From assembly GCF_019599265.1 (NCBI RefSeq), contig NZ_JAHZTC010000002.1, positions 124,001 through 188,000 on the forward strand: a stretch of DNA of 64,000 bases, read 5' to 3'. The translations under genes and the position numbers were made by a program. Positions 1-64,000 of the stretch are shown in pieces (the first letter of the stretch is position 1; the number at the start of each line of letters is the position of its first letter). The notes beneath the pieces are model-generated. The model did no database searches. It had not been told where the DNA came from and was given only the letters and a program-made list of their open reading frames with translations. Source of the stretch: Pontibacter sp. HSC-14F20 (GTDB lineage Bacteria > Bacteroidota > Bacteroidia > Cytophagales > Hymenobacteraceae).

Positions 1-1919
1 GCAGCTTGTACAACTACATCGACTACGGCAAAGAGCGACTGGATTATTCGGGTCTGCGCGAAATGCCTTTCCGCAAAAAACTGCTCGACTACGCCCACCG
101 TTTCGTCAACGACCAGTACCTGACGTTCAATAACGAACTGGCCGAGCTGTTTGAGAAGAATGGCTTTGATATATTGAAAGTAGGTGACCTGACCGAAATT
201 GAGCAGAAGAAGGTTGACAGCTACTTCAAAAATACGATCTACCCGCTGCTCACGCCCATGGTGTTCGACAACTACCACGGTTTTCCGCTGCTCATGAACC
301 AACTGCTGACTTTTGGCGTGGTCACCCGGACCACCGAGGAGCAGAAGGCGCAGGACCGCGTGACTTTTGTGCAGATTCCGCAGAACCTGGCCCGTTTTTA
401 CGAGATCAACCGTAAGGACAAAATCGTTTTCGTACCAATCGAGGAAATCATTCGCTGGAAAATCAAAAAGCTGTTCCGTAACGTGGACATCGTATCAGCA
501 AACCTATTCCGCATTACCCGCAACGGGGACTTTACGCTGGAGGAGTCGGACGACATTGAAGCGGATTTTGTGCAGGAGATCAAATCGAAATTAAAGACAC
601 GCAAGAAGGGCCGTGTGGTGCGTTTGGAAATTGAGCGCAACCCATCTCAGTTTATGATGAAGGTGCTGAAGGAGCGCTGGGTCATCGATAATGCCAATGT
701 CTTCACGATCACAACTATGATCGATTTGCGGGGCCTGTGGCAGATTATCAATCACCGGCAGTTCAAGGACAAAGGCTTTAAGCAACCCGCACCGGTTATT
801 CCCCTTAGTTTGCCAGCCGAGTCGGTGGATATGTTTGAGTATCTGAAGGCGCATGACGTGCTGTTGCATCACCCTTACAACAACATGGACCCGGTGGTGC
901 AACTGCTGGAACGGGCCGCAGAAGACCCCTATGTGCTGGGCATCAAGCAGACGATTTACCGCCTGGCTGATCAGTCCCGGGTAACGGCCGCCCTCCTGAA
1001 AGCCGCCGAAAATGGCAAGCACGTATCGGTTTTATTTGAGGTGAAGGCCCGTTTTGACGAGGAGAAAAACCTGCGGGAAGGCGAGCGTCTGGAAAAAGCA
1101 GGCTGTTTTGTGATCTACGGCATCAGCAAGTATAAAACGCACACCAAAATGCTCATGATCATTCGTAAGGAAGGGGAGAAGGTAACGCGCTACGTGCACA
1201 TCGGCAGCGGCAACTATAATGAGCAGACGGCCCGCCTCTATACTGACATCAGTCTGCTAACCACTAATGAGGTGTATGCGCACGACGTGTCAGAGTTTTT
1301 CAATGTTATCACAGGTCACTCCAGACCGAATGAATACAAGTACCTGCTTACTTCACCCAAAGCGATGCGGTCGCAGCTTATCGAACTGATCCGGAATGAG
1401 GCGCGCAATGCCAAGAAAGGCCTGAAAAGCGGCATCGTGATCAAGATCAACTCGCTGGAAGACAAGGAAGTGATCGATGAGTTTTACAAAGCCTCGAAGG
1501 CGGGTGTGCCTATCAAACTGATCGTGCGCGGCATCTGCTGTCTGCGACCAGGGCGTGAAGAACTGAGTGAGAATATATCGGTGAAGTCGATTGTAGGAGA
1601 GTACCTGGAGCATAGCCGCATTTTTTACTTCCACAACAACGGAGACTCGAAAGTATACGGTGGCAGCGCCGACATCATGGTGCGCAGTTTTGACCGCCGG
1701 GTCGAGGCACTTTTTCTGATCGTAAACGAAGAGCTAAAGAAAGAGGCGATCAACATCCTGTACTACAACCTGCTCGACAACCAGAATTCCTACATCATGC
1801 GCGAAGAAGGCACCTACTCCCGAAAAAAACCAGCCGCTAGCGAAGACATCGTAGACGTGCATAAACTATTTTACAAGAAGGTTTTTGAGGATGCTGCGCA
1901 GGAAGTAGAGTTGGTATAA
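1..1919 (+). CDS. ppk1: Polyphosphate kinase 1 (5'-partial)
   Basis: Polymerises the gamma-phosphate of ATP into polyphosphate, reversibly. The frame is open to the left edge, so the N-terminus lies outside the window. About 638 codons are visible against roughly 690 for the family. The core is clear: a YRLADQSRV segment, then a VLFEVKARFDEEKN segment, then the two conserved histidines of the PLD-like catalytic domains. These are HTKM (His codon at about 1140, the expected phospho-histidine) and EHSRIFYF (about 1611). It ends in TAA and is followed immediately by a hairpin terminator. A Ppx/GppA phosphatase lies convergently 645 bases away, a common functional pairing. The family assignment is secure; nothing can be said about the start or promoter. 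Confidence 0.97.
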   Translation, partial: SLYNYIDYGKERLDYSGLREMPFRKKLLDYAHRFVNDQYLTFNNELAELFEKNGFDILKVGDLTEIEQKKVDSYFKNTIYPLLTPMVFDNYHGFPLLMNQLLTFGVVTRTTEEQKAQDRVTFVQIPQNLARFYEINRKDKIVFVPIEEIIRWKIKKLFRNVDIVSANLFRITRNGDFTLEESDDIEADFVQEIKSKLKTRKKGRVVRLEIERNPSQFMMKVLKERWVIDNANVFTITTMIDLRGLWQIINHRQFKDKGFKQPAPVIPLSLPAESVDMFEYLKAHDVLLHHPYNNMDPVVQLLERAAEDPYVLGIKQTIYRLADQSRVTAALLKAAENGKHVSVLFEVKARFDEEKNLREGERLEKAGCFVIYGISKYKTHTKMLMIIRKEGEKVTRYVHIGSGNYNEQTARLYTDISLLTTNEVYAHDVSEFFNVITGHSRPNEYKYLLTSPKAMRSQLIELIRNEARNAKKGLKSGIVIKINSLEDKEVIDEFYKASKAGVPIKLIVRGICCLRPGREELSENISVKSIVGEYLEHSRIFYFHNNGDSKVYGGSADIMVRSFDRRVEALFLIVNEELKKEAINILYYNLLDNQNSYIMREEGTYSRKKPAASEDIVDVHKLFYKKVFEDAAQEVELV

Positions 1920-1923
1920 TCTC

Positions 1924-1954
1924 AGCCCCCTTCTGATAACAGGAGGGGGCTTTT
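1924..1954 (+). terminator. Rho-independent terminator of ppk1
   Basis: An 11-bp stem (1924-1934 with 1941-1951, including one G-T pair) has a six-base loop and is followed by TTTT. It begins five bases after the ppk1 stop. Confidence 0.8.
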
Positions 1955-2029
1955 GGTTGAATCAGGATTTGAGGGTTAGAAAGGATTTTTCAGGATTGAG
2001 TTACCTTCCTAGCGCCTTCTTTTTGTAAA

Positions 2030-2548
2030 GGGGAATTTTACCTCATACCAGCCTTCCGCTCAGAACAGAGGAGGGAACCCATGCACGATTAACATTCCCC
2101 TGCCACCTTCAAAGGGGAATCTCTGTAGCTGCCAGTTGTTAGGTTTAGGCTTCGTAGCAAATACTACTGGCAGGTATAGCAAGACTAACTTGCCCCTAAA
2201 GCTATGAAACAGGTCGCTGTGCTAGAGGTGCACCTAAATGACACTCCACTGTTGGGGGTGAAGGGGTCCCCCTGTCAAGAGCGTTCAGCGAGTGGGGGTA
2301 GGGACCCTCGATTTGGAGGGTCTTGACTTTTTTGCCTACTGGGGCTAGGGGCCTCGATTTTTTCTTTATCGAGGGCCCCTACCCCCATCAAGGGAAAAAG
2401 TAGGTGCCCGCCGCACAGGCGAAGCAATGAAAGTAAACAAGTTAAGGTATAGATAAGCAGTTACTACGCCAGTTGTAAACTTGCGGTATACTTATACCTA
2501 GGCCGGAGGCCCTACTATAACAGACACGAGCCAGGACGCTCGCGCCAT
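2030..2548 (+). repeat. Mosaic intergenic repeat, copy 1
   Basis: This non-coding element fills the gap between convergent ppk1 and ppx. The conserved core is 2240-2431. It starts GACACTCCACTGTTGG and ends CACAGGCGAAGCAATGAAA, and recurs nearly identically at 29958-30151, 23977-24141 and 46910-47086. The left flank (about 2030-2239) includes TTCAAAGGGGAA and GCAGGTATAGCAAGACTAAC blocks shared with copies 3 and 4. A separate 48-bp block at 2501-2548 is inverted and matches 29831-29879. The core holds GTCAAGA/TCTTGAC (2274-2280/2321-2327) followed by T6. It also holds a 19-bp long-range inverted repeat (2294-2312/2368-2386, one mismatch). No ORF of note lies inside. Confidence 0.85.
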
Positions 2549-2564
2549 AGCGTATGGAACCCCA

Positions 2565-3467
2565 CTACCGGCTAATCTGACTAATCACAAACCGCTCCTG
2601 ATGATGCTGTTCATACAAGGCATGGATCATCCCATCTTTAAGGCCAACGGCAGGCACAAGCATACTCTCTAATTTCGCCCACTTCATGGCGGAAAGGTAT
2701 ATCTCAGCGGCGGGGAGAATAACATCAGCGCGGTCGGGGTTGAGGAGGAGCTCCGTGATGCGTTGCTCCATGGTCATTGCGGCAATCCGTTGTGTGATCT
2801 CTTCAATCTGCTTACGGAAAATTGCCTTGCCCACAGCCTTACCTGACATATCGAAAATCTTGTTGATGTTGCCGCCGGTGCCGATGGCGCGGGTGAGGTG
2901 GTATTTCTTTGCGTTTTCTTCAATCCAGATCCGCATGTTGTGCCAAAGCTCCTGGGAGTCTACCCCGTGCATGTGGCGGATGGAACCCTGCTCAAAAGAC
3001 TGAGAAGCCATTTTTTCGCGGTTGACATAGATGTTGAACTCGGTGCTGCCTCCACCTACATCAATGTGCAGGTAGTTGCGTTCGTCCAGGAAGTTCACGA
3101 TGACTTTGTTGATCAGGTCAGCCTCCGCTACCCCGTCGATTACCTGAATACCCATGCCGATCGCCTGGTGCACACGGTCCAGCACTTCAGGAGCATTTTC
3201 GGATGTTCGCATAGCTGAGGTGGCGCACACCATGTAGTGGTCCACGTCGTGCACGTCGAGCAGCAGTTGAAAAGCGTGAAGTAGCTTGATGAATTTTTGA
3301 ATTTTGTGCTCGCTGATAAAACCGTTGCTGAACACATCCTCGCCGAACCGGATGGCATACCGGATGTATTCTACCCGTTTAAAAATAACGTTTCCATTCT
3401 GATTCAGAACGTTAGAGATCTGGCATCTCACCGCGTTCGAACCGATATCAATAGCAGCTAACTTCAA
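2565..3467 (-). CDS. ppx: Ppx/GppA-family phosphatase (exopolyphosphatase)
   Basis: Member of the ASKHA-fold exopolyphosphatase/pppGpp phosphohydrolase family, 300 aa. Visible motifs are the N-terminal phosphate-1 loop DIGSNAVR (residues 7-14), ATSAMR (82-87) and the second phosphate loop DVGGGSTEF (136-144). There is also a GTGGN segment near residue 200. The length fits the short Ppx/GppA form that lacks the C-terminal HD domain of E. coli Ppx. Convergent orientation with ppk1 suggests polyphosphate turnover, but sequence alone cannot separate exopolyphosphatase from pppGpp hydrolase activity. A TATATTTG -7 candidate lies 41 bases upstream. Confidence 0.9.
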   Translation of the reverse strand: MKLAAIDIGSNAVRCQISNVLNQNGNVIFKRVEYIRYAIRFGEDVFSNGFISEHKIQKFIKLLHAFQLLLDVHDVDHYMVCATSAMRTSENAPEVLDRVHQAIGMGIQVIDGVAEADLINKVIVNFLDERNYLHIDVGGGSTEFNIYVNREKMASQSFEQGSIRHMHGVDSQELWHNMRIWIEENAKKYHLTRAIGTGGNINKIFDMSGKAVGKAIFRKQIEEITQRIAAMTMEQRITELLLNPDRADVILPAAEIYLSAMKWAKLESMLVPAVGLKDGMIHALYEQHHQERFVISQISR

Positions 3468-3507
3468 ATATGATCCGGTTAAGAGCGTACAACAAGCGTT
3501 TTAAAGC

Positions 3508-3515
3508 CAAATATA
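3508..3515 (-). promoter_or_regulatory. Candidate -7 element (TATATTTG) for ppx
   Basis: On the minus strand this reads TATATTTG, matching the Bacteroidetes -7 consensus TAnnTTTG, 41 bases before the ppx ATG. No TTG is seen at the expected -33 position, so support is partial. Confidence 0.35.
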
Positions 3516-3577
3516 AGTATAAATGCTGTACGCAGAAAGTCTCTAAACCATCAAAATAGAGAGTAGACAGGTCAATT

Positions 3578-4930
3578 TTATTCCGCAGCCTGCACCCAAC
3601 CAAGCCTGCCGTCTGGTTGACGAACGAGGTCAAACTGCCCGCTGACGGCCACCACAGGTATAGCGGCTCCTGCCGGCAAGCTGTCTATCTGCCCGGCCTC
3701 GGGATGCGCTTCATCCAGTAGCGGACGTTCCTGGTGTAGCTTTTTAACGGCAATTGGTTTGGCTATACCTTCCACAAGAGAGCTGATGATATACGCTTCA
3801 GAGTGATCGGGCAGGCGAACGCGGTACCAGTTGTTGGCAGCGCCGACCACTTGCAAGGGCGTGTTTTTGCTGAGGGAGGTATGTAGCACAGCTTTCGCCG
3901 AAGGCTGGGTTCGGACATTAGCCATTTTAGACGAAACCCGAACCCAGTTGCCGATGTGCGTGGCATCTCCTTTTACGGCAGGTATAGGGGCCGCAGACTG
4001 ATGCACGTAAGGATAGGGGTTAGTAGCGCCACGTCCGTAGCGGTATATCCCAAAGTGCAGGTGCGGACCAGTTCCCTTTGCATTCCCGGTGTTGCCAACA
4101 AGTCCCAGCGTATCGCCTACGCTGACGCGCTGACCGGCTGCAACCAGCTGCTGGTCGAGGTGCGCATAATACAGGTTCTGCCCGCGGTTCCGATCCGACA
4201 GCCAGATCACTTTTCCGCCACGAGGCGTCTCGTTTACCCGCGACACTATACCGTCAACCGAAGCGATGACGGGTGTGCCGCGCGGTGCAAAAATATCAAT
4301 GCCTTCGTGGCTGCGGGCACCTGCGTCGCGCGGATCGCCCCAGATGCTGGCTATGTGCCGGCTCGATTTGCCAGGTATAGGAAAAGCCAAAGTAGGCTGT
4401 GTTTCTATGGTAATGGTATAAGTACCGCCGCGTAGCAGTTCAGGTTGTATCCGCAGCAAATGGGCCATGTCTTCGTCTATCACATAGATCAGGGTAGTGG
4501 CGGCAGTATCGGCAGAGGCTACGCGTTCTAGTTCGGCTGCAGGATCAGTGCCGGCCTCAAACAAATCCATGAACACCTGCATGGTCTGGCGGGCTTTCAT
4601 CTCCAGGCTCACCACCAGTTTCTCACCCCGTTTGGCTGCTACTTTGTAGCCGAGTGCCCGGGGTTTGTCGGCCGGCAAATAACCTGTTTCCTTGAACGGC
4701 AGCGTGACAGGTATGGGCGCTTGCAAAGCTGTTTGCCCTTCTGCCAGCCAGTCCTGCCCCACAGCAGTTTCATCGAGTTTAGCGGTTTTCAGAGATGCTA
4801 CATAGGCCTCGTAGGGCGTCTCTTTTTTGAAAACGCCGCGCAGCGTTTCGCGGCTTCCGCAGCTGGAGAGGAAGAGGGTGAAGAGTATCAGGTATAAGAA
4901 AGGAGAAGAGCTGATCGGCTTTCTGTTCAT
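3578..4930 (-). CDS. M23 family peptidoglycan endopeptidase lipoprotein with SH3-like domain
   Basis: Probable periplasmic, lipid-anchored zinc endopeptidase acting on peptidoglycan crosslinks, 450 aa. A signal peptide ends in the lipobox LSSC (Cys24). A beta-rich region lies at about 90-180. The M23 domain at about 195-310 has the zinc ligands HEGID (His208, Asp212) and HLHF (His290/His292), plus YYAHL. Residues about 325-395 form a bacterial SH3-like domain (GNWVRVSS..., NVRTQPS, WYRVRL), and a further partial SH3-like stretch ends the protein. All zinc ligands are intact, so it is probably active. The neighbouring gene on the other strand is an L,D-transpeptidase, so this is a small cell-wall locus. 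Confidence 0.92.
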   Translation of the reverse strand: MNRKPISSSPFLYLILFTLFLSSCGSRETLRGVFKKETPYEAYVASLKTAKLDETAVGQDWLAEGQTALQAPIPVTLPFKETGYLPADKPRALGYKVAAKRGEKLVVSLEMKARQTMQVFMDLFEAGTDPAAELERVASADTAATTLIYVIDEDMAHLLRIQPELLRGGTYTITIETQPTLAFPIPGKSSRHIASIWGDPRDAGARSHEGIDIFAPRGTPVIASVDGIVSRVNETPRGGKVIWLSDRNRGQNLYYAHLDQQLVAAGQRVSVGDTLGLVGNTGNAKGTGPHLHFGIYRYGRGATNPYPYVHQSAAPIPAVKGDATHIGNWVRVSSKMANVRTQPSAKAVLHTSLSKNTPLQVVGAANNWYRVRLPDHSEAYIISSLVEGIAKPIAVKKLHQERPLLDEAHPEAGQIDSLPAGAAIPVVAVSGQFDLVRQPDGRLGWVQAAE

Positions 4931-5106
4931 GCTTGGTTTCGTTTCCGGATTTTAAGAAGTGTATCCCTTTCTATACAAATATGATACCCTGTTTGATTCC
5001 TTGATATTGATATAGAATGATTTAGGCGCAATGTTGTACCTTTTTGTCAAATTCGAACAGAGCACGGGCAGGCACGTAAAAACAGGTGTACCAATAAGAT
5101 GGGATT

Positions 5107-5967
5107 GTGAGAACGAACGTCAGAAAGAAAAGCATAAAAGAACGGTGGCGGAAACGCAAAAAGAAAATGGGCAGACGTTTGCTGCCTCTTTTCGCGCCGC
5201 TTATACTATCACCCTCCGCCTCAATAGGTGCTGGCAAATATGTCGCTTTAGACAAATTAGATAAAGCAAAAACAAGTGTGACCGCACTTTCCGTGGTGCG
5301 CTTTGAGCAGGTGTCTTTTGACCTTTATACCCAGATGAACCTGAGCGCTGCGGACCTGAGTTACGATGTGTTTAACAATGCCCTGATGGGCTACTACGGC
5401 ATGTACAACGAGGGGCGTTTGTCAGATAAAGGTGTCCTGACCATCGTGGATTTCACAAAACCCTCCAACGAAAAAAGGCTTTGGGTGCTCGACCTGGAAA
5501 ACCGGCAGGTGCTGCACAATACCTATGTTGCGCATGGCAGAAATTCTGGTGAAGTAACGGCGCAGGAGTTCTCCAACGAGCACAAATCGTTTATGAGCAG
5601 CGTCGGTTTTTATGTGACCGATGAAGTATACTTTGGCAAGCACGGCAAATCACTCCGGCTCGACGGCCTAGACGAAGCATTCAACTCCAATGCCCGCGAC
5701 CGTGCCGTAGTGATGCACGGAGCCGAGTACGCCACCGAAGACTTTATGAATAAGTATGGCCGGCTAGGACGCAGTTTGGGTTGCCCGGCCGTGCCGTTGG
5801 GGGAGCATGAGAGCATCATCGACTCTGTGAAAGGCAAAACGGCGCTTTACATCCACTCCGGTGACCAAAGCTATACCTCGCACTACCTGGACCATGCCAA
5901 CGCTGTGGCCGGCTATGTCGCCAGCACGCAGCCTAATCTACTGCCTCCGGCTGAATTTTCCATTTAA
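5107..5967 (+). CDS. Murein L,D-transpeptidase catalytic-domain family protein
   Basis: Resembles the L,D-transpeptidase catalytic domain family of Gram-negative bacteria (PF13645-type, YkuD-like). These act on peptidoglycan stem peptides in the periplasm. The catalytic signature is present: VMHGAEYA (His204 in GTG numbering) followed by GRSLGCPAVP (catalytic Cys226). The start is uncertain. GTG at 5107 gives a very basic 20-residue leader. ATG at 5167 (residue 21) gives MGRRLLPLFAPL, which also resembles a signal sequence. The C-terminus overlaps the convergent thioredoxin-like gene by 35 bases. Confidence 0.85.
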   Translation: MRTNVRKKSIKERWRKRKKKMGRRLLPLFAPLILSPSASIGAGKYVALDKLDKAKTSVTALSVVRFEQVSFDLYTQMNLSAADLSYDVFNNALMGYYGMYNEGRLSDKGVLTIVDFTKPSNEKRLWVLDLENRQVLHNTYVAHGRNSGEVTAQEFSNEHKSFMSSVGFYVTDEVYFGKHGKSLRLDGLDEAFNSNARDRAVVMHGAEYATEDFMNKYGRLGRSLGCPAVPLGEHESIIDSVKGKTALYIHSGDQSYTSHYLDHANAVAGYVASTQPNLLPPAEFSI

Positions 5968-6505
5968 TGCCGCAGCCTATACCTGGTTTCTGGTCAGCAC
6001 TTACCTGACCGCCGGCCAGCAGCGTATCAAGCGCCTGTCGCAGGTCACGACCTGTTACAGGCGTTTCGTTTTTAGGCCGGGCGTCGTCAAACTGACCGTG
6101 ATAGGCCAGGCGCATGTTTCGGTCGAATACAAAGAACTCGGGCGTGCAAGCGGCCTGGTAAGTGCGGGCTACCTGCTGGGTCTGGTCATACAGGTATGGG
6201 AACGGAAAGCCTCTCTCCTTCGCCATTTCGCGCATTTGTTGTGGTCCGTCCTGCGGATAAAACGTGGCATCGTTGGCACTGATGGCTACAAAACTCACTT
6301 CTTTTTGCTGATACGTGTTGGCCACCTGCACCAGTTCACTCAGGATGTGCTGCACATAGGGGCAGTGATTACACAGAAACATAATGACCGTGGCTCTGTT
6401 AGAGGCGACGTCTTGCAGCGAGACAAGCTTATCGGAAATCGTGTCGAGCAGGGCAAAATTGGGTGCTACAGTGCCCAGTGGTAATGCTTTGGAAGCTAAT
6501 GGCAT
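5933..6505 (-). CDS. Thioredoxin-family / AhpC-TSA-like redox protein
   Basis: A 190-aa thioredoxin-fold protein of the peroxiredoxin-like group. The redox motif is CNHC (Cys45-Cys48) in the context FLCNHCPYVQ. It is followed by VSFVAISAND and by a cis-Pro-like CTPEFFVFD segment near residues 115-125. No signal peptide is seen, so it is presumably cytoplasmic. The CxxC and the CTPEFF region agree with the thioredoxin-family proteins often annotated next to AhpC/TSA homologues. It probably acts as a thiol reductase or peroxidase; the substrate is unknown. Its 3' end overlaps the L,D-transpeptidase gene on the other strand. Confidence 0.88.
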   Translation of the reverse strand: MPLASKALPLGTVAPNFALLDTISDKLVSLQDVASNRATVIMFLCNHCPYVQHILSELVQVANTYQQKEVSFVAISANDATFYPQDGPQQMREMAKERGFPFPYLYDQTQQVARTYQAACTPEFFVFDRNMRLAYHGQFDDARPKNETPVTGRDLRQALDTLLAGGQVSADQKPGIGCGIKWKIQPEAVD

Positions 6506-6656
6506 AGTGCTGTAGATTAGGTGAGAGACTTATTTCAGGCTATACCTGAATGTTGAATCAATGTAAGATTTTTGTGGGAATTAAAAAAGAAAAACAACAG
6601 AGACCGGGCTGCTGCTGATTTTCTTTTCGAGAGACTCATAAACCCTTGCAGTCCTT

Positions 6657-6902
6657 TTAATCTATTGAACTCCTTGTAATCGCAAAATAAAGAACATAGA
6701 ACCAGCTCAGGATGCCATGCAGTATCGCCCAAAGGATAGATTGATTGCGTGACCAGGAGGCCACCACAGCGATAACGGCGCCCAACCCGACACCTTTTTC
6801 GATCACAGTTGTCTGCGTTACTTGTGTAGCATCACCTATTTGTGCCAGCAGGGGAGTAGTGTACACCAAAAAGAACACAAAGCAAAGGGTAAGTTTCTTC
6901 AT
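6657..6902 (-). CDS. Small membrane protein, unknown function
   Basis: An 81-aa protein that I do not recognise. It begins with a signal-peptide-like stretch (MKKLTLCFVFFLVYTTPLLAQ). Two further hydrophobic stretches follow: residues about 37-50 (GLGAVIAVVASW) and about 57-74. The second is aromatic-rich, consistent with an exported or inner-membrane protein. It lies downstream of malQ on the same strand with a 67-base gap. A 7-bp inverted repeat in that gap may be an operator or a processing site. The shorter overlapping ORF in another frame has no supporting features and was not called. Confidence 0.6.
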   Translation of the reverse strand: MKKLTLCFVFFLVYTTPLLAQIGDATQVTQTTVIEKGVGLGAVIAVVASWSRNQSILWAILHGILSWFYVLYFAITRSSID

Positions 6903-6929
6903 TTTTCAGGATTAAGGTGAGTATAAGTA

Positions 6930-6947
6930 ATATTGTGCTAACAATAT
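6930..6947. promoter_or_regulatory. Inverted repeat ATATTGT-gcta-ACAATAT
   Basis: A perfect 7-bp inverted repeat with a 4-base loop lies 28-45 bases upstream of the small membrane protein start, just past the malQ stop. It could be an operator or a weak hairpin. No T-run follows on either strand. Confidence 0.3.
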
Positions 6948-6969
6948 ACACAGGAAAATGAGTATTTAA

Positions 6970-8478
6970 CTATCTGCCATACAATTCTACTTCCTGCCTC
7001 AAACGCTGCGCTACCGTTTTGCTAAACAGACCCGGTTGAAGTCGCCACTGCCAGTTGCCCTTGGCCGTGGAGGGCTTGTTCATGATCGCCTCCTTGCCCA
7101 GCCCCAGCACATCCTGCACTGGCAGCACCACCAACTGCGCCACCGACATATAAGCCAGCCTCGCCATAATGGCACTCACATTTTCTTTTGACAGCCGCTG
7201 AGCGCTGTAGTCGCTCAGGCGCTTCTTATCGTCGCGGCTGGCGTCGTGCTCGTACCAGGCCCGCACGGTGCTGTTGTCGTGTGTGCCTGTGTACACAATG
7301 GAGTTCTGGCTGTGGTGGTGCGGGGCATAAATACTTTGCGGCAGGTCTTCGCCGAAGGCAAAAAGGAGCACCCGCATACCCGGCAAGTCAAATTGCGCCA
7401 TCAGGTCGCGCACGGGTTGATCAATTTCACCTAAATCTTCGGCAATGATGGGCATGGCCGGAAATTTCTTTTTGACCGCTTTGAGCAATTCGGCTCCCGG
7501 TGTTTTAACCCACTTGCCGTTGATGGCGGTTTTCTCTCCGGCAGGTACTTCCCAGTAGGCTGAAAAAGCACGGAAATGGTCGAGGCGCAGCAAGCCAAAC
7601 AGCTCCAGGTTATGGGCAATGCGCCGCAGCCACCAGTCGAAGTTCTGATTTTCGAGCTCCTTCCAATCAAAAACCGGGGTGCCCCAGAGTTGACCTGTTT
7701 CGCTGAAATAATCTGGTGGCACACCCGACACAGCAGTGGGCTGGCTCTGGCGGTCCAGTTTGAATAGTTGCGGATGCGACCATACGTCTGCGCTGTCGTG
7801 GCTCACATAAAAGGGCATGTCGCCGATAAAGGTGATCTCTTTAGACGTGCAGTACGTTTTGAGTGCCTCCCACTGACGGTAGAAAAGGAACTGTAGAAAA
7901 GCCTCGCGCTCTATTTCAACGGACAACTCTGCCGATAGCGCATCGATGGCATGGAGCTGGCGTGTTTTTACTTTTTCGGGCCATTCTACCCACGCCTTGC
8001 CGTTGTAGTATTGTTTGAAGGCCACAAAACTGGTAAAGTCGGGTAGCCATACCTTGTGCGCTTCCTGAAAGCGGATGAACTCCCCCTGCAACTTGCTGGC
8101 CCGACCGTCTTTATAGTTGTCGTATGCCTGTCGCAACAGCTTTACTTTATAGTCTGCCACTTTCGGGTAGTTTACCTTGGCCTTGTCGAAGCCACCCCCG
8201 GCCCGGATGTCTTTTTTGTCCAGTAGCCCATCATCTACCAAACGTTCGGGGCTGATCAGCAAAGGATTACCTGCGAAGGCCGAGTGACTACTGTAGGGCG
8301 AGTTGCCGGAGCCAATCTCGGTGGGGTTGAGCGGCAGGATCTGCCAGTAGCGCTGGCCCGCTTCCGCCAGCAGGTCGGCAAATTTGTAGGCCTCGGAGCC
8401 CAGGTCACCGATGCCATATGCTGATGGGAGCGAGGTGATGTGGAGTAAAATGCCGCTGCTTCGCTTGGGTATGATCAT
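6970..8478 (-). CDS. malQ: 4-alpha-glucanotransferase (amylomaltase, GH77)
   Basis: Transfers alpha-1,4-glucan segments between maltodextrins, 502 aa from the chosen start. Conserved GH77 features are SSGILLHITSLPS near the N-terminus, LLRLDHFRAF with the nucleophile Asp, IIAEDLGEI with the acid/base Glu, and YTGTHDNSTVRAWY. The ATG at 8478 is preferred over an upstream in-frame start at 8628, because the extra 50 residues are non-homologous in character. Also, ATG at 8478 overlaps the treY TGA as ATGA (4-base overlap), which is typical of translational coupling. In this locus it would recycle maltodextrins left by glucan breakdown. Confidence 0.95.
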   Translation of the reverse strand: MIIPKRSSGILLHITSLPSAYGIGDLGSEAYKFADLLAEAGQRYWQILPLNPTEIGSGNSPYSSHSAFAGNPLLISPERLVDDGLLDKKDIRAGGGFDKAKVNYPKVADYKVKLLRQAYDNYKDGRASKLQGEFIRFQEAHKVWLPDFTSFVAFKQYYNGKAWVEWPEKVKTRQLHAIDALSAELSVEIEREAFLQFLFYRQWEALKTYCTSKEITFIGDMPFYVSHDSADVWSHPQLFKLDRQSQPTAVSGVPPDYFSETGQLWGTPVFDWKELENQNFDWWLRRIAHNLELFGLLRLDHFRAFSAYWEVPAGEKTAINGKWVKTPGAELLKAVKKKFPAMPIIAEDLGEIDQPVRDLMAQFDLPGMRVLLFAFGEDLPQSIYAPHHHSQNSIVYTGTHDNSTVRAWYEHDASRDDKKRLSDYSAQRLSKENVSAIMARLAYMSVAQLVVLPVQDVLGLGKEAIMNKPSTAKGNWQWRLQPGLFSKTVAQRLRQEVELYGR

Positions 8479-11198
8479 AGCTTCGAAGGGTTTAATAGTG
8501 CGACTGGAAATGACTTGAAAATAGCAGCTAAAGGTATAGTTTGGATCGTTTGTAAGGCTGTTCCACCCAAAAGCTGTTGCCAGTTTTGAGGCGCTTCTGC
8601 CGGCAATTCTACCACGGTATCGCCCCATACCTGTTCACCGAGTGGCAGTCCGTTTTCAGACAGGATGCCCGTGAGCAGGCGAGGCACGACCACCAGACAC
8701 CAGTCATCTTTGTAGCGACGGGCAAAGGCTATGGCATGTTTGCTGTGCTTCCCTTTAAGTTGCAGTGGCATATACTCGCCCCGGTCGAAAAGTGTTTTTC
8801 GTGCAGTGCGCAGGTGTAGCACTTTATGGAGCAGGTATAGCTTCACGCGGCCATCTTCAGGCGATGCCAGCATTTCCTGCAATAACGTCTCTTCGTCATC
8901 AGCCGCTTTGATTTCCTCCAGAAAATCCTGCCGCAAGGTATAGTCTACCGGTCGGCGGTTGTCAGGATCCACCAGACTGAAGTCCCAGAGTTCGCAGCCC
9001 TGGTACACATCCGGTACGCCCGGACAGGTGGTCTTGAGGAGCGTCTGGCACAACGAATAAATCCAGCCAAAGTGCGCTGTCTTCCGGAAAAAAGGGTGGA
9101 ACGAAGCCATGAAGGCCTCGTCTTCCAGCAGCAGTTTTTTCACCAGGTCTTTCGTCGCCGTTTCATAAGCCTCATGCGGCTCCGACCAGTTGGTGTTTAC
9201 TTTGGCCTCCCGGAATGCTTTCACCAGGTACTCCTGAACCCGCTCCACCAGCGTGTCGTCCACCTTGCCGTCGATCGGCATAACGCCCAGCAGGGTTTGC
9301 AGGATAAAGTAGAGATCGTTTGGCGTAGGTCCGCCATCTTTAATGTGCAGACGTGCCAGTTGCATCCAGTCTGCCGCAATTTTCTCCCATTCTTCGGGCA
9401 CTTCGCTGAGTACCTGCAGGCGCATGCGCGAACCTTCGCCGCGTTTGGTGTCGTGCGTGGCAGTAGCGTTAATGGAATGCGGATAAGTTTGCATCCGGTA
9501 TGCCATGCGCTCATGAAAATCACGGCGGTCGAGATTGAACACGGCCGGGCTGTTGCCCACTTCGTTGAGCGCCAGCAGGCGATTATAATTGTAGAAGGTG
9601 GTGTCTTCGACACCTTTGGCGGCCAGCGGGCCTGTGAATTGCTGACTGCGCATCACAAAGTATAGCTTGTTGCGTTTTTGCTCTTCACTGTCCTGTTCAC
9701 CTGACTCGAAGAAAGTACGCAGGTGCTCCAGTTCGACCCTGGCTTCGGGCGCTTTTTCGTGGGCAATGGCAAAAGCTTTTTCTACTACCTCCAGGGCGGC
9801 CGGCGGCAGCGGAAGGGTATGGCCGTAAATGCGGTATACCGGAAAGGCAGCCAGCAGCGTGGCCAGGGCATGGTGCCAGTTATTGTTTTCTGAAGAAGCA
9901 GGTATAAGTTCGCAATCACGCAGCAAACGCAGCAGGTTTTGCAGCTCGCCCTGCATGTAGTTTTCGAGTATCAGCAGTTTCTTTTCATACACCAGTTTTT
10001 CGTAATCGAGGGGGGCATCAGGCACGAGCCGGCGGTATACCTGCGTCAGTTCCCGCTCGCCCTCGGCATAGGTATAGAGGTTGCTCACCCAAGCCAGAAA
10101 ATCGTAGCCGCTGTTGCCCTGTATCGGCCAGTGGTCGGGCATGTTTTCTTCGCCTTCCAGAATTTTCTCTACCACCAGGTATACCTGTTCGCCGGCCAGT
10201 TCGCGCAGCCGCTCCAGGTAGGTGTCGGGGTCAAAAAGGCCGTCGACGTGGTCAACCCGCAAGCCCTGCACGAGTTGCCGCATACAAAGCTCTTTGATGA
10301 ACTGGTGGTAATGATCAAATACCTCCTGCCGCTCCATGGCGGTGCAGATCAGGTCGTTGACGGTGAAGAAGCGGCGGTAGTTAATACGCTTTTCAGTTTC
10401 CTGCCAGTGCCTCAAGGTATAATACTGTTGCTCCAGCAATTCCTGCATCGCTGTCTGGTTGTCGTTTATACCTTTCAGCACGTCGGCTATACCTTGCTGC
10501 AATGCAGGGTGCTCCTGCGTTTTATGATAGAGCGCCTGTTTCGCCTGATTCCAGTCAATGGGCTCCAACGTGTCCTGCGCCATTAGCTGCTCCAGCTTTT
10601 GCACCTGCTCTGCAAGTATAGCGTTGCTTCCACCTGCGTGCAGTTTATCGCTCACTTGCTGCAACAGATAGGTATAGCTGTCGATGCTGACCGGATAAAT
10701 GTTGTCGAAATAATGCAGCCGGAAACCGTATTCATCGAAAGAGACTTTAAGTTGCCCTTGCCCGGTCACTTCCTCCAGCGGCTCACCCAGAAAAGGAACC
10801 ATCAGCTGGCCGTTAAAATCAGGATGATTGAAGTTGACATCGAAGAAGGTATAATAGCGCGACTTTTGTCCTTTCTCCAGCACATCCATCAGCCAGGCGT
10901 TGTTGGGGTGGAAGGCCATGTGGTTCGGCACGATGTCCTGCAGCCAGCCCATACCGTGGGCTTTCAGTTCTTCGGCTATTTCCTGCAGTTCATCCAGCGT
11001 CCCTACGTCCGGACTGAGTTGATGCGGATCCGTTACATCATAACCGTGCTCACTCCCCGGTCGGGCCGTAAAAAAAGGAGCTGCATAGATCGTGCTGATG
11101 CCCAGATCCCGCAGGTAGGGCAGTATGTTTTTCAGGTTCCGCAGTGTGAACTGAGGTGAGAGCTGAACCCGGTAGGTGGAGGAAGGTATGTATATCAT
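8475..11198 (-). CDS. treY: Malto-oligosyltrehalose synthase TreY
   Basis: Converts the reducing-end maltosyl unit of an alpha-1,4-glucan into an alpha,alpha-1,1 trehalose unit. It has 907 aa, in the long range for GH13 TreY. The N-terminus STYRVQL is characteristic. The catalytic motifs are QGLRVDHVDGL (nucleophile Asp), LVVEKIL (acid/base Glu) and ATATHDTKRGEGSR. Its partner TreZ is encoded upstream on the same strand, separated by the GH57 gene, and malQ overlaps its 3' end by 4 bases. The gene is unusually rich in AGGTATA/TATACCT heptamers; I count at least twelve inside it. Confidence 0.96.
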   Translation of the reverse strand: MIYIPSSTYRVQLSPQFTLRNLKNILPYLRDLGISTIYAAPFFTARPGSEHGYDVTDPHQLSPDVGTLDELQEIAEELKAHGMGWLQDIVPNHMAFHPNNAWLMDVLEKGQKSRYYTFFDVNFNHPDFNGQLMVPFLGEPLEEVTGQGQLKVSFDEYGFRLHYFDNIYPVSIDSYTYLLQQVSDKLHAGGSNAILAEQVQKLEQLMAQDTLEPIDWNQAKQALYHKTQEHPALQQGIADVLKGINDNQTAMQELLEQQYYTLRHWQETEKRINYRRFFTVNDLICTAMERQEVFDHYHQFIKELCMRQLVQGLRVDHVDGLFDPDTYLERLRELAGEQVYLVVEKILEGEENMPDHWPIQGNSGYDFLAWVSNLYTYAEGERELTQVYRRLVPDAPLDYEKLVYEKKLLILENYMQGELQNLLRLLRDCELIPASSENNNWHHALATLLAAFPVYRIYGHTLPLPPAALEVVEKAFAIAHEKAPEARVELEHLRTFFESGEQDSEEQKRNKLYFVMRSQQFTGPLAAKGVEDTTFYNYNRLLALNEVGNSPAVFNLDRRDFHERMAYRMQTYPHSINATATHDTKRGEGSRMRLQVLSEVPEEWEKIAADWMQLARLHIKDGGPTPNDLYFILQTLLGVMPIDGKVDDTLVERVQEYLVKAFREAKVNTNWSEPHEAYETATKDLVKKLLLEDEAFMASFHPFFRKTAHFGWIYSLCQTLLKTTCPGVPDVYQGCELWDFSLVDPDNRRPVDYTLRQDFLEEIKAADDEETLLQEMLASPEDGRVKLYLLHKVLHLRTARKTLFDRGEYMPLQLKGKHSKHAIAFARRYKDDWCLVVVPRLLTGILSENGLPLGEQVWGDTVVELPAEAPQNWQQLLGGTALQTIQTIPLAAIFKSFPVALLNPSKL

Positions 11199-11425
11199 GT
11201 TGTTTCAGAGATTGTTGGTCATCATTTAGCTGGTGTGGTCACTTTTATACGGCGGACTTTAGCTGCTGAAATTTGTGTTGGATGGCATTTTGAGGGAGCC
11301 ATTTACTAATTCAAGTGCGCCGGAGTAGAACATGACTGTACGTTATATGGTGGCTAAAACGGAGTAATTCCATTTGTAGGTTATTTTTCATCTATATCCG
11401 AATTGATACCTAGAAAGTTGGCTAT

Positions 11426-13849
11426 TTATAGCTTCAGGTTGAGGCTCTCATAGAGGTCTTTGAACTGCCTGCACCAGGTCTCGGCTTTCCCGTTTTTTTC
11501 ATCCTGATTTTTACTGTAGGTTTCGTAAGTGCTCTGCCGCATCCTGAAAGCGATGTTCTGCGACTGCCAGTACTCTGGTTGCAGCTTGGAGCCGTTGAGT
11601 ACGGTAAGCAATTCCGTCAGGTATCGCATGTGTGCCGTATCATCGGGGTTTTCCTCCAAGTGGTGCATGGCCTGCTCTACATGCGTAGTAGCCGCATAAT
11701 TTACGGCATCTTCGTCCAGTTTCACACCCATACGCTCCACCTCTTTCAGCAACTTGAGCATGGTGTCGACATCCGCTTGTACGGACAGCAGGGCTTCGAG
11801 CAAACGGCCTGTCACGATGTAGTCCACTGTAATCTGCAGCGGGCGGGGCAGGTTCATGTCCACACTTTTGATAGCAGCCATAAGTGGATAGTTGTTATCG
11901 TATACCTGCTGAAAATCGTGCTCGAGTGCCCGCATGGTTTGCTCCAGCACCTGGTCCAGAATTTTCTTCTGATCATCGCGGAAAAGGTGCCAGAATGAGT
12001 AGTTGTGCGACTCGAAATGTTTGTCTAATAGCATGATCACCTCCGTGATGTTGCCTTTTTCAAAAGCAGTGCTGAGCTCGTGGTGCAGGGTAGCGAAGGC
12101 ATCGGGACTCACGTATTTGCGCACGCCGCCAAACAACTGGTGGTCGCCGATATGCAGCACAGCAAAGGATACATCTACTTCCTCCCAGGTCACACTCGAA
12201 CGGATAAAGGCCTTACCGATGGCCAGTCGCTGCCGTCCCGCTTCCAGCATTTCGTAATATTCGGAGGTGGCCTTGTAGCTGTAGAGCGGCAACTCATCTG
12301 GTGAGTCAGCAAATAGCGACGACACAGCATAGTGAGCACCTACCCGCAAGAGGTCCAGCATCGTGGGCTGGACAATTTTGTAATAGGCTTTGGAGGCGTT
12401 GCCGTAGTCTTTGTTGTTGCTCCTGGCCCGCTTCAGAAACTCCACAAAAGGTACTTCATAATCCTCCCCGCTCAGGTCCTTGGCCAGCTGCAGTGCACGG
12501 GTAGCATACAAAATGTCCTGCATGGTTTCTATACCTGTCACTTCATCAAAGAACCAGCCGCAACTGGTATACATCAGCAGGGCGTGGTATTGCATTTCAA
12601 GCAATTTCAGAAACTTGATCTGCTCTACTTTGCTCAGATTCCTGTTGGTTTGCGAATACATAAACTCACGCACACGCTCTTCGTCCCGGTCCATGATCAC
12701 CTGAATGTAGTTGTTGCGGGTCTGCCACGGGTCAGCACCAAGTTTATGCATCTCCTGTTCGTAGAGCGGCTCCAACTGATCGCGCACCCAGTCAAAGGCC
12801 TCCCGCACCGGTGCGCGCCAGGCCTGGTTCCAGTCATCGTGACCGCCGGTGTGGCAACCGCAGTCGCTGCGCCAGCGCTCCACGCCGTGCATGCAACTCC
12901 AGGAAGTGTTCTCAATGATTTCGGCCTCGTATTTGGGCGGGTATAGCTCCAGGTATTCTCCGTAAATGGTGATCTTGGCCAGCTGTTCCTGTTCGATGTG
13001 ATGCAGGGCATAAGAGAGGGCCATTTCGCCGAAGCGGTGGTGGTGACCGTAGGTTTCGCCGTCCGTAGCAATGTGCATGAGCTGCGGGTCGTTGCTGTTC
13101 TCGTCGAAGGTGGTGGTGAGCCGGTGAGCAAATTTTTCGCCGCTCTCTAGCAAACCTTCAAAAGCGATGGCCTGCGATACCGGAGCATCATAAAAAAACA
13201 GCGCAATGGTGCGACCTGAAGGTAGGGTACAGCGATAGGGCCTGCGCGGATCAATTTTAGCACCTTCCGCATTGTGCCACTCCTTTTGGTCTATCTTGCG
13301 GTAGCGCCTGGCCTGGTAAGGGGAGAGAATAGTAAACTTAACGCCATGTTCGGCCAGCACTTCCAGCGTAGCGGTGTTGGCAGCCGTTTCGCCCAGCCAC
13401 ATGCCTTCCGGGTCGCGGCCGAAGCGCTTCCGGAAATCATAAATGCCCCAGATCACCTGTGTGTGCTGGTCGCGCTCGTTGGCCAGCGGCATGATCATGT
13501 GGTTGTATACCTGCCCTAGTGCAGCCCCGTGCCCCGAAAAGCGTTTCTGACTCTCTTTGTCTGCATCGAGTATGGACTGATAAATATCCGGCGCTTTTTT
13601 CTCCATCCACTCCAGCAAGGTCGGACCGAAGTTGAAGCTCATGCGGGCGTAGTTGTTCATGATGTCCACAATCTGGCCTTTGCCATTCTGGATGCGGGAG
13701 GCGGTATTGCGGGCGTAGCATTCGGCGGTGATGCGCTCGTTCCAGTCGTGGTAAGGGTGCGCCGACTCCTGCAACTCTACCTCATTGAGCCAGGGATTCT
13801 CGCGGGGAGGCTGGTAAAAGTGTCCGTGAATGCAGATGTACTTGTTCAT
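11426..13849 (-). CDS. Glycoside hydrolase family 57 protein with DUF3536
   Basis: An 807-aa protein with an N-terminal GH57 (beta/alpha)7-barrel and a DUF3536 C-terminal half. The GH57 motifs are HGHFYQPP (residues 8-15), GMWLGETA (probable nucleophile Glu154) and ATDGETYGHHH (probable catalytic Asp263). GH57 enzymes include 4-alpha-glucanotransferases, amylopullulanases and branching enzymes, so an alpha-glucan-acting role is expected. The exact reaction of the DUF3536 subgroup is not known to me. It sits between treZ (108-base gap) and treY (227-base gap) on the same strand, which supports a role in glycogen/trehalose metabolism. Confidence 0.88.
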   Translation of the reverse strand: MNKYICIHGHFYQPPRENPWLNEVELQESAHPYHDWNERITAECYARNTASRIQNGKGQIVDIMNNYARMSFNFGPTLLEWMEKKAPDIYQSILDADKESQKRFSGHGAALGQVYNHMIMPLANERDQHTQVIWGIYDFRKRFGRDPEGMWLGETAANTATLEVLAEHGVKFTILSPYQARRYRKIDQKEWHNAEGAKIDPRRPYRCTLPSGRTIALFFYDAPVSQAIAFEGLLESGEKFAHRLTTTFDENSNDPQLMHIATDGETYGHHHRFGEMALSYALHHIEQEQLAKITIYGEYLELYPPKYEAEIIENTSWSCMHGVERWRSDCGCHTGGHDDWNQAWRAPVREAFDWVRDQLEPLYEQEMHKLGADPWQTRNNYIQVIMDRDEERVREFMYSQTNRNLSKVEQIKFLKLLEMQYHALLMYTSCGWFFDEVTGIETMQDILYATRALQLAKDLSGEDYEVPFVEFLKRARSNNKDYGNASKAYYKIVQPTMLDLLRVGAHYAVSSLFADSPDELPLYSYKATSEYYEMLEAGRQRLAIGKAFIRSSVTWEEVDVSFAVLHIGDHQLFGGVRKYVSPDAFATLHHELSTAFEKGNITEVIMLLDKHFESHNYSFWHLFRDDQKKILDQVLEQTMRALEHDFQQVYDNNYPLMAAIKSVDMNLPRPLQITVDYIVTGRLLEALLSVQADVDTMLKLLKEVERMGVKLDEDAVNYAATTHVEQAMHHLEENPDDTAHMRYLTELLTVLNGSKLQPEYWQSQNIAFRMRQSTYETYSKNQDEKNGKAETWCRQFKDLYESLNLKL

Positions 13850-13895
13850 ACGTTAGGGGGCAAATGCGTTATTGACAAAGGACACTAGAAGGACT

Positions 13896-13943
13896 GGTAT
13901 AGCTGATAAGCCGGGCAGGCCCGCTGTTGGTAAAGGCTATACC
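13896..13943. repeat. Nested inverted repeat built from GGTATAGC/GCTATACC
   Basis: In the treZ-GH57 gap, GGTATAGC (13896-13903) is inverted as GCTATACC (13936-13943), around a G+C-rich inner dyad. It is one of several hairpins in the window whose arms are the abundant TATACCT motif. Confidence 0.45.
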
Positions 13944-13957
13944 TGCTGCTGTCTTTT

Positions 13958-15802
13958 TCATAGAATAATATTGCTTTGGAATACGGTAACAGAAGCGGCT
14001 GGCAACTCTATTTCCTGACCGGCATGGAGTTCCTGCGGCAAGTCCATACTTGCGCCACCATACTTGCTTTCAGCCGAACTCAGCACCTGCTTCCAGGCCG
14101 CACCTACTTCCTTGACCATACTTGTTTTTTGTGGTTGATTATTTATGTTAAATAAGGTATAAAGATAAGGACTCTCGCCTGAGTGAATCAGGTGCAACAC
14201 CTGAGTATGGCTGTCGGCTGAAACATGCAGGTGGGTTTTGTCCGGGTGGGACAGCGCAGGTGCTGACTTACGCAACTTGATCAGCGCTTTGTAGAAATCG
14301 CGCAACTGGCGGTGCTTCTCGCTGTGTTTGTAGGTGCGCTGCAGTTTCGACTGGTTGAACGTCTCTTCCGACTGCGGGTCCGGCGCTTCTCCCTGCCAGG
14401 CAAAAGCCGAAAACTCTTCTCTGCGTCCATTGCGCACGGCCTCAACCAGGTCTTTGTCGGAGTGGCTCACAAAGTACAGGAATGGATTTTCCTCGCCATA
14501 CTCTTCGCCCATGAAGAGCATGGGGGTGAAAGGGGAGAGGAGCACCAGTCCTGCCGCCACTTTGAGCATGTCATAGGAAACCAGTTTGGTCAGTCGCTCG
14601 CCGAGCATGCGGTTGCCCACCTGGTCGTGGTTCTGGGAGCAGACTACAAATTGCCGGGCGGGGTTAGTCGTAGCATCGCTGCCAAAGGTGCGTTTGCGGT
14701 GCTCAGAATATATACCGTCATACACAAAGCCATGCAGCAATGCTTTCTGCAGTTGCTCCAGCTTGCCAAAATCGCTGTAGTAACCGGAGTCCTCGCCGGT
14801 GAGCAGCGCGTGTACGGCATGATGAAAATCATCGCTCCATTGGGCTGCCAGTCCGTAACCGCCTTTTTCTATGGGGTTGATGATGCGGACATCATTCAGG
14901 TCACTTTCGGCAATCAGGATGAAAGGACGGCCCAACTGCTGTTCCAGATGCTCCACCTGCTCCTGTAGCTCCTGCAAAAAGTGCTTGGCGCCCGTGTCGA
15001 GGATGGCGTGCACGGCATCAAGGCGCAGGGCATCGATGTGGTAATCCCGCAGCCACAGCAGGGCATTCTGGATGAAGAAGTTGCGCACATGGTCGCTGTG
15101 GGCATCGTCAAAATTAAGCGCCTTGCCCCAGGGCGTGTTATACTTGTTGGTGAAGTATGGGCCGAACTCGTTGAGGTAGTTGCCTTCCGGACCCAAGTGG
15201 TTGTAAACCACATCCAGCACCACGGCTATACCTGCAGCATGGCACGCGTCAACCAGTTTTTTCAAACCATCCGGACCACCGTAGCTTTCCTGCACCGCCG
15301 AAGGGTATACGCCATCATAACCCCAGTTACGACTCCCCGGAAATTGCGCCACCGGCATCAGCTCAATGGCTGTTATACCTAAATCAATCAACTCAGGAAG
15401 CTTTTCGATAACATCCTGAAAAGTGCCTTCTTCAGAAAAAGTACCTACGTGCAGTTCATAAATAATATACTGCTCCAGCGGCAGCGGTTTCCAGTGTCTG
15501 TCAGTCCATTGAAAAGCGGTATGATCGACTACGACCGAAGGCCCATGCACCCCATCGGGCTGAAAATGGGAGGCAGGATCGGGTCGCTCCATTTCCTCGT
15601 CAAGTTGCAAGGTATAGCGTGCGCCGGGGCCCGTCTCTTCGCTCAGCCCAGTCCAGTAGCCGAAAGCTTCCCGCTGCAGCGGTATTAACTTATCGTTATC
15701 TTTTAACAACACATCCACTTGTCCGGCGGTCGGTGCCCACACCGTGAACAGCGTGCCTCGTCCGGGGGTATAATGTGCTCCTAAGTCTCGTGTTATGCTC
15801 AT
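13958..15802 (-). CDS. treZ: Malto-oligosyltrehalose trehalohydrolase TreZ
   Basis: Hydrolyses the glycosidic bond next to the terminal trehalosyl unit made by TreY, releasing free trehalose. It has 614 aa. An N-terminal CBM48-like domain is followed by the GH13 barrel. Motifs are VVLDVVYNHLGPEGNYL, DALRLDAVHAI (nucleophile Asp), LIAESDLND (acid/base Glu) and QNHDQVGNR. It is the first gene of the minus-strand trehalose cluster and is divergent from glgE across a 209-base intergenic region. A TAACTTTG -7 candidate lies 85-92 bases upstream of the start. Confidence 0.96.
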   Translation of the reverse strand: MSITRDLGAHYTPGRGTLFTVWAPTAGQVDVLLKDNDKLIPLQREAFGYWTGLSEETGPGARYTLQLDEEMERPDPASHFQPDGVHGPSVVVDHTAFQWTDRHWKPLPLEQYIIYELHVGTFSEEGTFQDVIEKLPELIDLGITAIELMPVAQFPGSRNWGYDGVYPSAVQESYGGPDGLKKLVDACHAAGIAVVLDVVYNHLGPEGNYLNEFGPYFTNKYNTPWGKALNFDDAHSDHVRNFFIQNALLWLRDYHIDALRLDAVHAILDTGAKHFLQELQEQVEHLEQQLGRPFILIAESDLNDVRIINPIEKGGYGLAAQWSDDFHHAVHALLTGEDSGYYSDFGKLEQLQKALLHGFVYDGIYSEHRKRTFGSDATTNPARQFVVCSQNHDQVGNRMLGERLTKLVSYDMLKVAAGLVLLSPFTPMLFMGEEYGEENPFLYFVSHSDKDLVEAVRNGRREEFSAFAWQGEAPDPQSEETFNQSKLQRTYKHSEKHRQLRDFYKALIKLRKSAPALSHPDKTHLHVSADSHTQVLHLIHSGESPYLYTLFNINNQPQKTSMVKEVGAAWKQVLSSAESKYGGASMDLPQELHAGQEIELPAASVTVFQSNIIL

Positions 15803-15886
15803 AAAGTAACCTTTTATGCCTGATTTCTAACTGGCATATACGGCATTAGGTTGTTCTTTTTTGGCCAATTCCATCTTTTCTGGTTC

Positions 15887-15894
15887 CAAAGTTA
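15887..15894 (-). promoter_or_regulatory. Candidate -7 element (TAACTTTG) for treZ
   Basis: The minus-strand sequence TAACTTTG matches the Bacteroidetes -7 consensus TAnnTTTG in the treZ/glgE divergent region. A TTG at the -33 position is not evident. Confidence 0.45.
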
Positions 15895-16011
15895 TCCTAT
15901 AGCTCACTTAACATAAGTTGTAGGTATAACGACAGATTCTGCACCGAAACCTATTGCGCGCGCATACAGTACCTATTAGCTATTCTTCATCAAATCAGTA
16001 AAAAAGCATAC

Positions 16012-18033
16012 ATGGAAGCACTGGAAGGAACCAAAAGGGTTGTCATCGAGAACGTGAGGCCACAGGTAAACTGTGGGCAGTATCCAATCAAACGGGTGGT
16101 GGGAGAGGAGGTTGAAGTGACGGCAGATGTGTTTGGAGATGGCCATGATGAAGTAAAAGCTGTGCTGCTCTACCGTCATGCTAAAAAGAAAAAGTGGAGT
16201 GAAGTGCCGATGCGGTTCCTGGGAAATGACCACTGGCAAGTGACTTTCACGCCCGAGAGTATGGGCACCTTTGAGTATACCCTTCAGGGTTGGGTTGATC
16301 ATTTCTATACCTGGCAGAAAGGACTCAAGAAGAAATTTGAAGCCAATCAGGATATCACGGTCGAGTTGCAGATAGGTGCACAGCTAATGGAAGAATCAGC
16401 ACTCACTGCGAAGCCCGGACAGCAAAAACGCCTGCGCAAGTGGGCCGAGCAACTGAACAAACCAGTATCTGTAGCCGACGCCGTCGCACTGGCTACCAGC
16501 GAAGACGTATCGGACCTGATGCACGCCTGCTGCAATCGCCAGAACGTAACCACTTATCACAAAATACTAACGGTAGAAGTGGAACGTCAGAAAGCGCTTT
16601 TCAGCACCTGGTATGAATTCTTTCCACGATCAGCCGCACAGGAAGCAGGTCGCCACGGCACCTTTCAGGATTGCGAGCGGTTGTTGCCCCGCATCGCCGA
16701 AATGGGCTTCGACACGATCTACCTGCCGCCTATCCATCCGATTGGCTACGCTTTCCGGAAAGGCAAGAACAACTCAGTGACTTCTCAGCCCGGAGAGCCG
16801 GGATCACCCTGGGCCATCGGCGCAGAGAGTGGAGGACATAAAAGTATTTTGCCGGAGTTAGGCAACCTCGATGAGTTCCGCCACTTTGTGCAGACTGCCC
16901 GCGAGCACGGCATTGAGGTAGCGCTGGACTTTGCTATTCAGTGTTCGCCGGACCATCCGTACGTAAAGGAGCACCCACAGTGGTTTAAATGGCGACCTGA
17001 CGGCACGGTGCAGTATGCCGAAAACCCACCCAAAAAATACCAGGATGTGCTGCCCGTTAACTTCGAAACAGAAGACTGGCAGAACCTGTGGCGCGAACTC
17101 AAGAGCATTGTTATTCACTGGATTGAACAGGGAGTTTATATCTTCCGGGTCGATAACCCGCACACCAAGCCCTTTGCATTCTGGGAATGGATGATCCGGG
17201 AGGTGCGACAGCAATATCCGCAGGTGATCTTTCTGGCAGAAGCCTTTACCCGTCCGCGTGTGATGGAACGGCTCGGCAAGATCGGATTCACGCAGTCCTA
17301 TACCTATTTCACATGGCGCAACACGGCCGCTGAGATCAAAGAGTACTTGCGCGAGCTCACTCAAACCGAAATGCGCGACTTCTATAGACCGAACTTCTGG
17401 CCAAACACACCCGATATTCTGCCACACGAACTACAGTCTGGTGGCGAACCGGCGCACATTACCCGCGTGGTGATGGCGGCTACACTTTCGTCCAACTATG
17501 GTATGTATGGACCTGTGTATGAGTTTGGCATCAACACACCCGTGCAGGGCAAGGAAGAATACTGGGATTCGGAGAAATACGAAGTGATGCACTGGGACTG
17601 GGGTCGCCTGACCAAGATCCGGGAGGTCATCACCAAAATAAATAAGATACGGCAGGTCAACCCTGCGCTGCAAACCACCTGGAACATCGCCTTTGGCGAT
17701 ACCGACAATCCGCAATTGTTGTGCTATGCCAAGTGGGATAGCGAACGGCGAAACAGGATGCTGATGGTCGTGAACCTGGACCCCCACAACACGCAGGGTG
17801 GCTGGGTGCAGGTGCCGCTGCATGCCCTGCTCATGGATGCTAACCAGCAGTACATGGTGCACGACCTGATGACCGAACACAAGTATACCTGGAACAGTGA
17901 ATGGAATTTCGTGGAGCTTCGGCCACATGAAATGCCGGTGCACGTGTTCCGAATAGAAACCGCAAACCCTGGCATGGGCCACGACAGTCTGGACGACAAC
18001 TGGCTGCCCGATGAACACGGCAAACACGAATAA
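16012..18033 (+). CDS. glgE: Alpha-1,4-glucan:maltose-1-phosphate maltosyltransferase GlgE
   Basis: Extends alpha-1,4-glucans with maltosyl units from maltose-1-phosphate. It has 673 aa and is a GH13_3-type enzyme. An N-terminal beta-domain (residues about 1-120) is followed by a helical insert. The catalytic domain has the signature IYLPPIHPIGYAFRKGKNN, the nucleophile Asp in FRVDNPHTKPF and the acid/base Glu in FLAEAFTRP. The donor substrate would come from the fused TreS-maltokinase 14 bases downstream, and the product would be branched by GlgB. This makes a complete GlgE-pathway operon. The ATG at 16012 follows a leader without a convincing Shine-Dalgarno. Confidence 0.96.
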   Translation: MEALEGTKRVVIENVRPQVNCGQYPIKRVVGEEVEVTADVFGDGHDEVKAVLLYRHAKKKKWSEVPMRFLGNDHWQVTFTPESMGTFEYTLQGWVDHFYTWQKGLKKKFEANQDITVELQIGAQLMEESALTAKPGQQKRLRKWAEQLNKPVSVADAVALATSEDVSDLMHACCNRQNVTTYHKILTVEVERQKALFSTWYEFFPRSAAQEAGRHGTFQDCERLLPRIAEMGFDTIYLPPIHPIGYAFRKGKNNSVTSQPGEPGSPWAIGAESGGHKSILPELGNLDEFRHFVQTAREHGIEVALDFAIQCSPDHPYVKEHPQWFKWRPDGTVQYAENPPKKYQDVLPVNFETEDWQNLWRELKSIVIHWIEQGVYIFRVDNPHTKPFAFWEWMIREVRQQYPQVIFLAEAFTRPRVMERLGKIGFTQSYTYFTWRNTAAEIKEYLRELTQTEMRDFYRPNFWPNTPDILPHELQSGGEPAHITRVVMAATLSSNYGMYGPVYEFGINTPVQGKEEYWDSEKYEVMHWDWGRLTKIREVITKINKIRQVNPALQTTWNIAFGDTDNPQLLCYAKWDSERRNRMLMVVNLDPHNTQGGWVQVPLHALLMDANQQYMVHDLMTEHKYTWNSEWNFVELRPHEMPVHVFRIETANPGMGHDSLDDNWLPDEHGKHE

Positions 18034-18047
18034 AACGAAAAAACTAT

Positions 18048-21372
<3,325 letters not shown>

Positions 21373-21380
<8 letters not shown>

Positions 21381-23718
21381 GAAAAAGGAACAGGAAAACA
21401 AACAGCAGAACCCTCTGTCAGGTATGGAAACCGGTACCGGCGCAGCCATGAGCGAGGGCACGGAGCCAACCAAAACCGGAGGAAGAAAGAAAAGCAGTAA
21501 GACCGAAGGTATAGCCACTGTAGAAGTGCAGTCGGGGGCTGCCGCAGCGCCCACCAAACGGGGGAGGCCGCGCAAAACGGATGACAACCAACCAGGAACT
21601 GCAGCTCAGGAAGTAATGGTGAAGCCAAAGCGGGGACGTGCAACGCAGGCTACTCCAACCAATACAACTCCTGTGCAAAGCGAAGCCAAAGCAAAGCGCG
21701 GTAGATCGACGGAGTCAATTTCACAGCAAAAGGAGGCGCAGGAGATGGGGCTGGCGACTACACCTGCTCCGGTAATGGAACAGATGCAGCAGGAGCAAAC
21801 CGGACCGGTTTATTACGACATCAGCCGCCTGTCTGAGTTCGATGTTTACCTGTTCCGCGAAGGCCGCCATTTCAACCTGTACGAAAAGTTGGGCTCTCAC
21901 CTGATGGAGCGGCAGGGTACCAAAGGCGCTTACTTTGCGGTATGGGCGCCTAATGCCGAGCAGGTATCCGTGATGGGCGACTTTAACTCCTGGAACCGCG
22001 AAAGCCACCAGTTGCAGGTGCGTGCTGACGGCTCAGGTATATGGGAAGGTTTTATTCCTGATGTGAACGCAGGTATGCTCTACAAATACCATATCAGGTC
22101 CCGCTACCACATGTACCATGTCGAGAAAAGCGACCCCTTTGCGCTGCGCCGCGAAAAGCCGCCACAAACCGCTTCGGTCGTGCACGACCTGCACCACACC
22201 TGGCAGGACCAGAACTGGCTGGCGCAACGCAAGTCCCGCCACGGGCAGCCTCAGCCTTACTCTGTGTACGAACTGCATGTTGGCTCCTGGCGCCGAAAGC
22301 CAGAGGACAATAACCGTCCGCTGACCTACCGCGAACTGGCCGAGGAGCTGCCTGCTTATGTCAAAAACCTGGGCTTTACGCATGTGGAGTTCATGCCTGT
22401 TATGTATCATCCTTTCAGCGGTTCCTGGGGATATCAGATCACAGGTTATTTCGCAGCGGCCAGTCTCTATGGCTCTCCTGAGGACTTGATGTGTCTGATT
22501 GATGCCCTGCATCGTGAAGGTATAGGTGTGATTATGGATTGGGTGCCTTCTCACTTCCCTTCAGACGAGCACGGTCTGGCTTATTTCGATGGTACGCATT
22601 TGTTCGAGCACGCCGATCCGCGCAAGGGGTACCACCCGGACTGGAACAGCTACATCTTCAACTACGGTCGCAACGAGGTGCGCTCTTTCCTGATCAGCAA
22701 TGCCCTGTTCTGGCTCGATAAATACCACGTAGATGGCCTGCGTGTAGATGCCGTGGCCTCTATGCTATACCTGGACTACAGCCGCAAACACGACGAGTGG
22801 ATCCCGAACGAGTTTGGCGGACGTGAGAACCTGGAGGCGATCTCCTTCCTGAAGGATTTCAACGAGGCCGTACATACGCAGTTCCCGGAAACACTCACGA
22901 TTGCAGAAGAGTCCACGGCCTGGCCGCAGGTGACGGGCAAAGTTGCAGACGGCGGGCTGGGCTTCGATATGAAGTGGATGATGGGCTGGATGCACGACAC
23001 GCTCACCTATTTTTCTAAAGACCCGATCTATCGTAGACATCACCAGGGCGACATCACTTTTAGTATCATCTACGCTTTCACTGAGCGTTTCATGCTGCCG
23101 CTCTCGCACGATGAAGTTGTGCATGGCAAGGGCTCTCTGATCCGGAAGATGCCGGGAGACGAATGGCAGGCGTTTGCCAATCTGCGGGCGCTCTATACCT
23201 ATATGTACGCCCACCCGGGTGCCAAACTCCTGTTCATGGGCGGCGAACTGGCACAAAGCAGCGAGTGGAACCACGACAGCAGCCTGGACTGGCACTTGCT
23301 GGAGTACGGTTACCATGCAGGTATACAAAAGCTTATCGGCGCACTAAACCATACCTACCGGGAAGAGCCAGCTCTTTACGGCAAAGCATTCAGCCCGGAA
23401 GGTTTTGAGTGGATTGACTTTAATGATGCCCATAACAGTGTGATCAGTTTCCTGCGCAAAGGGGAGCGGCCTGACGAGCAGTTGCTGGTGGTTTGCAATT
23501 TCACCCCTGGTGTTCACGACAACTACCGCCTTGGTGTGCCGACGGGAGGCAATTGGGTTGAGGTATTCAACAGCGATGACAGTCTCTTTGGTGGAAGCAA
23601 CTTCCATAACCACGGCACGCTGCAGGCTATACCTGATTCCTTCCACGGACACACTTACTCCATCGTGCTGAAGTTACCACCAATGGCGGTGGTGTATTTT
23701 AAGTATCAGCCGGTGTAG
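21373..23718 (+). CDS. glgB: 1,4-alpha-glucan branching enzyme GlgB with AT-hook-like N-terminal tail
   Basis: Introduces alpha-1,6 branches into alpha-glucan. It has 781 aa. Residues about 150-781 are a normal GlgB: a CBM48 domain (FAVWAPNAEQVSVMGDFNSW), then GH13 with VDGLRVDAVASML (nucleophile), TIAEESTAWP (acid/base) and LPLSHDEVVHGK. Residues 1-135 are unusual: low-complexity, rich in K/T/E/Q/A, with three RGR elements at about 62-68 (KRGRPRK), 84-90 and 106-112. These resemble AT-hook or histone-H1-like tails. The ATG at 21373 overlaps the treS stop. The tail is in frame and continuous, so it is part of the predicted protein. Confidence 0.95.
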
Positions 23719-23761
23719 TCCGTTTGGAGTATATTCTTTGATGGGGAATCTCCTCGATAAG

Positions 23762-23798
23762 AGAGCGTCTGTTCAGGTATGGATAGGCGCTCTTTTTT
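23762..23798 (+). terminator. Terminator after the glgE-treS-glgB operon
   Basis: AGAGCG (23762-23767) pairs with CGCTCT (23788-23793), followed by a run of T to 23798. It lies 44 bases after the glgB stop. Confidence 0.7.
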
Positions 23799-23827
23799 GT
23801 TATTGCTTGGATGGCGGATATAGCTAC

Positions 23828-24215
23828 ATGGCGGGAGGGTCCACGCTCATGGGGCTTCTCGCCCAGGTATGGGAGGGTATAGTTACTTTGCTTTTTAGCA
23901 ACTGCAATTACAGGTATAGCGACCTGTGTTGCTCTGTAGCAACAGCTTTATCTTTAGCAACTAGTTTTGTTTTATAGCTTCGCCTGTGCGGCTGGCACTC
24001 ACTTTTTTTCTGGATGAAAAAATAGAGGGCCCCTAGCCCGAGTAAGCAAAAAAGTCAAGACTCTCCAAATCGAGGGCCCCTACCCCCACTCGCTGAACGC
24101 TCTTGACAGGGGGACCCCTTCACCCCCAACAGTGGAGTGTCATTTAGGTGCGCCTGGTTGAGCTATACCTTCGTAGCCAGCGTGCAAGGATGTCTTGCTA
24201 TACCTGCAATTGACT
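23828..24215 (-). repeat. Mosaic intergenic repeat, copy 2 (shortened)
   Basis: Inverse-orientation copy of the element described at 2030-2548, filling the gap between convergent glgB and the DUF2179 gene. The core is 23977-24141 and lacks part of the inner long stem found in copies 1 and 3. A degenerate small block (23828-23864) corresponds to 29831-29879. No coding potential is seen. Confidence 0.8.
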
Positions 24216-24336
24216 CGTGACAAAACTGAAACAATAACGCTTATACCTGAGAAATAACCGTTACAGGCTCCCCGCTTTGGACAAGGAGAGGTAGGGGTGG
24301 TTGGACCCGGTATACCAAAGAAACTACATCGACTAC

Positions 24337-24369
24337 GAGTCTATACCTGACATCCGCAGGTATAGACTC
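24337..24369. terminator. Perfect 13-bp hairpin made of the TATACCTG motif, 3' of the DUF2179 gene
   Basis: GAGTCTATACCTG (24337-24349) is perfectly inverted at 24357-24369 with a 7-base loop. It abuts the stop codon of the minus-strand DUF2179 gene. No T-run follows, so a role in 3'-end formation is inferred from position only. Confidence 0.45.
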
Positions 24370-24969
24370 CTACTTCCCCTTCCGCAGCGGAAAATGTTTC
24401 CAGATATTCAGCTTGCGCTTGCCTTCGTCGTTGGGTACTGTGTTTTCGGAAACAGAACGTACGTCTTCAATCGAGTAAAAGGCGTTGGGCTTATATTCGC
24501 GGATAATCTGGATGACCTCCTTTAGTTTTTTGCGCTTGACGATCATAAAGAGCAGGTTCACTTTGCCGCGGGTGCCTTTGGCATCGAGGGCGGTGAGGCG
24601 GTAGCCACGGCCAGCCAGGCGATCGATCAGTTGCTCGGCCGAGTCGACGGTGATGACACGCACCACCACCTGGCCCAGCGCCAATTTTTGTTCGATGCGC
24701 AGCCCCAGGAAGTTACCAGTAGCAAAACCGGCCGCCCAGGCAAAGTAGGATGCGAAATTACTCAGGTTCTGCATCACCTGCGTGATGGCCACCAGCCAGA
24801 TCAATACTTCCAGAAAGCCGAGAAGCGGGGCAACCAGTTTGTCGCCCTTCGAGATAAAAACGATTCGGAGTGTACCTAAGGTAACATCGATAATGCGGGC
24901 CAGAAAAATAAGGGCAGGTATAATGACCCAGTTGACAATTTCAGGGTCAATTCCTTTGAAGTAATCCAT
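24370..24969 (-). CDS. DUF2179 (UPF0316-type) membrane protein
   Basis: A 199-aa inner-membrane protein. Three hydrophobic helices lie in the N-terminal half (residues about 13-30, 43-65 and 70-90), with the family signature ARIIDVTLGTLRIVFISKGD. A cytoplasmic C-terminal DUF2179 domain follows (about residues 110-175, including GRGYRLTALDAKGTRGKV). The function is unknown; the C-terminal domain is also found in YitT-type proteins. It is monocistronic in appearance and ends next to a perfect hairpin. Confidence 0.85.
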   Translation of the reverse strand: MDYFKGIDPEIVNWVIIPALIFLARIIDVTLGTLRIVFISKGDKLVAPLLGFLEVLIWLVAITQVMQNLSNFASYFAWAAGFATGNFLGLRIEQKLALGQVVVRVITVDSAEQLIDRLAGRGYRLTALDAKGTRGKVNLLFMIVKRKKLKEVIQIIREYKPNAFYSIEDVRSVSENTVPNDEGKRKLNIWKHFPLRKGK

Positions 24970-25376
24970 GGGGCGGTTTGTTCTTTGGCTAATGTGTAAG
25001 CTGTTACTGCGTGCGACCAGAAATGGTTTCCTGATCCGGAGATACCCGAACCTTACGCAAAGCTTCCGGGTGATGCTCCTGTATAAAGATAGTAAGTTTT
25101 TCGGGGATATGGTAACGCAATTACAGGTATGCCCAAAGCTTGAGGTATAGAGAAGGAGATTACGCCGTATGGTAAATACTTCAATGTCAGGCAGTGATTT
25201 TATTTCATATTAATTTTACTATATAGCTAAAACGTGCGCACAATTATATCCGTATGCTATAAAGATTGCCAGTACCATAATTTGACAAAGCATATTTTTT
25301 ATAATCCGGACCCTGAATGCAGCCTGCTCACACCCTGGGTTGGCTGCCGCAGATGCCAGACATAAGGTATAATCGC
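24970..25376. other. 407-base intergenic region without a recognisable gene
   Basis: Divergent gap between the DUF2179 gene and the trehalose-phosphate synthase gene. It is AT-rich towards 25180-25310 and must hold both promoters, but no exact TAnnTTTG element was found. It carries an AGGTATA motif at about 25143. No RNA gene or repeat copy is seen. Confidence 0.5.
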
Positions 25377-27584
25377 ATGGCGAAACTGATTATTGTATCA
25401 AACCGTCTCCCTGTGAAGCTACAGGAACATGAGGGGCGGCTTGATTTTAAACCGAGCGAGGGTGGCCTCGCAACAGGATTAGGCTCTATCTACAAGAAAA
25501 AGAATAACCTTTGGATTGGTTGGCCGGGCATGGTAGTCGAAGAGGAATCGAAGCAACAGCAGATCGTCGACAACCTGAACGCGCAGAACATGCACCCTGT
25601 ATTTCTCACCGAGAAAGAAATAAAAGAGTTTTATGAGGGCTTCAGCAACGAAACACTGTGGCCTACTTTCCACTATTTCAGCCAGTATGCCATTTACGAG
25701 CAGCAGCTTTGGGAAACCTATGTAGAGGTAAACCAGAAGTACTGCGACGAGTTGATGAAAGTGGCCGAGCCCGACGACACAATCTGGGTACACGATTACC
25801 AGTTGCTGCTGCTACCCTCCATGCTGCGCGAGAAACTACCGGAGAGCACCATCGGCTTCTTCCAGCATATTCCGTTTCCTTCTTATGAAGTTTTCCGACT
25901 CCTGCCATGGCGCAAGGAACTGCTGGAAGGTATGCTGGGCTCCGACCTGATCGGTTTCCATACCTACGACGACATGCGCCACTTCCTGAGCTCGGTCAAC
26001 CGCCTGGTGGGCCACGGCAGCACGCATGGCTGGATCAATACAGGTACACGCTCTCTGCTCGTCGACTCATTCCCGATGGGGATTGACTATGAAAAGTACG
26101 AGCAGACGGCTGACAGCGAGGAAGTAAAAAAACGGGAGAAGATCTTCCGCAACAACCTGCACTCCAAAAAAATTGTGCTTTCGATCGACCGCCTCGACTA
26201 CTCCAAAGGTATACCGCAGCGCCTGGAGTCCTTTGAGTTGTTCCTGGAGCGTTATCCGGAATTCCACGAAAAGGTAACTCTGGTGATGCTGGTGGTGCCG
26301 TCGCGCGATGCTGTGGGGAAATACAAAGAGCTGAAAGAGGAAGTGGACGAGCTGGTGGGCCGCATCAATGGCAAGTATAGCCACATGAACTGGAACCCGA
26401 TACAATATTTCTACCGCTCTTATCCGCTCGAAACACTTTCTGCTTTTTACCGCATGGCCGATGTGGCGCTGGTTACGCCCATGCGCGATGGTATGAACCT
26501 GGTCTGCAAGGAGTACGTGGCCAGCAAGCTTGAACAAACCGGGGTGTTGATTCTGAGCGAAATGGCGGGCGCTTCCAAAGAGCTTTCCGAGGCGCTTCTG
26601 ATCAACCCCAACGATATTAACCAGATGGTAGAAACGCTGCACACGGCCCTCACTATGCCGGAAGAAGTGCAGAAGCAGCACATGCAGAACATGCAGGAAT
26701 CGCTGCGCAGGTATAACATCCACCATTGGGTGAGCATGTTCATGGACCGCCTCTCTTACGTGAAGATCAAGCAACTGTCCATGGCGACGACTTACCTCGA
26801 CGAGGCCACTTACCAAGAGCTAAGCAACTCTTACGAGGAGGCCAGTTCGCGCCTGTTCTTCCTGGAGTATGACGGTGCTCTGGTCGACTATCACAATCGT
26901 CCGCTGATGGCCGCGCCTGACGAAGACTTACTGGAACTACTGCAGGTGTTGAGCAGCAATTCCAAAAATAGGGTAGTGGTGATAAGCAGCCGCGAGAAAG
27001 ACAACATGCAGCGTTGGCTGGGCCACCTGAACATCGACCTCATAGCTGAGCACGGCGTTTGGATAAAGCAGCGCGGCACCGGTTGGCAAACCATGACCAG
27101 CCTGATCGATGACTGGAAAAGCGATATCCGCCTGATCCTGGATCTATACGTGGACCGCACGCCGGGCTCATTTATCGAAGAGAAAGAGTACTCCCTGGTA
27201 TGGCACTACCGCCGTGTGGAAACCGGTTTGGGTGAACTGCGTGCCCGCGAACTCGTGAGCCACCTTAACTTCCTGGCCACCAACAGCAACCTGCAGGTGC
27301 TCGACGGACAAATGGCTGTGGAGGTGAAAGCCCAAGAGGTAAGCAAAGGCAAAGCCACCGGCTATTGGCTCAACATGTTCCCGCATGACTTTGTGCTCGC
27401 TATTGGTGACGACTGGGGCGATGAAGATATTTTCAAAGCGATGCCGCGCGAAGCTTATACCGTGAAGATCGGCAATACGCACTCCGTGGCAAAATACCAC
27501 CTCGATAGCTGCGAAGAAACCCGGAAACTACTCTCGAGGTTGGTAGGGCTAAAACAGAAAAAGCTCCCGAAAGAATTGTTGTAA
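25377..27584 (+). CDS. otsAB: Bifunctional trehalose-6-phosphate synthase / trehalose-phosphatase-like fusion
   Basis: A 735-aa protein. Residues about 1-480 are a GT20 trehalose-6-phosphate synthase: SEGGLATGLGS, WVHDYQLLLLP, GFFQHIPFPS, RLDYSKGIPQRL and MRDGMNLVCKEYVASK. These motifs indicate an active synthase using UDP- or ADP-glucose and glucose-6-phosphate. Residues about 490-725 are a HAD trehalose-phosphatase domain with ISSRE, EHGVW, a Lys-Gly motif and IGDDWGDEDIF. In motif I the usual nucleophile position is Glu (LEYDGAL, Glu497, codon 26865-26867) rather than Asp, so phosphatase activity is doubtful. The ATG at 25377 (MAKLIIVSNRLPV) is chosen over an upstream start at 25317 because homologues begin there. 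Confidence 0.93.
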   Translation: MAKLIIVSNRLPVKLQEHEGRLDFKPSEGGLATGLGSIYKKKNNLWIGWPGMVVEEESKQQQIVDNLNAQNMHPVFLTEKEIKEFYEGFSNETLWPTFHYFSQYAIYEQQLWETYVEVNQKYCDELMKVAEPDDTIWVHDYQLLLLPSMLREKLPESTIGFFQHIPFPSYEVFRLLPWRKELLEGMLGSDLIGFHTYDDMRHFLSSVNRLVGHGSTHGWINTGTRSLLVDSFPMGIDYEKYEQTADSEEVKKREKIFRNNLHSKKIVLSIDRLDYSKGIPQRLESFELFLERYPEFHEKVTLVMLVVPSRDAVGKYKELKEEVDELVGRINGKYSHMNWNPIQYFYRSYPLETLSAFYRMADVALVTPMRDGMNLVCKEYVASKLEQTGVLILSEMAGASKELSEALLINPNDINQMVETLHTALTMPEEVQKQHMQNMQESLRRYNIHHWVSMFMDRLSYVKIKQLSMATTYLDEATYQELSNSYEEASSRLFFLEYDGALVDYHNRPLMAAPDEDLLELLQVLSSNSKNRVVVISSREKDNMQRWLGHLNIDLIAEHGVWIKQRGTGWQTMTSLIDDWKSDIRLILDLYVDRTPGSFIEEKEYSLVWHYRRVETGLGELRARELVSHLNFLATNSNLQVLDGQMAVEVKAQEVSKGKATGYWLNMFPHDFVLAIGDDWGDEDIFKAMPREAYTVKIGNTHSVAKYHLDSCEETRKLLSRLVGLKQKKLPKELL

Positions 27585-27605
27585 TCTGAGTTATAGTGAA
27601 GCAAA

Positions 27606-27642
27606 AAATCCCCGGCTGTTGCGTTACAGTCCGGGGATTTTC
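27606..27642 (+). terminator. Rho-independent terminator after the trehalose-phosphate synthase gene
   Basis: A 10-bp stem (27606-27615 with 27631-27640) is followed by a T-rich run. The A-run on the other side means it can serve the convergent small gene as well. Confidence 0.75.
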
Positions 27643-27667
27643 GTTTTGGGTGCGCTAATGTAATTTG

Positions 27668-27865
27668 TCAGCTGTCCTCGGTTCTTCTGCTATACCTGCG
27701 GTAACTGTAAACCAGCGAAAACAGCACCAGCACATTGGCGACCAAACGTATGGACACATGTTGGTTAGGTACAGAAGTTAGCGAGTCCGAAAAGTCAATG
27801 TTGGTCACGTTGTAAATGATCAAGCTGATCAGTAGGACGATCAGGATGAGGGCAGACTTTTTCAT
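27668..27865 (-). CDS. Small two-helix membrane protein, unknown function
   Basis: A 65-aa protein that I do not recognise. Residues 4-20 (ALILIVLLISLIIYNV) and about 40-57 are hydrophobic, and the tail is basic (YSYRRYSRR). It lies 18 bases after the xseB stop on the same strand and so may be the last gene of the exonuclease VII transcript. Its start and stop fit the spacing well. Confidence 0.55.
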   Translation of the reverse strand: MKKSALILIVLLISLIIYNVTNIDFSDSLTSVPNQHVSIRLVANVLVLFSLVYSYRRYSRRTEDS

Positions 27866-27883
27866 GGGTTGGTCTGCTATACC

Positions 27884-28150
27884 TTACTGAAATAAAGTGC
27901 CACCGCCAGAGCCGCCTTTCTCAGGTTTCGATGCCGGTTCTTCGCAATTCTCCTCATTGAATACCTGGTTAATGGCATTCTCAGCATGACGCAGCTTGTC
28001 TTTGCAGAATTTGATCAGCAGGGAAGAGCGCTGTACTTTCTGGGTGAGTTCATCCACGTCTACGGAGTCGCTTTCGATGGCCCGCAGGATTTCCTCGAGT
28101 TCCTGAGTGGCCTCGCGGTAAGTCATTTTACTTATGTCTTTGTTATTCAT
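27884..28150 (-). CDS. xseB: Exodeoxyribonuclease VII small subunit
   Basis: An 88-aa small subunit that binds XseA to form the single-strand-specific exonuclease VII. It shows the typical two-helix pattern, MTYREATQELEEILRAIES and DVDELTQKVQRSSLLIKFCK, and a poorly conserved Gly-rich tail. The start at 28150 overlaps the xseA stop by 8 bases; an internal Met at residue 9 is an alternative start matching other family members. It is co-transcribed with xseA. Confidence 0.92.
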   Translation of the reverse strand: MNNKDISKMTYREATQELEEILRAIESDSVDVDELTQKVQRSSLLIKFCKDKLRHAENAINQVFNEENCEEPASKPEKGGSGGGTLFQ

Positions 28151-29705
28151 CTTTGTCTGTAGTTACAACTAAACTGTGCACTCTGCCGTCCTGCAGGCGC
28201 GTTTCGATCACATCTCCCTCTTTTACCTGCCCCAGGTGCTTGATGATCTTGCCATTGATCAATGTTAAAGTATAGCCGCGCAGCAAAAGCTTTTCCGGAT
28301 CGTTGGCCTGGATGCGCATTTCGAGCATGTCGAGCCTGTGGCTGTCGGAGCTCAGTTTTTTCTGGACACTGTACTGGAGACGGTCACTGCATTTTACAAA
28401 GCTAAGCTGACTACATTTGTGCTTATCCTTGGCCTCCGTTTCAATGCAATGTACGAGCTTGTTCAGGTCCTGCTCCTTCATGTGCAGCCAGCGCTGGCCT
28501 ATACCTTCCACACAAACCGTCAGCTCGCTTAGTTCCTTTCCGCGCAGGTGCAACAGGTCTTTGGTGTTGGCCTGCAACAACCTCTCCGAGTTCAGCAACT
28601 GGCGTTTCTGGTTCTCAAGGAAGCTTTTTGGCTTGAGCAGCAGGCTTTTGGAAAAATGTTCCAGCTGCTCCCGGTTCTCCTGCAGCAAGCTGTTGGTCAG
28701 GTTCGATATTTTCAGGCTCTGCCGCTCCAACTTGTCGCTTGTGAAACGAAGCTGTTGGCTGGCAAACATGTAAATACTGTCAAACAATCCTTCAGCCTCT
28801 GTTTCAAAAGCCAGCGCTTTATCCAGCAGGTAATTAGCCACAGCTGTTGGCGTTTTCTGGCGGGTATGGGCAACGAGGTCGGCTATACTTTCGTCGCGCT
28901 CATGCCCTATACCTGTTAGCACGGGCAGTGGAGCGTTACCGATGGCAGCAGCTACCTTATAATCGTCAAAACAACCCAGGTCCGTTTGCGAACCGCCCCC
29001 GCGAATGATCACGATGGCGTCGAACAGGTGGCTATACCTGGCAATCAGGTCCATGGCTTTAACAATGGAATTTGGCGCCTCATTACCCTGCACGGTAGCC
29101 GGAAAAAGGCGTGTGTCGAAGGTATAGCCGTAGCTGTTGTTTTCGAGTTGGTGGATAAAATCCTGGTAACCTGCCGCCGTCGCCGACGATACAATGGCCA
29201 GTCGCTGCGGCACCAATGGCATTTCCAGCTCTTTGTTGGCTGTGAGCAATCCCTCCGCCTCCAGTCGCTTCAGCGTTTCCTGTCGCTGCCGTGCCAAGTC
29301 GCCTATGGTATAGTTAGCGTCGATGTTGACAATATCAAGACTCAGTCCGTAAAGTTCGTGAAAACGCACCTGCGCCTGAAACAAGATCTTAAGTCCGGCT
29401 TTGAGCGGTTGCCCGGTTTTCTCCTCAAAATAGCGCCCCAGCATCTGGAAACGGCTGCTCCAGATCGTAGCACGTGCCTGCGCCTGAATGGCGCCGCGTG
29501 GATTATCGCCTTTATCGACCAGGTTAAGGTAGCAATGGCCTTTGCGCCGGTCCGGCGTTACCTGCGATATCTCGGCCACCACCCAGTAACTCTCCGGAAA
29601 CGCCAGCTCCAGTTCCTCCCGAATCTGCTGGTGCAGCTCGAAGAGCGAAAGCGGAGCATGAAACTCCTGTGTAACGGTAGTCTGGCTGAAAATAAACTGG
29701 GCCAT
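28143..29705 (-). CDS. xseA: Exodeoxyribonuclease VII large subunit
   Basis: Catalytic subunit of exonuclease VII, 520 aa. It has an N-terminal OB-fold (about residues 15-125, including GHCYLNLVDK) and a nuclease core. Conserved segments in the core are IVSSATAAGYQDF, IIRGGGSQTDLGCFDD, TGIGHERDESIADLV and TPTAVANYLL. A long helical/coiled-coil region (about 310-450) and a C-terminal LLRGYTLTLINGK segment follow. The product degrades single-stranded DNA in both directions. It heads the xseA-xseB unit. Repeat copy 3 lies upstream. Confidence 0.96.
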   Translation of the reverse strand: MAQFIFSQTTVTQEFHAPLSLFELHQQIREELELAFPESYWVVAEISQVTPDRRKGHCYLNLVDKGDNPRGAIQAQARATIWSSRFQMLGRYFEEKTGQPLKAGLKILFQAQVRFHELYGLSLDIVNIDANYTIGDLARQRQETLKRLEAEGLLTANKELEMPLVPQRLAIVSSATAAGYQDFIHQLENNSYGYTFDTRLFPATVQGNEAPNSIVKAMDLIARYSHLFDAIVIIRGGGSQTDLGCFDDYKVAAAIGNAPLPVLTGIGHERDESIADLVAHTRQKTPTAVANYLLDKALAFETEAEGLFDSIYMFASQQLRFTSDKLERQSLKISNLTNSLLQENREQLEHFSKSLLLKPKSFLENQKRQLLNSERLLQANTKDLLHLRGKELSELTVCVEGIGQRWLHMKEQDLNKLVHCIETEAKDKHKCSQLSFVKCSDRLQYSVQKKLSSDSHRLDMLEMRIQANDPEKLLLRGYTLTLINGKIIKHLGQVKEGDVIETRLQDGRVHSLVVTTDKDE

Positions 29706-29830
29706 GGGCAGGGTGAGGAATCTAATCCCGAAGATAGGGTTTTTGAGTGAAATCTGATTAGAGCGATATCGGATTTTCCTTTAAATGGTTGCTGTTTGGG
29801 ATGGATACAGGTTTGTTGCAGTATAGCTTC

Positions 29831-30375
29831 ATGGCGCGAGCATTCTCGCTCTTGTCTGCTATAGTGGGGCCTCTGGCCCTTTTATCAGGTATAGCTAGCT
29901 GAATGGCTATACCTATACCTGGCTTAGACACCCTTTGGCTATATCTTACCTGAGCTGTTTCATTGCTTCGCCTGTGCGGCGGGCACCTACTTTTTTCCTT
30001 GATGGGGGTAGGAGCCCTCGATAAAGAAAAAAATCGAGGCCCCTAGCCCCAGTAGGCAAAAAAGTCAAGACCCTCCAAATCAAGGCCCCCTACCCCCACT
30101 CGCTGAACGCTCTTGACAGGGGGACCCCTTCACCCCCAACAGTGGAGTGTCAAAAGGTGCACCTGGCTGAGCTATACCTTCGTAGCTAGCGTGCAGGTTA
30201 GTCTTGTTATACCTGCCAGGGGTATGTGCCACGAAGCCTATACCTAACAACTGGCAGTAATAGAGATTCCCCTCTCGGAAGGGGCAGGCTAGCCGTGCAC
30301 ACGAAACCTTAGCTACAGAGCTTACTTAAAGAACTAACAGTACCAACAATTCCCCCTTCGAAGGGAGCAGGGGAT
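29831..30375 (-). repeat. Mosaic intergenic repeat, copy 3
   Basis: The core at 29958-30151 is almost identical to that of copy 1 (2240-2431) in inverse orientation. The inverted 49-bp satellite block (29831-29879) and the left-flank blocks up to about 30375 are also present. It lies between the 5' end of xseA and the 3' end of the XRE regulator gene. An AGGTATAGC ... GCTATACCT dyad sits at about 29888-29914. There is no coding potential. Confidence 0.85.
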
Positions 30376-30408
30376 ATTAATCTTGCAAATAGAACTATAA
30401 ACCCTACT

Positions 30409-31890
30409 TTATCCCTCTAACCCATCCAGCGTCTGCATTACCTTTTCCTGCCACAACTGCTTCTCCAGAATTACGGGTGGGGCAGCGCGTTCGAGGCAGT
30501 CGGGGGCGGGGCAGCGTTCGCAGGTTTCGTTGACGTAGCGGTGCACAATGGCCGGGTCGTCCAGGAAGCGGACTTTGCGGCGCAGGTTCTCGTTGAGAAG
30601 CAGGCCAATGCTGATCGTGCCGGTCAGGCTTTCTGTTGGTTGGGCCAGGGCGAGTACCAGGTATTCGTTGGTGGAGTTAATGTAAGAAGAACGCTGTATA
30701 CCTACCAGCGGCTGATCGAGTTTGCCGGCTAGTTTCTGCCTCTCCAACTCTTCAAACAGGGTAAGTGAGATCCAGCGGCGACAGTAATGCTCGTTCAGGA
30801 AAGAGGCATGGGGGTTGTGCAGCCCTGAAAGGTGCAACTCTTTGGTGAGCGAGAAGCTGTCAGAATTTATATCGTGGTAGAAGCGCAGAAAGAACAGCTG
30901 CTTGATATTGAAAAAGCGTGGCAGGAGCGAAGTGAGGCGATGCAGCAGTGTTTCGGGCGAGGTGCTGTAGTTTTCCATGAGCTGCAACAGGAGGTTTGGC
31001 TGCCAGGTCGGTTGCGAAAAAAACGTTTGCATGTCCTGCACCAGGCGGTCGCGGTTGAGCAGCAAAGCTCCCGCAAAGTATGAGGCCTTGAAATTGTTGA
31101 GCACTTCTTCAAACGAACCCACTTTCACCCAGGTGGAGGTGTGGGGCCTAGGCTTCAGCTGCAGCACCTCAAAGCCAATCTCACGGGCCACCGCAAAAGC
31201 GCGTTGCTGCTCTGTCAGGTTCGGGTTAAGCAACAGCACAGGGGCCCCACCAGGTATGTGAATAGAACGAAGCGGGGCCAGGTCAGGGTGTTGATTAAAT
31301 GTCTCTGTTGTTAATTTTATGTTAAATGAATTTTCCATTATACCTGCCAGCTGCGCGAAGGATGGCGTATGCTCAGGGCTGATGCCATGCGCCTCCATAA
31401 AGCGCTCCACTTCAAGTTCCAGTTCTTCGAAGTAATTGTCGTGCAGTTCCTGGTAGGAGCGGAGGGCTGAGAAATAGAATTGCTCTACCCGCAGATCAAA
31501 GGCGCGGGAGATTTCCAGCAAAGTATTCACAAAAGCACTCAGTTTGGCCGGAGCCGTGGCAAACAGGTCGAGTAAACGGCTCACATCCAGACCAAAATGC
31601 TCCAGTGGCAACTCCGAAAGGATGTTTGACTGAAGCAGTTCCCCCACCGGTTGCAGGCGTTTGCTCAACTGCAGCGACACCAGGTAGTCGTAGGTCACGC
31701 CCAGTTCATCCGCTATAATGGCAATTTTACTGGGCTTGGGATGCTTTTTCCCCTTCTCTATTTCATTGAGGTACGACACCGATATACCTGTGCTCGTGGC
31801 CAGGTCGGTCAGCGAGATGTTCTTTTCTGCTCTTAACTGTTTGATTTTCAGTCCGAGTATAAGCCGGATAACATCTTCCTTTAGCCTCAT
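30409..31890 (-). CDS. XRE-family regulator of the RamB/ScfR type, divergent from glyoxylate-shunt genes
   Basis: A 493-aa transcription factor. The N-terminal HTH_XRE domain (about residues 14-66) has a recognition region [18 protein letters not shown]. The long middle region resembles the IrrE/ImmA-like domain of RamB-type regulators, but the HExxH metalloprotease motif is not intact (AREIGFE instead). The C-terminus ends in a Cys cluster CERCPAPDC typical of the DUF2083 part of short-chain acyl-CoA-responsive regulators. Known relatives (RamB, ScfR/PrpR) control acetate or propionate and glyoxylate-cycle genes. Here it is divergent from aceB-aceA, a strong functional hint. The ATG at 31890 is used; a TTG directly before it is an alternative. 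Confidence 0.85.
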
Positions 31891-31968
31891 CAAAAATATT
31901 TTTCTTAGTCTTTATGCTAATAAACGTGCTTTTGCGATTATTTCCTAAAAACATAAAATTTTTATTTA

Positions 31969-31980
31969 GCGAAAATTCGC
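31969..31980. promoter_or_regulatory. Candidate operator GCGAAAATTCGC in the XRE/aceB divergent region
   Basis: GCGAA-AA-TTCGC is an inverted repeat centred in the 152-base region between the regulator start and the aceB start. Related TTGCGA and TTCGCG sequences lie nearby (about 31932 and 31994). Position and symmetry suggest a binding site for the XRE regulator; this is inference. Confidence 0.4.
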
Positions 31981-32042
31981 CAAAAGTAAAATGTTCGCGT
32001 ATAGATTTTCAAACCACATTTTATCATCTCAAATTTACAAGT

Positions 32043-33635
32043 ATGTTAGTAGAGAACATAGCCCAAGTGAAAGGAGTACCTGTTAATGGTGCAGAGCAAA
32101 TCTTGACAGCTGAAGCCGCAGAGTTCCTTGTGATGCTACACGAGCGCTTCGACAGCCGAAGAGTAGAACTGTTAAAAGCAAGAGCAGAGCGGCAACAGCG
32201 GATAGATGCCGGCGAGCAACCTGATTTTCTGGCGGAGACCAGAGCGATCCGGGAAGGTGACTGGCAAGTAGGTGCTATACCTGACGACCTGCAAATGCGC
32301 CGCGTGGAGATTACGGGGCCAGTGGACCGCAAGATGGTGATCAACGCGCTGAACTCCGGGGCTGATGTGTTCATGGCTGACTTTGAAGATGCAAATTCTC
32401 CTACCTGGGAAAACGTGGTGCAGGGGCAGCTAAACCTCTACGATGCCGTGCGCCGCACCATCACCTATCAGAACGGCAAGGTATACCAGCTTAAAGAAGA
32501 AGTAGCGCTGCTGAAGGTACGCCCCAGAGGCTGGCACTTGACTGAAAAACATCTGTTGATAGGAGACAAGCCGATCTCAGCTGCCTTGTTTGATTTCGGC
32601 CTTTTCTTCTTCCATAACGCGAAAGAGCTGCTTGCCCGTGGCTCAGGGCCCTACTTTTACCTTCCCAAGCTGGAGAGTCACTTAGAAGCCCGCTTGTGGA
32701 ACGATGTGTTTGCAGCGGCGCAGGAGGCTTTGGCTATACCTGTCGGTACGATCAAAGCGACGGTGCTAATAGAGACCATCCTGGCTGCCTTCGAGATGGA
32801 TGAAATTCTGTATGAATTGCGCGAGCATATTGTCGGGCTCAACGCCGGCCGCTGGGATTACATTTTCAGCGCTATCAAGAAGTTCCGCAACCAGCCTGAT
32901 GTCGTTTTCCCGGATCGTACGGCCATCACCATGCAAGTGCCTTTTATGAAAGCTTACACTGATTTGCTTGTGCAGACCTGTCATAAACGCGGCGCGCATG
33001 CCATGGGGGGTATGGCGGCCTTCATCCCAAACCGTCACGATCCAGCCGTGAACAAAACAGCCTTTGAGAAAGTGAAAGCCGATAAAAACTTCGAAGCTAG
33101 TAATGGTTTTGACGGCACCTGGGTAGCACACCCGGATCTTATACCTGTCGCACGGGAGGCATTTGATAAAGTGCTCGGTGAGAAACCGCACCAGAAGGAA
33201 GTGCTACGGGAAGATGTGAATGTGAAGGCGGAAGATCTGCTCAACTTCGAGATAACAGGAGGCAAAATCACAGAACAAGGGCTGCGACTCAACATCAACG
33301 TCGGCATTCTCTACATCGGCAACTGGCTCTGCGGCACCGGTGCAGCGGCAATTCACAACCTGATGGAAGATGCTGCTACCGCCGAGATTTCCCGGGCGCA
33401 GGTATGGCAGTGGCTGCACCACAAAGACACCCGTACCGCCGAAGGCGAGCCCATCACCGAGGCACGTATGCTGCAACTGATAAAGGAAGAGACCGAACAC
33501 ATCAAAGCAGAAGTCGGATTAGCCATGTTTAAAAACTGTCACTTCGAACGCGCCTCCCAGCTTTTCTCCGAGCTCGTACTCTCTACCTGTTTTGTCGATT
33601 TCCTGACGCTACCAGCCTATAAATACATTGATTGA
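32043..33635 (+). CDS. aceB: Malate synthase A
   Basis: Condenses glyoxylate with acetyl-CoA to malate in the glyoxylate bypass. It has 530 aa, the A-type length. The signature region [17 protein letters not shown] is present, as are [24 protein letters not shown] near the N-terminus and [27 protein letters not shown] near the C-terminus. The ATG at 32043 (MLVENIAQ) is chosen. The upstream in-frame extension to 31914 translates the AT-rich regulatory region and does not look coding. aceA follows 148 bases downstream with no intervening terminator. Confidence 0.96.
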
Positions 33636-33783
33636 AGTTTGGGAGTTGAGGATTGAAACGAATCATAAATGGAAGCTGATCCCTTCTCAATCCTACACTT
33701 CAGAGTCTGAACCCGGAACTCCTGACAACCAAATTTCACAACACTTAAACTTATTAACTCTTACTTCTCAATCTCCTATAATT

Positions 33784-35064
33784 ATGTCAAAGACCGAAAG
33801 AATTCAGGCAATCCAGCAAGACTGGCTCGTAAATCCGCGTTGGGCAGGTATAAAAAGACCCTATACTGCCGATGAAGTTGTGAAACTGCAGGGCTCCGTT
33901 AAAATTGAGTATACCCTGGCCCGCAACGGGGCAGAGAAACTGTGGTGTCTGCTGCATACCGAGGACTATGTGGCCGGATTGGGTGCGATGACGGGCAACC
34001 AGGCAGTACAGGAAGTGCAGGCAGGCCTCAATGCCATCTACCTCAGCGGCTGGCAGGTGGCTGCCGACGCCAACCTCGCCGGACAAATGTACCCCGACCA
34101 GAGCCTCTACCCGGCCGACAGCGTACCGAAAGTGATCAAAAAGATCAACAACGCGCTACTGCGTGCCGACCAGATCCAAAGCGTGACTGGCGAGGGAGAA
34201 ATTGACTGGCTGGTGCCGATCGTGGCCGATGCGGAGGCTGGTTTCGGTGGTAACCTGAATGCTTTTGAACTGATGAAGATGATGATCGAGGCCGGGGCTG
34301 CCGGTGTTCATTTCGAAGACCAGTTGTCGAGCGCCAAAAAGTGCGGACACCTAGGCGGCAAAGTGCTGGTACCCACGCAGGAGGCCATCAACAAACTGGT
34401 GGCAGCCCGACTCGCAGCTGATGTAATGGGCGTGCCGACATTGCTTGTTGCCCGCACCGATGCCGATGCCGCCAACCTGATCACCAGCGACATCGATCCG
34501 CGCGATCATGAGTTTATCATACCCGGAGAACGCACCAGCGAGGGCTTCTACCACGTGAATTGCGGAATCGAACAAGGTATAGCAAGGGGGCTGGCCTACG
34601 CTCCTTATGCCGACCTGATCTGGATGGAAACGTCTACGCCGGACCTGGAGCAGGCCCGCAGATTTGCAGAAGCCATTCATGCCAAATTTCCGGGCAAGCT
34701 GCTGGCCTATAACTGCTCACCATCCTTTAACTGGGCTGCCAAACTGAGTGTGGAAGAAATGGAAACATTCCGGGAAGAATTGGCGCAGATGGGCTACAAA
34801 TTCCAGTTCATCACCCTGGCCGGCTTCCATGCGCTCAACACCAGCATGTTCGAACTGGCCAAGGCTTATAAAGCACGTGGTATGGCAGGTTATTCTGAGT
34901 TGCAGGAGCGGGAGTTTGGTCTGGTGAAAGAAGGTTTCAAGGCTGTGAAGCACCAGTCTTTTGTCGGCACGGCTTACTTCGATGCTATCCAGAATACTGT
35001 CACGTCAGGTACGGCTTCTACAGCTGCGCTGGTGGGCTCTACGGAAGAAGAACAGTTTCATTAA
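33784..35064 (+). CDS. aceA: Isocitrate lyase
   Basis: Cleaves isocitrate to glyoxylate and succinate. It has 426 aa. The catalytic loop [18 protein letters not shown] and the metal-binding [13 protein letters not shown] segment are intact. Other conserved stretches are RTDADAANL and YNCSPSFNW. The ATG at 33784 ([10 protein letters not shown]) fits the family; the in-frame extension to 33628 covers non-coding spacer. With aceB it makes a complete glyoxylate bypass, presumably controlled by the divergent XRE regulator. A strong terminator follows. Confidence 0.97.
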
Positions 35065-35085
35065 GATTGACTCAATAAATAAAGA

Positions 35086-35125
35086 AAAACTCCCTGCTGT
35101 CTGACAGATGGCAGGGAGTTTTTTT
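35086..35125 (+). terminator. Rho-independent terminator after aceA
   Basis: AAAACTCCCTGC (35086-35097) pairs with the GCAGGGAGTTTT region starting at 35111 and is followed by further Ts. The A-run on the other side allows bidirectional use with the convergent CNNM gene. Confidence 0.8.
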
Positions 35126-35151
35126 GAGTCTGATATATTCAGAGCAGCTGT

Positions 35152-36201
35152 TTACTCTGTTTTGAACCCGATGCCTTTGGCTCTTTTCGCCCAGTTTTCG
35201 CGGGCCCATTTCTGCATGTCTTCCACGTTGTCCATCTCGTCCATGATCTCCATACCTAACAGCGTTTCGATAATGTCCTCCATGGTGACGATGCCGGCCG
35301 TGCCGCCATATTCGTCCACTACCAGCGCAATATGGTTTTGCTCCTTAAGCAATCGGCTGAACAGCTCAGGTATAGGCATGTATTCGGTTACAACATCGAT
35401 ATCACGCTTAATGCTTTTCAAAGGCAGGTTGCCCTGGTTGTCGATTAATTTCGAGAGCACCTCGTCCTTGAGCACATAGCCGTATATATCATCCAGACTA
35501 TTCTGGTAAACCGGTATCCGGGAGAAGCGCAGGGTCTTGGCCTGCTTGAAAAAATCAACAATCAGCATGTCTTCCTGAGCGCCGTAAATAACGGTTCGGG
35601 GTGTCATCACGTGGCGCACCAGAATCTGGTTAAAACGGAGCACATTGCGCAGTATCTGGGATTCACCTCTCTTAAAAATGCCTTCTTTTATACCTATCTC
35701 CGCCATGGCTGTAAAGTCGGCACGGCTCAGCACACTTTTGTCTTTGTCACGCTTGAGGCGCTTGGTAATAAACTGCGAAAGCAGGATGAGCGGATACAAA
35801 GGAGAGTAGATCATGATGCGCAGCGTTGTTACCGTAAAAGGGGTTAGTTGCCTCCAGTAGTTGACACCGAGTGTTTTAGGGATGATCTCAGAAAATATGA
35901 GGATGATAATGGTGACAATAGCAGAAACCAGGGAGAGATACTGGTCTCCCCATAAGACCTGAGCCTGTGCACCTACTCCGGCTGCGCCAATGGTATGCGC
36001 AAATGTGTTGAGGGTAAGAATAGCAGCCAGCGGCCGGTCTATGTTGTCTTTAAACTCCTGTAAGTGCTTGCCGAGCGCCGGATTTTTTTCTTTGGCGATG
36101 CTCACGTGCGAGGGCGTGATGCTAAGCAGAGCCGCCTCCAGCAAAGAGCATATGAAAGATAATACAATAGATAAAAAAAGGTAAAAGAAAAGTAGGCCCA
36201 T
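35152..36201 (-). CDS. CNNM transmembrane / CBS-domain protein (hemolysin C-like family)
   Basis: A 349-aa inner-membrane protein. Residues about 1-180 form the CNNM (DUF21) domain with four hydrophobic segments and the conserved SEIIPKTLG motif. Residues about 195-325 form a pair of CBS domains (VMTPRTVIYG, FSRIPVY, ALVVDEYGGTAGIVTMEDI). The C-terminal CorC_HlyC domain present in many relatives is absent; the protein stops about 25 residues after the CBS pair. CNNM homologues are linked to Mg2+ transport, so a divalent-cation role is plausible. A -7 candidate lies upstream. Confidence 0.9.
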   Translation of the reverse strand: MGLLFFYLFLSIVLSFICSLLEAALLSITPSHVSIAKEKNPALGKHLQEFKDNIDRPLAAILTLNTFAHTIGAAGVGAQAQVLWGDQYLSLVSAIVTIIILIFSEIIPKTLGVNYWRQLTPFTVTTLRIMIYSPLYPLILLSQFITKRLKRDKDKSVLSRADFTAMAEIGIKEGIFKRGESQILRNVLRFNQILVRHVMTPRTVIYGAQEDMLIVDFFKQAKTLRFSRIPVYQNSLDDIYGYVLKDEVLSKLIDNQGNLPLKSIKRDIDVVTEYMPIPELFSRLLKEQNHIALVVDEYGGTAGIVTMEDIIETLLGMEIMDEMDNVEDMQKWARENWAKRAKGIGFKTE

Positions 36202-36267
36202 GCAGGTGGTTACGGTTTAGATTAGTCTCTGACAGTCCTGAATTAAGGACCTCAAAGATTAAGGCGT

Positions 36268-36275
36268 CAAAGATA
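36268..36275 (-). promoter_or_regulatory. Candidate -7 element (TATCTTTG) for the CNNM gene
   Basis: On the minus strand TATCTTTG matches TAnnTTTG exactly, 67 bases before the CNNM-gene start. No clear -33 TTG is seen. The site overlaps the space just before the end of the upstream hypothetical gene. Confidence 0.4.
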
Positions 36276-36281
36276 CTAAAA

Positions 36282-36674
36282 TTAATGGACCACGCGCAGC
36301 ACAGGTTCTTCGAGCGGTGTGCGGGTTTCAGGGTCCACTGTAAAATAACCCACCATACTTGGACCATAGCCTAAATTCAATTCCACAAATTTATTCTGCT
36401 CTGGCAGCATACCCACTACCTCCTGCTGTAATCCTTTGTACTTTTCGAGCAGGTCGTTCAGCTTTTGCTCTTTATCGTTCAGGGCGTTCTGCGGTTGCTG
36501 GTTGGTCAACTGGTGCTCCGTGTTTTGCTCCGGATCAAAGTCAGGTTTCATGCTTTGTAGCGACAGCAGTTCCACTTCCAGCAGCCGGATATCGCGCTCT
36601 ACATGCAGGTACTCTTTTACTTTTTCTTCCAGCGGAACAAGCGATTCGTCCAGGTATTCTATCACGTTTTCCAT
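36282..36674 (-). CDS. Coiled-coil hypothetical protein
   Basis: A 130-aa protein that I do not recognise. Residues about 10-42 and 62-95 have heptad-like patterns rich in E, K, L and Q (for example LNDLLEKYKGLQQEV), suggesting coiled coil. They are separated by a Q/N/P-rich linker. A short C-terminal part (LNLGYGPSMVGYFTVDPETR) looks structured. There is no signal peptide. It lies between the aldehyde dehydrogenase and CNNM genes on the same strand, and the context gives no functional clue. Confidence 0.6.
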   Translation of the reverse strand: MENVIEYLDESLVPLEEKVKEYLHVERDIRLLEVELLSLQSMKPDFDPEQNTEHQLTNQQPQNALNDKEQKLNDLLEKYKGLQQEVVGMLPEQNKFVELNLGYGPSMVGYFTVDPETRTPLEEPVLRVVH

Positions 36675-36772
36675 AGTTTTATCAGGTATATGAGGGTGTA
36701 TAGCTCCTATACGGTAAAGCCCTCATTTATTTTCATACGTGAAGTACTATGGACCGGCTACATGCCTGCCTC

Positions 36773-36788
36773 AGGTATAGCTATACCT
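36773..36788. terminator. Perfect 16-bp palindrome AGGTATAGCTATACCT at the aldehyde dehydrogenase 3' end
   Basis: Two abutting, inverted copies of the abundant AGGTATA motif form a perfect palindrome whose last base is the final base of the aldehyde dehydrogenase stop codon. A role in 3'-end formation is inferred from position only; there is no T-run. Confidence 0.35.
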
Positions 36789-38218
36789 TATAGCCACTTG
36801 AATACTTTTCTGATAAAAGCCAAGCGGTTGCCATAAGGCGGGTAGCGCAGCGGAAGGTCGAGCCAGGTGCCGCGGTGCACGACACTTCTCTGGTTCGAGA
36901 ACAGCTCAAAACTGGCTTTCCCGTGGTAGCTGCCCACACCACTTTCGCCTACTCCGCCAAAAGGCAGTTTCGGGTTGATGAGATGCGAAATGGTGTCGTT
37001 GATGCAGCCGCCTCCAAAGTGTGCCTGCTCCAGTACCTGCTGCTGCTGCATTTTGTCAGATGAGAAAAAGTAAAGCGCGAGCGGCCTTTCTCTGGAGTTT
37101 ACATCCCGGATGGCTTCATCCAGATGAGTATAGGTGAGCACAGGCAGTATAGGCCCGAATATTTCGTCCTGCATGACGCTGTGCTGCCAGTTTACCCGGT
37201 CCAGCACAGTTGGTGCAATAAAGCGGCTATCCGCATCGTGCTGTCCGCCTATGCGCACCACGCCATCCTGCAGGTAGCTGCGCAGGCGTTGGTAGTGCCG
37301 GTCGTTGATGATGCGGGCAAAGTCCGGGCTGTGTCGTGGCGAATCCCCATAAAACTCCTGGATTGCAATGCGTAACCGCTCGATCAGTTCGTCTTTTACC
37401 TGTTCCTGCACCAGCAGGTAGTCCGGAGCTACGCAGGTCTGGCCGGCGTTCATAAACTTGCCCCAGACAATGCGGCGTGCTGCCAGCCCCAGGTCAGCAT
37501 CTTCAGCTACGATCACCGGGCTTTTACCACCCAACTCCAGCGTAACAGGGGTTAGGTGGTCGGCAGCAGCTTTCATCACGACGCGCCCTACCTGGGTGCT
37601 GCCTGTAAAAAAGATGTAGTCGAAGCGCTGTGCCAACAAATGCTGCGTAGTAAGAACGCCACCTTCCACCACGGCAACCAGGCGAGGATCAAATGTATCC
37701 CCAACAAGTCGTGCAATGACCGCTGAGGTGGCAGGGGTAAGTTCTGATGGCTTGATGATAGCGCAATTACCAGCCGCCAGGGCACCGATCAGTGGGTTTA
37801 AAGCCAATTGCAGCGGGTAGTTCCAGGGGCCAATGATGAGGGCCACGCCGTAGGGCTGGGAGTAAATGTAGCTGCGGGCAGGGAAGTTGAGCAGTGTTTC
37901 ACCTACAGATTTTGGTTTGGCCCAGCGCGTAATATTTTTGATTACCAGCTGCAATTCTTTTTCAACGAAGCCAATCTCAGTGGTGAAGGACTCAAAAGCT
38001 GGTTTCCGGAAGTCTGTATACATGGCATCGATCAATTCCTGTTCGCGGCTGCGCACGGCCTCCAGCAGTCGTCGGAGTTGCTCTTTCCGAAAGTTAATGT
38101 TCAAGGTATGGCCACCGGCAAAATAGGCGCGTTGTTGTTGCAGCAGGTCCAGCACGGCCTGCGGGTCTGCTTCCGGCGTGGGGCTGACCCTGGTTACATA
38201 AGTGTTTGTTGTGTTCAT
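36788..38218 (-). CDS. Aldehyde dehydrogenase (ALDH3-like)
   Basis: NAD(P)-dependent oxidation of an aldehyde to its acid; the substrate is unknown. It has 476 aa, a class-3-like length. The catalytic Glu is in LELGGKSPVIV and the catalytic Cys in NAGQTCVAPDYLL. IIGPWNYPLQLALNPLIGALAAGN and LPFGGVGESGVGSYHG are typical of the ALDH3 group. The ATG at 38218 is chosen because it starts 13 bases after the SDR stop. The longer form from 38290 would overlap the SDR gene by 59 bases. It probably forms a two-gene operon with the upstream SDR gene. Confidence 0.94.
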   Translation of the reverse strand: MNTTNTYVTRVSPTPEADPQAVLDLLQQQRAYFAGGHTLNINFRKEQLRRLLEAVRSREQELIDAMYTDFRKPAFESFTTEIGFVEKELQLVIKNITRWAKPKSVGETLLNFPARSYIYSQPYGVALIIGPWNYPLQLALNPLIGALAAGNCAIIKPSELTPATSAVIARLVGDTFDPRLVAVVEGGVLTTQHLLAQRFDYIFFTGSTQVGRVVMKAAADHLTPVTLELGGKSPVIVAEDADLGLAARRIVWGKFMNAGQTCVAPDYLLVQEQVKDELIERLRIAIQEFYGDSPRHSPDFARIINDRHYQRLRSYLQDGVVRIGGQHDADSRFIAPTVLDRVNWQHSVMQDEIFGPILPVLTYTHLDEAIRDVNSRERPLALYFFSSDKMQQQQVLEQAHFGGGCINDTISHLINPKLPFGGVGESGVGSYHGKASFELFSNQRSVVHRGTWLDLPLRYPPYGNRLAFIRKVFKWL

Positions 38219-38231
38219 AGCGGGTGAAGGG

Positions 38232-39080
38232 TTAGGGTTTAGTTGCGTAAGCCGGCTTTTGTCCGACAGCCGGCCGGCCGGTAAAGTCATTCATAGAGGT
38301 ATAGACCCCAAACCAGCGGCCAGTTACCGTATCGAAGACACGGGTAGGTAAAATGCCATGAAGCAAGGGGAGTAAATTCACGATAAAAGGTTTGCGAAGC
38401 AGGATCTTGTTGCGCTTAATGGCATTCAGAATGGCTTCCGTGATCGTGTCGGGCTGCAAGATCGGGGTGAGCAGCGGCGCCTTTACGCCGGCAAACATAC
38501 CGGTGTCGATGTAGCTGGGCATAACGGTAGTTACTTTCAGGTTTGGCCCTATTTGTTCCAGTTCCAGTCGCAGACTTTCAGACCAGCCGAGCACTGCCCA
38601 TTTGCTCCCCGCATACACACTCATGCGCGGATTGGGCAGCAGGCTCGCCGCCGAAACGATGTTCACGATATGACCCTGTCCACGCGCTACCATAGCCGGC
38701 AGAAAAGCCTGTGTCACCAGCATGGCATCCAGCACATTTACCTGCAGCGTCCGCTCAATTTCGGTCATGCTGTGTTCCACAAAAGGTTTGCCTACCACAA
38801 TGCCAGCATTATTGATCAGGGTTTCTGGTGCACCGAAGCAGTTTAGTACGTCTTCAGCCGCCTGCTGTACCTGCGCTGCGTCGCCAACGTTAACCTGCCA
38901 GGTATGAACTTCGTAACCAGCTTCAGTGAACTCCTGGTAAGTCTGTTGCAAGCCAGCAGGGTTAATGTCCCATACCAGTACACGGCTGGCATCGCGCTGC
39001 AGGCATTTGCTGCCCATCAGCTTGCCAATGCCCGAAGCGCCTCCTGTTATGAGCACTGTACTTTTCTTTATGCTGGTCAT
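38232..39080 (-). CDS. SDR-family NAD(P)-dependent oxidoreductase
   Basis: Classical short-chain dehydrogenase, 281 aa. The cofactor motif is TGGASGIG, the structural motif NNAGIV, and the catalytic Ser/Tyr/Lys lie in VSAASLLPNPRMSVYAGSK. Its C-terminal extension (ILLRKPFIVNLLPLLHGILPTRVF) is hydrophobic and may associate with membrane or substrate. The ATG at 39080 (MTSIKKSTVLITGG) is preferred to an upstream one at 39113. It is the first gene of an SDR-ALDH pair, suggesting sequential oxidation of an alcohol to an acid. Confidence 0.92.
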   Translation of the reverse strand: MTSIKKSTVLITGGASGIGKLMGSKCLQRDASRVLVWDINPAGLQQTYQEFTEAGYEVHTWQVNVGDAAQVQQAAEDVLNCFGAPETLINNAGIVVGKPFVEHSMTEIERTLQVNVLDAMLVTQAFLPAMVARGQGHIVNIVSAASLLPNPRMSVYAGSKWAVLGWSESLRLELEQIGPNLKVTTVMPSYIDTGMFAGVKAPLLTPILQPDTITEAILNAIKRNKILLRKPFIVNLLPLLHGILPTRVFDTVTGRWFGVYTSMNDFTGRPAVGQKPAYATKP

Positions 39081-39313
39081 CGAGCAGGTTTTAATATTAT
39101 GTGTATTTCGCAAGCATAATATAGGAGAATAAGATCATAAATAAAATTGTTATGCTTTTATCCTCAGCCAGATATACAAATAAATTATAAACAAGGCCAG
39201 GCTATTCTTGGTTGTGTGTCGGGCGGCTGCTTAGGTGTTATGCCATCAATCTTGCTAAGCTTGTCAGGTATAAATTCTCCCGGTATTTCCCCGCGCAGAC
39301 TTACGCTTATTTG

Positions 39314-39321
39314 TATCTTTG
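39314..39321 (+). promoter_or_regulatory. Candidate -7 element (TATCTTTG) for the HMG-CoA lyase gene
   Basis: TATCTTTG is an exact TAnnTTTG match 26 bases before the ATG at 39347, a plausible leader length. The -33 TTG is not obvious. Confidence 0.5.
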
Positions 39322-39346
39322 GCAGAACGACCAAATTCGCTTCTCT

Positions 39347-40207
39347 ATGACGGACGATACCATCAAAATAATAGAGTGCCCCCGCGATGCCATGCAGGGC
39401 TTGCATGATTTTATACCTACGCAGACCAAAATTGACTACATCAACCAGCTGCTGCAGGTGGGCTTCGACACGATAGATTTCGGTAGTTTTGTGTCGCCCA
39501 AAGCCATCCCGCAACTGGCCGATACCACCGACGTGCTGGCCGGGTTAGACCTGAGCAGCACACGCTCCAAACTGCTGGCCATTATTGCCAATGTGCGGGG
39601 TGCAGAAGAAGCGGCAACACACAAAGCGATCGATTACCTGGGCTTTCCGCTTTCGGTGTCAGAGACGTTTCAGCAGCGCAATACCAACAAAAGCATCGCC
39701 GAGGCCATGACCCAGCTGGCCCAGATACAGAACATTTGCCAGCGCCAGGACAAAATGCTCGTTACATACATTTCCATGGGTTTCGGCAATCCGTACAACG
39801 ACCCCTGGGATGCCGCCACAGTCATTCGTTTTGTGGAGGAACTGGATAAACTGGGCGTAAAAATCATTTCCCTTTCTGATACCATTGGTATTTCCAATCC
39901 GGAGAATATCACCTACCTGTTCAGCGAACTGGTGCCTTCTTTCCCGCACATTGAATTTGGAGCGCACCTGCATACTACACCGACCAGCTGGCACGAGAAA
40001 GTGGAAGCTGCTTACGGGGCAGGCTGTCGACGGTTTGACGGAGCCATGCGTGGGTATGGTGGTTGCCCGATGGCCAAAGATGAACTGGTGGGCAACATGG
40101 CGACTGAAAATTTGATCAGCTACTTCGAAAATAATGGCTTAAATTTGAAGCTCGACAAAGAGGCTTTTGCTGCTGCACTGGCAGCTTCAGGCTCTGTTTT
40201 CTCCTGA
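39347..40207 (+). CDS. Hydroxymethylglutaryl-CoA lyase
   Basis: Cleaves HMG-CoA to acetyl-CoA and acetoacetate (leucine catabolism, ketone-body formation). It has 286 aa and a DRE-TIM-barrel fold. The N-terminus IIECPRDAMQGL carries the conserved Arg/Asp. The metal ligands lie in GAHLHTTPTSW, and the HMGL-like signature with the catalytic Cys is GYGGCPMAKDELVGNMATE. The ATG at 39347 is chosen; the longer frame from 39212 is promoter DNA. The next gene starts 2 bases after the stop, so the two are almost certainly co-transcribed. Confidence 0.92.
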   Translation: MTDDTIKIIECPRDAMQGLHDFIPTQTKIDYINQLLQVGFDTIDFGSFVSPKAIPQLADTTDVLAGLDLSSTRSKLLAIIANVRGAEEAATHKAIDYLGFPLSVSETFQQRNTNKSIAEAMTQLAQIQNICQRQDKMLVTYISMGFGNPYNDPWDAATVIRFVEELDKLGVKIISLSDTIGISNPENITYLFSELVPSFPHIEFGAHLHTTPTSWHEKVEAAYGAGCRRFDGAMRGYGGCPMAKDELVGNMATENLISYFENNGLNLKLDKEAFAAALAASGSVFS

Positions 40208-40209
40208 TT

Positions 40210-40950
40210 ATGGCAAGAAGAACAATTGTAGATATATTCATTCCCTGCTTCGTGGATCAGCTGCACCCTGAAACAGGTATGAGTATGGTTAAAGTACTCG
40301 AGGGCCTGGGCTGCGAAGTTAACTATAACCCAAACCAGACCTGCTGCGGACAGCCAGCTTTCAATGCTGGTTTTTTTGACGAAGCCCGCGAAGTAGCCAA
40401 CAAGTTTCTCGACGATTTCTCAAGCGAAACCTCTCATTACATTGTGGCGCCCTCAGCAAGCTGCGTTGGAATGGTGCGTAATGCCTACCAGGACATCTTC
40501 GTGAAGTCATCTAAACTGGTGAAGTACCGCGCCATGCAGAAGAAGGTGTTTGAGCTGACCGAGTTCCTGACTGATGTGCTGAAAGTGACGCAGGTGCCTG
40601 GCGCTCGCCTCGACGGCAAAGCCACTTACCACGACTCCTGCAGCGCCCTGCGTGAATGCCACATCAAGGAAGGACCGCGTGCGCTGCTGCAAGGGGTGCA
40701 CGGACTGGAAATGATCGAGATGGAGGACACCGAAACCTGCTGCGGTTTTGGTGGTACCTTCGCCGTGAAGTTCGAAGCCATTTCAGTAGCGATGGCCGAG
40801 CAGAAAGTGGAAAACGCGCTGGCAACCGGCGCCGACTACATCATCTCCACCGACAGCAGTTGTCTGATGCACCTGAATGGCTACATCCAGAAAAACAAAA
40901 AGCCCATTAAAACCATGCACATTGCTGATGTGCTGGCCAGTGGCTGGTAA
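40210..40950 (+). CDS. (Fe-S)-binding protein, LutA/YkgE-like
   Basis: A 246-aa protein with two CCG (cysteine-rich) domains, each closing with a Cys-Cys motif: NQTCCGQPAF near residue 40 and ETCCGFGGTFAVKFE near residue 180. Further cysteines are in SCVGM and DSCSALREC. It matches the LutA/YkgE family, subunits of lactate or other hydroxy-acid oxidation complexes. The LutB and LutC partners are not in the window. It follows HMG-CoA lyase by 2 bases and is closed by a terminator. Confidence 0.88.
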   Translation: MARRTIVDIFIPCFVDQLHPETGMSMVKVLEGLGCEVNYNPNQTCCGQPAFNAGFFDEAREVANKFLDDFSSETSHYIVAPSASCVGMVRNAYQDIFVKSSKLVKYRAMQKKVFELTEFLTDVLKVTQVPGARLDGKATYHDSCSALRECHIKEGPRALLQGVHGLEMIEMEDTETCCGFGGTFAVKFEAISVAMAEQKVENALATGADYIISTDSSCLMHLNGYIQKNKKPIKTMHIADVLASGW

Positions 40951-40977
40951 GGTATAAACTACAGGTATAGGTATAAG

Positions 40978-41018
40978 GCAACGGCCTCACTCTAGAAAGG
41001 GTGAGGCCGTTGCTCGTT
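40978..41018 (+). terminator. Terminator after the HMG-CoA lyase / LutA-like operon
   Basis: A perfect 13-bp stem (40978-40990 with 41001-41013) and a 10-base loop lie 27 bases after the stop codon, followed by TCGTTT. Confidence 0.7.
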
Positions 41019-41036
41019 TACAGGTATGGAGAATCT

Positions 41037-41484
41037 CTATTTTCCGAGGTGGTATGAGATCCCAAAGTTCAGGTTCATGCTCGAGAAGCCAAACTGTAGC
41101 ACATTCCTTTTTACTGTATTCTCCCTACGTTGCAGCTCATTTGGAGGGGCATTTGCGTGTATTCTCTAAAAGAGTCAGTAGTGGTTGAAAGTGAGCGCTC
41201 CCAGCCCCGTCTATAGCTTTTTTTACTGCCTGCGTAAAAACACCTATCGCTTAGGTTGGTAATACTGAAATTGGCTTTTAAATAACCAATTCGTAACGTT
41301 CTGACTCACCTCCCCGAAATGCTGGCGTATAAGAATACAAAACACGAAAGGCAGTTTGAAGCTTTGGTTTTAGGTTGGTTGAACCATTAGTTTTTACTCC
41401 TGGTGAGTCTGCTGCCGAAACGAACGTTGTTTTTAAATTGATCATGGGCTTACCGCTATCTGGGGTGCGTTTAGCGGTTCGCAC
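41037..41484 (-). pseudogene. Decayed outer-membrane beta-barrel protein gene
   Basis: Three open segments in shifting frames on the minus strand read like one degraded gene. They are 41484-41278 (ending RGGESERYELVI), then about 41286-41167 (NFSITNLSDRCFYAGSKKSY in another frame), then 41165-41037. The last ends RNVLQFGFSSMNLNFGISY followed by HLGK and a stop. This alternating hydrophobic-aromatic end is typical of a final outer-membrane beta-strand. The last segment has no start codon of its own. No clear 5' end is present. I infer two frameshifts and 5' loss; the original family is not identified. Confidence 0.5.
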
Positions 41485-41493
41485 ATGTTTATA

Positions 41494-41551
41494 AGGGAGC
41501 CGGTATCTGTTTTTTTATTAGGCAGGCGGTTGGAACCGGCTCCCTTTTTTC
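41494..41551 (+). terminator. Strong orphan terminator hairpin
   Basis: AGGGAGCCGGT (41494-41504) pairs perfectly with ACCGGCTCCCT (41535-41545), followed by more Ts, a textbook plus-strand terminator. No plus-strand gene ends nearby: the previous operon already has its own terminator at 40978-41018. The transcript it ends is unknown. Confidence 0.65.
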
Positions 41552-41779
41552 CCTCCCCTCTCTTACTTTCTTTTTGTTTCAACTCATCATCCCGAAGGCC
41601 AGATCATTTGCGAAGTTATACCTGGTGGCTGGCTTGCCAGCGTTTTACAGTCTTCTGTTGGCGCTTTGCCGTATAAAACGGCCTTGCTACGTGCAAAACG
41701 GTATTTGTGCAGACGATAGCCTACCCACAGCACACTTCAGCGTATAAAGCGCAACGAATGCACGTACACGCTCAATGCT

Positions 41780-42544
41780 ATGAAAATAAAGAAAGCACTA
41801 GTGCCGGTACTGCTTGTTTTTCTGTTCTGTGCACTTTTGTTACCGGCACAGGCGCAGGAAGAACTAAGCGCAGACAGACCCGACAATTCACAGGGGCCCG
41901 GTATTATATCCCGGGGCTATGTTCAGCTGGAGGCGGGTTACAACTACCAGAAGCTTAACGCTAATATCAGAACGTATGCTTACCCCACAGCACTCCTGCG
42001 CATTGGCTTACTGGAAGGTGTCGAGCTGCGCGTGCAGGGTGCCGTAAAAGATTCCGTTATCGAAAACGGAACAGAGCGCCATATTAAAGGTTGGGGGCCG
42101 CTGAGCGTCGGGACCAAGGTGCGGATTTGGGAAGAAAAAGGCTGGCGCCCGGAGGCTGCCCTTAGCGCCATGCTGACGCTGCCCCTTGCAAGCGAAGTGT
42201 TTAAGCCCGATAACCCTGAGCCGCAGCTTGGGCTGGGTTTCAGCAATGCACTCTCCGAGAAACTGGAACTTACCTATACGCTGGGCTACGGCTGGACTGA
42301 TGGCGAACCTGTGCGATCTTATGGTGCTAATCTTACCCGGCAATTTATCGATAAACTGATGCTATACCTGGAGGTCTTCGGGAGTAAAGAAAAAAGTGAA
42401 ACTGCAGAACATCAGGCTGATGTAGGAATATTATACCTGGTGTTGCCAAATCTGCAGTTTGATGTAGCGGCTGGGAGGAGGCTGAACAAAGCGGCACCAC
42501 ATTACTTTTTTACCACAGGTCTGGCCTTTCGGTTGCCCCGTTAA
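41780..42544 (+). CDS. Outer-membrane beta-barrel transporter-like protein
   Basis: A 254-aa exported protein. A signal peptide (KKALVPVLLVFLFCALLLPAQAQ) precedes a start motif ELSADRPDNSQGPG typical of the MetA-pathway phenol-degradation/transporter-like outer-membrane family (PF13557-type). The rest alternates polar and hydrophobic residues and ends in an aromatic beta-signal (GLAFRLPR). It is the first gene of a tight six-gene plus-strand run (gaps of 12, 8, 28, 35 and 4 bases). The substrate is unknown. Confidence 0.8.
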   Translation: MKIKKALVPVLLVFLFCALLLPAQAQEELSADRPDNSQGPGIISRGYVQLEAGYNYQKLNANIRTYAYPTALLRIGLLEGVELRVQGAVKDSVIENGTERHIKGWGPLSVGTKVRIWEEKGWRPEAALSAMLTLPLASEVFKPDNPEPQLGLGFSNALSEKLELTYTLGYGWTDGEPVRSYGANLTRQFIDKLMLYLEVFGSKEKSETAEHQADVGILYLVLPNLQFDVAAGRRLNKAAPHYFFTTGLAFRLPR

Positions 42545-42556
42545 AATGCAGCAGGT

Positions 42557-43432
42557 ATGGCCAACAACAAAAAGATAAGACCTGTCCGGAAATCGCTGCA
42601 AGAGTATGCACGAGGTATAGCGGGTGGGCTTCTGTTTAGTTTTCCTTTGCTTTATACCATGGAGGTATGGTGGGCGGGTTTTATCGCTTCTCCCGTTCAG
42701 TTGCTGATGATGGTCATCGTCACTTATCTGCTGTTACTAGGGTATAACCGCTACGCAGGTATGCGGCCAGGGGTCTCGTGGCGAAGCGTCTTCATCGACT
42801 CGGTGGAGGAGATGGGCCTCGGCATTGTGCTGGCCTTTGTAGTACTTATTGTGCTCAACCGCATTCAGTTCGGAGAGATGTCAATTGATGAGATCATGGG
42901 AAAAATCATTATTGAGGCCATGGCCGTATCGATCGGTGTATCCATTGGAACGGCGCAGTTGGGAGCTGCAGAGGATGAGCCGGAAGAAGAGAATGAAGTG
43001 CAGACAGAAGCAAAGGAAGCAGGCTGGCGTACCGGGTTGCGCAGCAAAGTCAGCCTGGTGGTGCTTGCGCTTTGTGGTAGCATCATTGTGGGAGGCAACG
43101 TTGCCCCTACCGAGGAAGTAGTTGTGCTGGCAGTTGGGGCCAGCCCTGTGCACATTTTGTTAATGGCCGTTCTCTCGCTTGCTATGAGCATGGTGGTGGT
43201 ATACTTCAGCGATTTTAAAGGCACAGGGCATAACAAGCAAGGTAACCTGGCCTTCGCCATTACCCTCGACACCTGTCTGAGTTATATCACAGCACTGGCA
43301 GCCTCGGCGTTTCTACTCTGGTTCTTCGGGCGTTTCGAGGGGGTGAGTTTTGAGATGGCCTTTGCCCAATGCATTGTACTGGGCGTACTGGCTAGTCTGG
43401 GTGCCTCGGCTGGCCGACTGCTTATTAAGTAA
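42557..43432 (+). CDS. TIGR02587-family integral membrane protein (DUF2391)
   Basis: A 291-aa multi-spanning membrane protein with about seven hydrophobic segments. The N-terminus has REY-like LQEYARGIAGGLLFSFPLLYT, followed by conserved SVEEMGLG. A charged E-rich loop lies near residues 135-155. It belongs to the family catalogued as TIGR02587, known to occur as a two-gene unit with TIGR02588, which is exactly the next gene here. Its function is unknown. The pair sits between an outer-membrane protein and cyanophycinase. Confidence 0.85.
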   Translation: MANNKKIRPVRKSLQEYARGIAGGLLFSFPLLYTMEVWWAGFIASPVQLLMMVIVTYLLLLGYNRYAGMRPGVSWRSVFIDSVEEMGLGIVLAFVVLIVLNRIQFGEMSIDEIMGKIIIEAMAVSIGVSIGTAQLGAAEDEPEEENEVQTEAKEAGWRTGLRSKVSLVVLALCGSIIVGGNVAPTEEVVVLAVGASPVHILLMAVLSLAMSMVVVYFSDFKGTGHNKQGNLAFAITLDTCLSYITALAASAFLLWFFGRFEGVSFEMAFAQCIVLGVLASLGASAGRLLIK

Positions 43433-43440
43433 CCGGATAA

Positions 43441-43875
43441 ATGAAAGAACAAAACGATACACATAAAAAGCAACAGTCGAACAGAGCAGGAGATGACGAT
43501 GATAAAAATGCCCTGGAGTGGATGGTGTTTGGTATCAGTCTGCTGCTGGTGCTGGCCATTCTGGTATACCTGAGTTATATGGCCTATACCCACAAATCAT
43601 CCACACCAGACCTGACCGTAGCCTATTTTCACGACCCTTCCGCCAGTGCACCATACCGCTACCGGGTGGTGGTGCACAACAAGGGCGGTGAAACCGCAGA
43701 AGAGGTGCAGGTGGAGCTCTCCACCGAAAGTGGAGGAAAGGAAGTAGAGAAAGCCGGGCTTAGTATTGCTTTTTCGCCAAAAGAATCGAAGCGGGAGGGC
43801 TGGGTGAATTTTAAGGATGATCCGGCTAGTGCCGATACGCTGCTGGCCCGTGTGGTGAGTTACAAGAGACCTTGA
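43441..43875 (+). CDS. TIGR02588-family protein
   Basis: A 144-aa partner of the preceding TIGR02587 protein. It has a polar cytoplasmic N-terminus, one transmembrane helix (about residues 27-48) and an extracytoplasmic Ig/CARDB-like beta domain (YRVVVHNKGGETAEEVQVEL). It starts 8 bases after the TIGR02587 stop. The function is unknown; the fixed pairing suggests a membrane complex with an exposed beta-sandwich. Confidence 0.85.
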   Translation: MKEQNDTHKKQQSNRAGDDDDKNALEWMVFGISLLLVLAILVYLSYMAYTHKSSTPDLTVAYFHDPSASAPYRYRVVVHNKGGETAEEVQVELSTESGGKEVEKAGLSIAFSPKESKREGWVNFKDDPASADTLLARVVSYKRP

Positions 43876-43903
43876 TGAGACAGTTTAAAATAAAATAAAT
43901 AGC

Positions 43904-44800
43904 ATGGCAAAGAAAAAAGTTTCTAACCGGCATGAGCATCACAAAGAGGCTCCTATACCTAAAGGCTGCCTGCTGGCCATAGGGGGCCGTGAGGACAAAG
44001 GCGACAAGGAGCTGTCAGAAGAACAGAGCAGAAATGCAGACTTCGAAAGCGAGGAGATCATGAAGTACTTTGTGGGCACGCTCAAAGGCAATGATCCTTT
44101 GGTGGTTGTGGTGCCAACAGCCTCTACCGATCCCGAAGAAATCTCAAAAGATTACATCAAAGAGTTCCACAAACTGGGTGTAAAGAATGTAGAGGTATTG
44201 GACATCCGTAGTCGCCTGGATGCGCGAAAAACTGAATTTTTGGACATGGTGGAGCGGGCGGCTGGCATCATGTTCACGGGGGGCGATCAGCTTCGCCTCA
44301 CCTCTATACTGGGCGGGTCGCCGGTGCTGCAGCTCATGAAGGAGCGCTATACCTACGATGAGGATTTTATCATAGCCGGCACCAGCGCAGGAGCCGCCGC
44401 CATGTCCACGCCCATGATTTACGAGGGCGAAACGCAGGGAGGCTACATCAAAGGAGATGTGCGCATCACCACCGGACTCGAGTTTCTTAAAAACGTAGCC
44501 ATTGATACTCACTTTATCCAGCGCGGACGCATTATCCGGGTGTCGCAGTGCATCGCCACCAACCCAGGCTGTATTGGTATCGGGCTGGAAGAAGACACCG
44601 CTATTTGCGTAACCAAAGGCTCCGAAGTAAAAGTACTCGGCTCCGGCCTGGTAACGATCGTGGATGGACTGGGCATCACAGAAACCAATATTTACGAGAT
44701 CAAAACAGGTGAGCCCTTTTCGGTGAGAGATATTAAAGTGCACCTGCTGGCAGGAGGTGATACGTATACCTTGCCCACTTACGATCAATTACATATTTAA
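43904..44800 (+). CDS. cphB: Cyanophycinase (peptidase S51)
   Basis: Exo-type serine peptidase that degrades cyanophycin to beta-Asp-Arg dipeptides. It has 298 aa. The nucleophile elbow GTSAGAAAMS (Ser161), the FTGGDQLRLTSILGGSP segment (residues 124-140), and LAIGGREDKGD near the N-terminus are diagnostic. There is no signal peptide, so it is cytoplasmic and fits internal turnover. The matching cyanophycin synthetase and an isoaspartyl peptidase are encoded at 57379-61082, so synthesis and breakdown genes are split over two loci about 13 kb apart. Confidence 0.93.
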   Translation: MAKKKVSNRHEHHKEAPIPKGCLLAIGGREDKGDKELSEEQSRNADFESEEIMKYFVGTLKGNDPLVVVVPTASTDPEEISKDYIKEFHKLGVKNVEVLDIRSRLDARKTEFLDMVERAAGIMFTGGDQLRLTSILGGSPVLQLMKERYTYDEDFIIAGTSAGAAAMSTPMIYEGETQGGYIKGDVRITTGLEFLKNVAIDTHFIQRGRIIRVSQCIATNPGCIGIGLEEDTAICVTKGSEVKVLGSGLVTIVDGLGITETNIYEIKTGEPFSVRDIKVHLLAGGDTYTLPTYDQLHI

Positions 44801-44835
44801 GTAGTTAGCAGTAATCAGTAAACAATTGTAAGTGC

Positions 44836-45231
44836 TTGAACAGACTTTCGCTTATATCAAAAATACAGGGCGTTTACTGGGCAGTTACCGGTATCTGGCC
44901 GCTCGTGCACATGCCCAGCTTTATTTGGGTAACGGGTCCAAAGGATGATCTTTGGCTGGTGCGAACGGTCGGGGTATTGATCTCGGTGATCGGGCTGGTA
45001 CTATTGGCGGCAGGTATAAAAAAACGCATAACGCCCGAGATCAGGTGGCTGGGTATAGGCAGTGCAGCCGGGCTGGGTTTTGTGGATGTATACTATAGTC
45101 TAAACGATGTGATTCGGAACGTATACCTGCTCGATGCGGTAGGCGAGTTGATTCTGATCCTGCTCTGGCTTTGGGCCGGGCAGCGGGGGCTGGTAACATC
45201 TACAAGTAAACACAGCAGCCAGCAACATTAA
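44836..45231 (+). CDS. Four-helix membrane protein, unknown function
   Basis: A 131-aa protein starting at a TTG codon (44836); no upstream ATG is in frame, and the first internal Met is too late. Four hydrophobic segments are seen (about residues 8-30, 40-60, 67-88 and 95-113), with conserved-looking WAVTGIWPLVHMPSF. It lies 35 bases after cphB and 4 bases before the guanidine-modifying-enzyme gene, and so is part of the operon. I do not recognise the family. Confidence 0.65.
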   Translation: MNRLSLISKIQGVYWAVTGIWPLVHMPSFIWVTGPKDDLWLVRTVGVLISVIGLVLLAAGIKKRITPEIRWLGIGSAAGLGFVDVYYSLNDVIRNVYLLDAVGELILILLWLWAGQRGLVTSTSKHSSQQH

Positions 45232-45235
45232 ACTT

Positions 45236-46570
45236 ATGCACCAGAACACGCGCCCCATCCGTACCCGACACTACCGTCTCATAGAAGAGCTTGCCAATGA
45301 GTCGCGTCAGGATCTGCCCGAGCCAGGTATGCGCCGTCGCGCCATCGCCATGACCCTGTTGCAGCAGTACAGCCAGTTGCCCGATAAGCCCAGCCTGGTG
45401 CCCAGCGCTGAGGGAACACTCGAGGCCATGGTTTTTACGATTCCGGCTTATGTGCTGCGGCACGTAGACAACCCGCTCTGGAAGGTATACAGCGACATGT
45501 TTCTGAAACTGCCCACCTATACCGAGTTTCATCTACTGGTGCCAGACGATGGCAATACGCGTCAACAGTTGGAATCCTGGTTTAAAGACCATGGCCTGCT
45601 GCAGCGTTGTCAATTTCATGAAGTACCAGAACACATCAAATTACTGATATGGGCTGAAGATGATTATGAAATAGTACAGCACAAAGCCAACGGCCGTTAT
45701 ACCCTGGTGCAGCCGCACTCACATCGTCGTGCTGCCGACGACTATACAGGATATTTCCTGAGCAAATCACTGGGTTTAAATCGTGTTAAGACACCCTTAT
45801 ACTTTGAGGGAGGCAATTTACTGGTGGGTGACGATTTCTTTCTGATGGGAGCCGACTACATCGTGGACTCCATGCTCGACCTGAAAGGGGTGCTGCTTCC
45901 GGAGGACCAAACGCTGGCTACGGAGGAACTGGCCAGGCTCTTTAGCCGCTATCTGGACCACGATCGTAAATTTCTGACAGTAGGCAGCCTGCTGTATGTG
46001 CCCCATGAAAAAGAACAGGAATTTGAAATGGATGGCGAAACCTGGACCGAAACTTTTCATACCAAAAACGTCGAAGGTACCGTGCAGCCTCTTTTTCACA
46101 TCGACATGTTTATTACCCTGGCCGGACGAAACAGGGCGGGTAAATACCAGGTACTGGTAGGGGACACCCGGATGGCCTCCGAATTGCTGGGAGAGAACTT
46201 GTCCTATTACGGGATGCCCCACGTGTTTGACGATGTGGCTGCCCTATTGGAGCGACAAGGCTTTGAAGTAATCAGGAATCCGCTGCCCCTCACTTACGTC
46301 GATAACCCGGAAGAAAAACGCCGCGACTGGTATTATGCCACTTCCAACAACGCGGTAGTAGAGATCAAAAGCGCAACCGATAAAACTGTCTGGCTGCCCA
46401 CTTACGGCCATGGCAACTGGGAGTACCTCCAAAAAACAGACGAAGCCAATAAAGAGGTATGGGAGCAGCTCGGTTTTAAAGTGATTCAATTACAAGATTT
46501 TCATCCCTTCGCTGAAAAATCCGGCGCCTTGCATTGCATTAAGAAATATCTGAGAAGGGGACAGGGTTAG
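45236..46570 (+). CDS. Guanidine-modifying-enzyme superfamily protein (agmatine deiminase / DDAH-like)
   Basis: A 444-aa protein with the pentein-fold hallmarks of arginine/agmatine deiminases and amidinotransferases. These are EGGNLLVGDD (residues 191-200), the catalytic-His segment FHIDMFITLAG (His288) and a C-terminal catalytic Cys in ALHCIKKYL (Cys434). An acidic WAEDDY (139-144) may bind the guanidinium. There is no signal peptide. The substrate is unknown. Its place in an operon with cyanophycinase suggests it may process arginine or an Arg-containing product; this is inference. It is the last gene of the run. Confidence 0.75.
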   Translation: MHQNTRPIRTRHYRLIEELANESRQDLPEPGMRRRAIAMTLLQQYSQLPDKPSLVPSAEGTLEAMVFTIPAYVLRHVDNPLWKVYSDMFLKLPTYTEFHLLVPDDGNTRQQLESWFKDHGLLQRCQFHEVPEHIKLLIWAEDDYEIVQHKANGRYTLVQPHSHRRAADDYTGYFLSKSLGLNRVKTPLYFEGGNLLVGDDFFLMGADYIVDSMLDLKGVLLPEDQTLATEELARLFSRYLDHDRKFLTVGSLLYVPHEKEQEFEMDGETWTETFHTKNVEGTVQPLFHIDMFITLAGRNRAGKYQVLVGDTRMASELLGENLSYYGMPHVFDDVAALLERQGFEVIRNPLPLTYVDNPEEKRRDWYYATSNNAVVEIKSATDKTVWLPTYGHGNWEYLQKTDEANKEVWEQLGFKVIQLQDFHPFAEKSGALHCIKKYLRRGQG

Positions 46571-46619
46571 TAGGGGTTAAGGGTTTTCATGTACTACTGT
46601 CATCTTCTGCTTTTTTAAA

Positions 46620-47086
46620 AGAGGCCTCTATCCCAAGGAGGTAAATTTTACCCCATCCCAACCTTCCCCTAAAAACAGGATAAAGTGCATGCCGCTGCTA
46701 TTTCTCAGGTATAGGCGTTATAGCAGCGGTTTCGTGTGCACAATTAACATCTCCCTGTACCCTTCGAAGGGGGAGTTTCTGCCATTGCTGATTTTTTAGG
46801 TATAGCATTGTAGTTTCAGCAAGGATTCACGCGCCCTAGGCAGGTATCGTAAGAGTAACTTGTCCCCCTAAGCTATGAAACAGACAGCATTAGCCAGGTG
46901 CACCTAAATGACACTCCACTGTTGGGGGTGAAGGGGTCCCCTGTCAAGAGCGTTCAGCGAGTGGGGGTAGGGGCCCTTGATTTGGAGGGTCTTGATCTTT
47001 TTGCTTACTTTTTTCTTACTTTTTTCTTTATCGAGGGCCCCTACCCCCATCAAGGAAAAAAGTAAGGCCCGCCACACAGGCGAAGC
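46620..47086 (+). repeat. Mosaic intergenic repeat, copy 4
   Basis: The core 46910-47086 matches copy 1 (2240-2431), with local changes in the inner stem (a TTACTTTTTTC duplication replaces the CTACTGGGGC part). The left flank from about 46620 (AAATTTTACC, GTGCAC-AATTAACAT and CTTCGAAGGGGGA blocks) aligns with 2030-2110. It fills the gap between the convergent guanidine-modifying-enzyme gene and the TPR gene. The inverted satellite block found in copies 1-3 was not seen here. Confidence 0.8.
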
Positions 47087-47174
47087 TACAAAGCAATACA
47101 ATCCGCTATACCTGCAAATAGCAGTAGCTATACCTACAAACCATCCCGCTGCGAGGCAAAACTATACAACAATC

Positions 47175-47735
47175 TTACTTCTTAAAATAAACCGCATACG
47201 TCTGCAAGGTATCCTGCGTCAGCGCCTGCGCTTTCAATCTATCCTCTTCCGCTTCTTCTTTCAGACCAAGCTTGTACCTGGCGGCGCCACGCCCGTAAAG
47301 CGCATCGTAATAAAAGCTTTTGTCATTGGCAGCAGGAATAACAGCGTTGTAATCATGCAGCGCCTCTTCATACTTGCCTAACTCCAGACGCATTTCGGCG
47401 CGGTGATACAGAAAACCCAGATCATCGGGATAAACTTCCAGTGCCTCATTCAGGGCTTCTTCGGCTTGTGTGAAGTTCTTGTCGTAACGGTAGCTCCAGT
47501 AAAGGAGGTCGTGGGTCTGGTGGTCTCCGTGACCTTGATCGATCAGGGAATTGAAGAAATAGCTGGCTTCCTTAAACGCGTTTGGGTTGCCCATTATACC
47601 TTCCTCCAGCTTCGCTTCCGCATTCTTCCGCATTTTTTTGGTATTAGCGAAAAAATAAGGATCGGAGAGGATCAGGACCACAAACACGATGGCACCGATA
47701 GTCAGGACGATGGTGATGATGCGGGAGATGTTCAT
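47175..47735 (-). CDS. Membrane-anchored TPR protein
   Basis: A 186-aa protein. One N-terminal transmembrane helix or uncleaved signal anchor lies at residues 6-26. About three TPR-like helical pairs follow over residues 35-175, with typical EALNEALEVYPDDLGFLYHRAE and YEEALHDYNAVIPA patterns. TPR domains mediate protein interactions; the partner is unknown. It is the last gene on the minus strand before repeat copy 4, separated from the DUF3037 gene by 64 bases. Confidence 0.75.
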   Translation of the reverse strand: MNISRIITIVLTIGAIVFVVLILSDPYFFANTKKMRKNAEAKLEEGIMGNPNAFKEASYFFNSLIDQGHGDHQTHDLLYWSYRYDKNFTQAEEALNEALEVYPDDLGFLYHRAEMRLELGKYEEALHDYNAVIPAANDKSFYYDALYGRGAARYKLGLKEEAEEDRLKAQALTQDTLQTYAVYFKK

Positions 47736-47799
47736 AAGGGGCGTGTGTTCTATGCGGGTATAACAAAAAGCGGGGCAAATTGAGTTGCAGCTAAATCGC

Positions 47800-48183
47800 C
47801 TATACCACTAGATCACGGTGCAGTTTATCCAGGGTTTGGGCAGGATCGAGGCATAGGCCGGGATGCACAGGCGAGGTCTGCAAGATGGTGCTGCGGTTAG
47901 CCGTAAGCCAGCGGAAACGCGAGGCCGTGCCCAACTGACCAATCGGGCCGCCTTCGCGTCGGCCGGCGCATACCTTCTCAAAAGCCTGCAGGCGCGCCCG
48001 CAACTCTTCCATGTCAAGCTTACCGAAAACAGCTTGCAGGCGCGCTTCGTTTAAGGTATAGCGGATCTGCAAAAAGCCACGGGAACTGCAAAGCAGGATA
48101 ACGCCCACATTCAGAAACTCTTCCCGCTCCACCCGTGGTACCACCCGAATCACGGCGTACTCAAATAAGTGTCTTTCTTGCAT
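47800..48183 (-). CDS. DUF3037 protein
   Basis: A 127-aa protein with the DUF3037 signature FEYAVIRVVPRVEREEFLNVGVILLC at its N-terminus, given here in two parts: FEYAVIRVVPR and EEFLNVGVILLC. The start overlaps the upstream HipA-like kinase gene by 23 bases. DUF3037 genes are repeatedly found paired with HipA-like kinase genes, and the function of the pair is unknown. A toxin-antitoxin or signalling unit is possible but not shown. Confidence 0.85.
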   Translation of the reverse strand: MQERHLFEYAVIRVVPRVEREEFLNVGVILLCSSRGFLQIRYTLNEARLQAVFGKLDMEELRARLQAFEKVCAGRREGGPIGQLGTASRFRWLTANRSTILQTSPVHPGLCLDPAQTLDKLHRDLVV

Positions 48184-48961
48184 GCTGGGCGGCGTTCACA
48201 AATTTATCAGAATGGGCTAATCTAATCTCGAAGAAGCGGGCATAGGCCTGACGATGTTCCTCGGCTGTCTCAAACGGCGACTCTACACCAGTCAGCCACT
48301 CATCAGGAATAAGGACCAGGATCTCCTGCAGGCGGGCAGGGGTGAGTGTTTCACGGCCGGCCTTGTCAGCTGCTTCCAGTTCGCTGGCCTGCGGCAGGAG
48401 CACATGGTCCTTGATCATGGCAAACGGGCGATTGGCCTGCTCTTCCCAATTGTCCCAGGAGTGATGAAAAAAGAGGGACGCGCCATGGTCGATCAGCCAC
48501 AGTTCTTTCTTCCACATGAGCATGTTGGTGTTGCGGGCCGTGCGGTCCACGTTGGTCACCAGAGAGTCGAGCCACACAATGCGTGAAGCCAGGTCGGCGT
48601 CGATGGTCGTCACTACAGGGTCGAAGGTAATGGCGCCTTGCAGGTAGTGTGAGCCGAGGTTAAGGCCTTCGCTGGCACGCAGCAGGTCTTGTATTTCTTC
48701 GTCGGGCTCGGTGCGGCCAAAGGCTTCGTCGAGGTGCATGAACACGATCTCGGGAATCTGGAAGCCCAGTGCCCGGGCGATTTCCCCCACGATCAGTTCG
48801 GCAATTAGTACTTTTATACCTTGTCCGGCTCCCCGGAACTTGAGCACATACAGGAACTCGTCATCGGCCTCCACAATAGCGGGCAAGGAGCCTCCTTCAC
48901 GCAAAGGCGTGAGGTAGCGGACAACATTCACGGTCCTGATCTCTGGTAATCTGTGATTCAT
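48161..48961 (-). CDS. HipA-like kinase family protein
   Basis: A 266-aa protein of the short HipA-like group. It has a small N-terminal lobe (YVLKFRGAGQGIKVLIAELI), a catalytic-loop-like segment DSLVTNVDRTARNTNML and a metal-binding-like LWLIDHGASLFF. It lacks the N-terminal domain of classical HipA and there is no HipB-type HTH gene beside it. Instead it is translationally overlapped with DUF3037. It is probably a Ser/Thr or small-molecule kinase; the substrate is unknown. Confidence 0.8.
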   Translation of the reverse strand: MNHRLPEIRTVNVVRYLTPLREGGSLPAIVEADDEFLYVLKFRGAGQGIKVLIAELIVGEIARALGFQIPEIVFMHLDEAFGRTEPDEEIQDLLRASEGLNLGSHYLQGAITFDPVVTTIDADLASRIVWLDSLVTNVDRTARNTNMLMWKKELWLIDHGASLFFHHSWDNWEEQANRPFAMIKDHVLLPQASELEAADKAGRETLTPARLQEILVLIPDEWLTGVESPFETAEEHRQAYARFFEIRLAHSDKFVNAAQHARKTLI

Positions 48962-49021
48962 AGGTGCAACTTACGAAATTTCTGAAGCCCCGGCCAGGTA
49001 TAGCATCAGCCAATTGAGCGA

Positions 49022-49441
49022 TCAGGCAAAAGTAAACCGTCGGGAAAGCAGGTGTGCTGCAAAAGCCATCGGGAGATAAGCTACCGTCAGATCCAGCACC
49101 GTAAACCAGACAGGGGAGGGAAGCATGAACACGCTGGCTATACCTCCGGCCAGGAAGAATACCCCGATGGCCATGGCAAACTTAAACTTATGTGTTGCGG
49201 CAATTGTGGCAGCCAGAAAAGCACCTGCCAGCGTACCGAGCGCGTGGGCCAGAAAAGGAAACAGAAAGTGCTTCGGCTCAAACAAATGCATAGTCGCCTG
49301 CAGCCCTTCAGAGGTGGTTACGTCAGCCCCGTTTGGAGGTGGTATAATAGTGCCACTCACGGAGATCAGAGCCATGTTAACAATACTGCCGACTACGATG
49401 CCTGCCATAATGGCCAGGATGTTGCGAAGGATGGGGTGCAT
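49022..49441 (-). CDS. Four-helix membrane protein, unknown function
   Basis: A 139-aa protein with four hydrophobic helices (about residues 6-28, 58-82, 88-106 and 112-132). A conserved-looking loop (ATMHLFEPKHFLFPFLAHALGT) lies between helices one and two, and the tail is basic. Similar small proteins are common in Bacteroidetes. It appears monocistronic, 60 bases before the HipA-like kinase gene on the same strand. Confidence 0.65.
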   Translation of the reverse strand: MHPILRNILAIMAGIVVGSIVNMALISVSGTIIPPPNGADVTTSEGLQATMHLFEPKHFLFPFLAHALGTLAGAFLAATIAATHKFKFAMAIGVFFLAGGIASVFMLPSPVWFTVLDLTVAYLPMAFAAHLLSRRFTFA

Positions 49442-49526
49442 AGGGTAGTGAGGTTAGGTATAGAGGTGAGTTGTTTTATACTTTATAACGGCTTTTAATT
49501 TTATTTATGGTTAAGCCTAGGCTTAT

Positions 49527-49892
49527 CTATTTGTACATCTGGTAAGTTTCTGTGCTGCTGGTTTTCGCAACACCATAATCTTCGTCATCCCGGAAGTTCA
49601 CCACACCTGATTTTATTGTTCTTTCATCTTCTCTAAGTTCCTGCGCTAGCTTTCCAATTTCCCTTGCAATTTGCTCTTTTTTAGCTGGACTTAAGTCATC
49701 AAATTTTGGGTCAATTAGTGATACAGTCAATTCATTATTGTTTTTGATGTTTATTTCAACTTCCGCTGTTTTATATTTTTCAGCGATAGATTTTTTAAGT
49801 TGATTCATGTATTTAAACTCTCCACTCATTTCTGAACAGCTGAATAAGGTAATTAGGAGAATCGTCAGAATTGCGGATTTGTATTTCTTCAT
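49527..49892 (-). CDS. Small lipoprotein, unknown function
   Basis: A 121-aa protein with a lipoprotein signal (KKYKSAILTILLITLFSC, lipobox Cys19). A mature part rich in K, E, N and D follows, with a helical YMNQLKKSIAEKYKTAEVEINI stretch. I do not recognise the family. The gene is clearly more AT-rich than the flanking chromosome, as are the next ones up to 51288, suggesting acquisition of this block. Confidence 0.6.
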   Translation of the reverse strand: MKKYKSAILTILLITLFSCSEMSGEFKYMNQLKKSIAEKYKTAEVEINIKNNNELTVSLIDPKFDDLSPAKKEQIAREIGKLAQELREDERTIKSGVVNFRDDEDYGVAKTSSTETYQMYK

Positions 49893-49934
49893 TTTGATGA
49901 TTTTAGCTCATTGGTAAAATTTAGAGGAACTAAC

Positions 49935-49984
49935 GCCCAACGTTACTAATGTAGCAGAAGCCCGAAGCGTAGCAAGGTTAAGGC
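49935..49984. repeat. attC-like structured site at the 3' end of an AT-rich gene
   Basis: GCCCAAC (fits RYYYAAC) at 49935-49941 faces GTTAAGGC at 49977-49984, overlapping the stop codon of the 180-aa gene. Inside are GTAGC direct repeats. This is the arrangement of an integron cassette attC site, but the site is short, the second core box is imperfect and no integrase is in the window. Confidence 0.2.
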
Positions 49985-50520
49985 TGAACTGGGTTGGAGT
50001 TTGTGTTGTTTTTATTTTTTTGCCCGTCCCACATTTCCTGAATCCGGCCCCAGCATTCAGTAGCCCATTGCTTCAACTGGTCAAGTGTTAGAGATTCATC
50101 ATTGCAATCAAAGATTTGGTAATCTGTTGCTGTTAAAGTCAATTCACCACCAGCAATTTCTTTAGAACTATTGCAATGAAGCACATAAGTAACTGGTCGG
50201 GAATAGGTATAGCTTTGAACTTCAAGCCCCAACTTCCCCATTGTCTGAGGGGCGTTTGTTGTTCTTTTCTCAGTTTCTCGAAGTGCAAGAGGCTTCAATT
50301 TGCTGGCTTCATCATCTTTGAACAGAAAGTACTCACACTGTAGATTACTACACCCTGACAACTCAACTTTTATTTGGTATTCCAATACGGCAGGGTTCCA
50401 TACCTGTCCCCAAGGAATCACAAACTCCAAAGTCAAAGCTTCCCTGTCTTTGCTCACACTCTTTATTTCTAAGTCGTGAAACATTGAAAACAGTTCTTCT
50501 ATTTCTTGTTGTCTATTCAT
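49978..50520 (-). CDS. Hypothetical protein in AT-rich block
   Basis: A 180-aa protein that I do not recognise. It appears soluble, with beta-rich composition (REALTLEFVIPWGQVWNPAVL, LEYQIKVELSG) and four to five cysteines (CSNLQCEYF, LHC, FDC, ATECW), and no signal peptide. The tail is Q/N/K-rich. An immunity-like or DUF-type role is possible but unsupported. Base composition is AT-rich relative to neighbours beyond the block. Confidence 0.6.
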   Translation of the reverse strand: MNRQQEIEELFSMFHDLEIKSVSKDREALTLEFVIPWGQVWNPAVLEYQIKVELSGCSNLQCEYFLFKDDEASKLKPLALRETEKRTTNAPQTMGKLGLEVQSYTYSRPVTYVLHCNSSKEIAGGELTLTATDYQIFDCNDESLTLDQLKQWATECWGRIQEMWDGQKNKNNTNSNPVQP

Positions 50521-50571
50521 GATTCCAATACATGCTGACGGCTTTGCCTAATAAGGTTTACGAGGTAGAGA

Positions 50572-50796
50572 CTAAGCATAACTTATAGGCTGGGCTGGGC
50601 GCAATTTTTTATTATTTATAGAGCAGCTAATTAATCCCGCTGCAAATAATATTGCACCTCCTACAAATGGGAAACCTGCCCCGACTATATCTTCAAGAAG
50701 TGGAGAAAACAAAAATGGCAAGCAATAAAGCATTCCTAATGCTCCTAGAGCCATTGAGATACAAGAGCCAATCAAAGCTAATTTCTTCATTTTCAT
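50572..50796 (-). CDS. Small two-helix membrane protein (possibly the tail of the interrupted Coq4-like frame)
   Basis: About 74 aa from the ATG at 50796 (MKMKKLALIGSC); ATG 50790 and GTG 50829 are alternatives. Two hydrophobic segments (about residues 6-28 and 38-60) are followed by a polar tail. It lies in exactly the same reading frame as the Coq4-like gene upstream. Without the TAA at 50968-50970, the frame would be open from 51288 to 50572. It may therefore be an independent small gene or a fused C-terminal part. Confidence 0.45.
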   Translation of the reverse strand: MKMKKLALIGSCISMALGALGMLYCLPFLFSPLLEDIVGAGFPFVGGAILFAAGLISCSINNKKLRPAQPISYA

Positions 50797-51288
50797 TTGT
50801 ATAATCTGTTCTACATTTCTTGTTCCCACTACTTTTTTTCTTAAATCTTCCGTGTTGAATCTCGCATACTGGTCGATTTGCCAGTTCTTTATCGGTTGAG
50901 AAGCAAATCCAGTTTTGAAGTCTTTATAGAATGTTTGCCATTTATGAGGAAGTAGTAAGAATCCGTATTAGAAGATAGCAAGACTTGGGATTGAGATATT
51001 ACCATTGCCTATCATAAAAGCCTGCATTCTTATTTCGTCAACCGGACTCATTTTGTAGTCCAGAAGCACGTGTTTAAGATCGTGAGATTCATAACCAGGG
51101 ACAAGCCTTAATTTATTTTTGGATAAGCACTCGGCAATATCCTTTCCTAGCATCCCTTTTTCTAACTCATGAAGCTTATCTACTTTCTTCTGATATTTTT
51201 CAATATTACTGAAGCGCTCAATTAACCAAACAGATAAGTGAAAAGAGAGAGTAATTATTAGTTGAGGAAAGTTAGATATCTTCTTCAT
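50797..51288 (-). pseudogene. Coq4-like gene interrupted by an in-frame stop
   Basis: The first 106 codons (51288-50968) give a protein with the Coq4-like HDxxH pattern: PGYESHDLKHVLLDYKM, followed by DEIRMQAFMIGNGN. After a single TAA (50968-50970) the same frame continues YGFLLLPHKWQTFYKDF... IDQYARFNTEDLRKKV. That is what a Coq4-like C-terminal half looks like. A nonsense mutation, a sequencing error or recoding are the options; a pseudogene is simplest. Coq4 proteins act in ubiquinone biosynthesis, but Bacteroidetes use menaquinone, so the role of this relative is unclear. Confidence 0.6.
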
Positions 51289-51694
51289 TTCTCTTGTTTA
51301 AAATTAGGCCTGACAAGTGTATAACAGGAGTACCTACTCCTGCTATCTGCGCTATGTTTAGAGTAGTGTTTGCCTTTGAATCAGGGCAGAATATAATGAG
51401 CCTCCGTTACTTTTATCTAGCTAATATAGGGATTTGCTATTGATTATCTAGTGGGCTCCCGATTTGTCCGACACACGAGTGTCATGCTCTTCAGTCTTGC
51501 TGCTTCTGTGCCCGAGCAGTGTCCGGATATACCTCAGGTTGTTGCCTGCTCCAAAAGATGTGTGGCAAAAAAGTACCAGAGTGTGTGCGGTGTGACCTTA
51601 GCCTTGTTACCGGTCCGCTCAACGTATGTCCGGAAGGCCGGACTAAATTAAGAAAATCAAGGTATAAGACCACCTGCTCAGGTATAGCCCAACA
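51289..51694. other. Intergenic region of about 400 bases with short dyads, no gene called
   Basis: Short ORFs in several frames (for example 51519-51743) cross the terminator downstream and show no family features. Hairpins are visible: GACAC-ACGA-GTGTC near 51468 and GTCCGG-AAGG-CCGGAC at 51628-51643. Nothing assignable was found. Confidence 0.4.
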
Positions 51695-51695
51695 A

Positions 51696-51726
51696 AAAAG
51701 CCATACCCTTTACAGGTATGGCTTTT
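51696..51726 (-). terminator. Terminator of the ferredoxin reductase-ferredoxin operon
   Basis: AAAAGCCATACC (51696-51707) pairs perfectly with GGTATGGCTTTT (51715-51726), with a 7-base loop. Read on the minus strand it ends in a T-run just after the ferredoxin gene. The A/T flanks make it bidirectional. Confidence 0.75.
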
Positions 51727-51753
51727 CAATTACTCAGGTATAGGGTATAGCAT

Positions 51754-52077
51754 CTAGGCTTCCGGCATCAGGCGTACCACCATCCCGTCGAAGTCGGATT
51801 TTATGCGCAACTGGCACGAGAGCCGACTTGTTGGGGTGACGTGTGGCAACGTTTCGAGCATATAGGCCTCGTCGTCACCAGGCTCGGGTAATTCACCGCT
51901 TTGCAGTACCTCCACGTGGCAGGTGGCGCAAATGGCCATACCACCGCAAATGGCGGGTACGTCCAGCTCGTTCGCTTTCATCACTTCCATCACCGAAAGG
52001 CCCATGTCAGTAGGTGCCTCCAGCGTCACGCGGCTACCGTCGGGCAGCTCCACGTGTATGTTAATCAGTTCCTCCAT
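51754..52077 (-). CDS. [2Fe-2S] ferredoxin (adrenodoxin/ISC type)
   Basis: A 107-aa electron carrier. The cluster ligands are Cys44, Cys50, Cys53 and Cys88 in ICGGMAICATC (C-x5-C-x2-C) and LSCQL. This is the vertebrate/ISC-type spacing rather than plant type. The ATG at 52077 shares one base with the TAA stop of the reductase gene (TAATG), so translation is coupled. The longer in-frame start at 52191 lies inside the reductase gene and was rejected. It probably accepts electrons from the adjacent reductase. Confidence 0.93.
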   Translation of the reverse strand: MEELINIHVELPDGSRVTLEAPTDMGLSVMEVMKANELDVPAICGGMAICATCHVEVLQSGELPEPGDDEAYMLETLPHVTPTSRLSCQLRIKSDFDGMVVRLMPEA

Positions 52078-53090
52078 TAGCTTAGCTCCTGTATGCCGTT
52101 TACAGTGGTGTACTTGAGCACAAACTTCTTGTCCGGATAAATAACATTGTAAGCACTCTGAGCCATCAATGCCGATTCGTGGAAGCCGCACAGAATAAGC
52201 TTAAGCTTGCCCGGATAAGTGTTGATGTCGCCGATGGCGTATACGCCCGGTATATTGGTAGAGTAGTCTACGGTGTTCACCACAATGGCGCCTTTTTCCA
52301 GTTCCAGTCCCCAGTTCTCGAGCGGACCAAGCTTCGGCACCAGTCCGAAAAGCGGAATAAAATAGTCGGTCTCGATCTGATGCTCGGTCTGGTTGTCGAT
52401 GAGTACGGTCACGCCGTCCAGTTTGCCATTACCCTGCACTTGCGTCACGTTCGACTTCAGCAGCAATTTTATCTGCCCTTCTTCAGCCAGGGTCAGCACT
52501 TTTTCAGCAGATTCCGGAGCTCCCCTGAAGGTAGAGCCACGATGAACGAGCGTCAGTTCTTCAGCCACACCAGCCAGGTATATCGCCCAGTCCAGGGCAG
52601 AGTCGCCGCCGCCGGCCAGCACCACTTTTTTACTGCGGAACAATTCCGGGTCGCGCACCATGTAGGTCACGCCTTTTCCTTCAAAGCTTTCGAGGCTTTC
52701 GATGGCTGGTTTGCGCGGCTCAAAAGAACCTAGTCCGCCAGCAATGGCTACTACCTTGCAGGCAATTTCAGTGCCCTCGGATGTGCGCACAATGAATGAT
52801 CCGTCTTCCTGCTTTTCGAGTTCTTCCACACGCTCTCCCAATGTGAAAGTAGGGTGGAAAGGCTCGATCTGCTTCATCAGGTTATCTACCAGCTCACCGG
52901 CCAGTATCGACGGGAAACCAGGTATATCGTAGATCGGTTTTTTAGGGTATATCTCGGCTAGCTGTCCGCCTACTACTGGCAGGGCATCTACCACGTGGCA
53001 GCGCATCTTGAGCAGACCCGCCTCAAATACAGCAAACAGGCCCACCGGACCTGCGCCCACAATACATATATCAGTTGTTATTCTGTCCAT
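52077..53090 (-). CDS. Ferredoxin-NAD(P)H reductase, thioredoxin-reductase-like
   Basis: A 337-aa flavoprotein of the TrxR-like FNR type. The FAD-binding GAGPVGLFA lies near the N-terminus, VLAGGGDSALDWA is the NADPH-binding loop, and GVYAIGDINTYPGKLKLI the C-terminal FAD motif. The CxxC redox motif of true thioredoxin reductases is absent, as expected for this ferredoxin reductase group. It is fused in translation to the ferredoxin gene by a 1-base overlap, strengthening the assignment. Confidence 0.92.
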   Translation of the reverse strand: MDRITTDICIVGAGPVGLFAVFEAGLLKMRCHVVDALPVVGGQLAEIYPKKPIYDIPGFPSILAGELVDNLMKQIEPFHPTFTLGERVEELEKQEDGSFIVRTSEGTEIACKVVAIAGGLGSFEPRKPAIESLESFEGKGVTYMVRDPELFRSKKVVLAGGGDSALDWAIYLAGVAEELTLVHRGSTFRGAPESAEKVLTLAEEGQIKLLLKSNVTQVQGNGKLDGVTVLIDNQTEHQIETDYFIPLFGLVPKLGPLENWGLELEKGAIVVNTVDYSTNIPGVYAIGDINTYPGKLKLILCGFHESALMAQSAYNVIYPDKKFVLKYTTVNGIQELS

Positions 53091-53170
53091 TTAAAATTGT
53101 CTTTTGATCAATCAATTTTCTACCGTAAAGATACGGCCCTGTGTTAAGCATCCATAGCAATTTCTATTAT

Positions 53171-53222
53171 AAAATGGGGCGACTCACAGCATCAGCCGTA
53201 AACCGCCCCATTCCTGCAGAAC
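53171..53222 (-). terminator. Terminator of the membrane-protein cluster
   Basis: CGCCCCATT (53214-53222) pairs perfectly with AATGGGGCG (53173-53181). On the minus strand the stem is followed by TTTTATA. It lies 10 bases after the last gene of the cluster. Confidence 0.6.
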
Positions 53223-53231
53223 CAGATGTGA

Positions 53232-53510
53232 TCAAATAAGTGCTTTGTCCAGCATATCGCCCAGGTCGCTCACGCCTAAGGTGAACATGAACAGTACGAC
53301 AGCCAGTATGATTTTAACCACCACAGGTATAGCGAAGCCCAGGTGTCGCTTCAGGTATAGGTTAGCAGGCGGTAGATAGACCAGCGAGAGCAACAGGTAT
53401 ACGAGACCGGGAACGGGGTGCACCAGCACCAGGTTCAGGACACCAACTGCTGCGACTACCAGGCCGAAAAACCAGCCGAGTAGGGAATAATTTAAGGTAT
53501 GTGCTCTCAT
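53232..53510 (-). CDS. Small membrane protein, paralogue of the 53864-54151 gene
   Basis: A 92-aa protein with three hydrophobic helices. It resembles the gene two positions upstream: both share a WxFGL...A.G..N opening, an LLSL.Y.PP motif, an IP.VV.I stretch and an LGV..L.D..D end. The ATG at 53510 (MRAHTLNYSLLGW) is preferred to the longer 53573 start, which overlaps the upstream gene. Last gene of the winged-helix-regulator cluster. Function unknown. Confidence 0.65.
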   Translation of the reverse strand: MRAHTLNYSLLGWFFGLVVAAVGVLNLVLVHPVPGLVYLLLSLVYLPPANLYLKRHLGFAIPVVVKIILAVVLFMFTLGVSDLGDMLDKALI

Positions 53511-53521
53511 AATGTTATTGT

Positions 53522-53812
53522 TTAACTTCCTGCAAATGGGGTTCCGAAAATACCAACAGCCAACTCTGCCCAAATGAGGAAGAAGGCCAGTAGAATGAGC
53601 CCGATGATGACGAGCCGGGATTCGGTATTTCTAACTTTCCGGATCACCAACTCAGCCATAAGTCCGGTACTAAGCAACAGGATGCCCATGATTACAAAAT
53701 CACGCAGATCCCATTCTACTTCGTTGGTGAATTGCATGGCGATGAACGGGATGAGGAGCAGAAACGCTACTGTGAGCACAATGCTGATTAATCTTTTGTT
53801 TTGCGTTACCAT
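53522..53812 (-). CDS. Small three-helix membrane protein
   Basis: A 96-aa protein with hydrophobic helices at about residues 9-28, 40-56 and 66-88. A conserved-looking charged loop (RKVRNTESR) precedes the last helix. It lies between the two paralogous small membrane proteins, with gaps of 51 and 11 bases. It is similar in pattern to small membrane proteins commonly found with winged-helix regulators in Bacteroidetes, but I do not recognise a named family. Confidence 0.6.
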   Translation of the reverse strand: MVTQNKRLISIVLTVAFLLLIPFIAMQFTNEVEWDLRDFVIMGILLLSTGLMAELVIRKVRNTESRLVIIGLILLAFFLIWAELAVGIFGTPFAGS

Positions 53813-53863
53813 ATCTGTTTTTGTTTATGATGAAAATGCTTTGTTTTTCTGAATTCTGAAAAG

Positions 53864-54151
53864 TTAAAAGTCCAGCAGCATCAGGTCGATCTTATCAAAA
53901 AGTTCGGCCACACCCAGCGCCGACCAGATGATAATAATCCCTATGAAGATTCTGACAACCAATGGGATAGTATAGGCCGTTGACTCTCTCAGAACAGCAG
54001 CCATAGGAGGGAAGTAGGCAAGTGATAGCAGGATAATAAACAGACCATAGCCGGCATCGTTGCCCCAGAAAGTATTGATAAAACCGATCGCCAGAAAGAG
54101 GAAGCCAAACAGCCAGCTGAAGATACTTCCGATATGCAATGTTTTTTCCAT
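53864..54151 (-). CDS. Small membrane protein, paralogue of the 53232-53510 gene
   Basis: A 95-aa protein with three to four hydrophobic segments (IFSWLFGFLFLAIGFINTFW, LFIILLSLAYFPPM, IPLVVRIFIGIIIIWSALGV). It aligns along its length with the 53232-53510 product, especially at LLSLxYxPP and IPxVVxI, so the cluster contains a local duplication with one gene in between. It lies 41 bases after the DUF4153-like gene. Function unknown. Confidence 0.65.
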   Translation of the reverse strand: MEKTLHIGSIFSWLFGFLFLAIGFINTFWGNDAGYGLFIILLSLAYFPPMAAVLRESTAYTIPLVVRIFIGIIIIWSALGVAELFDKIDLMLLDF

Positions 54152-54192
54152 AAGGTGTTTTGGTGTTATGATGAAGAGAATTTTAGGACTGC

Positions 54193-55434
54193 TTATTCGA
54201 ACCCGAAAATGAGTGGAAAGAGGAACACGACCAAGATGGTCCAGATAAAGTACACCGGAATGTAGAGCACAATGGAACGCCCGACCTCGGTAATGGCAGC
54301 CTTTCGGGTGGCTGCTTTAAAGAGCATGACTGTAACGATGAGAAGGTGAACCAGCATGAGCACATTTCCGCCCATCACAGCTACTCTGTTTGGCGTAATC
54401 CCCCATTCCGAAATCCGGAAGGAAATAGCCGACAGCGCGATGCCATTCACGACCACCGTCACGACTGAGAGTAGCAGCAAAACCCACACACCCGAAGCAT
54501 TGCCTGACCGGTTTGAGCTCTCAGCCACCGAGAAGAAAATCAGGGCCATCACCCCGATCAGGAGCACGTTGAACAACAGCAGAAACTCCCGGTCGTTGTA
54601 AGGGTCCTTGCCAGAATAGATGATGGCCCCCAGGTAGATGATCAGCATCACCAGCACCAGCGGACTGAAAATCTTGGCAATCACCGGCGACACTTTGTTC
54701 ACCAGTTGCGGGTTGTTCTGGGTCAGGTAGGCCGCGACGATGGGAACAGCCGGCAAACCAAAGGCTACAATGTATTCAAAGTAAAACTCCTCGATCCGGA
54801 GCCCGATCAGCGCAAACAAGCCAATCGTTATACCTGTCATCATGCCACCGGCTATCACCAGCAGCGCCGACATTACTGCCAGGTCGCCGTTGAAGCGCAG
54901 GTAGCTGAGGCGCTTGTCGGCCAGGTGAAGTTCGTTGCCGGTGAATGAAACCCCCAACAGGACCCATAGTAATAAAGGCAAATGAATGCAACCCAGCACC
55001 AGGGTGTCGCTCTGGTTGTCGGGTAGTAAGTTGATGTAAACCAGGCAAACGGCCGTGATGCCACCGATAAAAGCGATTCGGTTCGCCGGTAGGTTGTTCC
55101 GCCAGGCGAAGTAGGCCATCAGGGGCGGCAGCACAAAAAAGCTGAGGTTACGCGGGTAGTAAAACGCTTCGCTGATCGGGAAAATGGCGGGCAGCTTAAC
55201 GAGTATACCTGCTACAAGCGCCGCAATCACCACAAACAAAAATTCCCGGTTGAAGCGCCAGAAAACATCCTCTGCTTCGTAGTTCAGTCTTTCGTGCCAG
55301 AAGCCAGCCAGCGCTGTATCCTGTACCTGCGGGTAAATGCCGCTGAACTCCTGCTTAAATCCTGTCTTGTTGGACCGGTACAGCTTCTCCAGCTGCCCGG
55401 GGTTGTCAAGGTGCGATAGTATTTGCTCTTTCAT
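54193..55434 (-). CDS. DUF4153-like multi-spanning membrane protein
   Basis: A 413-aa protein with a polar N-terminus of about 65 residues followed by about ten transmembrane helices. Signature-like stretches are AYFAWRNNLPANR, FALIGLRIEEFYFEYIVAFGLPAVPIVAAYL and KVSPVIAKIFSPLVLVMLI, the last typical of DUF4153 proteins. The function is unknown. It is co-directional with, and probably co-transcribed from, the winged-helix-regulated cluster. Confidence 0.7.
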   Translation of the reverse strand: MKEQILSHLDNPGQLEKLYRSNKTGFKQEFSGIYPQVQDTALAGFWHERLNYEAEDVFWRFNREFLFVVIAALVAGILVKLPAIFPISEAFYYPRNLSFFVLPPLMAYFAWRNNLPANRIAFIGGITAVCLVYINLLPDNQSDTLVLGCIHLPLLLWVLLGVSFTGNELHLADKRLSYLRFNGDLAVMSALLVIAGGMMTGITIGLFALIGLRIEEFYFEYIVAFGLPAVPIVAAYLTQNNPQLVNKVSPVIAKIFSPLVLVMLIIYLGAIIYSGKDPYNDREFLLLFNVLLIGVMALIFFSVAESSNRSGNASGVWVLLLLSVVTVVVNGIALSAISFRISEWGITPNRVAVMGGNVLMLVHLLIVTVMLFKAATRKAAITEVGRSIVLYIPVYFIWTILVVFLFPLIFGFE

Positions 55435-55483
55435 AGGGTTATACCTGTAATGTTTTTTATCGGAATAAATGCAGTGAAAAGGT

Positions 55484-55822
55484 CTAGTCCCACAGCGTAC
55501 CGGCCAAACCTAGTACAGAGCCGAGCCAAAGACCTACCACATAAATCAGCACACTCAGCACCACTGCGATGCCCTTGTGCAGGCCGAGACTGCGGTGATA
55601 ATGGAGGAGCATGTAGTTAATAAAGCCGCCAAGTGCACCAGCCATTGTAACAACGAAGAGTGGCCGCAGCATCCACAACTTCCCCCAGGCCGGGTCTGGA
55701 GATTGGACACCCGCCAGAAAAAGTGCGATGAGGGCTAATCCGAAGGCGGCGCCTGTCAGGGCGCGTCTACCTGCTGCAGCGGGCTGTGCAGGTTGGTTTT
55801 GATATTCATTTTGCTGTACCAT
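55484..55822 (-). CDS. Small three-helix membrane protein, unknown function
   Basis: A 112-aa protein with a Q/N/A-rich N-terminus (residues 2-17) followed by three hydrophobic helices (about 24-42, 52-70 and 82-105). The perfect inverted repeat TACTTTGA-N3-TCAAAGTA lies 48-66 bases before its start. That suggests direct control by the winged-helix regulator encoded just upstream. Family unknown. Confidence 0.6.
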   Translation of the reverse strand: MVQQNEYQNQPAQPAAAGRRALTGAAFGLALIALFLAGVQSPDPAWGKLWMLRPLFVVTMAGALGGFINYMLLHYHRSLGLHKGIAVVLSVLIYVVGLWLGSVLGLAGTLWD

Positions 55823-55869
55823 GTTACTGCTGTGTTATAGTTTATACTTCTTTTTATTAGTTATTAAAG

Positions 55870-55888
55870 TACTTTGAACTTCAAAGTA
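55870..55888. promoter_or_regulatory. Operator candidate TACTTTGA-ACT-TCAAAGTA
   Basis: A perfect 8-bp inverted repeat with a 3-base spacer lies between the regulator stop and the next membrane-protein start. The same sequence, with one changed base and a different spacer, overlaps the promoter at 56851-56869. Two copies flanking a regulator gene strongly suggest its binding sites. Confidence 0.65.
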
Positions 55889-55903
55889 AAGCGACAAAAA
55901 AAA

Positions 55904-56212
55904 TTAATCGCTCTGTCTGTTGTTTAAAATCAATTGTTCCAAAGCATCCAGGTGACTTTTGAAAGCTTCCCGACCGGCATCCGTTGCGTGGTAGGTGGTG
56001 TTGGGTTTACGGCCAACAAACTGTTTTTCTACTTGCAGGTACCTGGCTTCTTCCAGCGCCCGCAGGTGACTGGCCAGGTTGCCATCGGTCAGTTGCAAGG
56101 TTTCTTTCAGGGTATTGAAATCCACCCTGTCGTCCACCAGCAGCACCGACATAATGCCCAGTCGCGCCTTGCTTTCGAAGGCTTTGTTTATATTTTCCAG
56201 ATACTCTTTCAC
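55904..56212 (-). CDS. Winged-helix transcriptional regulator (MarR/HTH_34-like)
   Basis: A 102-aa DNA-binding protein. The fold is helix-helix-winged helix: KARLGIMSVLLVDDRVDFNTLKETL, then the recognition region LTDGNLASHLRALEEARY, then the wing VEKQFVGRKPNTTYHAT. It belongs to the small winged-helix group related to MarR/PadR regulators. I use the GTG at 56212, seven bases after the upstream stop, because homologues begin VKEYLENINKAFESK. The ATG at 56254 would overlap the upstream gene by 35 bases. Operator-like repeats lie on both sides of the regulator-membrane gene pair. Confidence 0.8.
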   Translation of the reverse strand: MKEYLENINKAFESKARLGIMSVLLVDDRVDFNTLKETLQLTDGNLASHLRALEEARYLQVEKQFVGRKPNTTYHATDAGREAFKSHLDALEQLILNNRQSD

Positions 56213-56219
56213 CGGTCTG

Positions 56220-56843
56220 CTAGCGTTCGTATTTAAAGTACACCAGCGCGCCATACACTATGTGCAACATGCCAAAACCCACGGTCCAGAGCATCAGGCC
56301 ATAGCTGACATATACACTGGCAATCAAGCCGATAATAATCTGTATGATGCCCAGGTAGCGAATATCACCTAAGGTATACTTGCTACCGTTGAGCAGGGCC
56401 AGGCCGTAAAAAACCAGCATGGCAGGTGCTACCAGGTATAAGATGCCATGGTAAAGCAGGACAGTACAGAAAACACCACCAGCAGCCAAAGGTATAGCCA
56501 GGTTCACCAGCAAACGCTTCGACTGGTTGTCCCAGGTGCGTTGGTTCTTTTTGCGGGCATTGCGCGCCGTAAAATAAGTGGCGGTACCAAAGGCCAGCAC
56601 CAATACCCCAACCGCTACCGCCAACACAAAAAAGATATTCTCACGACTGAATTTACTGGCCAGATCGTTGTAATAATTGATGTTGTGCTGCGTAAAGTAC
56701 CACTTTACCAAAGCCGCACCGGCAAGTGCCGACAAGCCTGCAAATACGCCGGACAATCCGCTCAGGGAGATAAAGCGGGAGGAGCGATCCATGATGCTGC
56801 GGATCTCGTGCAGGGCTTGTAACTGGTCTTGCTGTTGATTCAT
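56220..56843 (-). CDS. Six-helix membrane protein, operon partner of the winged-helix regulator
   Basis: A 207-aa protein. It starts with a short amphipathic region (QLQALHEIRSIMDRSSRFISLSGLSG) and has about six transmembrane helices (from residue about 28 to the C-terminus). A basic loop (ARNARKKNQRTWDNQSK) lies mid-protein. Similar proteins paired with small winged-helix regulators are frequent in Bacteroidetes; the function is unknown. A full promoter with an overlapping operator-like repeat lies 20 bases upstream of the start. Confidence 0.7.
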   Translation of the reverse strand: MNQQQDQLQALHEIRSIMDRSSRFISLSGLSGVFAGLSALAGAALVKWYFTQHNINYYNDLASKFSRENIFFVLAVAVGVLVLAFGTATYFTARNARKKNQRTWDNQSKRLLVNLAIPLAAGGVFCTVLLYHGILYLVAPAMLVFYGLALLNGSKYTLGDIRYLGIIQIIIGLIASVYVSYGLMLWTVGFGMLHIVYGALVYFKYER

Positions 56844-56850
56844 TGTAAAG

Positions 56851-56869
56851 TACTTTGAGTTTCAAAGTT
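56851..56869. promoter_or_regulatory. Operator candidate TACTTTGA-GTT-TCAAAGTT
   Basis: Second copy of the inverted repeat found at 55870-55888 (one mismatch in the right arm). It overlaps the -7 element of the promoter at 56863-56892, a classic repressor position. Confidence 0.65.
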
Positions 56870-56892
56870 AATACGGGTTTACGTAAAGTCAA
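56863..56892 (-). promoter_or_regulatory. Bacteroidetes-type promoter (TTG-N19-TAACTTTG)
   Basis: On the minus strand TTG (56892-56890), a 19-base spacer and TAACTTTG (56870-56863) match the -33/-7 consensus, including the spacing. It serves the six-helix membrane protein and regulator genes and is overlapped by the operator candidate. Confidence 0.65.
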
Positions 56893-57378
56893 GCCCTGAG
56901 GCTAAATATATTCTTAAAATATATACCAGGTAGTAAGATTTCTGCTCAGGGGCTGTAAAATTGGTTGGGAGATAAGATATTGTAATTTGGAAATCTACTC
57001 AGTCAGGTATAGCAAAACGGGAGTTTAGTGGTATGAATGCGCTTTCGATGTTCCCTGCGACCACCATGTCCGAAGGAACAGTTTTAGGGATGACCACACC
57101 TAGCTGCTCTTTTAGACATCCAAATCACGAAGCTTTCTATAGTTGATGTCCACAACCCCGTGTATTACTAGGCGATTCGCGCGGGTCTGGAGTCCCGCAA
57201 CAGTTGGGGGTAGGGGCCCTCTATTAAATTCGGATTGATAAATTCGAATCAGCTGTCCCTCTCAAAAAAACTATAGCTGCCCGAGTCAGCTATACCTGTC
57301 CTGAAAGTAAGAGGCATTGTCCATACACTCAGGTATACAGTCAATGCCGTGCAGGTATAGCCTGAATTTTGAGGATAG
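56893..57378. other. Intergenic region with a repeat remnant and a motif-rich 3' part
   Basis: No gene is seen. It holds CAACAGTTGGGGGTAGGGG at about 57196-57215, a decayed piece of the mosaic repeat core. A 7-bp inverted repeat (GGCATTG/CAATGCC, 57313-57319/57342-57348) and several TATACCT/AGGTATA motifs lie downstream of the isoaspartyl peptidase gene. Confidence 0.45.
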
Positions 57379-58347
57379 TTATTTCTCCATTTCTTTCTGT
57401 TTAACTGCTTTTTTGCCCTTTTCTGACTCCCATAGGGCCACGAAGGGTTCTTCATCTGCAGCCCAATAACCCCTTTTCATGAAGCCGGTATTAAAGCCAA
57501 AAGCCGCCTTGCCGGCAGCATCCATCGACAGGATACCCCGGTCTCCCTTCAGTTTATCGGCATGTAACTCAATGGCTTTGTCAGTGGCCGCATGCAGGGA
57601 GTTGCCAGCGTATTTCATCATGGCGTATACCTCGTGGGCCAGTACGCCGCGCATAATCGCCTCGCCTTCGCCGGTACAGCTGACGGCGCATACTTTGTTC
57701 GCTGCAAAGGTGCCTCCGCCGATAATGGGGGTATCGCCCACACGGCCCTTGAGTTGGTCCGTCAGGCCACCGGTGGAGGTAGCTGCAGCCAGATTTCCGT
57801 TTATGTCCAGGGCGACAGCGCCCACAGTGTCACTCATGGAACCGGGCATGGTCTTCTTGACCTCTAATCTCTTATGCTGTTTCTCCCGCCAGGCTTCGTC
57901 TTTTTCCGGTGTCACAAAATACTCCGGTCCTTTTAGTGGCAGGTTGTTAGCGAGGGCATATTCTTCGGCACCCGTTCCTACGAGCAGGCAGTGGTCGCAC
58001 TTTTGCAGGATAACTTTTGCCAGGGTAATAGGATGCTGCACATAACGCACACCGCCAACAGCTCCAACCCGCAGGGTATTACCGTCCATAATGGCGGCGT
58101 CAAATTCGTTTTCTCCGCGTTGCGTCAGGCTGGCGCCACGCCCGGCATTAAACACCGGGTTGCGCTCCATGCTGTTGACAGCCGCTTCTACTGCGTCCAG
58201 GGCGCTACCGCCTTTTTCCAGCACATCATACCCATCCTTCAGGGCATCTGCCAGCCCCTGTCTGTACAGTTTTTCGGTTTTTTGGTCAAGCTCGCTGTGT
58301 TTTATAGATTCTGCGCCACCGTGTATGGCTATCGCAAATTTTTTCAT
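57379..58347 (-). CDS. Isoaspartyl peptidase / plant-type L-asparaginase
   Basis: N-terminal-nucleophile hydrolase, 322 aa, that cleaves isoaspartyl dipeptides such as beta-Asp-Arg. The N-terminal FAIAIHGGAES, NAGRGASLTQRGENEFDAAIMDG and the autocleavage/nucleophile region SDTVGAVALDINGN (Thr nucleophile) are present, followed by ATSTGGL and GRVGDTPIIGGGTFA. The ATG at 58347 (MKKFAIAIHGG) is chosen over an upstream one at 58401. It lies directly downstream of cyanophycin synthetase on the same strand and is the expected last step of cyanophycin breakdown. Confidence 0.93.
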   Translation of the reverse strand: MKKFAIAIHGGAESIKHSELDQKTEKLYRQGLADALKDGYDVLEKGGSALDAVEAAVNSMERNPVFNAGRGASLTQRGENEFDAAIMDGNTLRVGAVGGVRYVQHPITLAKVILQKCDHCLLVGTGAEEYALANNLPLKGPEYFVTPEKDEAWREKQHKRLEVKKTMPGSMSDTVGAVALDINGNLAAATSTGGLTDQLKGRVGDTPIIGGGTFAANKVCAVSCTGEGEAIMRGVLAHEVYAMMKYAGNSLHAATDKAIELHADKLKGDRGILSMDAAGKAAFGFNTGFMKRGYWAADEEPFVALWESEKGKKAVKQKEMEK

Positions 58348-58439
58348 CGCTGTTCTGTTGTTGAGTAAGTTTTGCAAAATCAGTCGTTCTGCACAAGGCA
58401 TCTACGGGAATTGCGGAACGGCTGTTAGGTTTTGTATTT

Positions 58440-61082
58440 TTAATAAGTGTCTTCTTCCAGTGAAGACTGGCGCCTATGCTCGATAATGCGAAAACTCTCC
58501 ACCATTTTTACTGACTCCGGAATGTCTTCCGAAAAAAGCGCGATGAAAGCTCCCTCCGGAGCATATTCCATAGCATGTGCCAGGGCGCGCGTTTCCTGGT
58601 TTATCTCCATGAGCTTCATGTCCGGCTTCACAGCCACAATGCCCTGCTTGATCAGGCTGTTGATCTCTTGTCCGGATTTGCCGCGCAGGTCCTTGTCCTG
58701 CCGGATGATAATCTCGTCGAAAGTCTCGGCGGCAATCCGCCCAATCTGCACGGTGTCTTCTGGGAGGCGGTCTCCTATACCTGCTATGATGCCAATTTTA
58801 TAACTGGCGTGCACATTGTCTATAAAATCGGCAATGGCCTCCATACTCGCGATGTTGTGGGCATAGTCGATGAGCACTTCGTAGCGGGGCAGTTTAAACA
58901 GGTTCATGCGGCCCGGCGTGGTTTCAGCAGAAGGTATAAAAGTGCGCAGCGCCGTCCTGATCTCGGCTATTTCGAAGTGGTTGATATACCCGGCCAACGT
59001 AGCAGCCAGCACATTCTGAATATTGAAACGTGCCCGGCCACCAAAGGTCAGCGGAATGTCCGCCACGCGGTCTACCCTGATCTTGTAGGTGTTTTTGAAG
59101 ATGGAAATATACCCGTTCTCGAGCACGGCCGCCAGTCCGCCTTTGCTGATGTGCTGCAAAATACGTGGGTTGTATTCGTCCAGACTAAAGAAAGCTACTT
59201 TGCAGGAAAGACCGGTAGCCATTTCAAATACCAGGTCATCGTCCGCGTTGAGTACCGCAAAACCGTTCTGACAAACCGTCCTTGGAATCACCGCCTTTAC
59301 TTCAGCCATTTCCTCTACCGTGTTGATGTCACCCAGCCCCAGGTGATCCGCTGAAACATTGGTCACAATACCGATGTCGCACTGCCGGAAGGCCAGGCCC
59401 GAGCGCAGCATACCGCCCCGGGCACACTCCAGCACCGCATAGTTCACCGTTGGGTCTTTGAGCACGAACTCACTGCTGTAGGCACCAGTGGTATCACCCT
59501 TAATGATTTTCTTGTCCTGTATGTAGATGCCGTCGGTGGTGGTATACCCTACCTGGTAGCCTTTGAACTTGAGCATGTGCGCTACGAGGCGGGTGGTAGT
59601 GGTTTTGCCGTTGGTACCCGTAATGGCCACTATAGGTATACGGGTCGGGTTGCCGTGCGGAAATAGCATGTTGATGATCGGTTCGGCTACGTTGCGCGGC
59701 AAACCGTCGGTAGGGGAGATGTGCATACGCAGCCCGGGAGCGGCATTCACTTCGATCACTGCTCCCCGGGTTTCTGTTAGTGGGATAGCAATGTCGGTTG
59801 TCATCACATCAATACCGCATACGTCCAGCCCGATAATGCCCGCGATGCGCTCTGCCATGAGCACATTGTAGGGATGCACGATGTCTGTTACATCCGTGGC
59901 AGTACCGCCGGTGCTGAGGTTGGCCGTGCTTTTCAGGTATAGCACTTCGCCATCTGGCAGCACCGATTGTAGTGTCAGGCCTTTTTCTTTGAGCAGACTG
60001 CGCGTATGCCTGTCTATTTTGATGTGCGTGAGCGCCTTTTCATGTCCTATACCTCGCCGGGGGTCCTTGTTGACTTCTTTAACCAGTTGCTGTATCGTGG
60101 AGATGCCATTGCCGGTGACCATGGCCGGTGTGCGTTTGGCGGCCGCAATGAATTTGCCATTGATGACGAGCAGGCGGTAATCGTCGCCTGTGATGAACTG
60201 CTCTGCCATCACTTTTTTAGAATAGCGTTGCGCTTCTGTCAGCGCCCGCTGCGCCTCTTTCCAGGTATGGATATTGACGGTAGCACCTTTTCCCTGGTTA
60301 CCGTCCAGCGGTTTTACGACCACCGGATAGCCCAGCTCATTTACCGCAGTTTCAAGTTCATCGGCGTCACTCACAATGCTGCCCTGAGGAACCGGTATGC
60401 CGGCATCTTCCAGAATGAGCTTGGTGGCGTTTTTGTTACCGGCATTCTCTACAGCGAAAAAAGAAGTGCGGCAGGTCATGGCCGCCTGTATGTGTTTCTG
60501 GTGTATGCCATACCCCAGTTGGATAAGACCGCTGCGGTGATTGTTGATATAAGGTATACCTCTGCTTACCGCTTCCGACACAATGGCCTCTGTGCTTGGA
60601 CCGAAGTACTCATCCTCGCGAATCTGGTGAAGCCTGGCGATGTCCTGCACTATGCTGGGTTTCTTGCCTTTGGCCATCAGCTCAGCTATGCGTACCGCGG
60701 CGTGGGCGGCATATTCTCCGGCCCGCTCCTGCTGGTAAGAGAACAGCACATAATCTACACCCGGTGCTGGCCCGGCATAGCGCCTGCCATAACCACTGTC
60801 CATACCGGCCAGCGTCTGAAGTTCGAGGGCAATGTGCTGCACTACCTTGCTAAAGGTAGTGCCTTCGCGAACGAGTCTGAAAAAGCCGCCGGGTGTTCCT
60901 TTTGACGAGCGATGCTCATACATACCCGGAAAAAGCTTCTCCAATCGCTCCTGGAAATTTGGCACTTCATTGGTTAGTACATCCTGTAACCCTTCCAGAT
61001 CGAGCTTCAGGACAATAATTTTAGGATGCTTGATAGACCAGTAGTTAGGTCCACGCATGATCCTCAGTTCTAGTATTTTCAT
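58440..61082 (-). CDS. cphA: Cyanophycin synthetase
   Basis: Non-ribosomal synthesis of multi-L-arginyl-poly-L-aspartate (cyanophycin) from Asp, Arg and ATP. It has 880 aa, the normal CphA1 length. It has an N-terminal domain (residues 1-160), an ATP-grasp domain (about 215-460, with VVVKPLDGNQGKGATVNI and VIEVNAAPGLRMH) and a C-terminal Mur-ligase-like domain. The P-loop of the latter is GTNGKTTTT (489-497), followed by NVSADHLGLGDI and YAHNIASMEAI. Both active domains appear intact. The isoaspartyl peptidase gene follows after 92 bases, and cyanophycinase is at 43904-44800. Confidence 0.96.
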   Translation of the reverse strand: MKILELRIMRGPNYWSIKHPKIIVLKLDLEGLQDVLTNEVPNFQERLEKLFPGMYEHRSSKGTPGGFFRLVREGTTFSKVVQHIALELQTLAGMDSGYGRRYAGPAPGVDYVLFSYQQERAGEYAAHAAVRIAELMAKGKKPSIVQDIARLHQIREDEYFGPSTEAIVSEAVSRGIPYINNHRSGLIQLGYGIHQKHIQAAMTCRTSFFAVENAGNKNATKLILEDAGIPVPQGSIVSDADELETAVNELGYPVVVKPLDGNQGKGATVNIHTWKEAQRALTEAQRYSKKVMAEQFITGDDYRLLVINGKFIAAAKRTPAMVTGNGISTIQQLVKEVNKDPRRGIGHEKALTHIKIDRHTRSLLKEKGLTLQSVLPDGEVLYLKSTANLSTGGTATDVTDIVHPYNVLMAERIAGIIGLDVCGIDVMTTDIAIPLTETRGAVIEVNAAPGLRMHISPTDGLPRNVAEPIINMLFPHGNPTRIPIVAITGTNGKTTTTRLVAHMLKFKGYQVGYTTTDGIYIQDKKIIKGDTTGAYSSEFVLKDPTVNYAVLECARGGMLRSGLAFRQCDIGIVTNVSADHLGLGDINTVEEMAEVKAVIPRTVCQNGFAVLNADDDLVFEMATGLSCKVAFFSLDEYNPRILQHISKGGLAAVLENGYISIFKNTYKIRVDRVADIPLTFGGRARFNIQNVLAATLAGYINHFEIAEIRTALRTFIPSAETTPGRMNLFKLPRYEVLIDYAHNIASMEAIADFIDNVHASYKIGIIAGIGDRLPEDTVQIGRIAAETFDEIIIRQDKDLRGKSGQEINSLIKQGIVAVKPDMKLMEINQETRALAHAMEYAPEGAFIALFSEDIPESVKMVESFRIIEHRRQSSLEEDTY

Positions 61083-61412
61083 TTGCTTTCACACTTCAGG
61101 TTTGAACCTGTGTCAACAGGTCGCAGGCCACAAGGGCTATGCATAAGATTAGTACGGATTAACAGTGGTTTGGGGGAACTCCGGAGGATGAAATGAACAC
61201 TTATCTCTTTAAATATGAGTAGTAGTTACGCCTACCTGGTGCAACAAAAGATAAGTACCTACTAGCCTACCGTATTAGTACGCTTTTTTGAGTTAATGAG
61301 TGTTTTGAGCCCGTTAACCTAAGAACCCTTCTTCACCTTCATCGTTTAATTAGTGCATTCATTGTATAAAATTATATTCAATAAATCATATTATTATATT
61401 AAGCTTAAAGCT
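61083..61412. other. Divergent intergenic region between cphA and the low-complexity gene
   Basis: 330 bases, AT-rich in the last 80. It must hold both promoters, but I see no exact TAnnTTTG element, repeat copy or RNA gene. Confidence 0.4.
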
Positions 61413-62312
61413 ATGGCAAGAGATTATCAGGATGACTATGGCAGAGGGGGGTTCCGCTCACAAGATCGTGACCGCCCTGACCACGTGGAGCGTGGTTTTT
61501 TTAACCGTATGGGCGAAAAGATCAGCGGCGCCTGGGAGCGGATAACCGGAGATGAGGACGTTCAGAGTTATAGAAGCAATACACATCGGCCTTATTCAGG
61601 GGAGCGTGACCGTGGGGGATACCGTTCTTCGCCCTACAGCTCGGACACTACGGGAAGCCATGAGCAGGGCAGTCGGTATGGGCAGTCACAGTTAGGCAAA
61701 TATAGCCCGCAACGTTCTGAAGACAGCAGCTACGGCGGCCCCTACTCATCCGGACAAAGTGGAAGCAGCAGTGGTTACAGCGGCCGTATGTCTGATTATG
61801 GAAACTCATCTCAGCAGCGTGGCCAGGCAGGGGGCGGAAGTGGTTATGGTAGTTTGCAGAGGTATGGCTCGGCGTCATCGCAGGATGGCAGTTATGGGCG
61901 CAGCGGCTCTGGTTCCAGCGGGGGAGAGTTTGGCGCTTCTTCGTATCCAAACCAAGGCAATGCACAGCGCAGTTACGGCAGCTCATCTGGTTACGGAGAT
62001 ACATCTGCAGGCTACGGGCGAAGTTCCATGGGCTTCCCGCGCGGCTCTGACTATGGCAATGGCGGCTCCGGGTCTATGGGAGGCGGTTACTTCGGAAGTG
62101 GGGCAGGACCCTGGAGCGGCGGACCTTACGGAGACACTGGCACAGCCGGCTACAGTCAGCAGCGTGGTTCTGGCAGCAGTTCCGGGCAAAGCACCCAAAG
62201 CAGAAGTGATTCCATGAGCGGCTACAGCAACTCCGACTACGAATATTCCCGACAGGAGCAGCTGCGCCGGGGGCAGTCAGACCAAAGCTACGGCAATGAC
62301 TGGAACAGATAG
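61413..62312 (+). CDS. Ser/Gly/Tyr-rich low-complexity (prion-like) protein
   Basis: A 299-aa protein of very biased composition. A short charged N-terminus (residues 1-45, with a small ordered-looking FNRMGEKISGAWERITGDED) is followed by about 240 residues of S, G, Y, Q and R. Motifs such as SYG, GYG, SGYS and RGG-like repeats occur throughout. It resembles eukaryotic FUS-type phase-separating tails. There is no signal peptide or membrane segment. The ATG at 61413 is chosen; the extension to 61353 translates AT-rich leader. Function unknown. A perfect terminator follows. Confidence 0.75.
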   Translation: MARDYQDDYGRGGFRSQDRDRPDHVERGFFNRMGEKISGAWERITGDEDVQSYRSNTHRPYSGERDRGGYRSSPYSSDTTGSHEQGSRYGQSQLGKYSPQRSEDSSYGGPYSSGQSGSSSGYSGRMSDYGNSSQQRGQAGGGSGYGSLQRYGSASSQDGSYGRSGSGSSGGEFGASSYPNQGNAQRSYGSSSGYGDTSAGYGRSSMGFPRGSDYGNGGSGSMGGGYFGSGAGPWSGGPYGDTGTAGYSQQRGSGSSSGQSTQSRSDSMSGYSNSDYEYSRQEQLRRGQSDQSYGNDWNR

Positions 62313-62329
62313 CAAACTACGCTTATATT

Positions 62330-62370
62330 AAACCAAAAAGGGACCGCTGCAGGCGGTCCCTTTTTGGTTT
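62330..62370. terminator. Bidirectional terminator between the low-complexity gene and the STAS gene
   Basis: GGGACCGC (62340-62347) pairs with GCGGTCCC (62353-62360). The stem is extended by complementary A- and T-rich flanks, so it works on both strands. It lies between two convergent genes. Confidence 0.85.
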
Positions 62371-62716
62371 ACTTGGCTATCATCTGTCTGGCGTCTTCTA
62401 CTGTGTCCGCTGACCTGATCAGGCGGTCCAGGCCCAGGATCTCAAATACGTTCCGGATCTTAGGAGGCATGTTCACCATGACCAGTTCCATCTCCTTTAG
62501 TTTGCAGGCTTGGAAAGCGGCCAGCAGCACACCAAGCCCAGCCGAAGATATGTAGGTTAGCTCACTGCATTCAATCAGCACAAAGCCCGATGAGGTAGCA
62601 ATTGCCTCTTCCAGTGCATTGTCGGCATATACAGACGAACTGGCATCAAGCTCTCCCTTGAATCGAAGCAATGCTCCTTTGCCAATTGTATCTGTCGTAG
62701 CGTTAAAAGTTTCCAT
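62369..62716 (-). CDS. STAS-domain protein (anti-sigma-factor antagonist type)
   Basis: A 115-aa single-domain protein of the SpoIIAA/RsbV family. The conserved region is LIECSELTYISSAGLGVLL, with Ser57/Ser58 at the usual phosphorylation site. It would be regulated by a serine kinase/anti-sigma factor and a phosphatase, none of which is encoded nearby. A TAAATTTG -7-like sequence lies far upstream (62993-62986). A NarL-type response regulator is divergent from it. Confidence 0.88.
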   Translation of the reverse strand: METFNATTDTIGKGALLRFKGELDASSSVYADNALEEAIATSSGFVLIECSELTYISSAGLGVLLAAFQACKLKEMELVMVNMPPKIRNVFEILGLDRLIRSADTVEDARQMIAK

Positions 62717-62893
62717 CTATCGTTGTTTTCCTGTTCTACCGATCTCCGTATTCCGGGCTCCTGTGTCCGTTCAGAGAACATTGATTTTGTTATTGCCTCT
62801 CATACGCAAAAATGCAATTCGGGCTGTCCTGCTTCAGGGGGTTGTGCCTTTCTAAAGGTATAAGAAAATCTGTCCCTATAAGCTTTGCGTACT

Positions 62894-62979
62894 TTTACTA
62901 GTACATCTTGTCCTTTGTTTCTGGTTAGTTCCGTAGTAAATACGTATACATATCAGTAGTAAATACTGAATTTTTACTA
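62894..62979. promoter_or_regulatory. Cluster of four TAGTAAA sites
   Basis: TAGTAAA occurs at 62934-62940 and 62957-62963, both within the longer repeat GTAGTAAATAC (23 bases apart). It is inverted at 62894-62900 and 62973-62979. A fifth copy is at 63171-63177. The cluster lies in the 487-base region between divergent STAS and response regulator genes. Confidence 0.4.
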
Positions 62980-63164
62980 TTGCATCAAATTTAAGTTAAA
63001 TGTAGGTCAGGTGCGATTGTACATTCAGTTATTTATGATGAAAATTGTTGACAAGTGGGTGCGATAAGTTAAATCACCATTCCACCGGATGCACTACATG
63101 ATGACTACTTTACAACGTATCCGGTTTTTTCGCTCCCATCCTTAACCTTGGAATTGCCGGACAG

Positions 63165-63187
63165 AAAGGTTAGTAAAAATAACCTTT
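63165..63187. promoter_or_regulatory. Inverted repeat AAAGGTTA-N7-TAACCTTT before the response regulator
   Basis: A perfect 8-bp inverted repeat with a 7-base spacer ends 16 bases before the ATG of the response regulator gene. Its position suggests autoregulation or control of translation start. Confidence 0.45.
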
Positions 63188-63203
63188 GAACCAAACTTAA
63201 AAC

Positions 63204-63860
63204 ATGATAAACCTAATAATCACTGATGACCATAAAATAGTACGGGATGGCCTGAAAGCACTGCTGCAGGACCACAGTGCCGTGCGTGTGGTAGGTGAAG
63301 CTGCCAGTGGCAGCGAATTGCTTGATCTGTTGCCTCAGGTGGAGGCCGATATTGTACTGATGGACATCAGCATGCCAGGTATGGATGGCTTCGATACGGC
63401 TGCCCATATTCTCAAACGCTACCCTGAACTCAAAATAGTAGTCCTTTCGATGCTGAGCCACGAAAAATACGTGAACCGCATGATGGAACTCGGCGCATCG
63501 GGTTATATTCTGAAAAACGCAGGTAAGGACGAACTGCACTGTGCCCTGCAACTCATTGCACATGGATGTCGCTACATCAGCCCGGATGTAACACTGGAAC
63601 TGCTTCGCAAAATAAAACACTTGCCAGGCCACCTGCAATCCCCAAACGGAAACGGGGATGAGCACCGGGAGCTATCCAAGCGTGAGCTCGAAGTGCTGTC
63701 TTTGATCGGGGAGGGCTATACCAATGCCGAAATCGCTGAAAGGTTATTTACCAGCAAACGCACTGTCGAAACTCACCGACAAAACCTGCTCGACAAAACC
63801 AAGTCCCGGAATACGGCTGCGCTGATCAAGTTTGCCCTGCTGCGGGGCCTGATAGCATAA
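63204..63860 (+). CDS. NarL/FixJ-type response regulator
   Basis: A 218-aa transcription factor. The receiver domain (residues 1-120) has an acidic pocket ITDDH, the phospho-acceptor Asp54 in VLMDISMPGMDG, and Lys in YILKNAGKDE. The C-terminal LuxR-type HTH (about 152-215) has LSKRELEVLSLIGEGYTNAEIAERLF and KRTVETHRQNLLDK. No cognate histidine kinase is in the window. The short inverted repeat directly upstream suggests autoregulation. No terminator is visible in the remaining 140 bases. Confidence 0.93.
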   Translation: MINLIITDDHKIVRDGLKALLQDHSAVRVVGEAASGSELLDLLPQVEADIVLMDISMPGMDGFDTAAHILKRYPELKIVVLSMLSHEKYVNRMMELGASGYILKNAGKDELHCALQLIAHGCRYISPDVTLELLRKIKHLPGHLQSPNGNGDEHRELSKRELEVLSLIGEGYTNAEIAERLFTSKRTVETHRQNLLDKTKSRNTAALIKFALLRGLIA

Positions 63861-64000
63861 GCAGTCAACGTCACGACATCAGGCAGGCGCATTTATCAGA
63901 AGGCACTCAACTGTCAGGTAAATCTTTCGGTTCTTGTAATGCACGCGGGCTATGGTAATTTCGTATCTTGAAATGAAACCATAGCCCTATCGCGCACATG

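What the first reader, a model, noticed from the sequence alone, without database searches (positions are those of the whole stretch)
1..64000. Extreme excess of the motif CAGGTATAGC / GCTATACCTG throughout the window
AGGTATA or TATACCT appears every few hundred bases on both strands, in coding and non-coding DNA. In treY alone (2,724 bp) I count at least twelve, where about 0.3 would be expected for a heptamer at equal base frequencies. In genes it often imposes GGT-ATA (Gly-Ile) or ATA-CCT (Ile-Pro), so it uses the otherwise rare ATA codon. This resembles HIP1 of cyanobacteria in being a dispersed genome-wide octamer-scale signature. I know of no description for this lineage. Possible roles are a nucleoid-protein or methylase site, a recombination or uptake signal, or a mutational/gene-conversion bias.
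Basis: partly seen in the sequence, partly recalled or inferred. Interest (0 to 1): 0.75.

Follow-up and report, generated by a model that had tools for sequence, protein, structure and literature searches.

The report
A genome-wide DNA watermark with dialects
Bacteria of the genus Pontibacter carry thousands of copies of one short DNA word, spelled differently in different branches of the genus, which looks like a self-recognition tag for DNA that cells take up from their surroundings, in a phylum where my searches found no such tag described.

Summary
AGGTATA occurs 144 times in the window (7.3 expected); CAGGTATAGC 1,456 times in the genome, its reversed word 7 times. Synonymous-codon shuffling leaves 9.0 ± 2.7 of 103 copies counted in ORFs. 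The host is a Pontibacter.

Of 50 genus genomes, 39 are rich in one of three dialects: AGGTATA(G) 12, AAGTATA(A) 20, AACTATA(G) 4, both of the last two 3. Dialects follow the ComEC tree. Sites are kept far better than other heptamers (77% against 34%); at 7 of 27 sites P. vulgaris has the AAG spelling. Copies are strand-symmetric and sparser on plasmid-like contigs.

Best reading (0.58): an uptake-sequence-like watermark maintained by natural transformation, without recognisable type IV pilus ATPases. ComEC, a ComEA-like HhH protein and DprA have full frames in 47 of 50 genomes; all three are broken in the window's own genome and one other. Uptake was not tested, the receptor is unknown, and all 11 motif-poor genomes keep these genes.

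The parts
1..64000 (.). 144 copies of AGGTATA (75 on +, 69 on -), spread over the whole window, 4-14 per 4 kb
8475..11198 (-). treY: 13 motif copies, several kept in 7-8 of 8 AGG-dialect species aligned
6..1919 (+). ppk (637 aa): no AGGTATA copy; at one position the window has AAGTATA where the 7 other AGG-dialect species aligned have AGGTATA
10177..10186 (.). fused palindromic double copy AGGTATACCT inside treY, intact in all 8 AGG-dialect species aligned
60552..60561 (.). fused palindromic double copy AGGTATACCT
29887..29920 (.). cluster between called ORFs: one + copy followed by two - copies within 34 bases
36773..36788 (.). convergent pair AGGTATAGCTATACCT (inverted repeat); the - copy touches the end of a called ORF
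23719..24369 (.). gap between convergent called ORFs with 6 motif copies

Best explanation
The motif is an uptake-sequence-like watermark. Cells take up free DNA and recombine it into the chromosome (ComEC, a ComEA-like HhH protein and DprA, without a type IV pilus). A receptor, not identified here, prefers fragments that carry the motif. Alleles with the motif are therefore re-imported more often than alleles without it, so copies accumulate and are kept on both strands wherever protein function allows. When the receptor's preference drifts, old copies are rewritten in place, which gives the dialects, probably AAG -> AGG and AAG -> AAC, the second through genomes that hold both. Shown here: the motif, its dialects, their fit to a ComEC tree, site retention, strand symmetry, lower density on plasmid-like contigs, and conservation of the three transformation genes. 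Inferred: the direction of the dialect changes, that uptake is sequence-biased, and that this bias drives the motif.
For: Three dialects sharing A-N-S-TATA-R in 39 of 50 genomes (thresholds set). AGG = one group of 12 (support 94/99); AAC with or without AAG = one group of 7 (100/100); AAG is spread over the rest. Respelling in place: at 27 sites held by at least 4 AGG-dialect species, P. vulgaris has AAGTATA at 7, AGGTATA at 4, AGGTATG at 1 and words two or more changes away at 15 (one site is counted twice where ORFs overlap). Retention of AGGTATA between 8 AGG species: 1,248 of 1,629 ordered comparisons (77%), anagrams 26%, all 7-mers 34%, rank 8 of 2,409, while comEC synonymous divergence in that group is about 0.5-1.3. 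Strand-symmetric, also when the rows are added by chromosome half (297/278 and 291/295). Plasmid-like second contigs: G148 9 AAGTATA in 60 kb, G166 19 in 54 kb, G147 47 in 100 kb, against 19, 28 and 18 in one 20-kb chromosome sample each; conjugation genes on the G148 and G166 contigs. A high-GC 8-kb efflux island in the AAC genome G175 has 17 AAG and 3 AAC copies. Transformation genes: DprA and HhH frames of full length in 48 of 50, ComEC in 47 of 50; all three broken together in the own genome and G167, at unlinked places. ComEC, DprA and an HhH protein are each essential for transformation in Riemerella (PMC8459023, passages). Motif-poor genomes are larger: 11 with median 5.8 Mb against 39 with median 4.6 Mb, Mann-Whitney p = 3.6e-6, sizes rounded, kinship not corrected.
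Against: No uptake or transformation data. No receptor found; the DUF5689 lead from Riemerella failed. All 11 motif-poor genomes keep full ComEC, HhH and DprA frames, so these genes alone do not predict the motif; one must assume loss of specificity there. The own genome has all three genes broken but a normal motif density and normal site retention (20 of 22); dN/dS of its comEC pieces is not raised, so the loss is probably too recent for decay, but it gives no support. G167, the other broken genome, has the lowest density of its nine-genome group (0.46/kb, others 0.71-1.44), a single case; G147 is as low (0.45/kb) with intact genes. Copies are clustered, not evenly spaced. The G147 second contig is only about twofold poorer than its chromosome sample, the second contig of motif-poor G184 holds 14 AGGTATA in 20 kb, and low plasmid density could reflect short residence.
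Confidence: 0.58

Rival explanations
1. HIP1-like: the motif is the site of an orphan DNA methyltransferase, and methyl-directed repair (the model of Elhai 2015) or another methylation-linked process creates and keeps it. Dialects are changes of the enzyme's target.
For: HIP1 and alternate HIPs are also dispersed, frequent and replaceable (PMC4390886, abstract and one part of one section). A type III-like N6/N4 enzyme lies about 11 kb before the window (G000:C22:112401), and hits of similar score and length are in 9 of 12 AGG genomes, counting the own (not compared by sequence).
Against: N6_N4_Mtase PF01555 has no match in 19 of 50 genomes, 13 of them motif-rich, including two AGG genomes, G178 and G192. 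The motif is not a palindrome. Plasmid-like contigs hold less of it. Other methyltransferase families were not tested.
Confidence: 0.17
2. Binding site of a nucleoid or chromosome-organising protein (or of a recombination enzyme of the Chi type) under direct selection; dialects are co-evolution of protein and sites.
For: Very strong retention, short sharp core with a TATA step, higher density between ORFs.
Against: No clear preferred spacing apart from fused palindromes, most marked in the AAC dialect; no strand skew on the one chromosome tested, where Chi or KOPS would show one (recalled); many copies lie inside genes and the set is missing in several places of the tree, which is costly to explain for a structural system (inference).
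Confidence: 0.15
3. A context-dependent mutation or repair bias without function.
For: Would hit both strands and coding and non-coding DNA alike.
Against: Single-base departures at motif sites fall at all seven positions, unevenly (22, 12, 1, 4, 4, 15, 17), so no single lesion type explains them. Sites are retained at 77% although comEC synonymous sites are heavily diverged. Plasmid-like contigs are poorer in it.
Confidence: 0.06

Closest known systems
DNA uptake sequence (DUS) dialects of Neisseriaceae (Frye et al. 2013, PMC3630211)
   Same: About 10-base, very frequent words (943 to 5,918 copies per genome there), dialects with a shared core, one genome with two dialects in near equal number, relatives without any (section on dialects; abstract); mobile elements recognisable by atypical DUS content (abstract of PMC7371117). 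Presence on both strands in those genomes is recalled.
   Different: DUS is proven to raise uptake and is read by the minor pilin ComP (start of the abstracts of PMC3868556 and PMC12061091 in the listing). Here function is untested, no type IV pilus ATPase is recognisable, the word is unrelated, and the phylum is Bacteroidota.
Uptake signal sequence (USS) of Pasteurellaceae
   Same: Frequent short word; accumulation explained by mutation plus uptake bias (PMC1939737, abstract).
   Different: USS has a longer flanking consensus (recalled); here almost nothing beyond one or two bases on either side of the core.
HIP1 and alternate HIPs of cyanobacteria (Elhai 2015, PMC4390886)
   Same: Dispersed, frequent, replaced by other words in some genomes (abstract).
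   Different: HIPs are GC-rich palindromes tied to methyltransferases; this motif is not a palindrome and the one family tested does not track it.
Riemerella anatipestifer transformation machinery (PMC8459023)
   Same: Bacteroidota, no pilus homologue; needs ComEC, DprA and a protein with three HhH domains (passages), the make-up of the 314-aa Pontibacter protein. DUF1343, also needed there, is in 50 of 50 genomes.
   Different: The words 'uptake sequence' do not occur in that paper's text. Its DUF5689 protein beside an outer-membrane protein was not recognised as such in Pontibacter.
Chi / KOPS motifs
   Same: Short, frequent, recognised by recombination or segregation enzymes (recalled).
   Different: Those are oriented with replication (recalled); this is not.

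Membership tests
DNA uptake sequence (DUS/USS type) | short non-palindromic word in thousands of copies, on both strands, in genes and between them | tested here: met
DNA uptake sequence (DUS/USS type) | clade-specific dialects with a common core | tested here: met
DNA uptake sequence (DUS/USS type) | raises uptake or transformation of DNA that carries it | not testable with these tools
   needs a competition assay
DNA uptake sequence (DUS/USS type) | host has conserved transformation genes | tested here: met
   ComEC 47, HhH 48, DprA 48 of 50 with full frames; the own genome is one of the exceptions, and motif-poor genomes have them too
DNA uptake sequence (DUS/USS type) | read by a pilus-linked receptor (ComP type) | tested here: not met
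   PF00437 gives only weak hits over about 38-66 of 370 positions in 50 of 50, 3 just over the cut-off; filed as 'works like', not as a member
DNA uptake sequence (DUS/USS type) | scarce in mobile DNA | tested here: inconclusive
   low on the G148 and G166 second contigs, about twofold lower on G147's, 14 AGGTATA in 20 kb on G184's; few elements sampled
HIP (highly iterated palindrome) | palindromic | tested here: not met
   AGGTATA, AAGTATA, AACTATA
HIP (highly iterated palindrome) | matching methyltransferase in genomes that hold it | tested here: inconclusive
   PF01555 missing in 13 of 39 motif-rich genomes; other families not tested
Chi / KOPS | orientation with replication | tested here: not met
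   588 against 573 over 20 stretches of G175; one genome

The most novel reading that the evidence does not exclude
Pontibacter has a sequence-specific, pilus-free DNA uptake system, the first known in Bacteroidota, whose receptor specificity has changed at least twice within one genus, with genomes caught in the bilingual state, and whose loss goes with larger genomes; the dialect of a DNA segment then records which clade it came from.
Probability: 0.5. Interest if true: 0.92.

Novelty: new variant of a known kind. Interest (0 to 1): 0.82.

Why it matters
Self-specific DNA uptake is, as far as I recall, proven only in Neisseriaceae and Pasteurellaceae, both with type IV pili. A third, independent case in a phylum that transforms without pili would show that such watermarks arise by a general drive. 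One genus with three spellings, three genomes rich in two of them, several losses and recent gene breakages is a natural experiment on how a recognition word changes across a whole genome, an open question for DUS and HIP1 alike. It also gives a direct route to the missing outer-membrane DNA receptor: compare gene content of motif-rich and motif-poor genomes.

Tried and rejected
DUF5689 receptor lead: Riemerella needs a DUF5689 protein beside an outer-membrane protein. DUF5689 occurs in 22 of 50 genomes: 12 forms of about 410-450 aa and 10 long forms (1,099-1,299 aa frames). The 12 short forms lie beside or one gene away from a protein of about 1,080 aa; Pfam on two of these (G175, G149) shows TonB-dependent receptors of SusC type. 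The SusD-like and phosphodiesterase neighbours in the AAC group I named by reading, not by a search. One long form (G160) was scanned: lamin-tail, DUF5689 and Exo_endo_phos domains, so a secreted nuclease-like protein; the other nine are long forms by frame length only. Rejected as uptake operon.

Type IV pilus route: PF00437 gave only weak hits over about 38-66 of 370 positions in 50 of 50 genomes, best 25.9 bits, 3 just over the cut-off. A paper notes a T4aP-like 'T2SS' in some Bacteroidetes (PMC6668835, passages); I saw no sign of one here.

N6/N4 methyltransferase as universal writer: no match in 13 of 39 motif-rich genomes.

Chi/KOPS orientation: no skew in the one chromosome tested. Fixed spacing as for a multimer: nothing clear beyond fused palindromes (118 of AACTATAGTT, 10 of AAGTATACTT, 7 of AGGTATACCT) and slight same-strand excess at short distances.

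Decay of the motif in the own genome after loss of transformation genes: leave-one-out retention 20 of 22, within the range of the 7 relatives (18 to 21 of 21 to 23). It gave no support.

DUF1343, HHH_3, ComEC and DprA are in all 50 genomes and do not separate motif-rich from motif-poor.

Rows left out before counts: the pooled flank, pair and one-off sets use chosen loci. Left out were samples L110 (G194) and L115 (G165), which hold no motif excess although their genomes do, low-density AAG samples (among them L070, L071, L086) and mixed-dialect samples (L081, L083, L108). In one search, G170, G180 and G193 had no stretch, and G157 (1.3 kb, no G or C read) and G164 (3.9 kb) no usable one; G180 and G193 were sampled. 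The m23 alignment has no P. vulgaris row.
Full report
Observation. The window lies in a 4.64-Mb draft genome (contig C22) whose nearest named matches are Pontibacter (TreY 80-83% identical to seven of them). AGGTATA heads the over-represented 7-mers of the window: 144 copies, 75 and 69 by strand, 7.3 expected. CAGGTATAGC occurs 1,456 times in the genome, 759 and 697 by strand as the contigs lie, the reversed word 7 times. Shuffling synonymous codons among 48 mechanically called ORFs leaves 9.0 ± 2.7 copies (maximum 18 of 200 runs) where 103 are counted; density between ORFs is 4.27/kb against 1.87/kb inside. The motif is sharp: c-AGGTATA-g-c, almost nothing further out. Against a second-order model the three core words stand at 10.6, 11.3 and 14.9 times expectation; one-off words lie between 0.36 and 2.8 times, apart from AAGTATG at 4.9; the seventh-base A-to-G change is the only one above twofold in all three dialects.

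Dialects. AGGTATAGC was counted in 204 genomes of the family. The 12 AGG genomes have 1,365 to 2,768 copies, the other 38 of the genus 57 to 297, and the 154 genomes of five other genera 4 to 62, some of these several-fold above the reversed word but low in number. Samples of about 20 kb showed that other Pontibacter hold a different word, AAGTATA or AACTATA (the first hint was P. vulgaris, 64 AAGTATA in 22.7 kb with 3.3 expected). Genome-wide counts over 50 genus genomes, with thresholds set, give 12 AGG, 20 AAG, 4 AAC and 3 rich in both AAG and AAC (G159, G161, G191). The top count is 8,208 AACTATAG in G185, whose reversed word gives 160. Eleven genomes are motif-poor: eight show no motif excess in samples of 20-60 kb, G163 has a weak AAG, G187 a weak GGTATA and G182 a weak TATATA signal; genome-wide, several of the eight still hold 2-3.7 times more AAGTATAA than the reversed word, relics or composition. 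In a ComEC tree the AGG genomes form one group of 12 (94/99), and the AAC and mixed genomes form one group of 7 (100/100) in which mixed G191 branches first; AAG genomes are spread over the rest, and the motif-poor ones fall in four places (one gene, midpoint root, some weak forks, longest piece used for three broken genes). AAG is therefore probably the old spelling (inference). AAC genomes still hold extra AAGTATAA (921 against 179 in G175), as relics would.

Site-level behaviour. Nine window genes were aligned with up to nine relatives. Between 8 AGG species AGGTATA is kept at 1,248 of 1,629 ordered comparisons (77%), anagrams at 26%, all 7-mers at 34%; it ranks 8 of 2,409 words. comEC synonymous divergence in that group is about 0.5-1.3, so the sites are actively kept. 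At 27 positions held by at least four AGG species, P. vulgaris has AAGTATA at 7, AGGTATA at 4, AGGTATG at 1 and remoter words at 15: some sites were respelled in place. One site is counted twice where the malQ and treY ORFs overlap.

Distribution in the genome. Twenty 20-kb stretches of the complete chromosome G175 hold 588 + and 573 - copies, 297/278 and 291/295 when its rows are added by chromosome half; spacing is clustered (CV 1.5), not even. Pairs show no clear fixed distance apart from the fused palindrome. Second contigs of two-contig assemblies: G147 47 AAGTATA in 100 kb, G148 9 in 60 kb, G166 19 in 54 kb, against 18, 19 and 28 in one 20-kb chromosome sample each; conjugation genes were found on those of G148 and G166, G147's was not verified as a plasmid. 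So two are clearly poor and one about twofold poorer. In G175 an 8-kb stretch, mostly 52-59% GC, with an RND-type efflux operon has 17 AAG and 3 AAC copies, like a piece imported from an AAG genome.

Machinery. No type IV pilus or type II secretion ATPase (PF00437) is convincing in 50 genomes. ComEC is found in 50 of 50 and runs through in 47; it is broken in the own genome, in G167, and by a frameshift in G185. A protein of about 314 aa with three HhH stretches, related by sequence to ComEA chains of known structure, though its best match there is an endonuclease/exonuclease/phosphatase family domain-containing protein 1, has an open frame of 310-346 aa in 48 of 50; DprA has a full frame in 48 of 50. 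Both are broken in exactly the own genome and G167. The HhH frames of the 48 come from the search table; only those of G166, G000 and G167 were read. The three genes lie far apart. Their breakage in the same two genomes argues that they form one working system in the genus and that these two lineages recently lost it; for the own genome the draft assembly is a caveat, G167 is a single contig. ComEC, DprA and an HhH protein are essential for transformation in Riemerella, a Bacteroidota without pilus homologues (PMC8459023, passages).

What it does. The pattern (non-palindromic, strand-symmetric, clade-wise dialects, mixed genomes, in-place respelling, foreign-dialect island, genomes without it) is that of uptake sequences as described for Neisseriaceae (PMC3630211, abstract and one section; PMC7371117, abstract). 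The accumulation model of mutation plus uptake bias (PMC1939737, abstract) would apply. I put this at 0.58. Against it: no uptake data, no receptor, and the 11 motif-poor genomes keep all three genes, so specificity rather than uptake would have to be lost there. Motif-poor genomes are larger (median 5.8 against 4.6 Mb, p = 3.6e-6, sizes rounded, kinship not corrected), as expected if unspecific uptake or none lets foreign DNA build up; this is a correlation only.

Rivals. A HIP-like methylation mechanism is the main one (0.17): PF01555 enzymes fail as universal partner, but other families were not tested. Nucleoid or recombination protein sites (0.15) and mutation bias (0.06) are less likely for the reasons listed.

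Novelty. Full-text searches of the held library gave no paper with Pontibacter and uptake sequence (none) or holding two of Pontibacter and four motif words (none). Broader searches returned unrelated papers, of which I saw only the first 1-15 titles each, none on this subject; none of the ten listed names Pontibacter. Subscription papers are mostly not held. I file it as a new variant of a known kind, not as a member of DUS, because function is untested and the pilus link is not met.

On rereading the calls I regrouped G161 as a two-dialect genome, set the 'scarce in mobile DNA' row to inconclusive, corrected the distance of the methyltransferase gene, and toned down the one-off and efflux statements. 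None of these required a change of odds.

Noticed in passing
G000:C76:158505-163305, C9:37000-40000, C13:17100-18500 (L195, L276, L278): The window's own genome has broken comEC, HhH (ComEA-like) and dprA genes with stops and/or frameshifts; intact copies exist in nearly all relatives. The draft state of the assembly is a caveat.
   Followed up: yes
L128:5500-13600 (G175): 8-kb high-GC island with an RND-type efflux operon that carries 17 AAG and 3 AAC copies inside an AAC-dialect genome.
   Followed up: partly
L270 (G184:C2:1-20000): Second contig (126 kb) of a motif-poor genome holds 14 AGGTATA in 20 kb, as if it had come from an AGG-dialect host.
   Followed up: no
L110 (G194:C1:10001-30000), L115 (G165:C2:1-20000): 20-kb stretches without motif excess in motif-rich genomes; perhaps foreign islands or a plasmid.
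   Followed up: no
G000:C22:112401-113384: Type III-like N6/N4 DNA methyltransferase about 11 kb before the window; hits of similar score and length in 9 of 12 AGG-dialect genomes, counting the own.
   Followed up: partly
L053 (Adhaeribacter rhizoryzae): AATATTT/AAATATT 73 copies in 22.7 kb with 14 expected: a milder excess of another word in a related genus.
   Followed up: no
G182 (L099, L202-L204) and G187 (L104, L205, L206): Weak excess of TATATA and of GGTATA in motif-poor genomes; possibly decaying or further dialects.
   Followed up: partly
   Followed up: no
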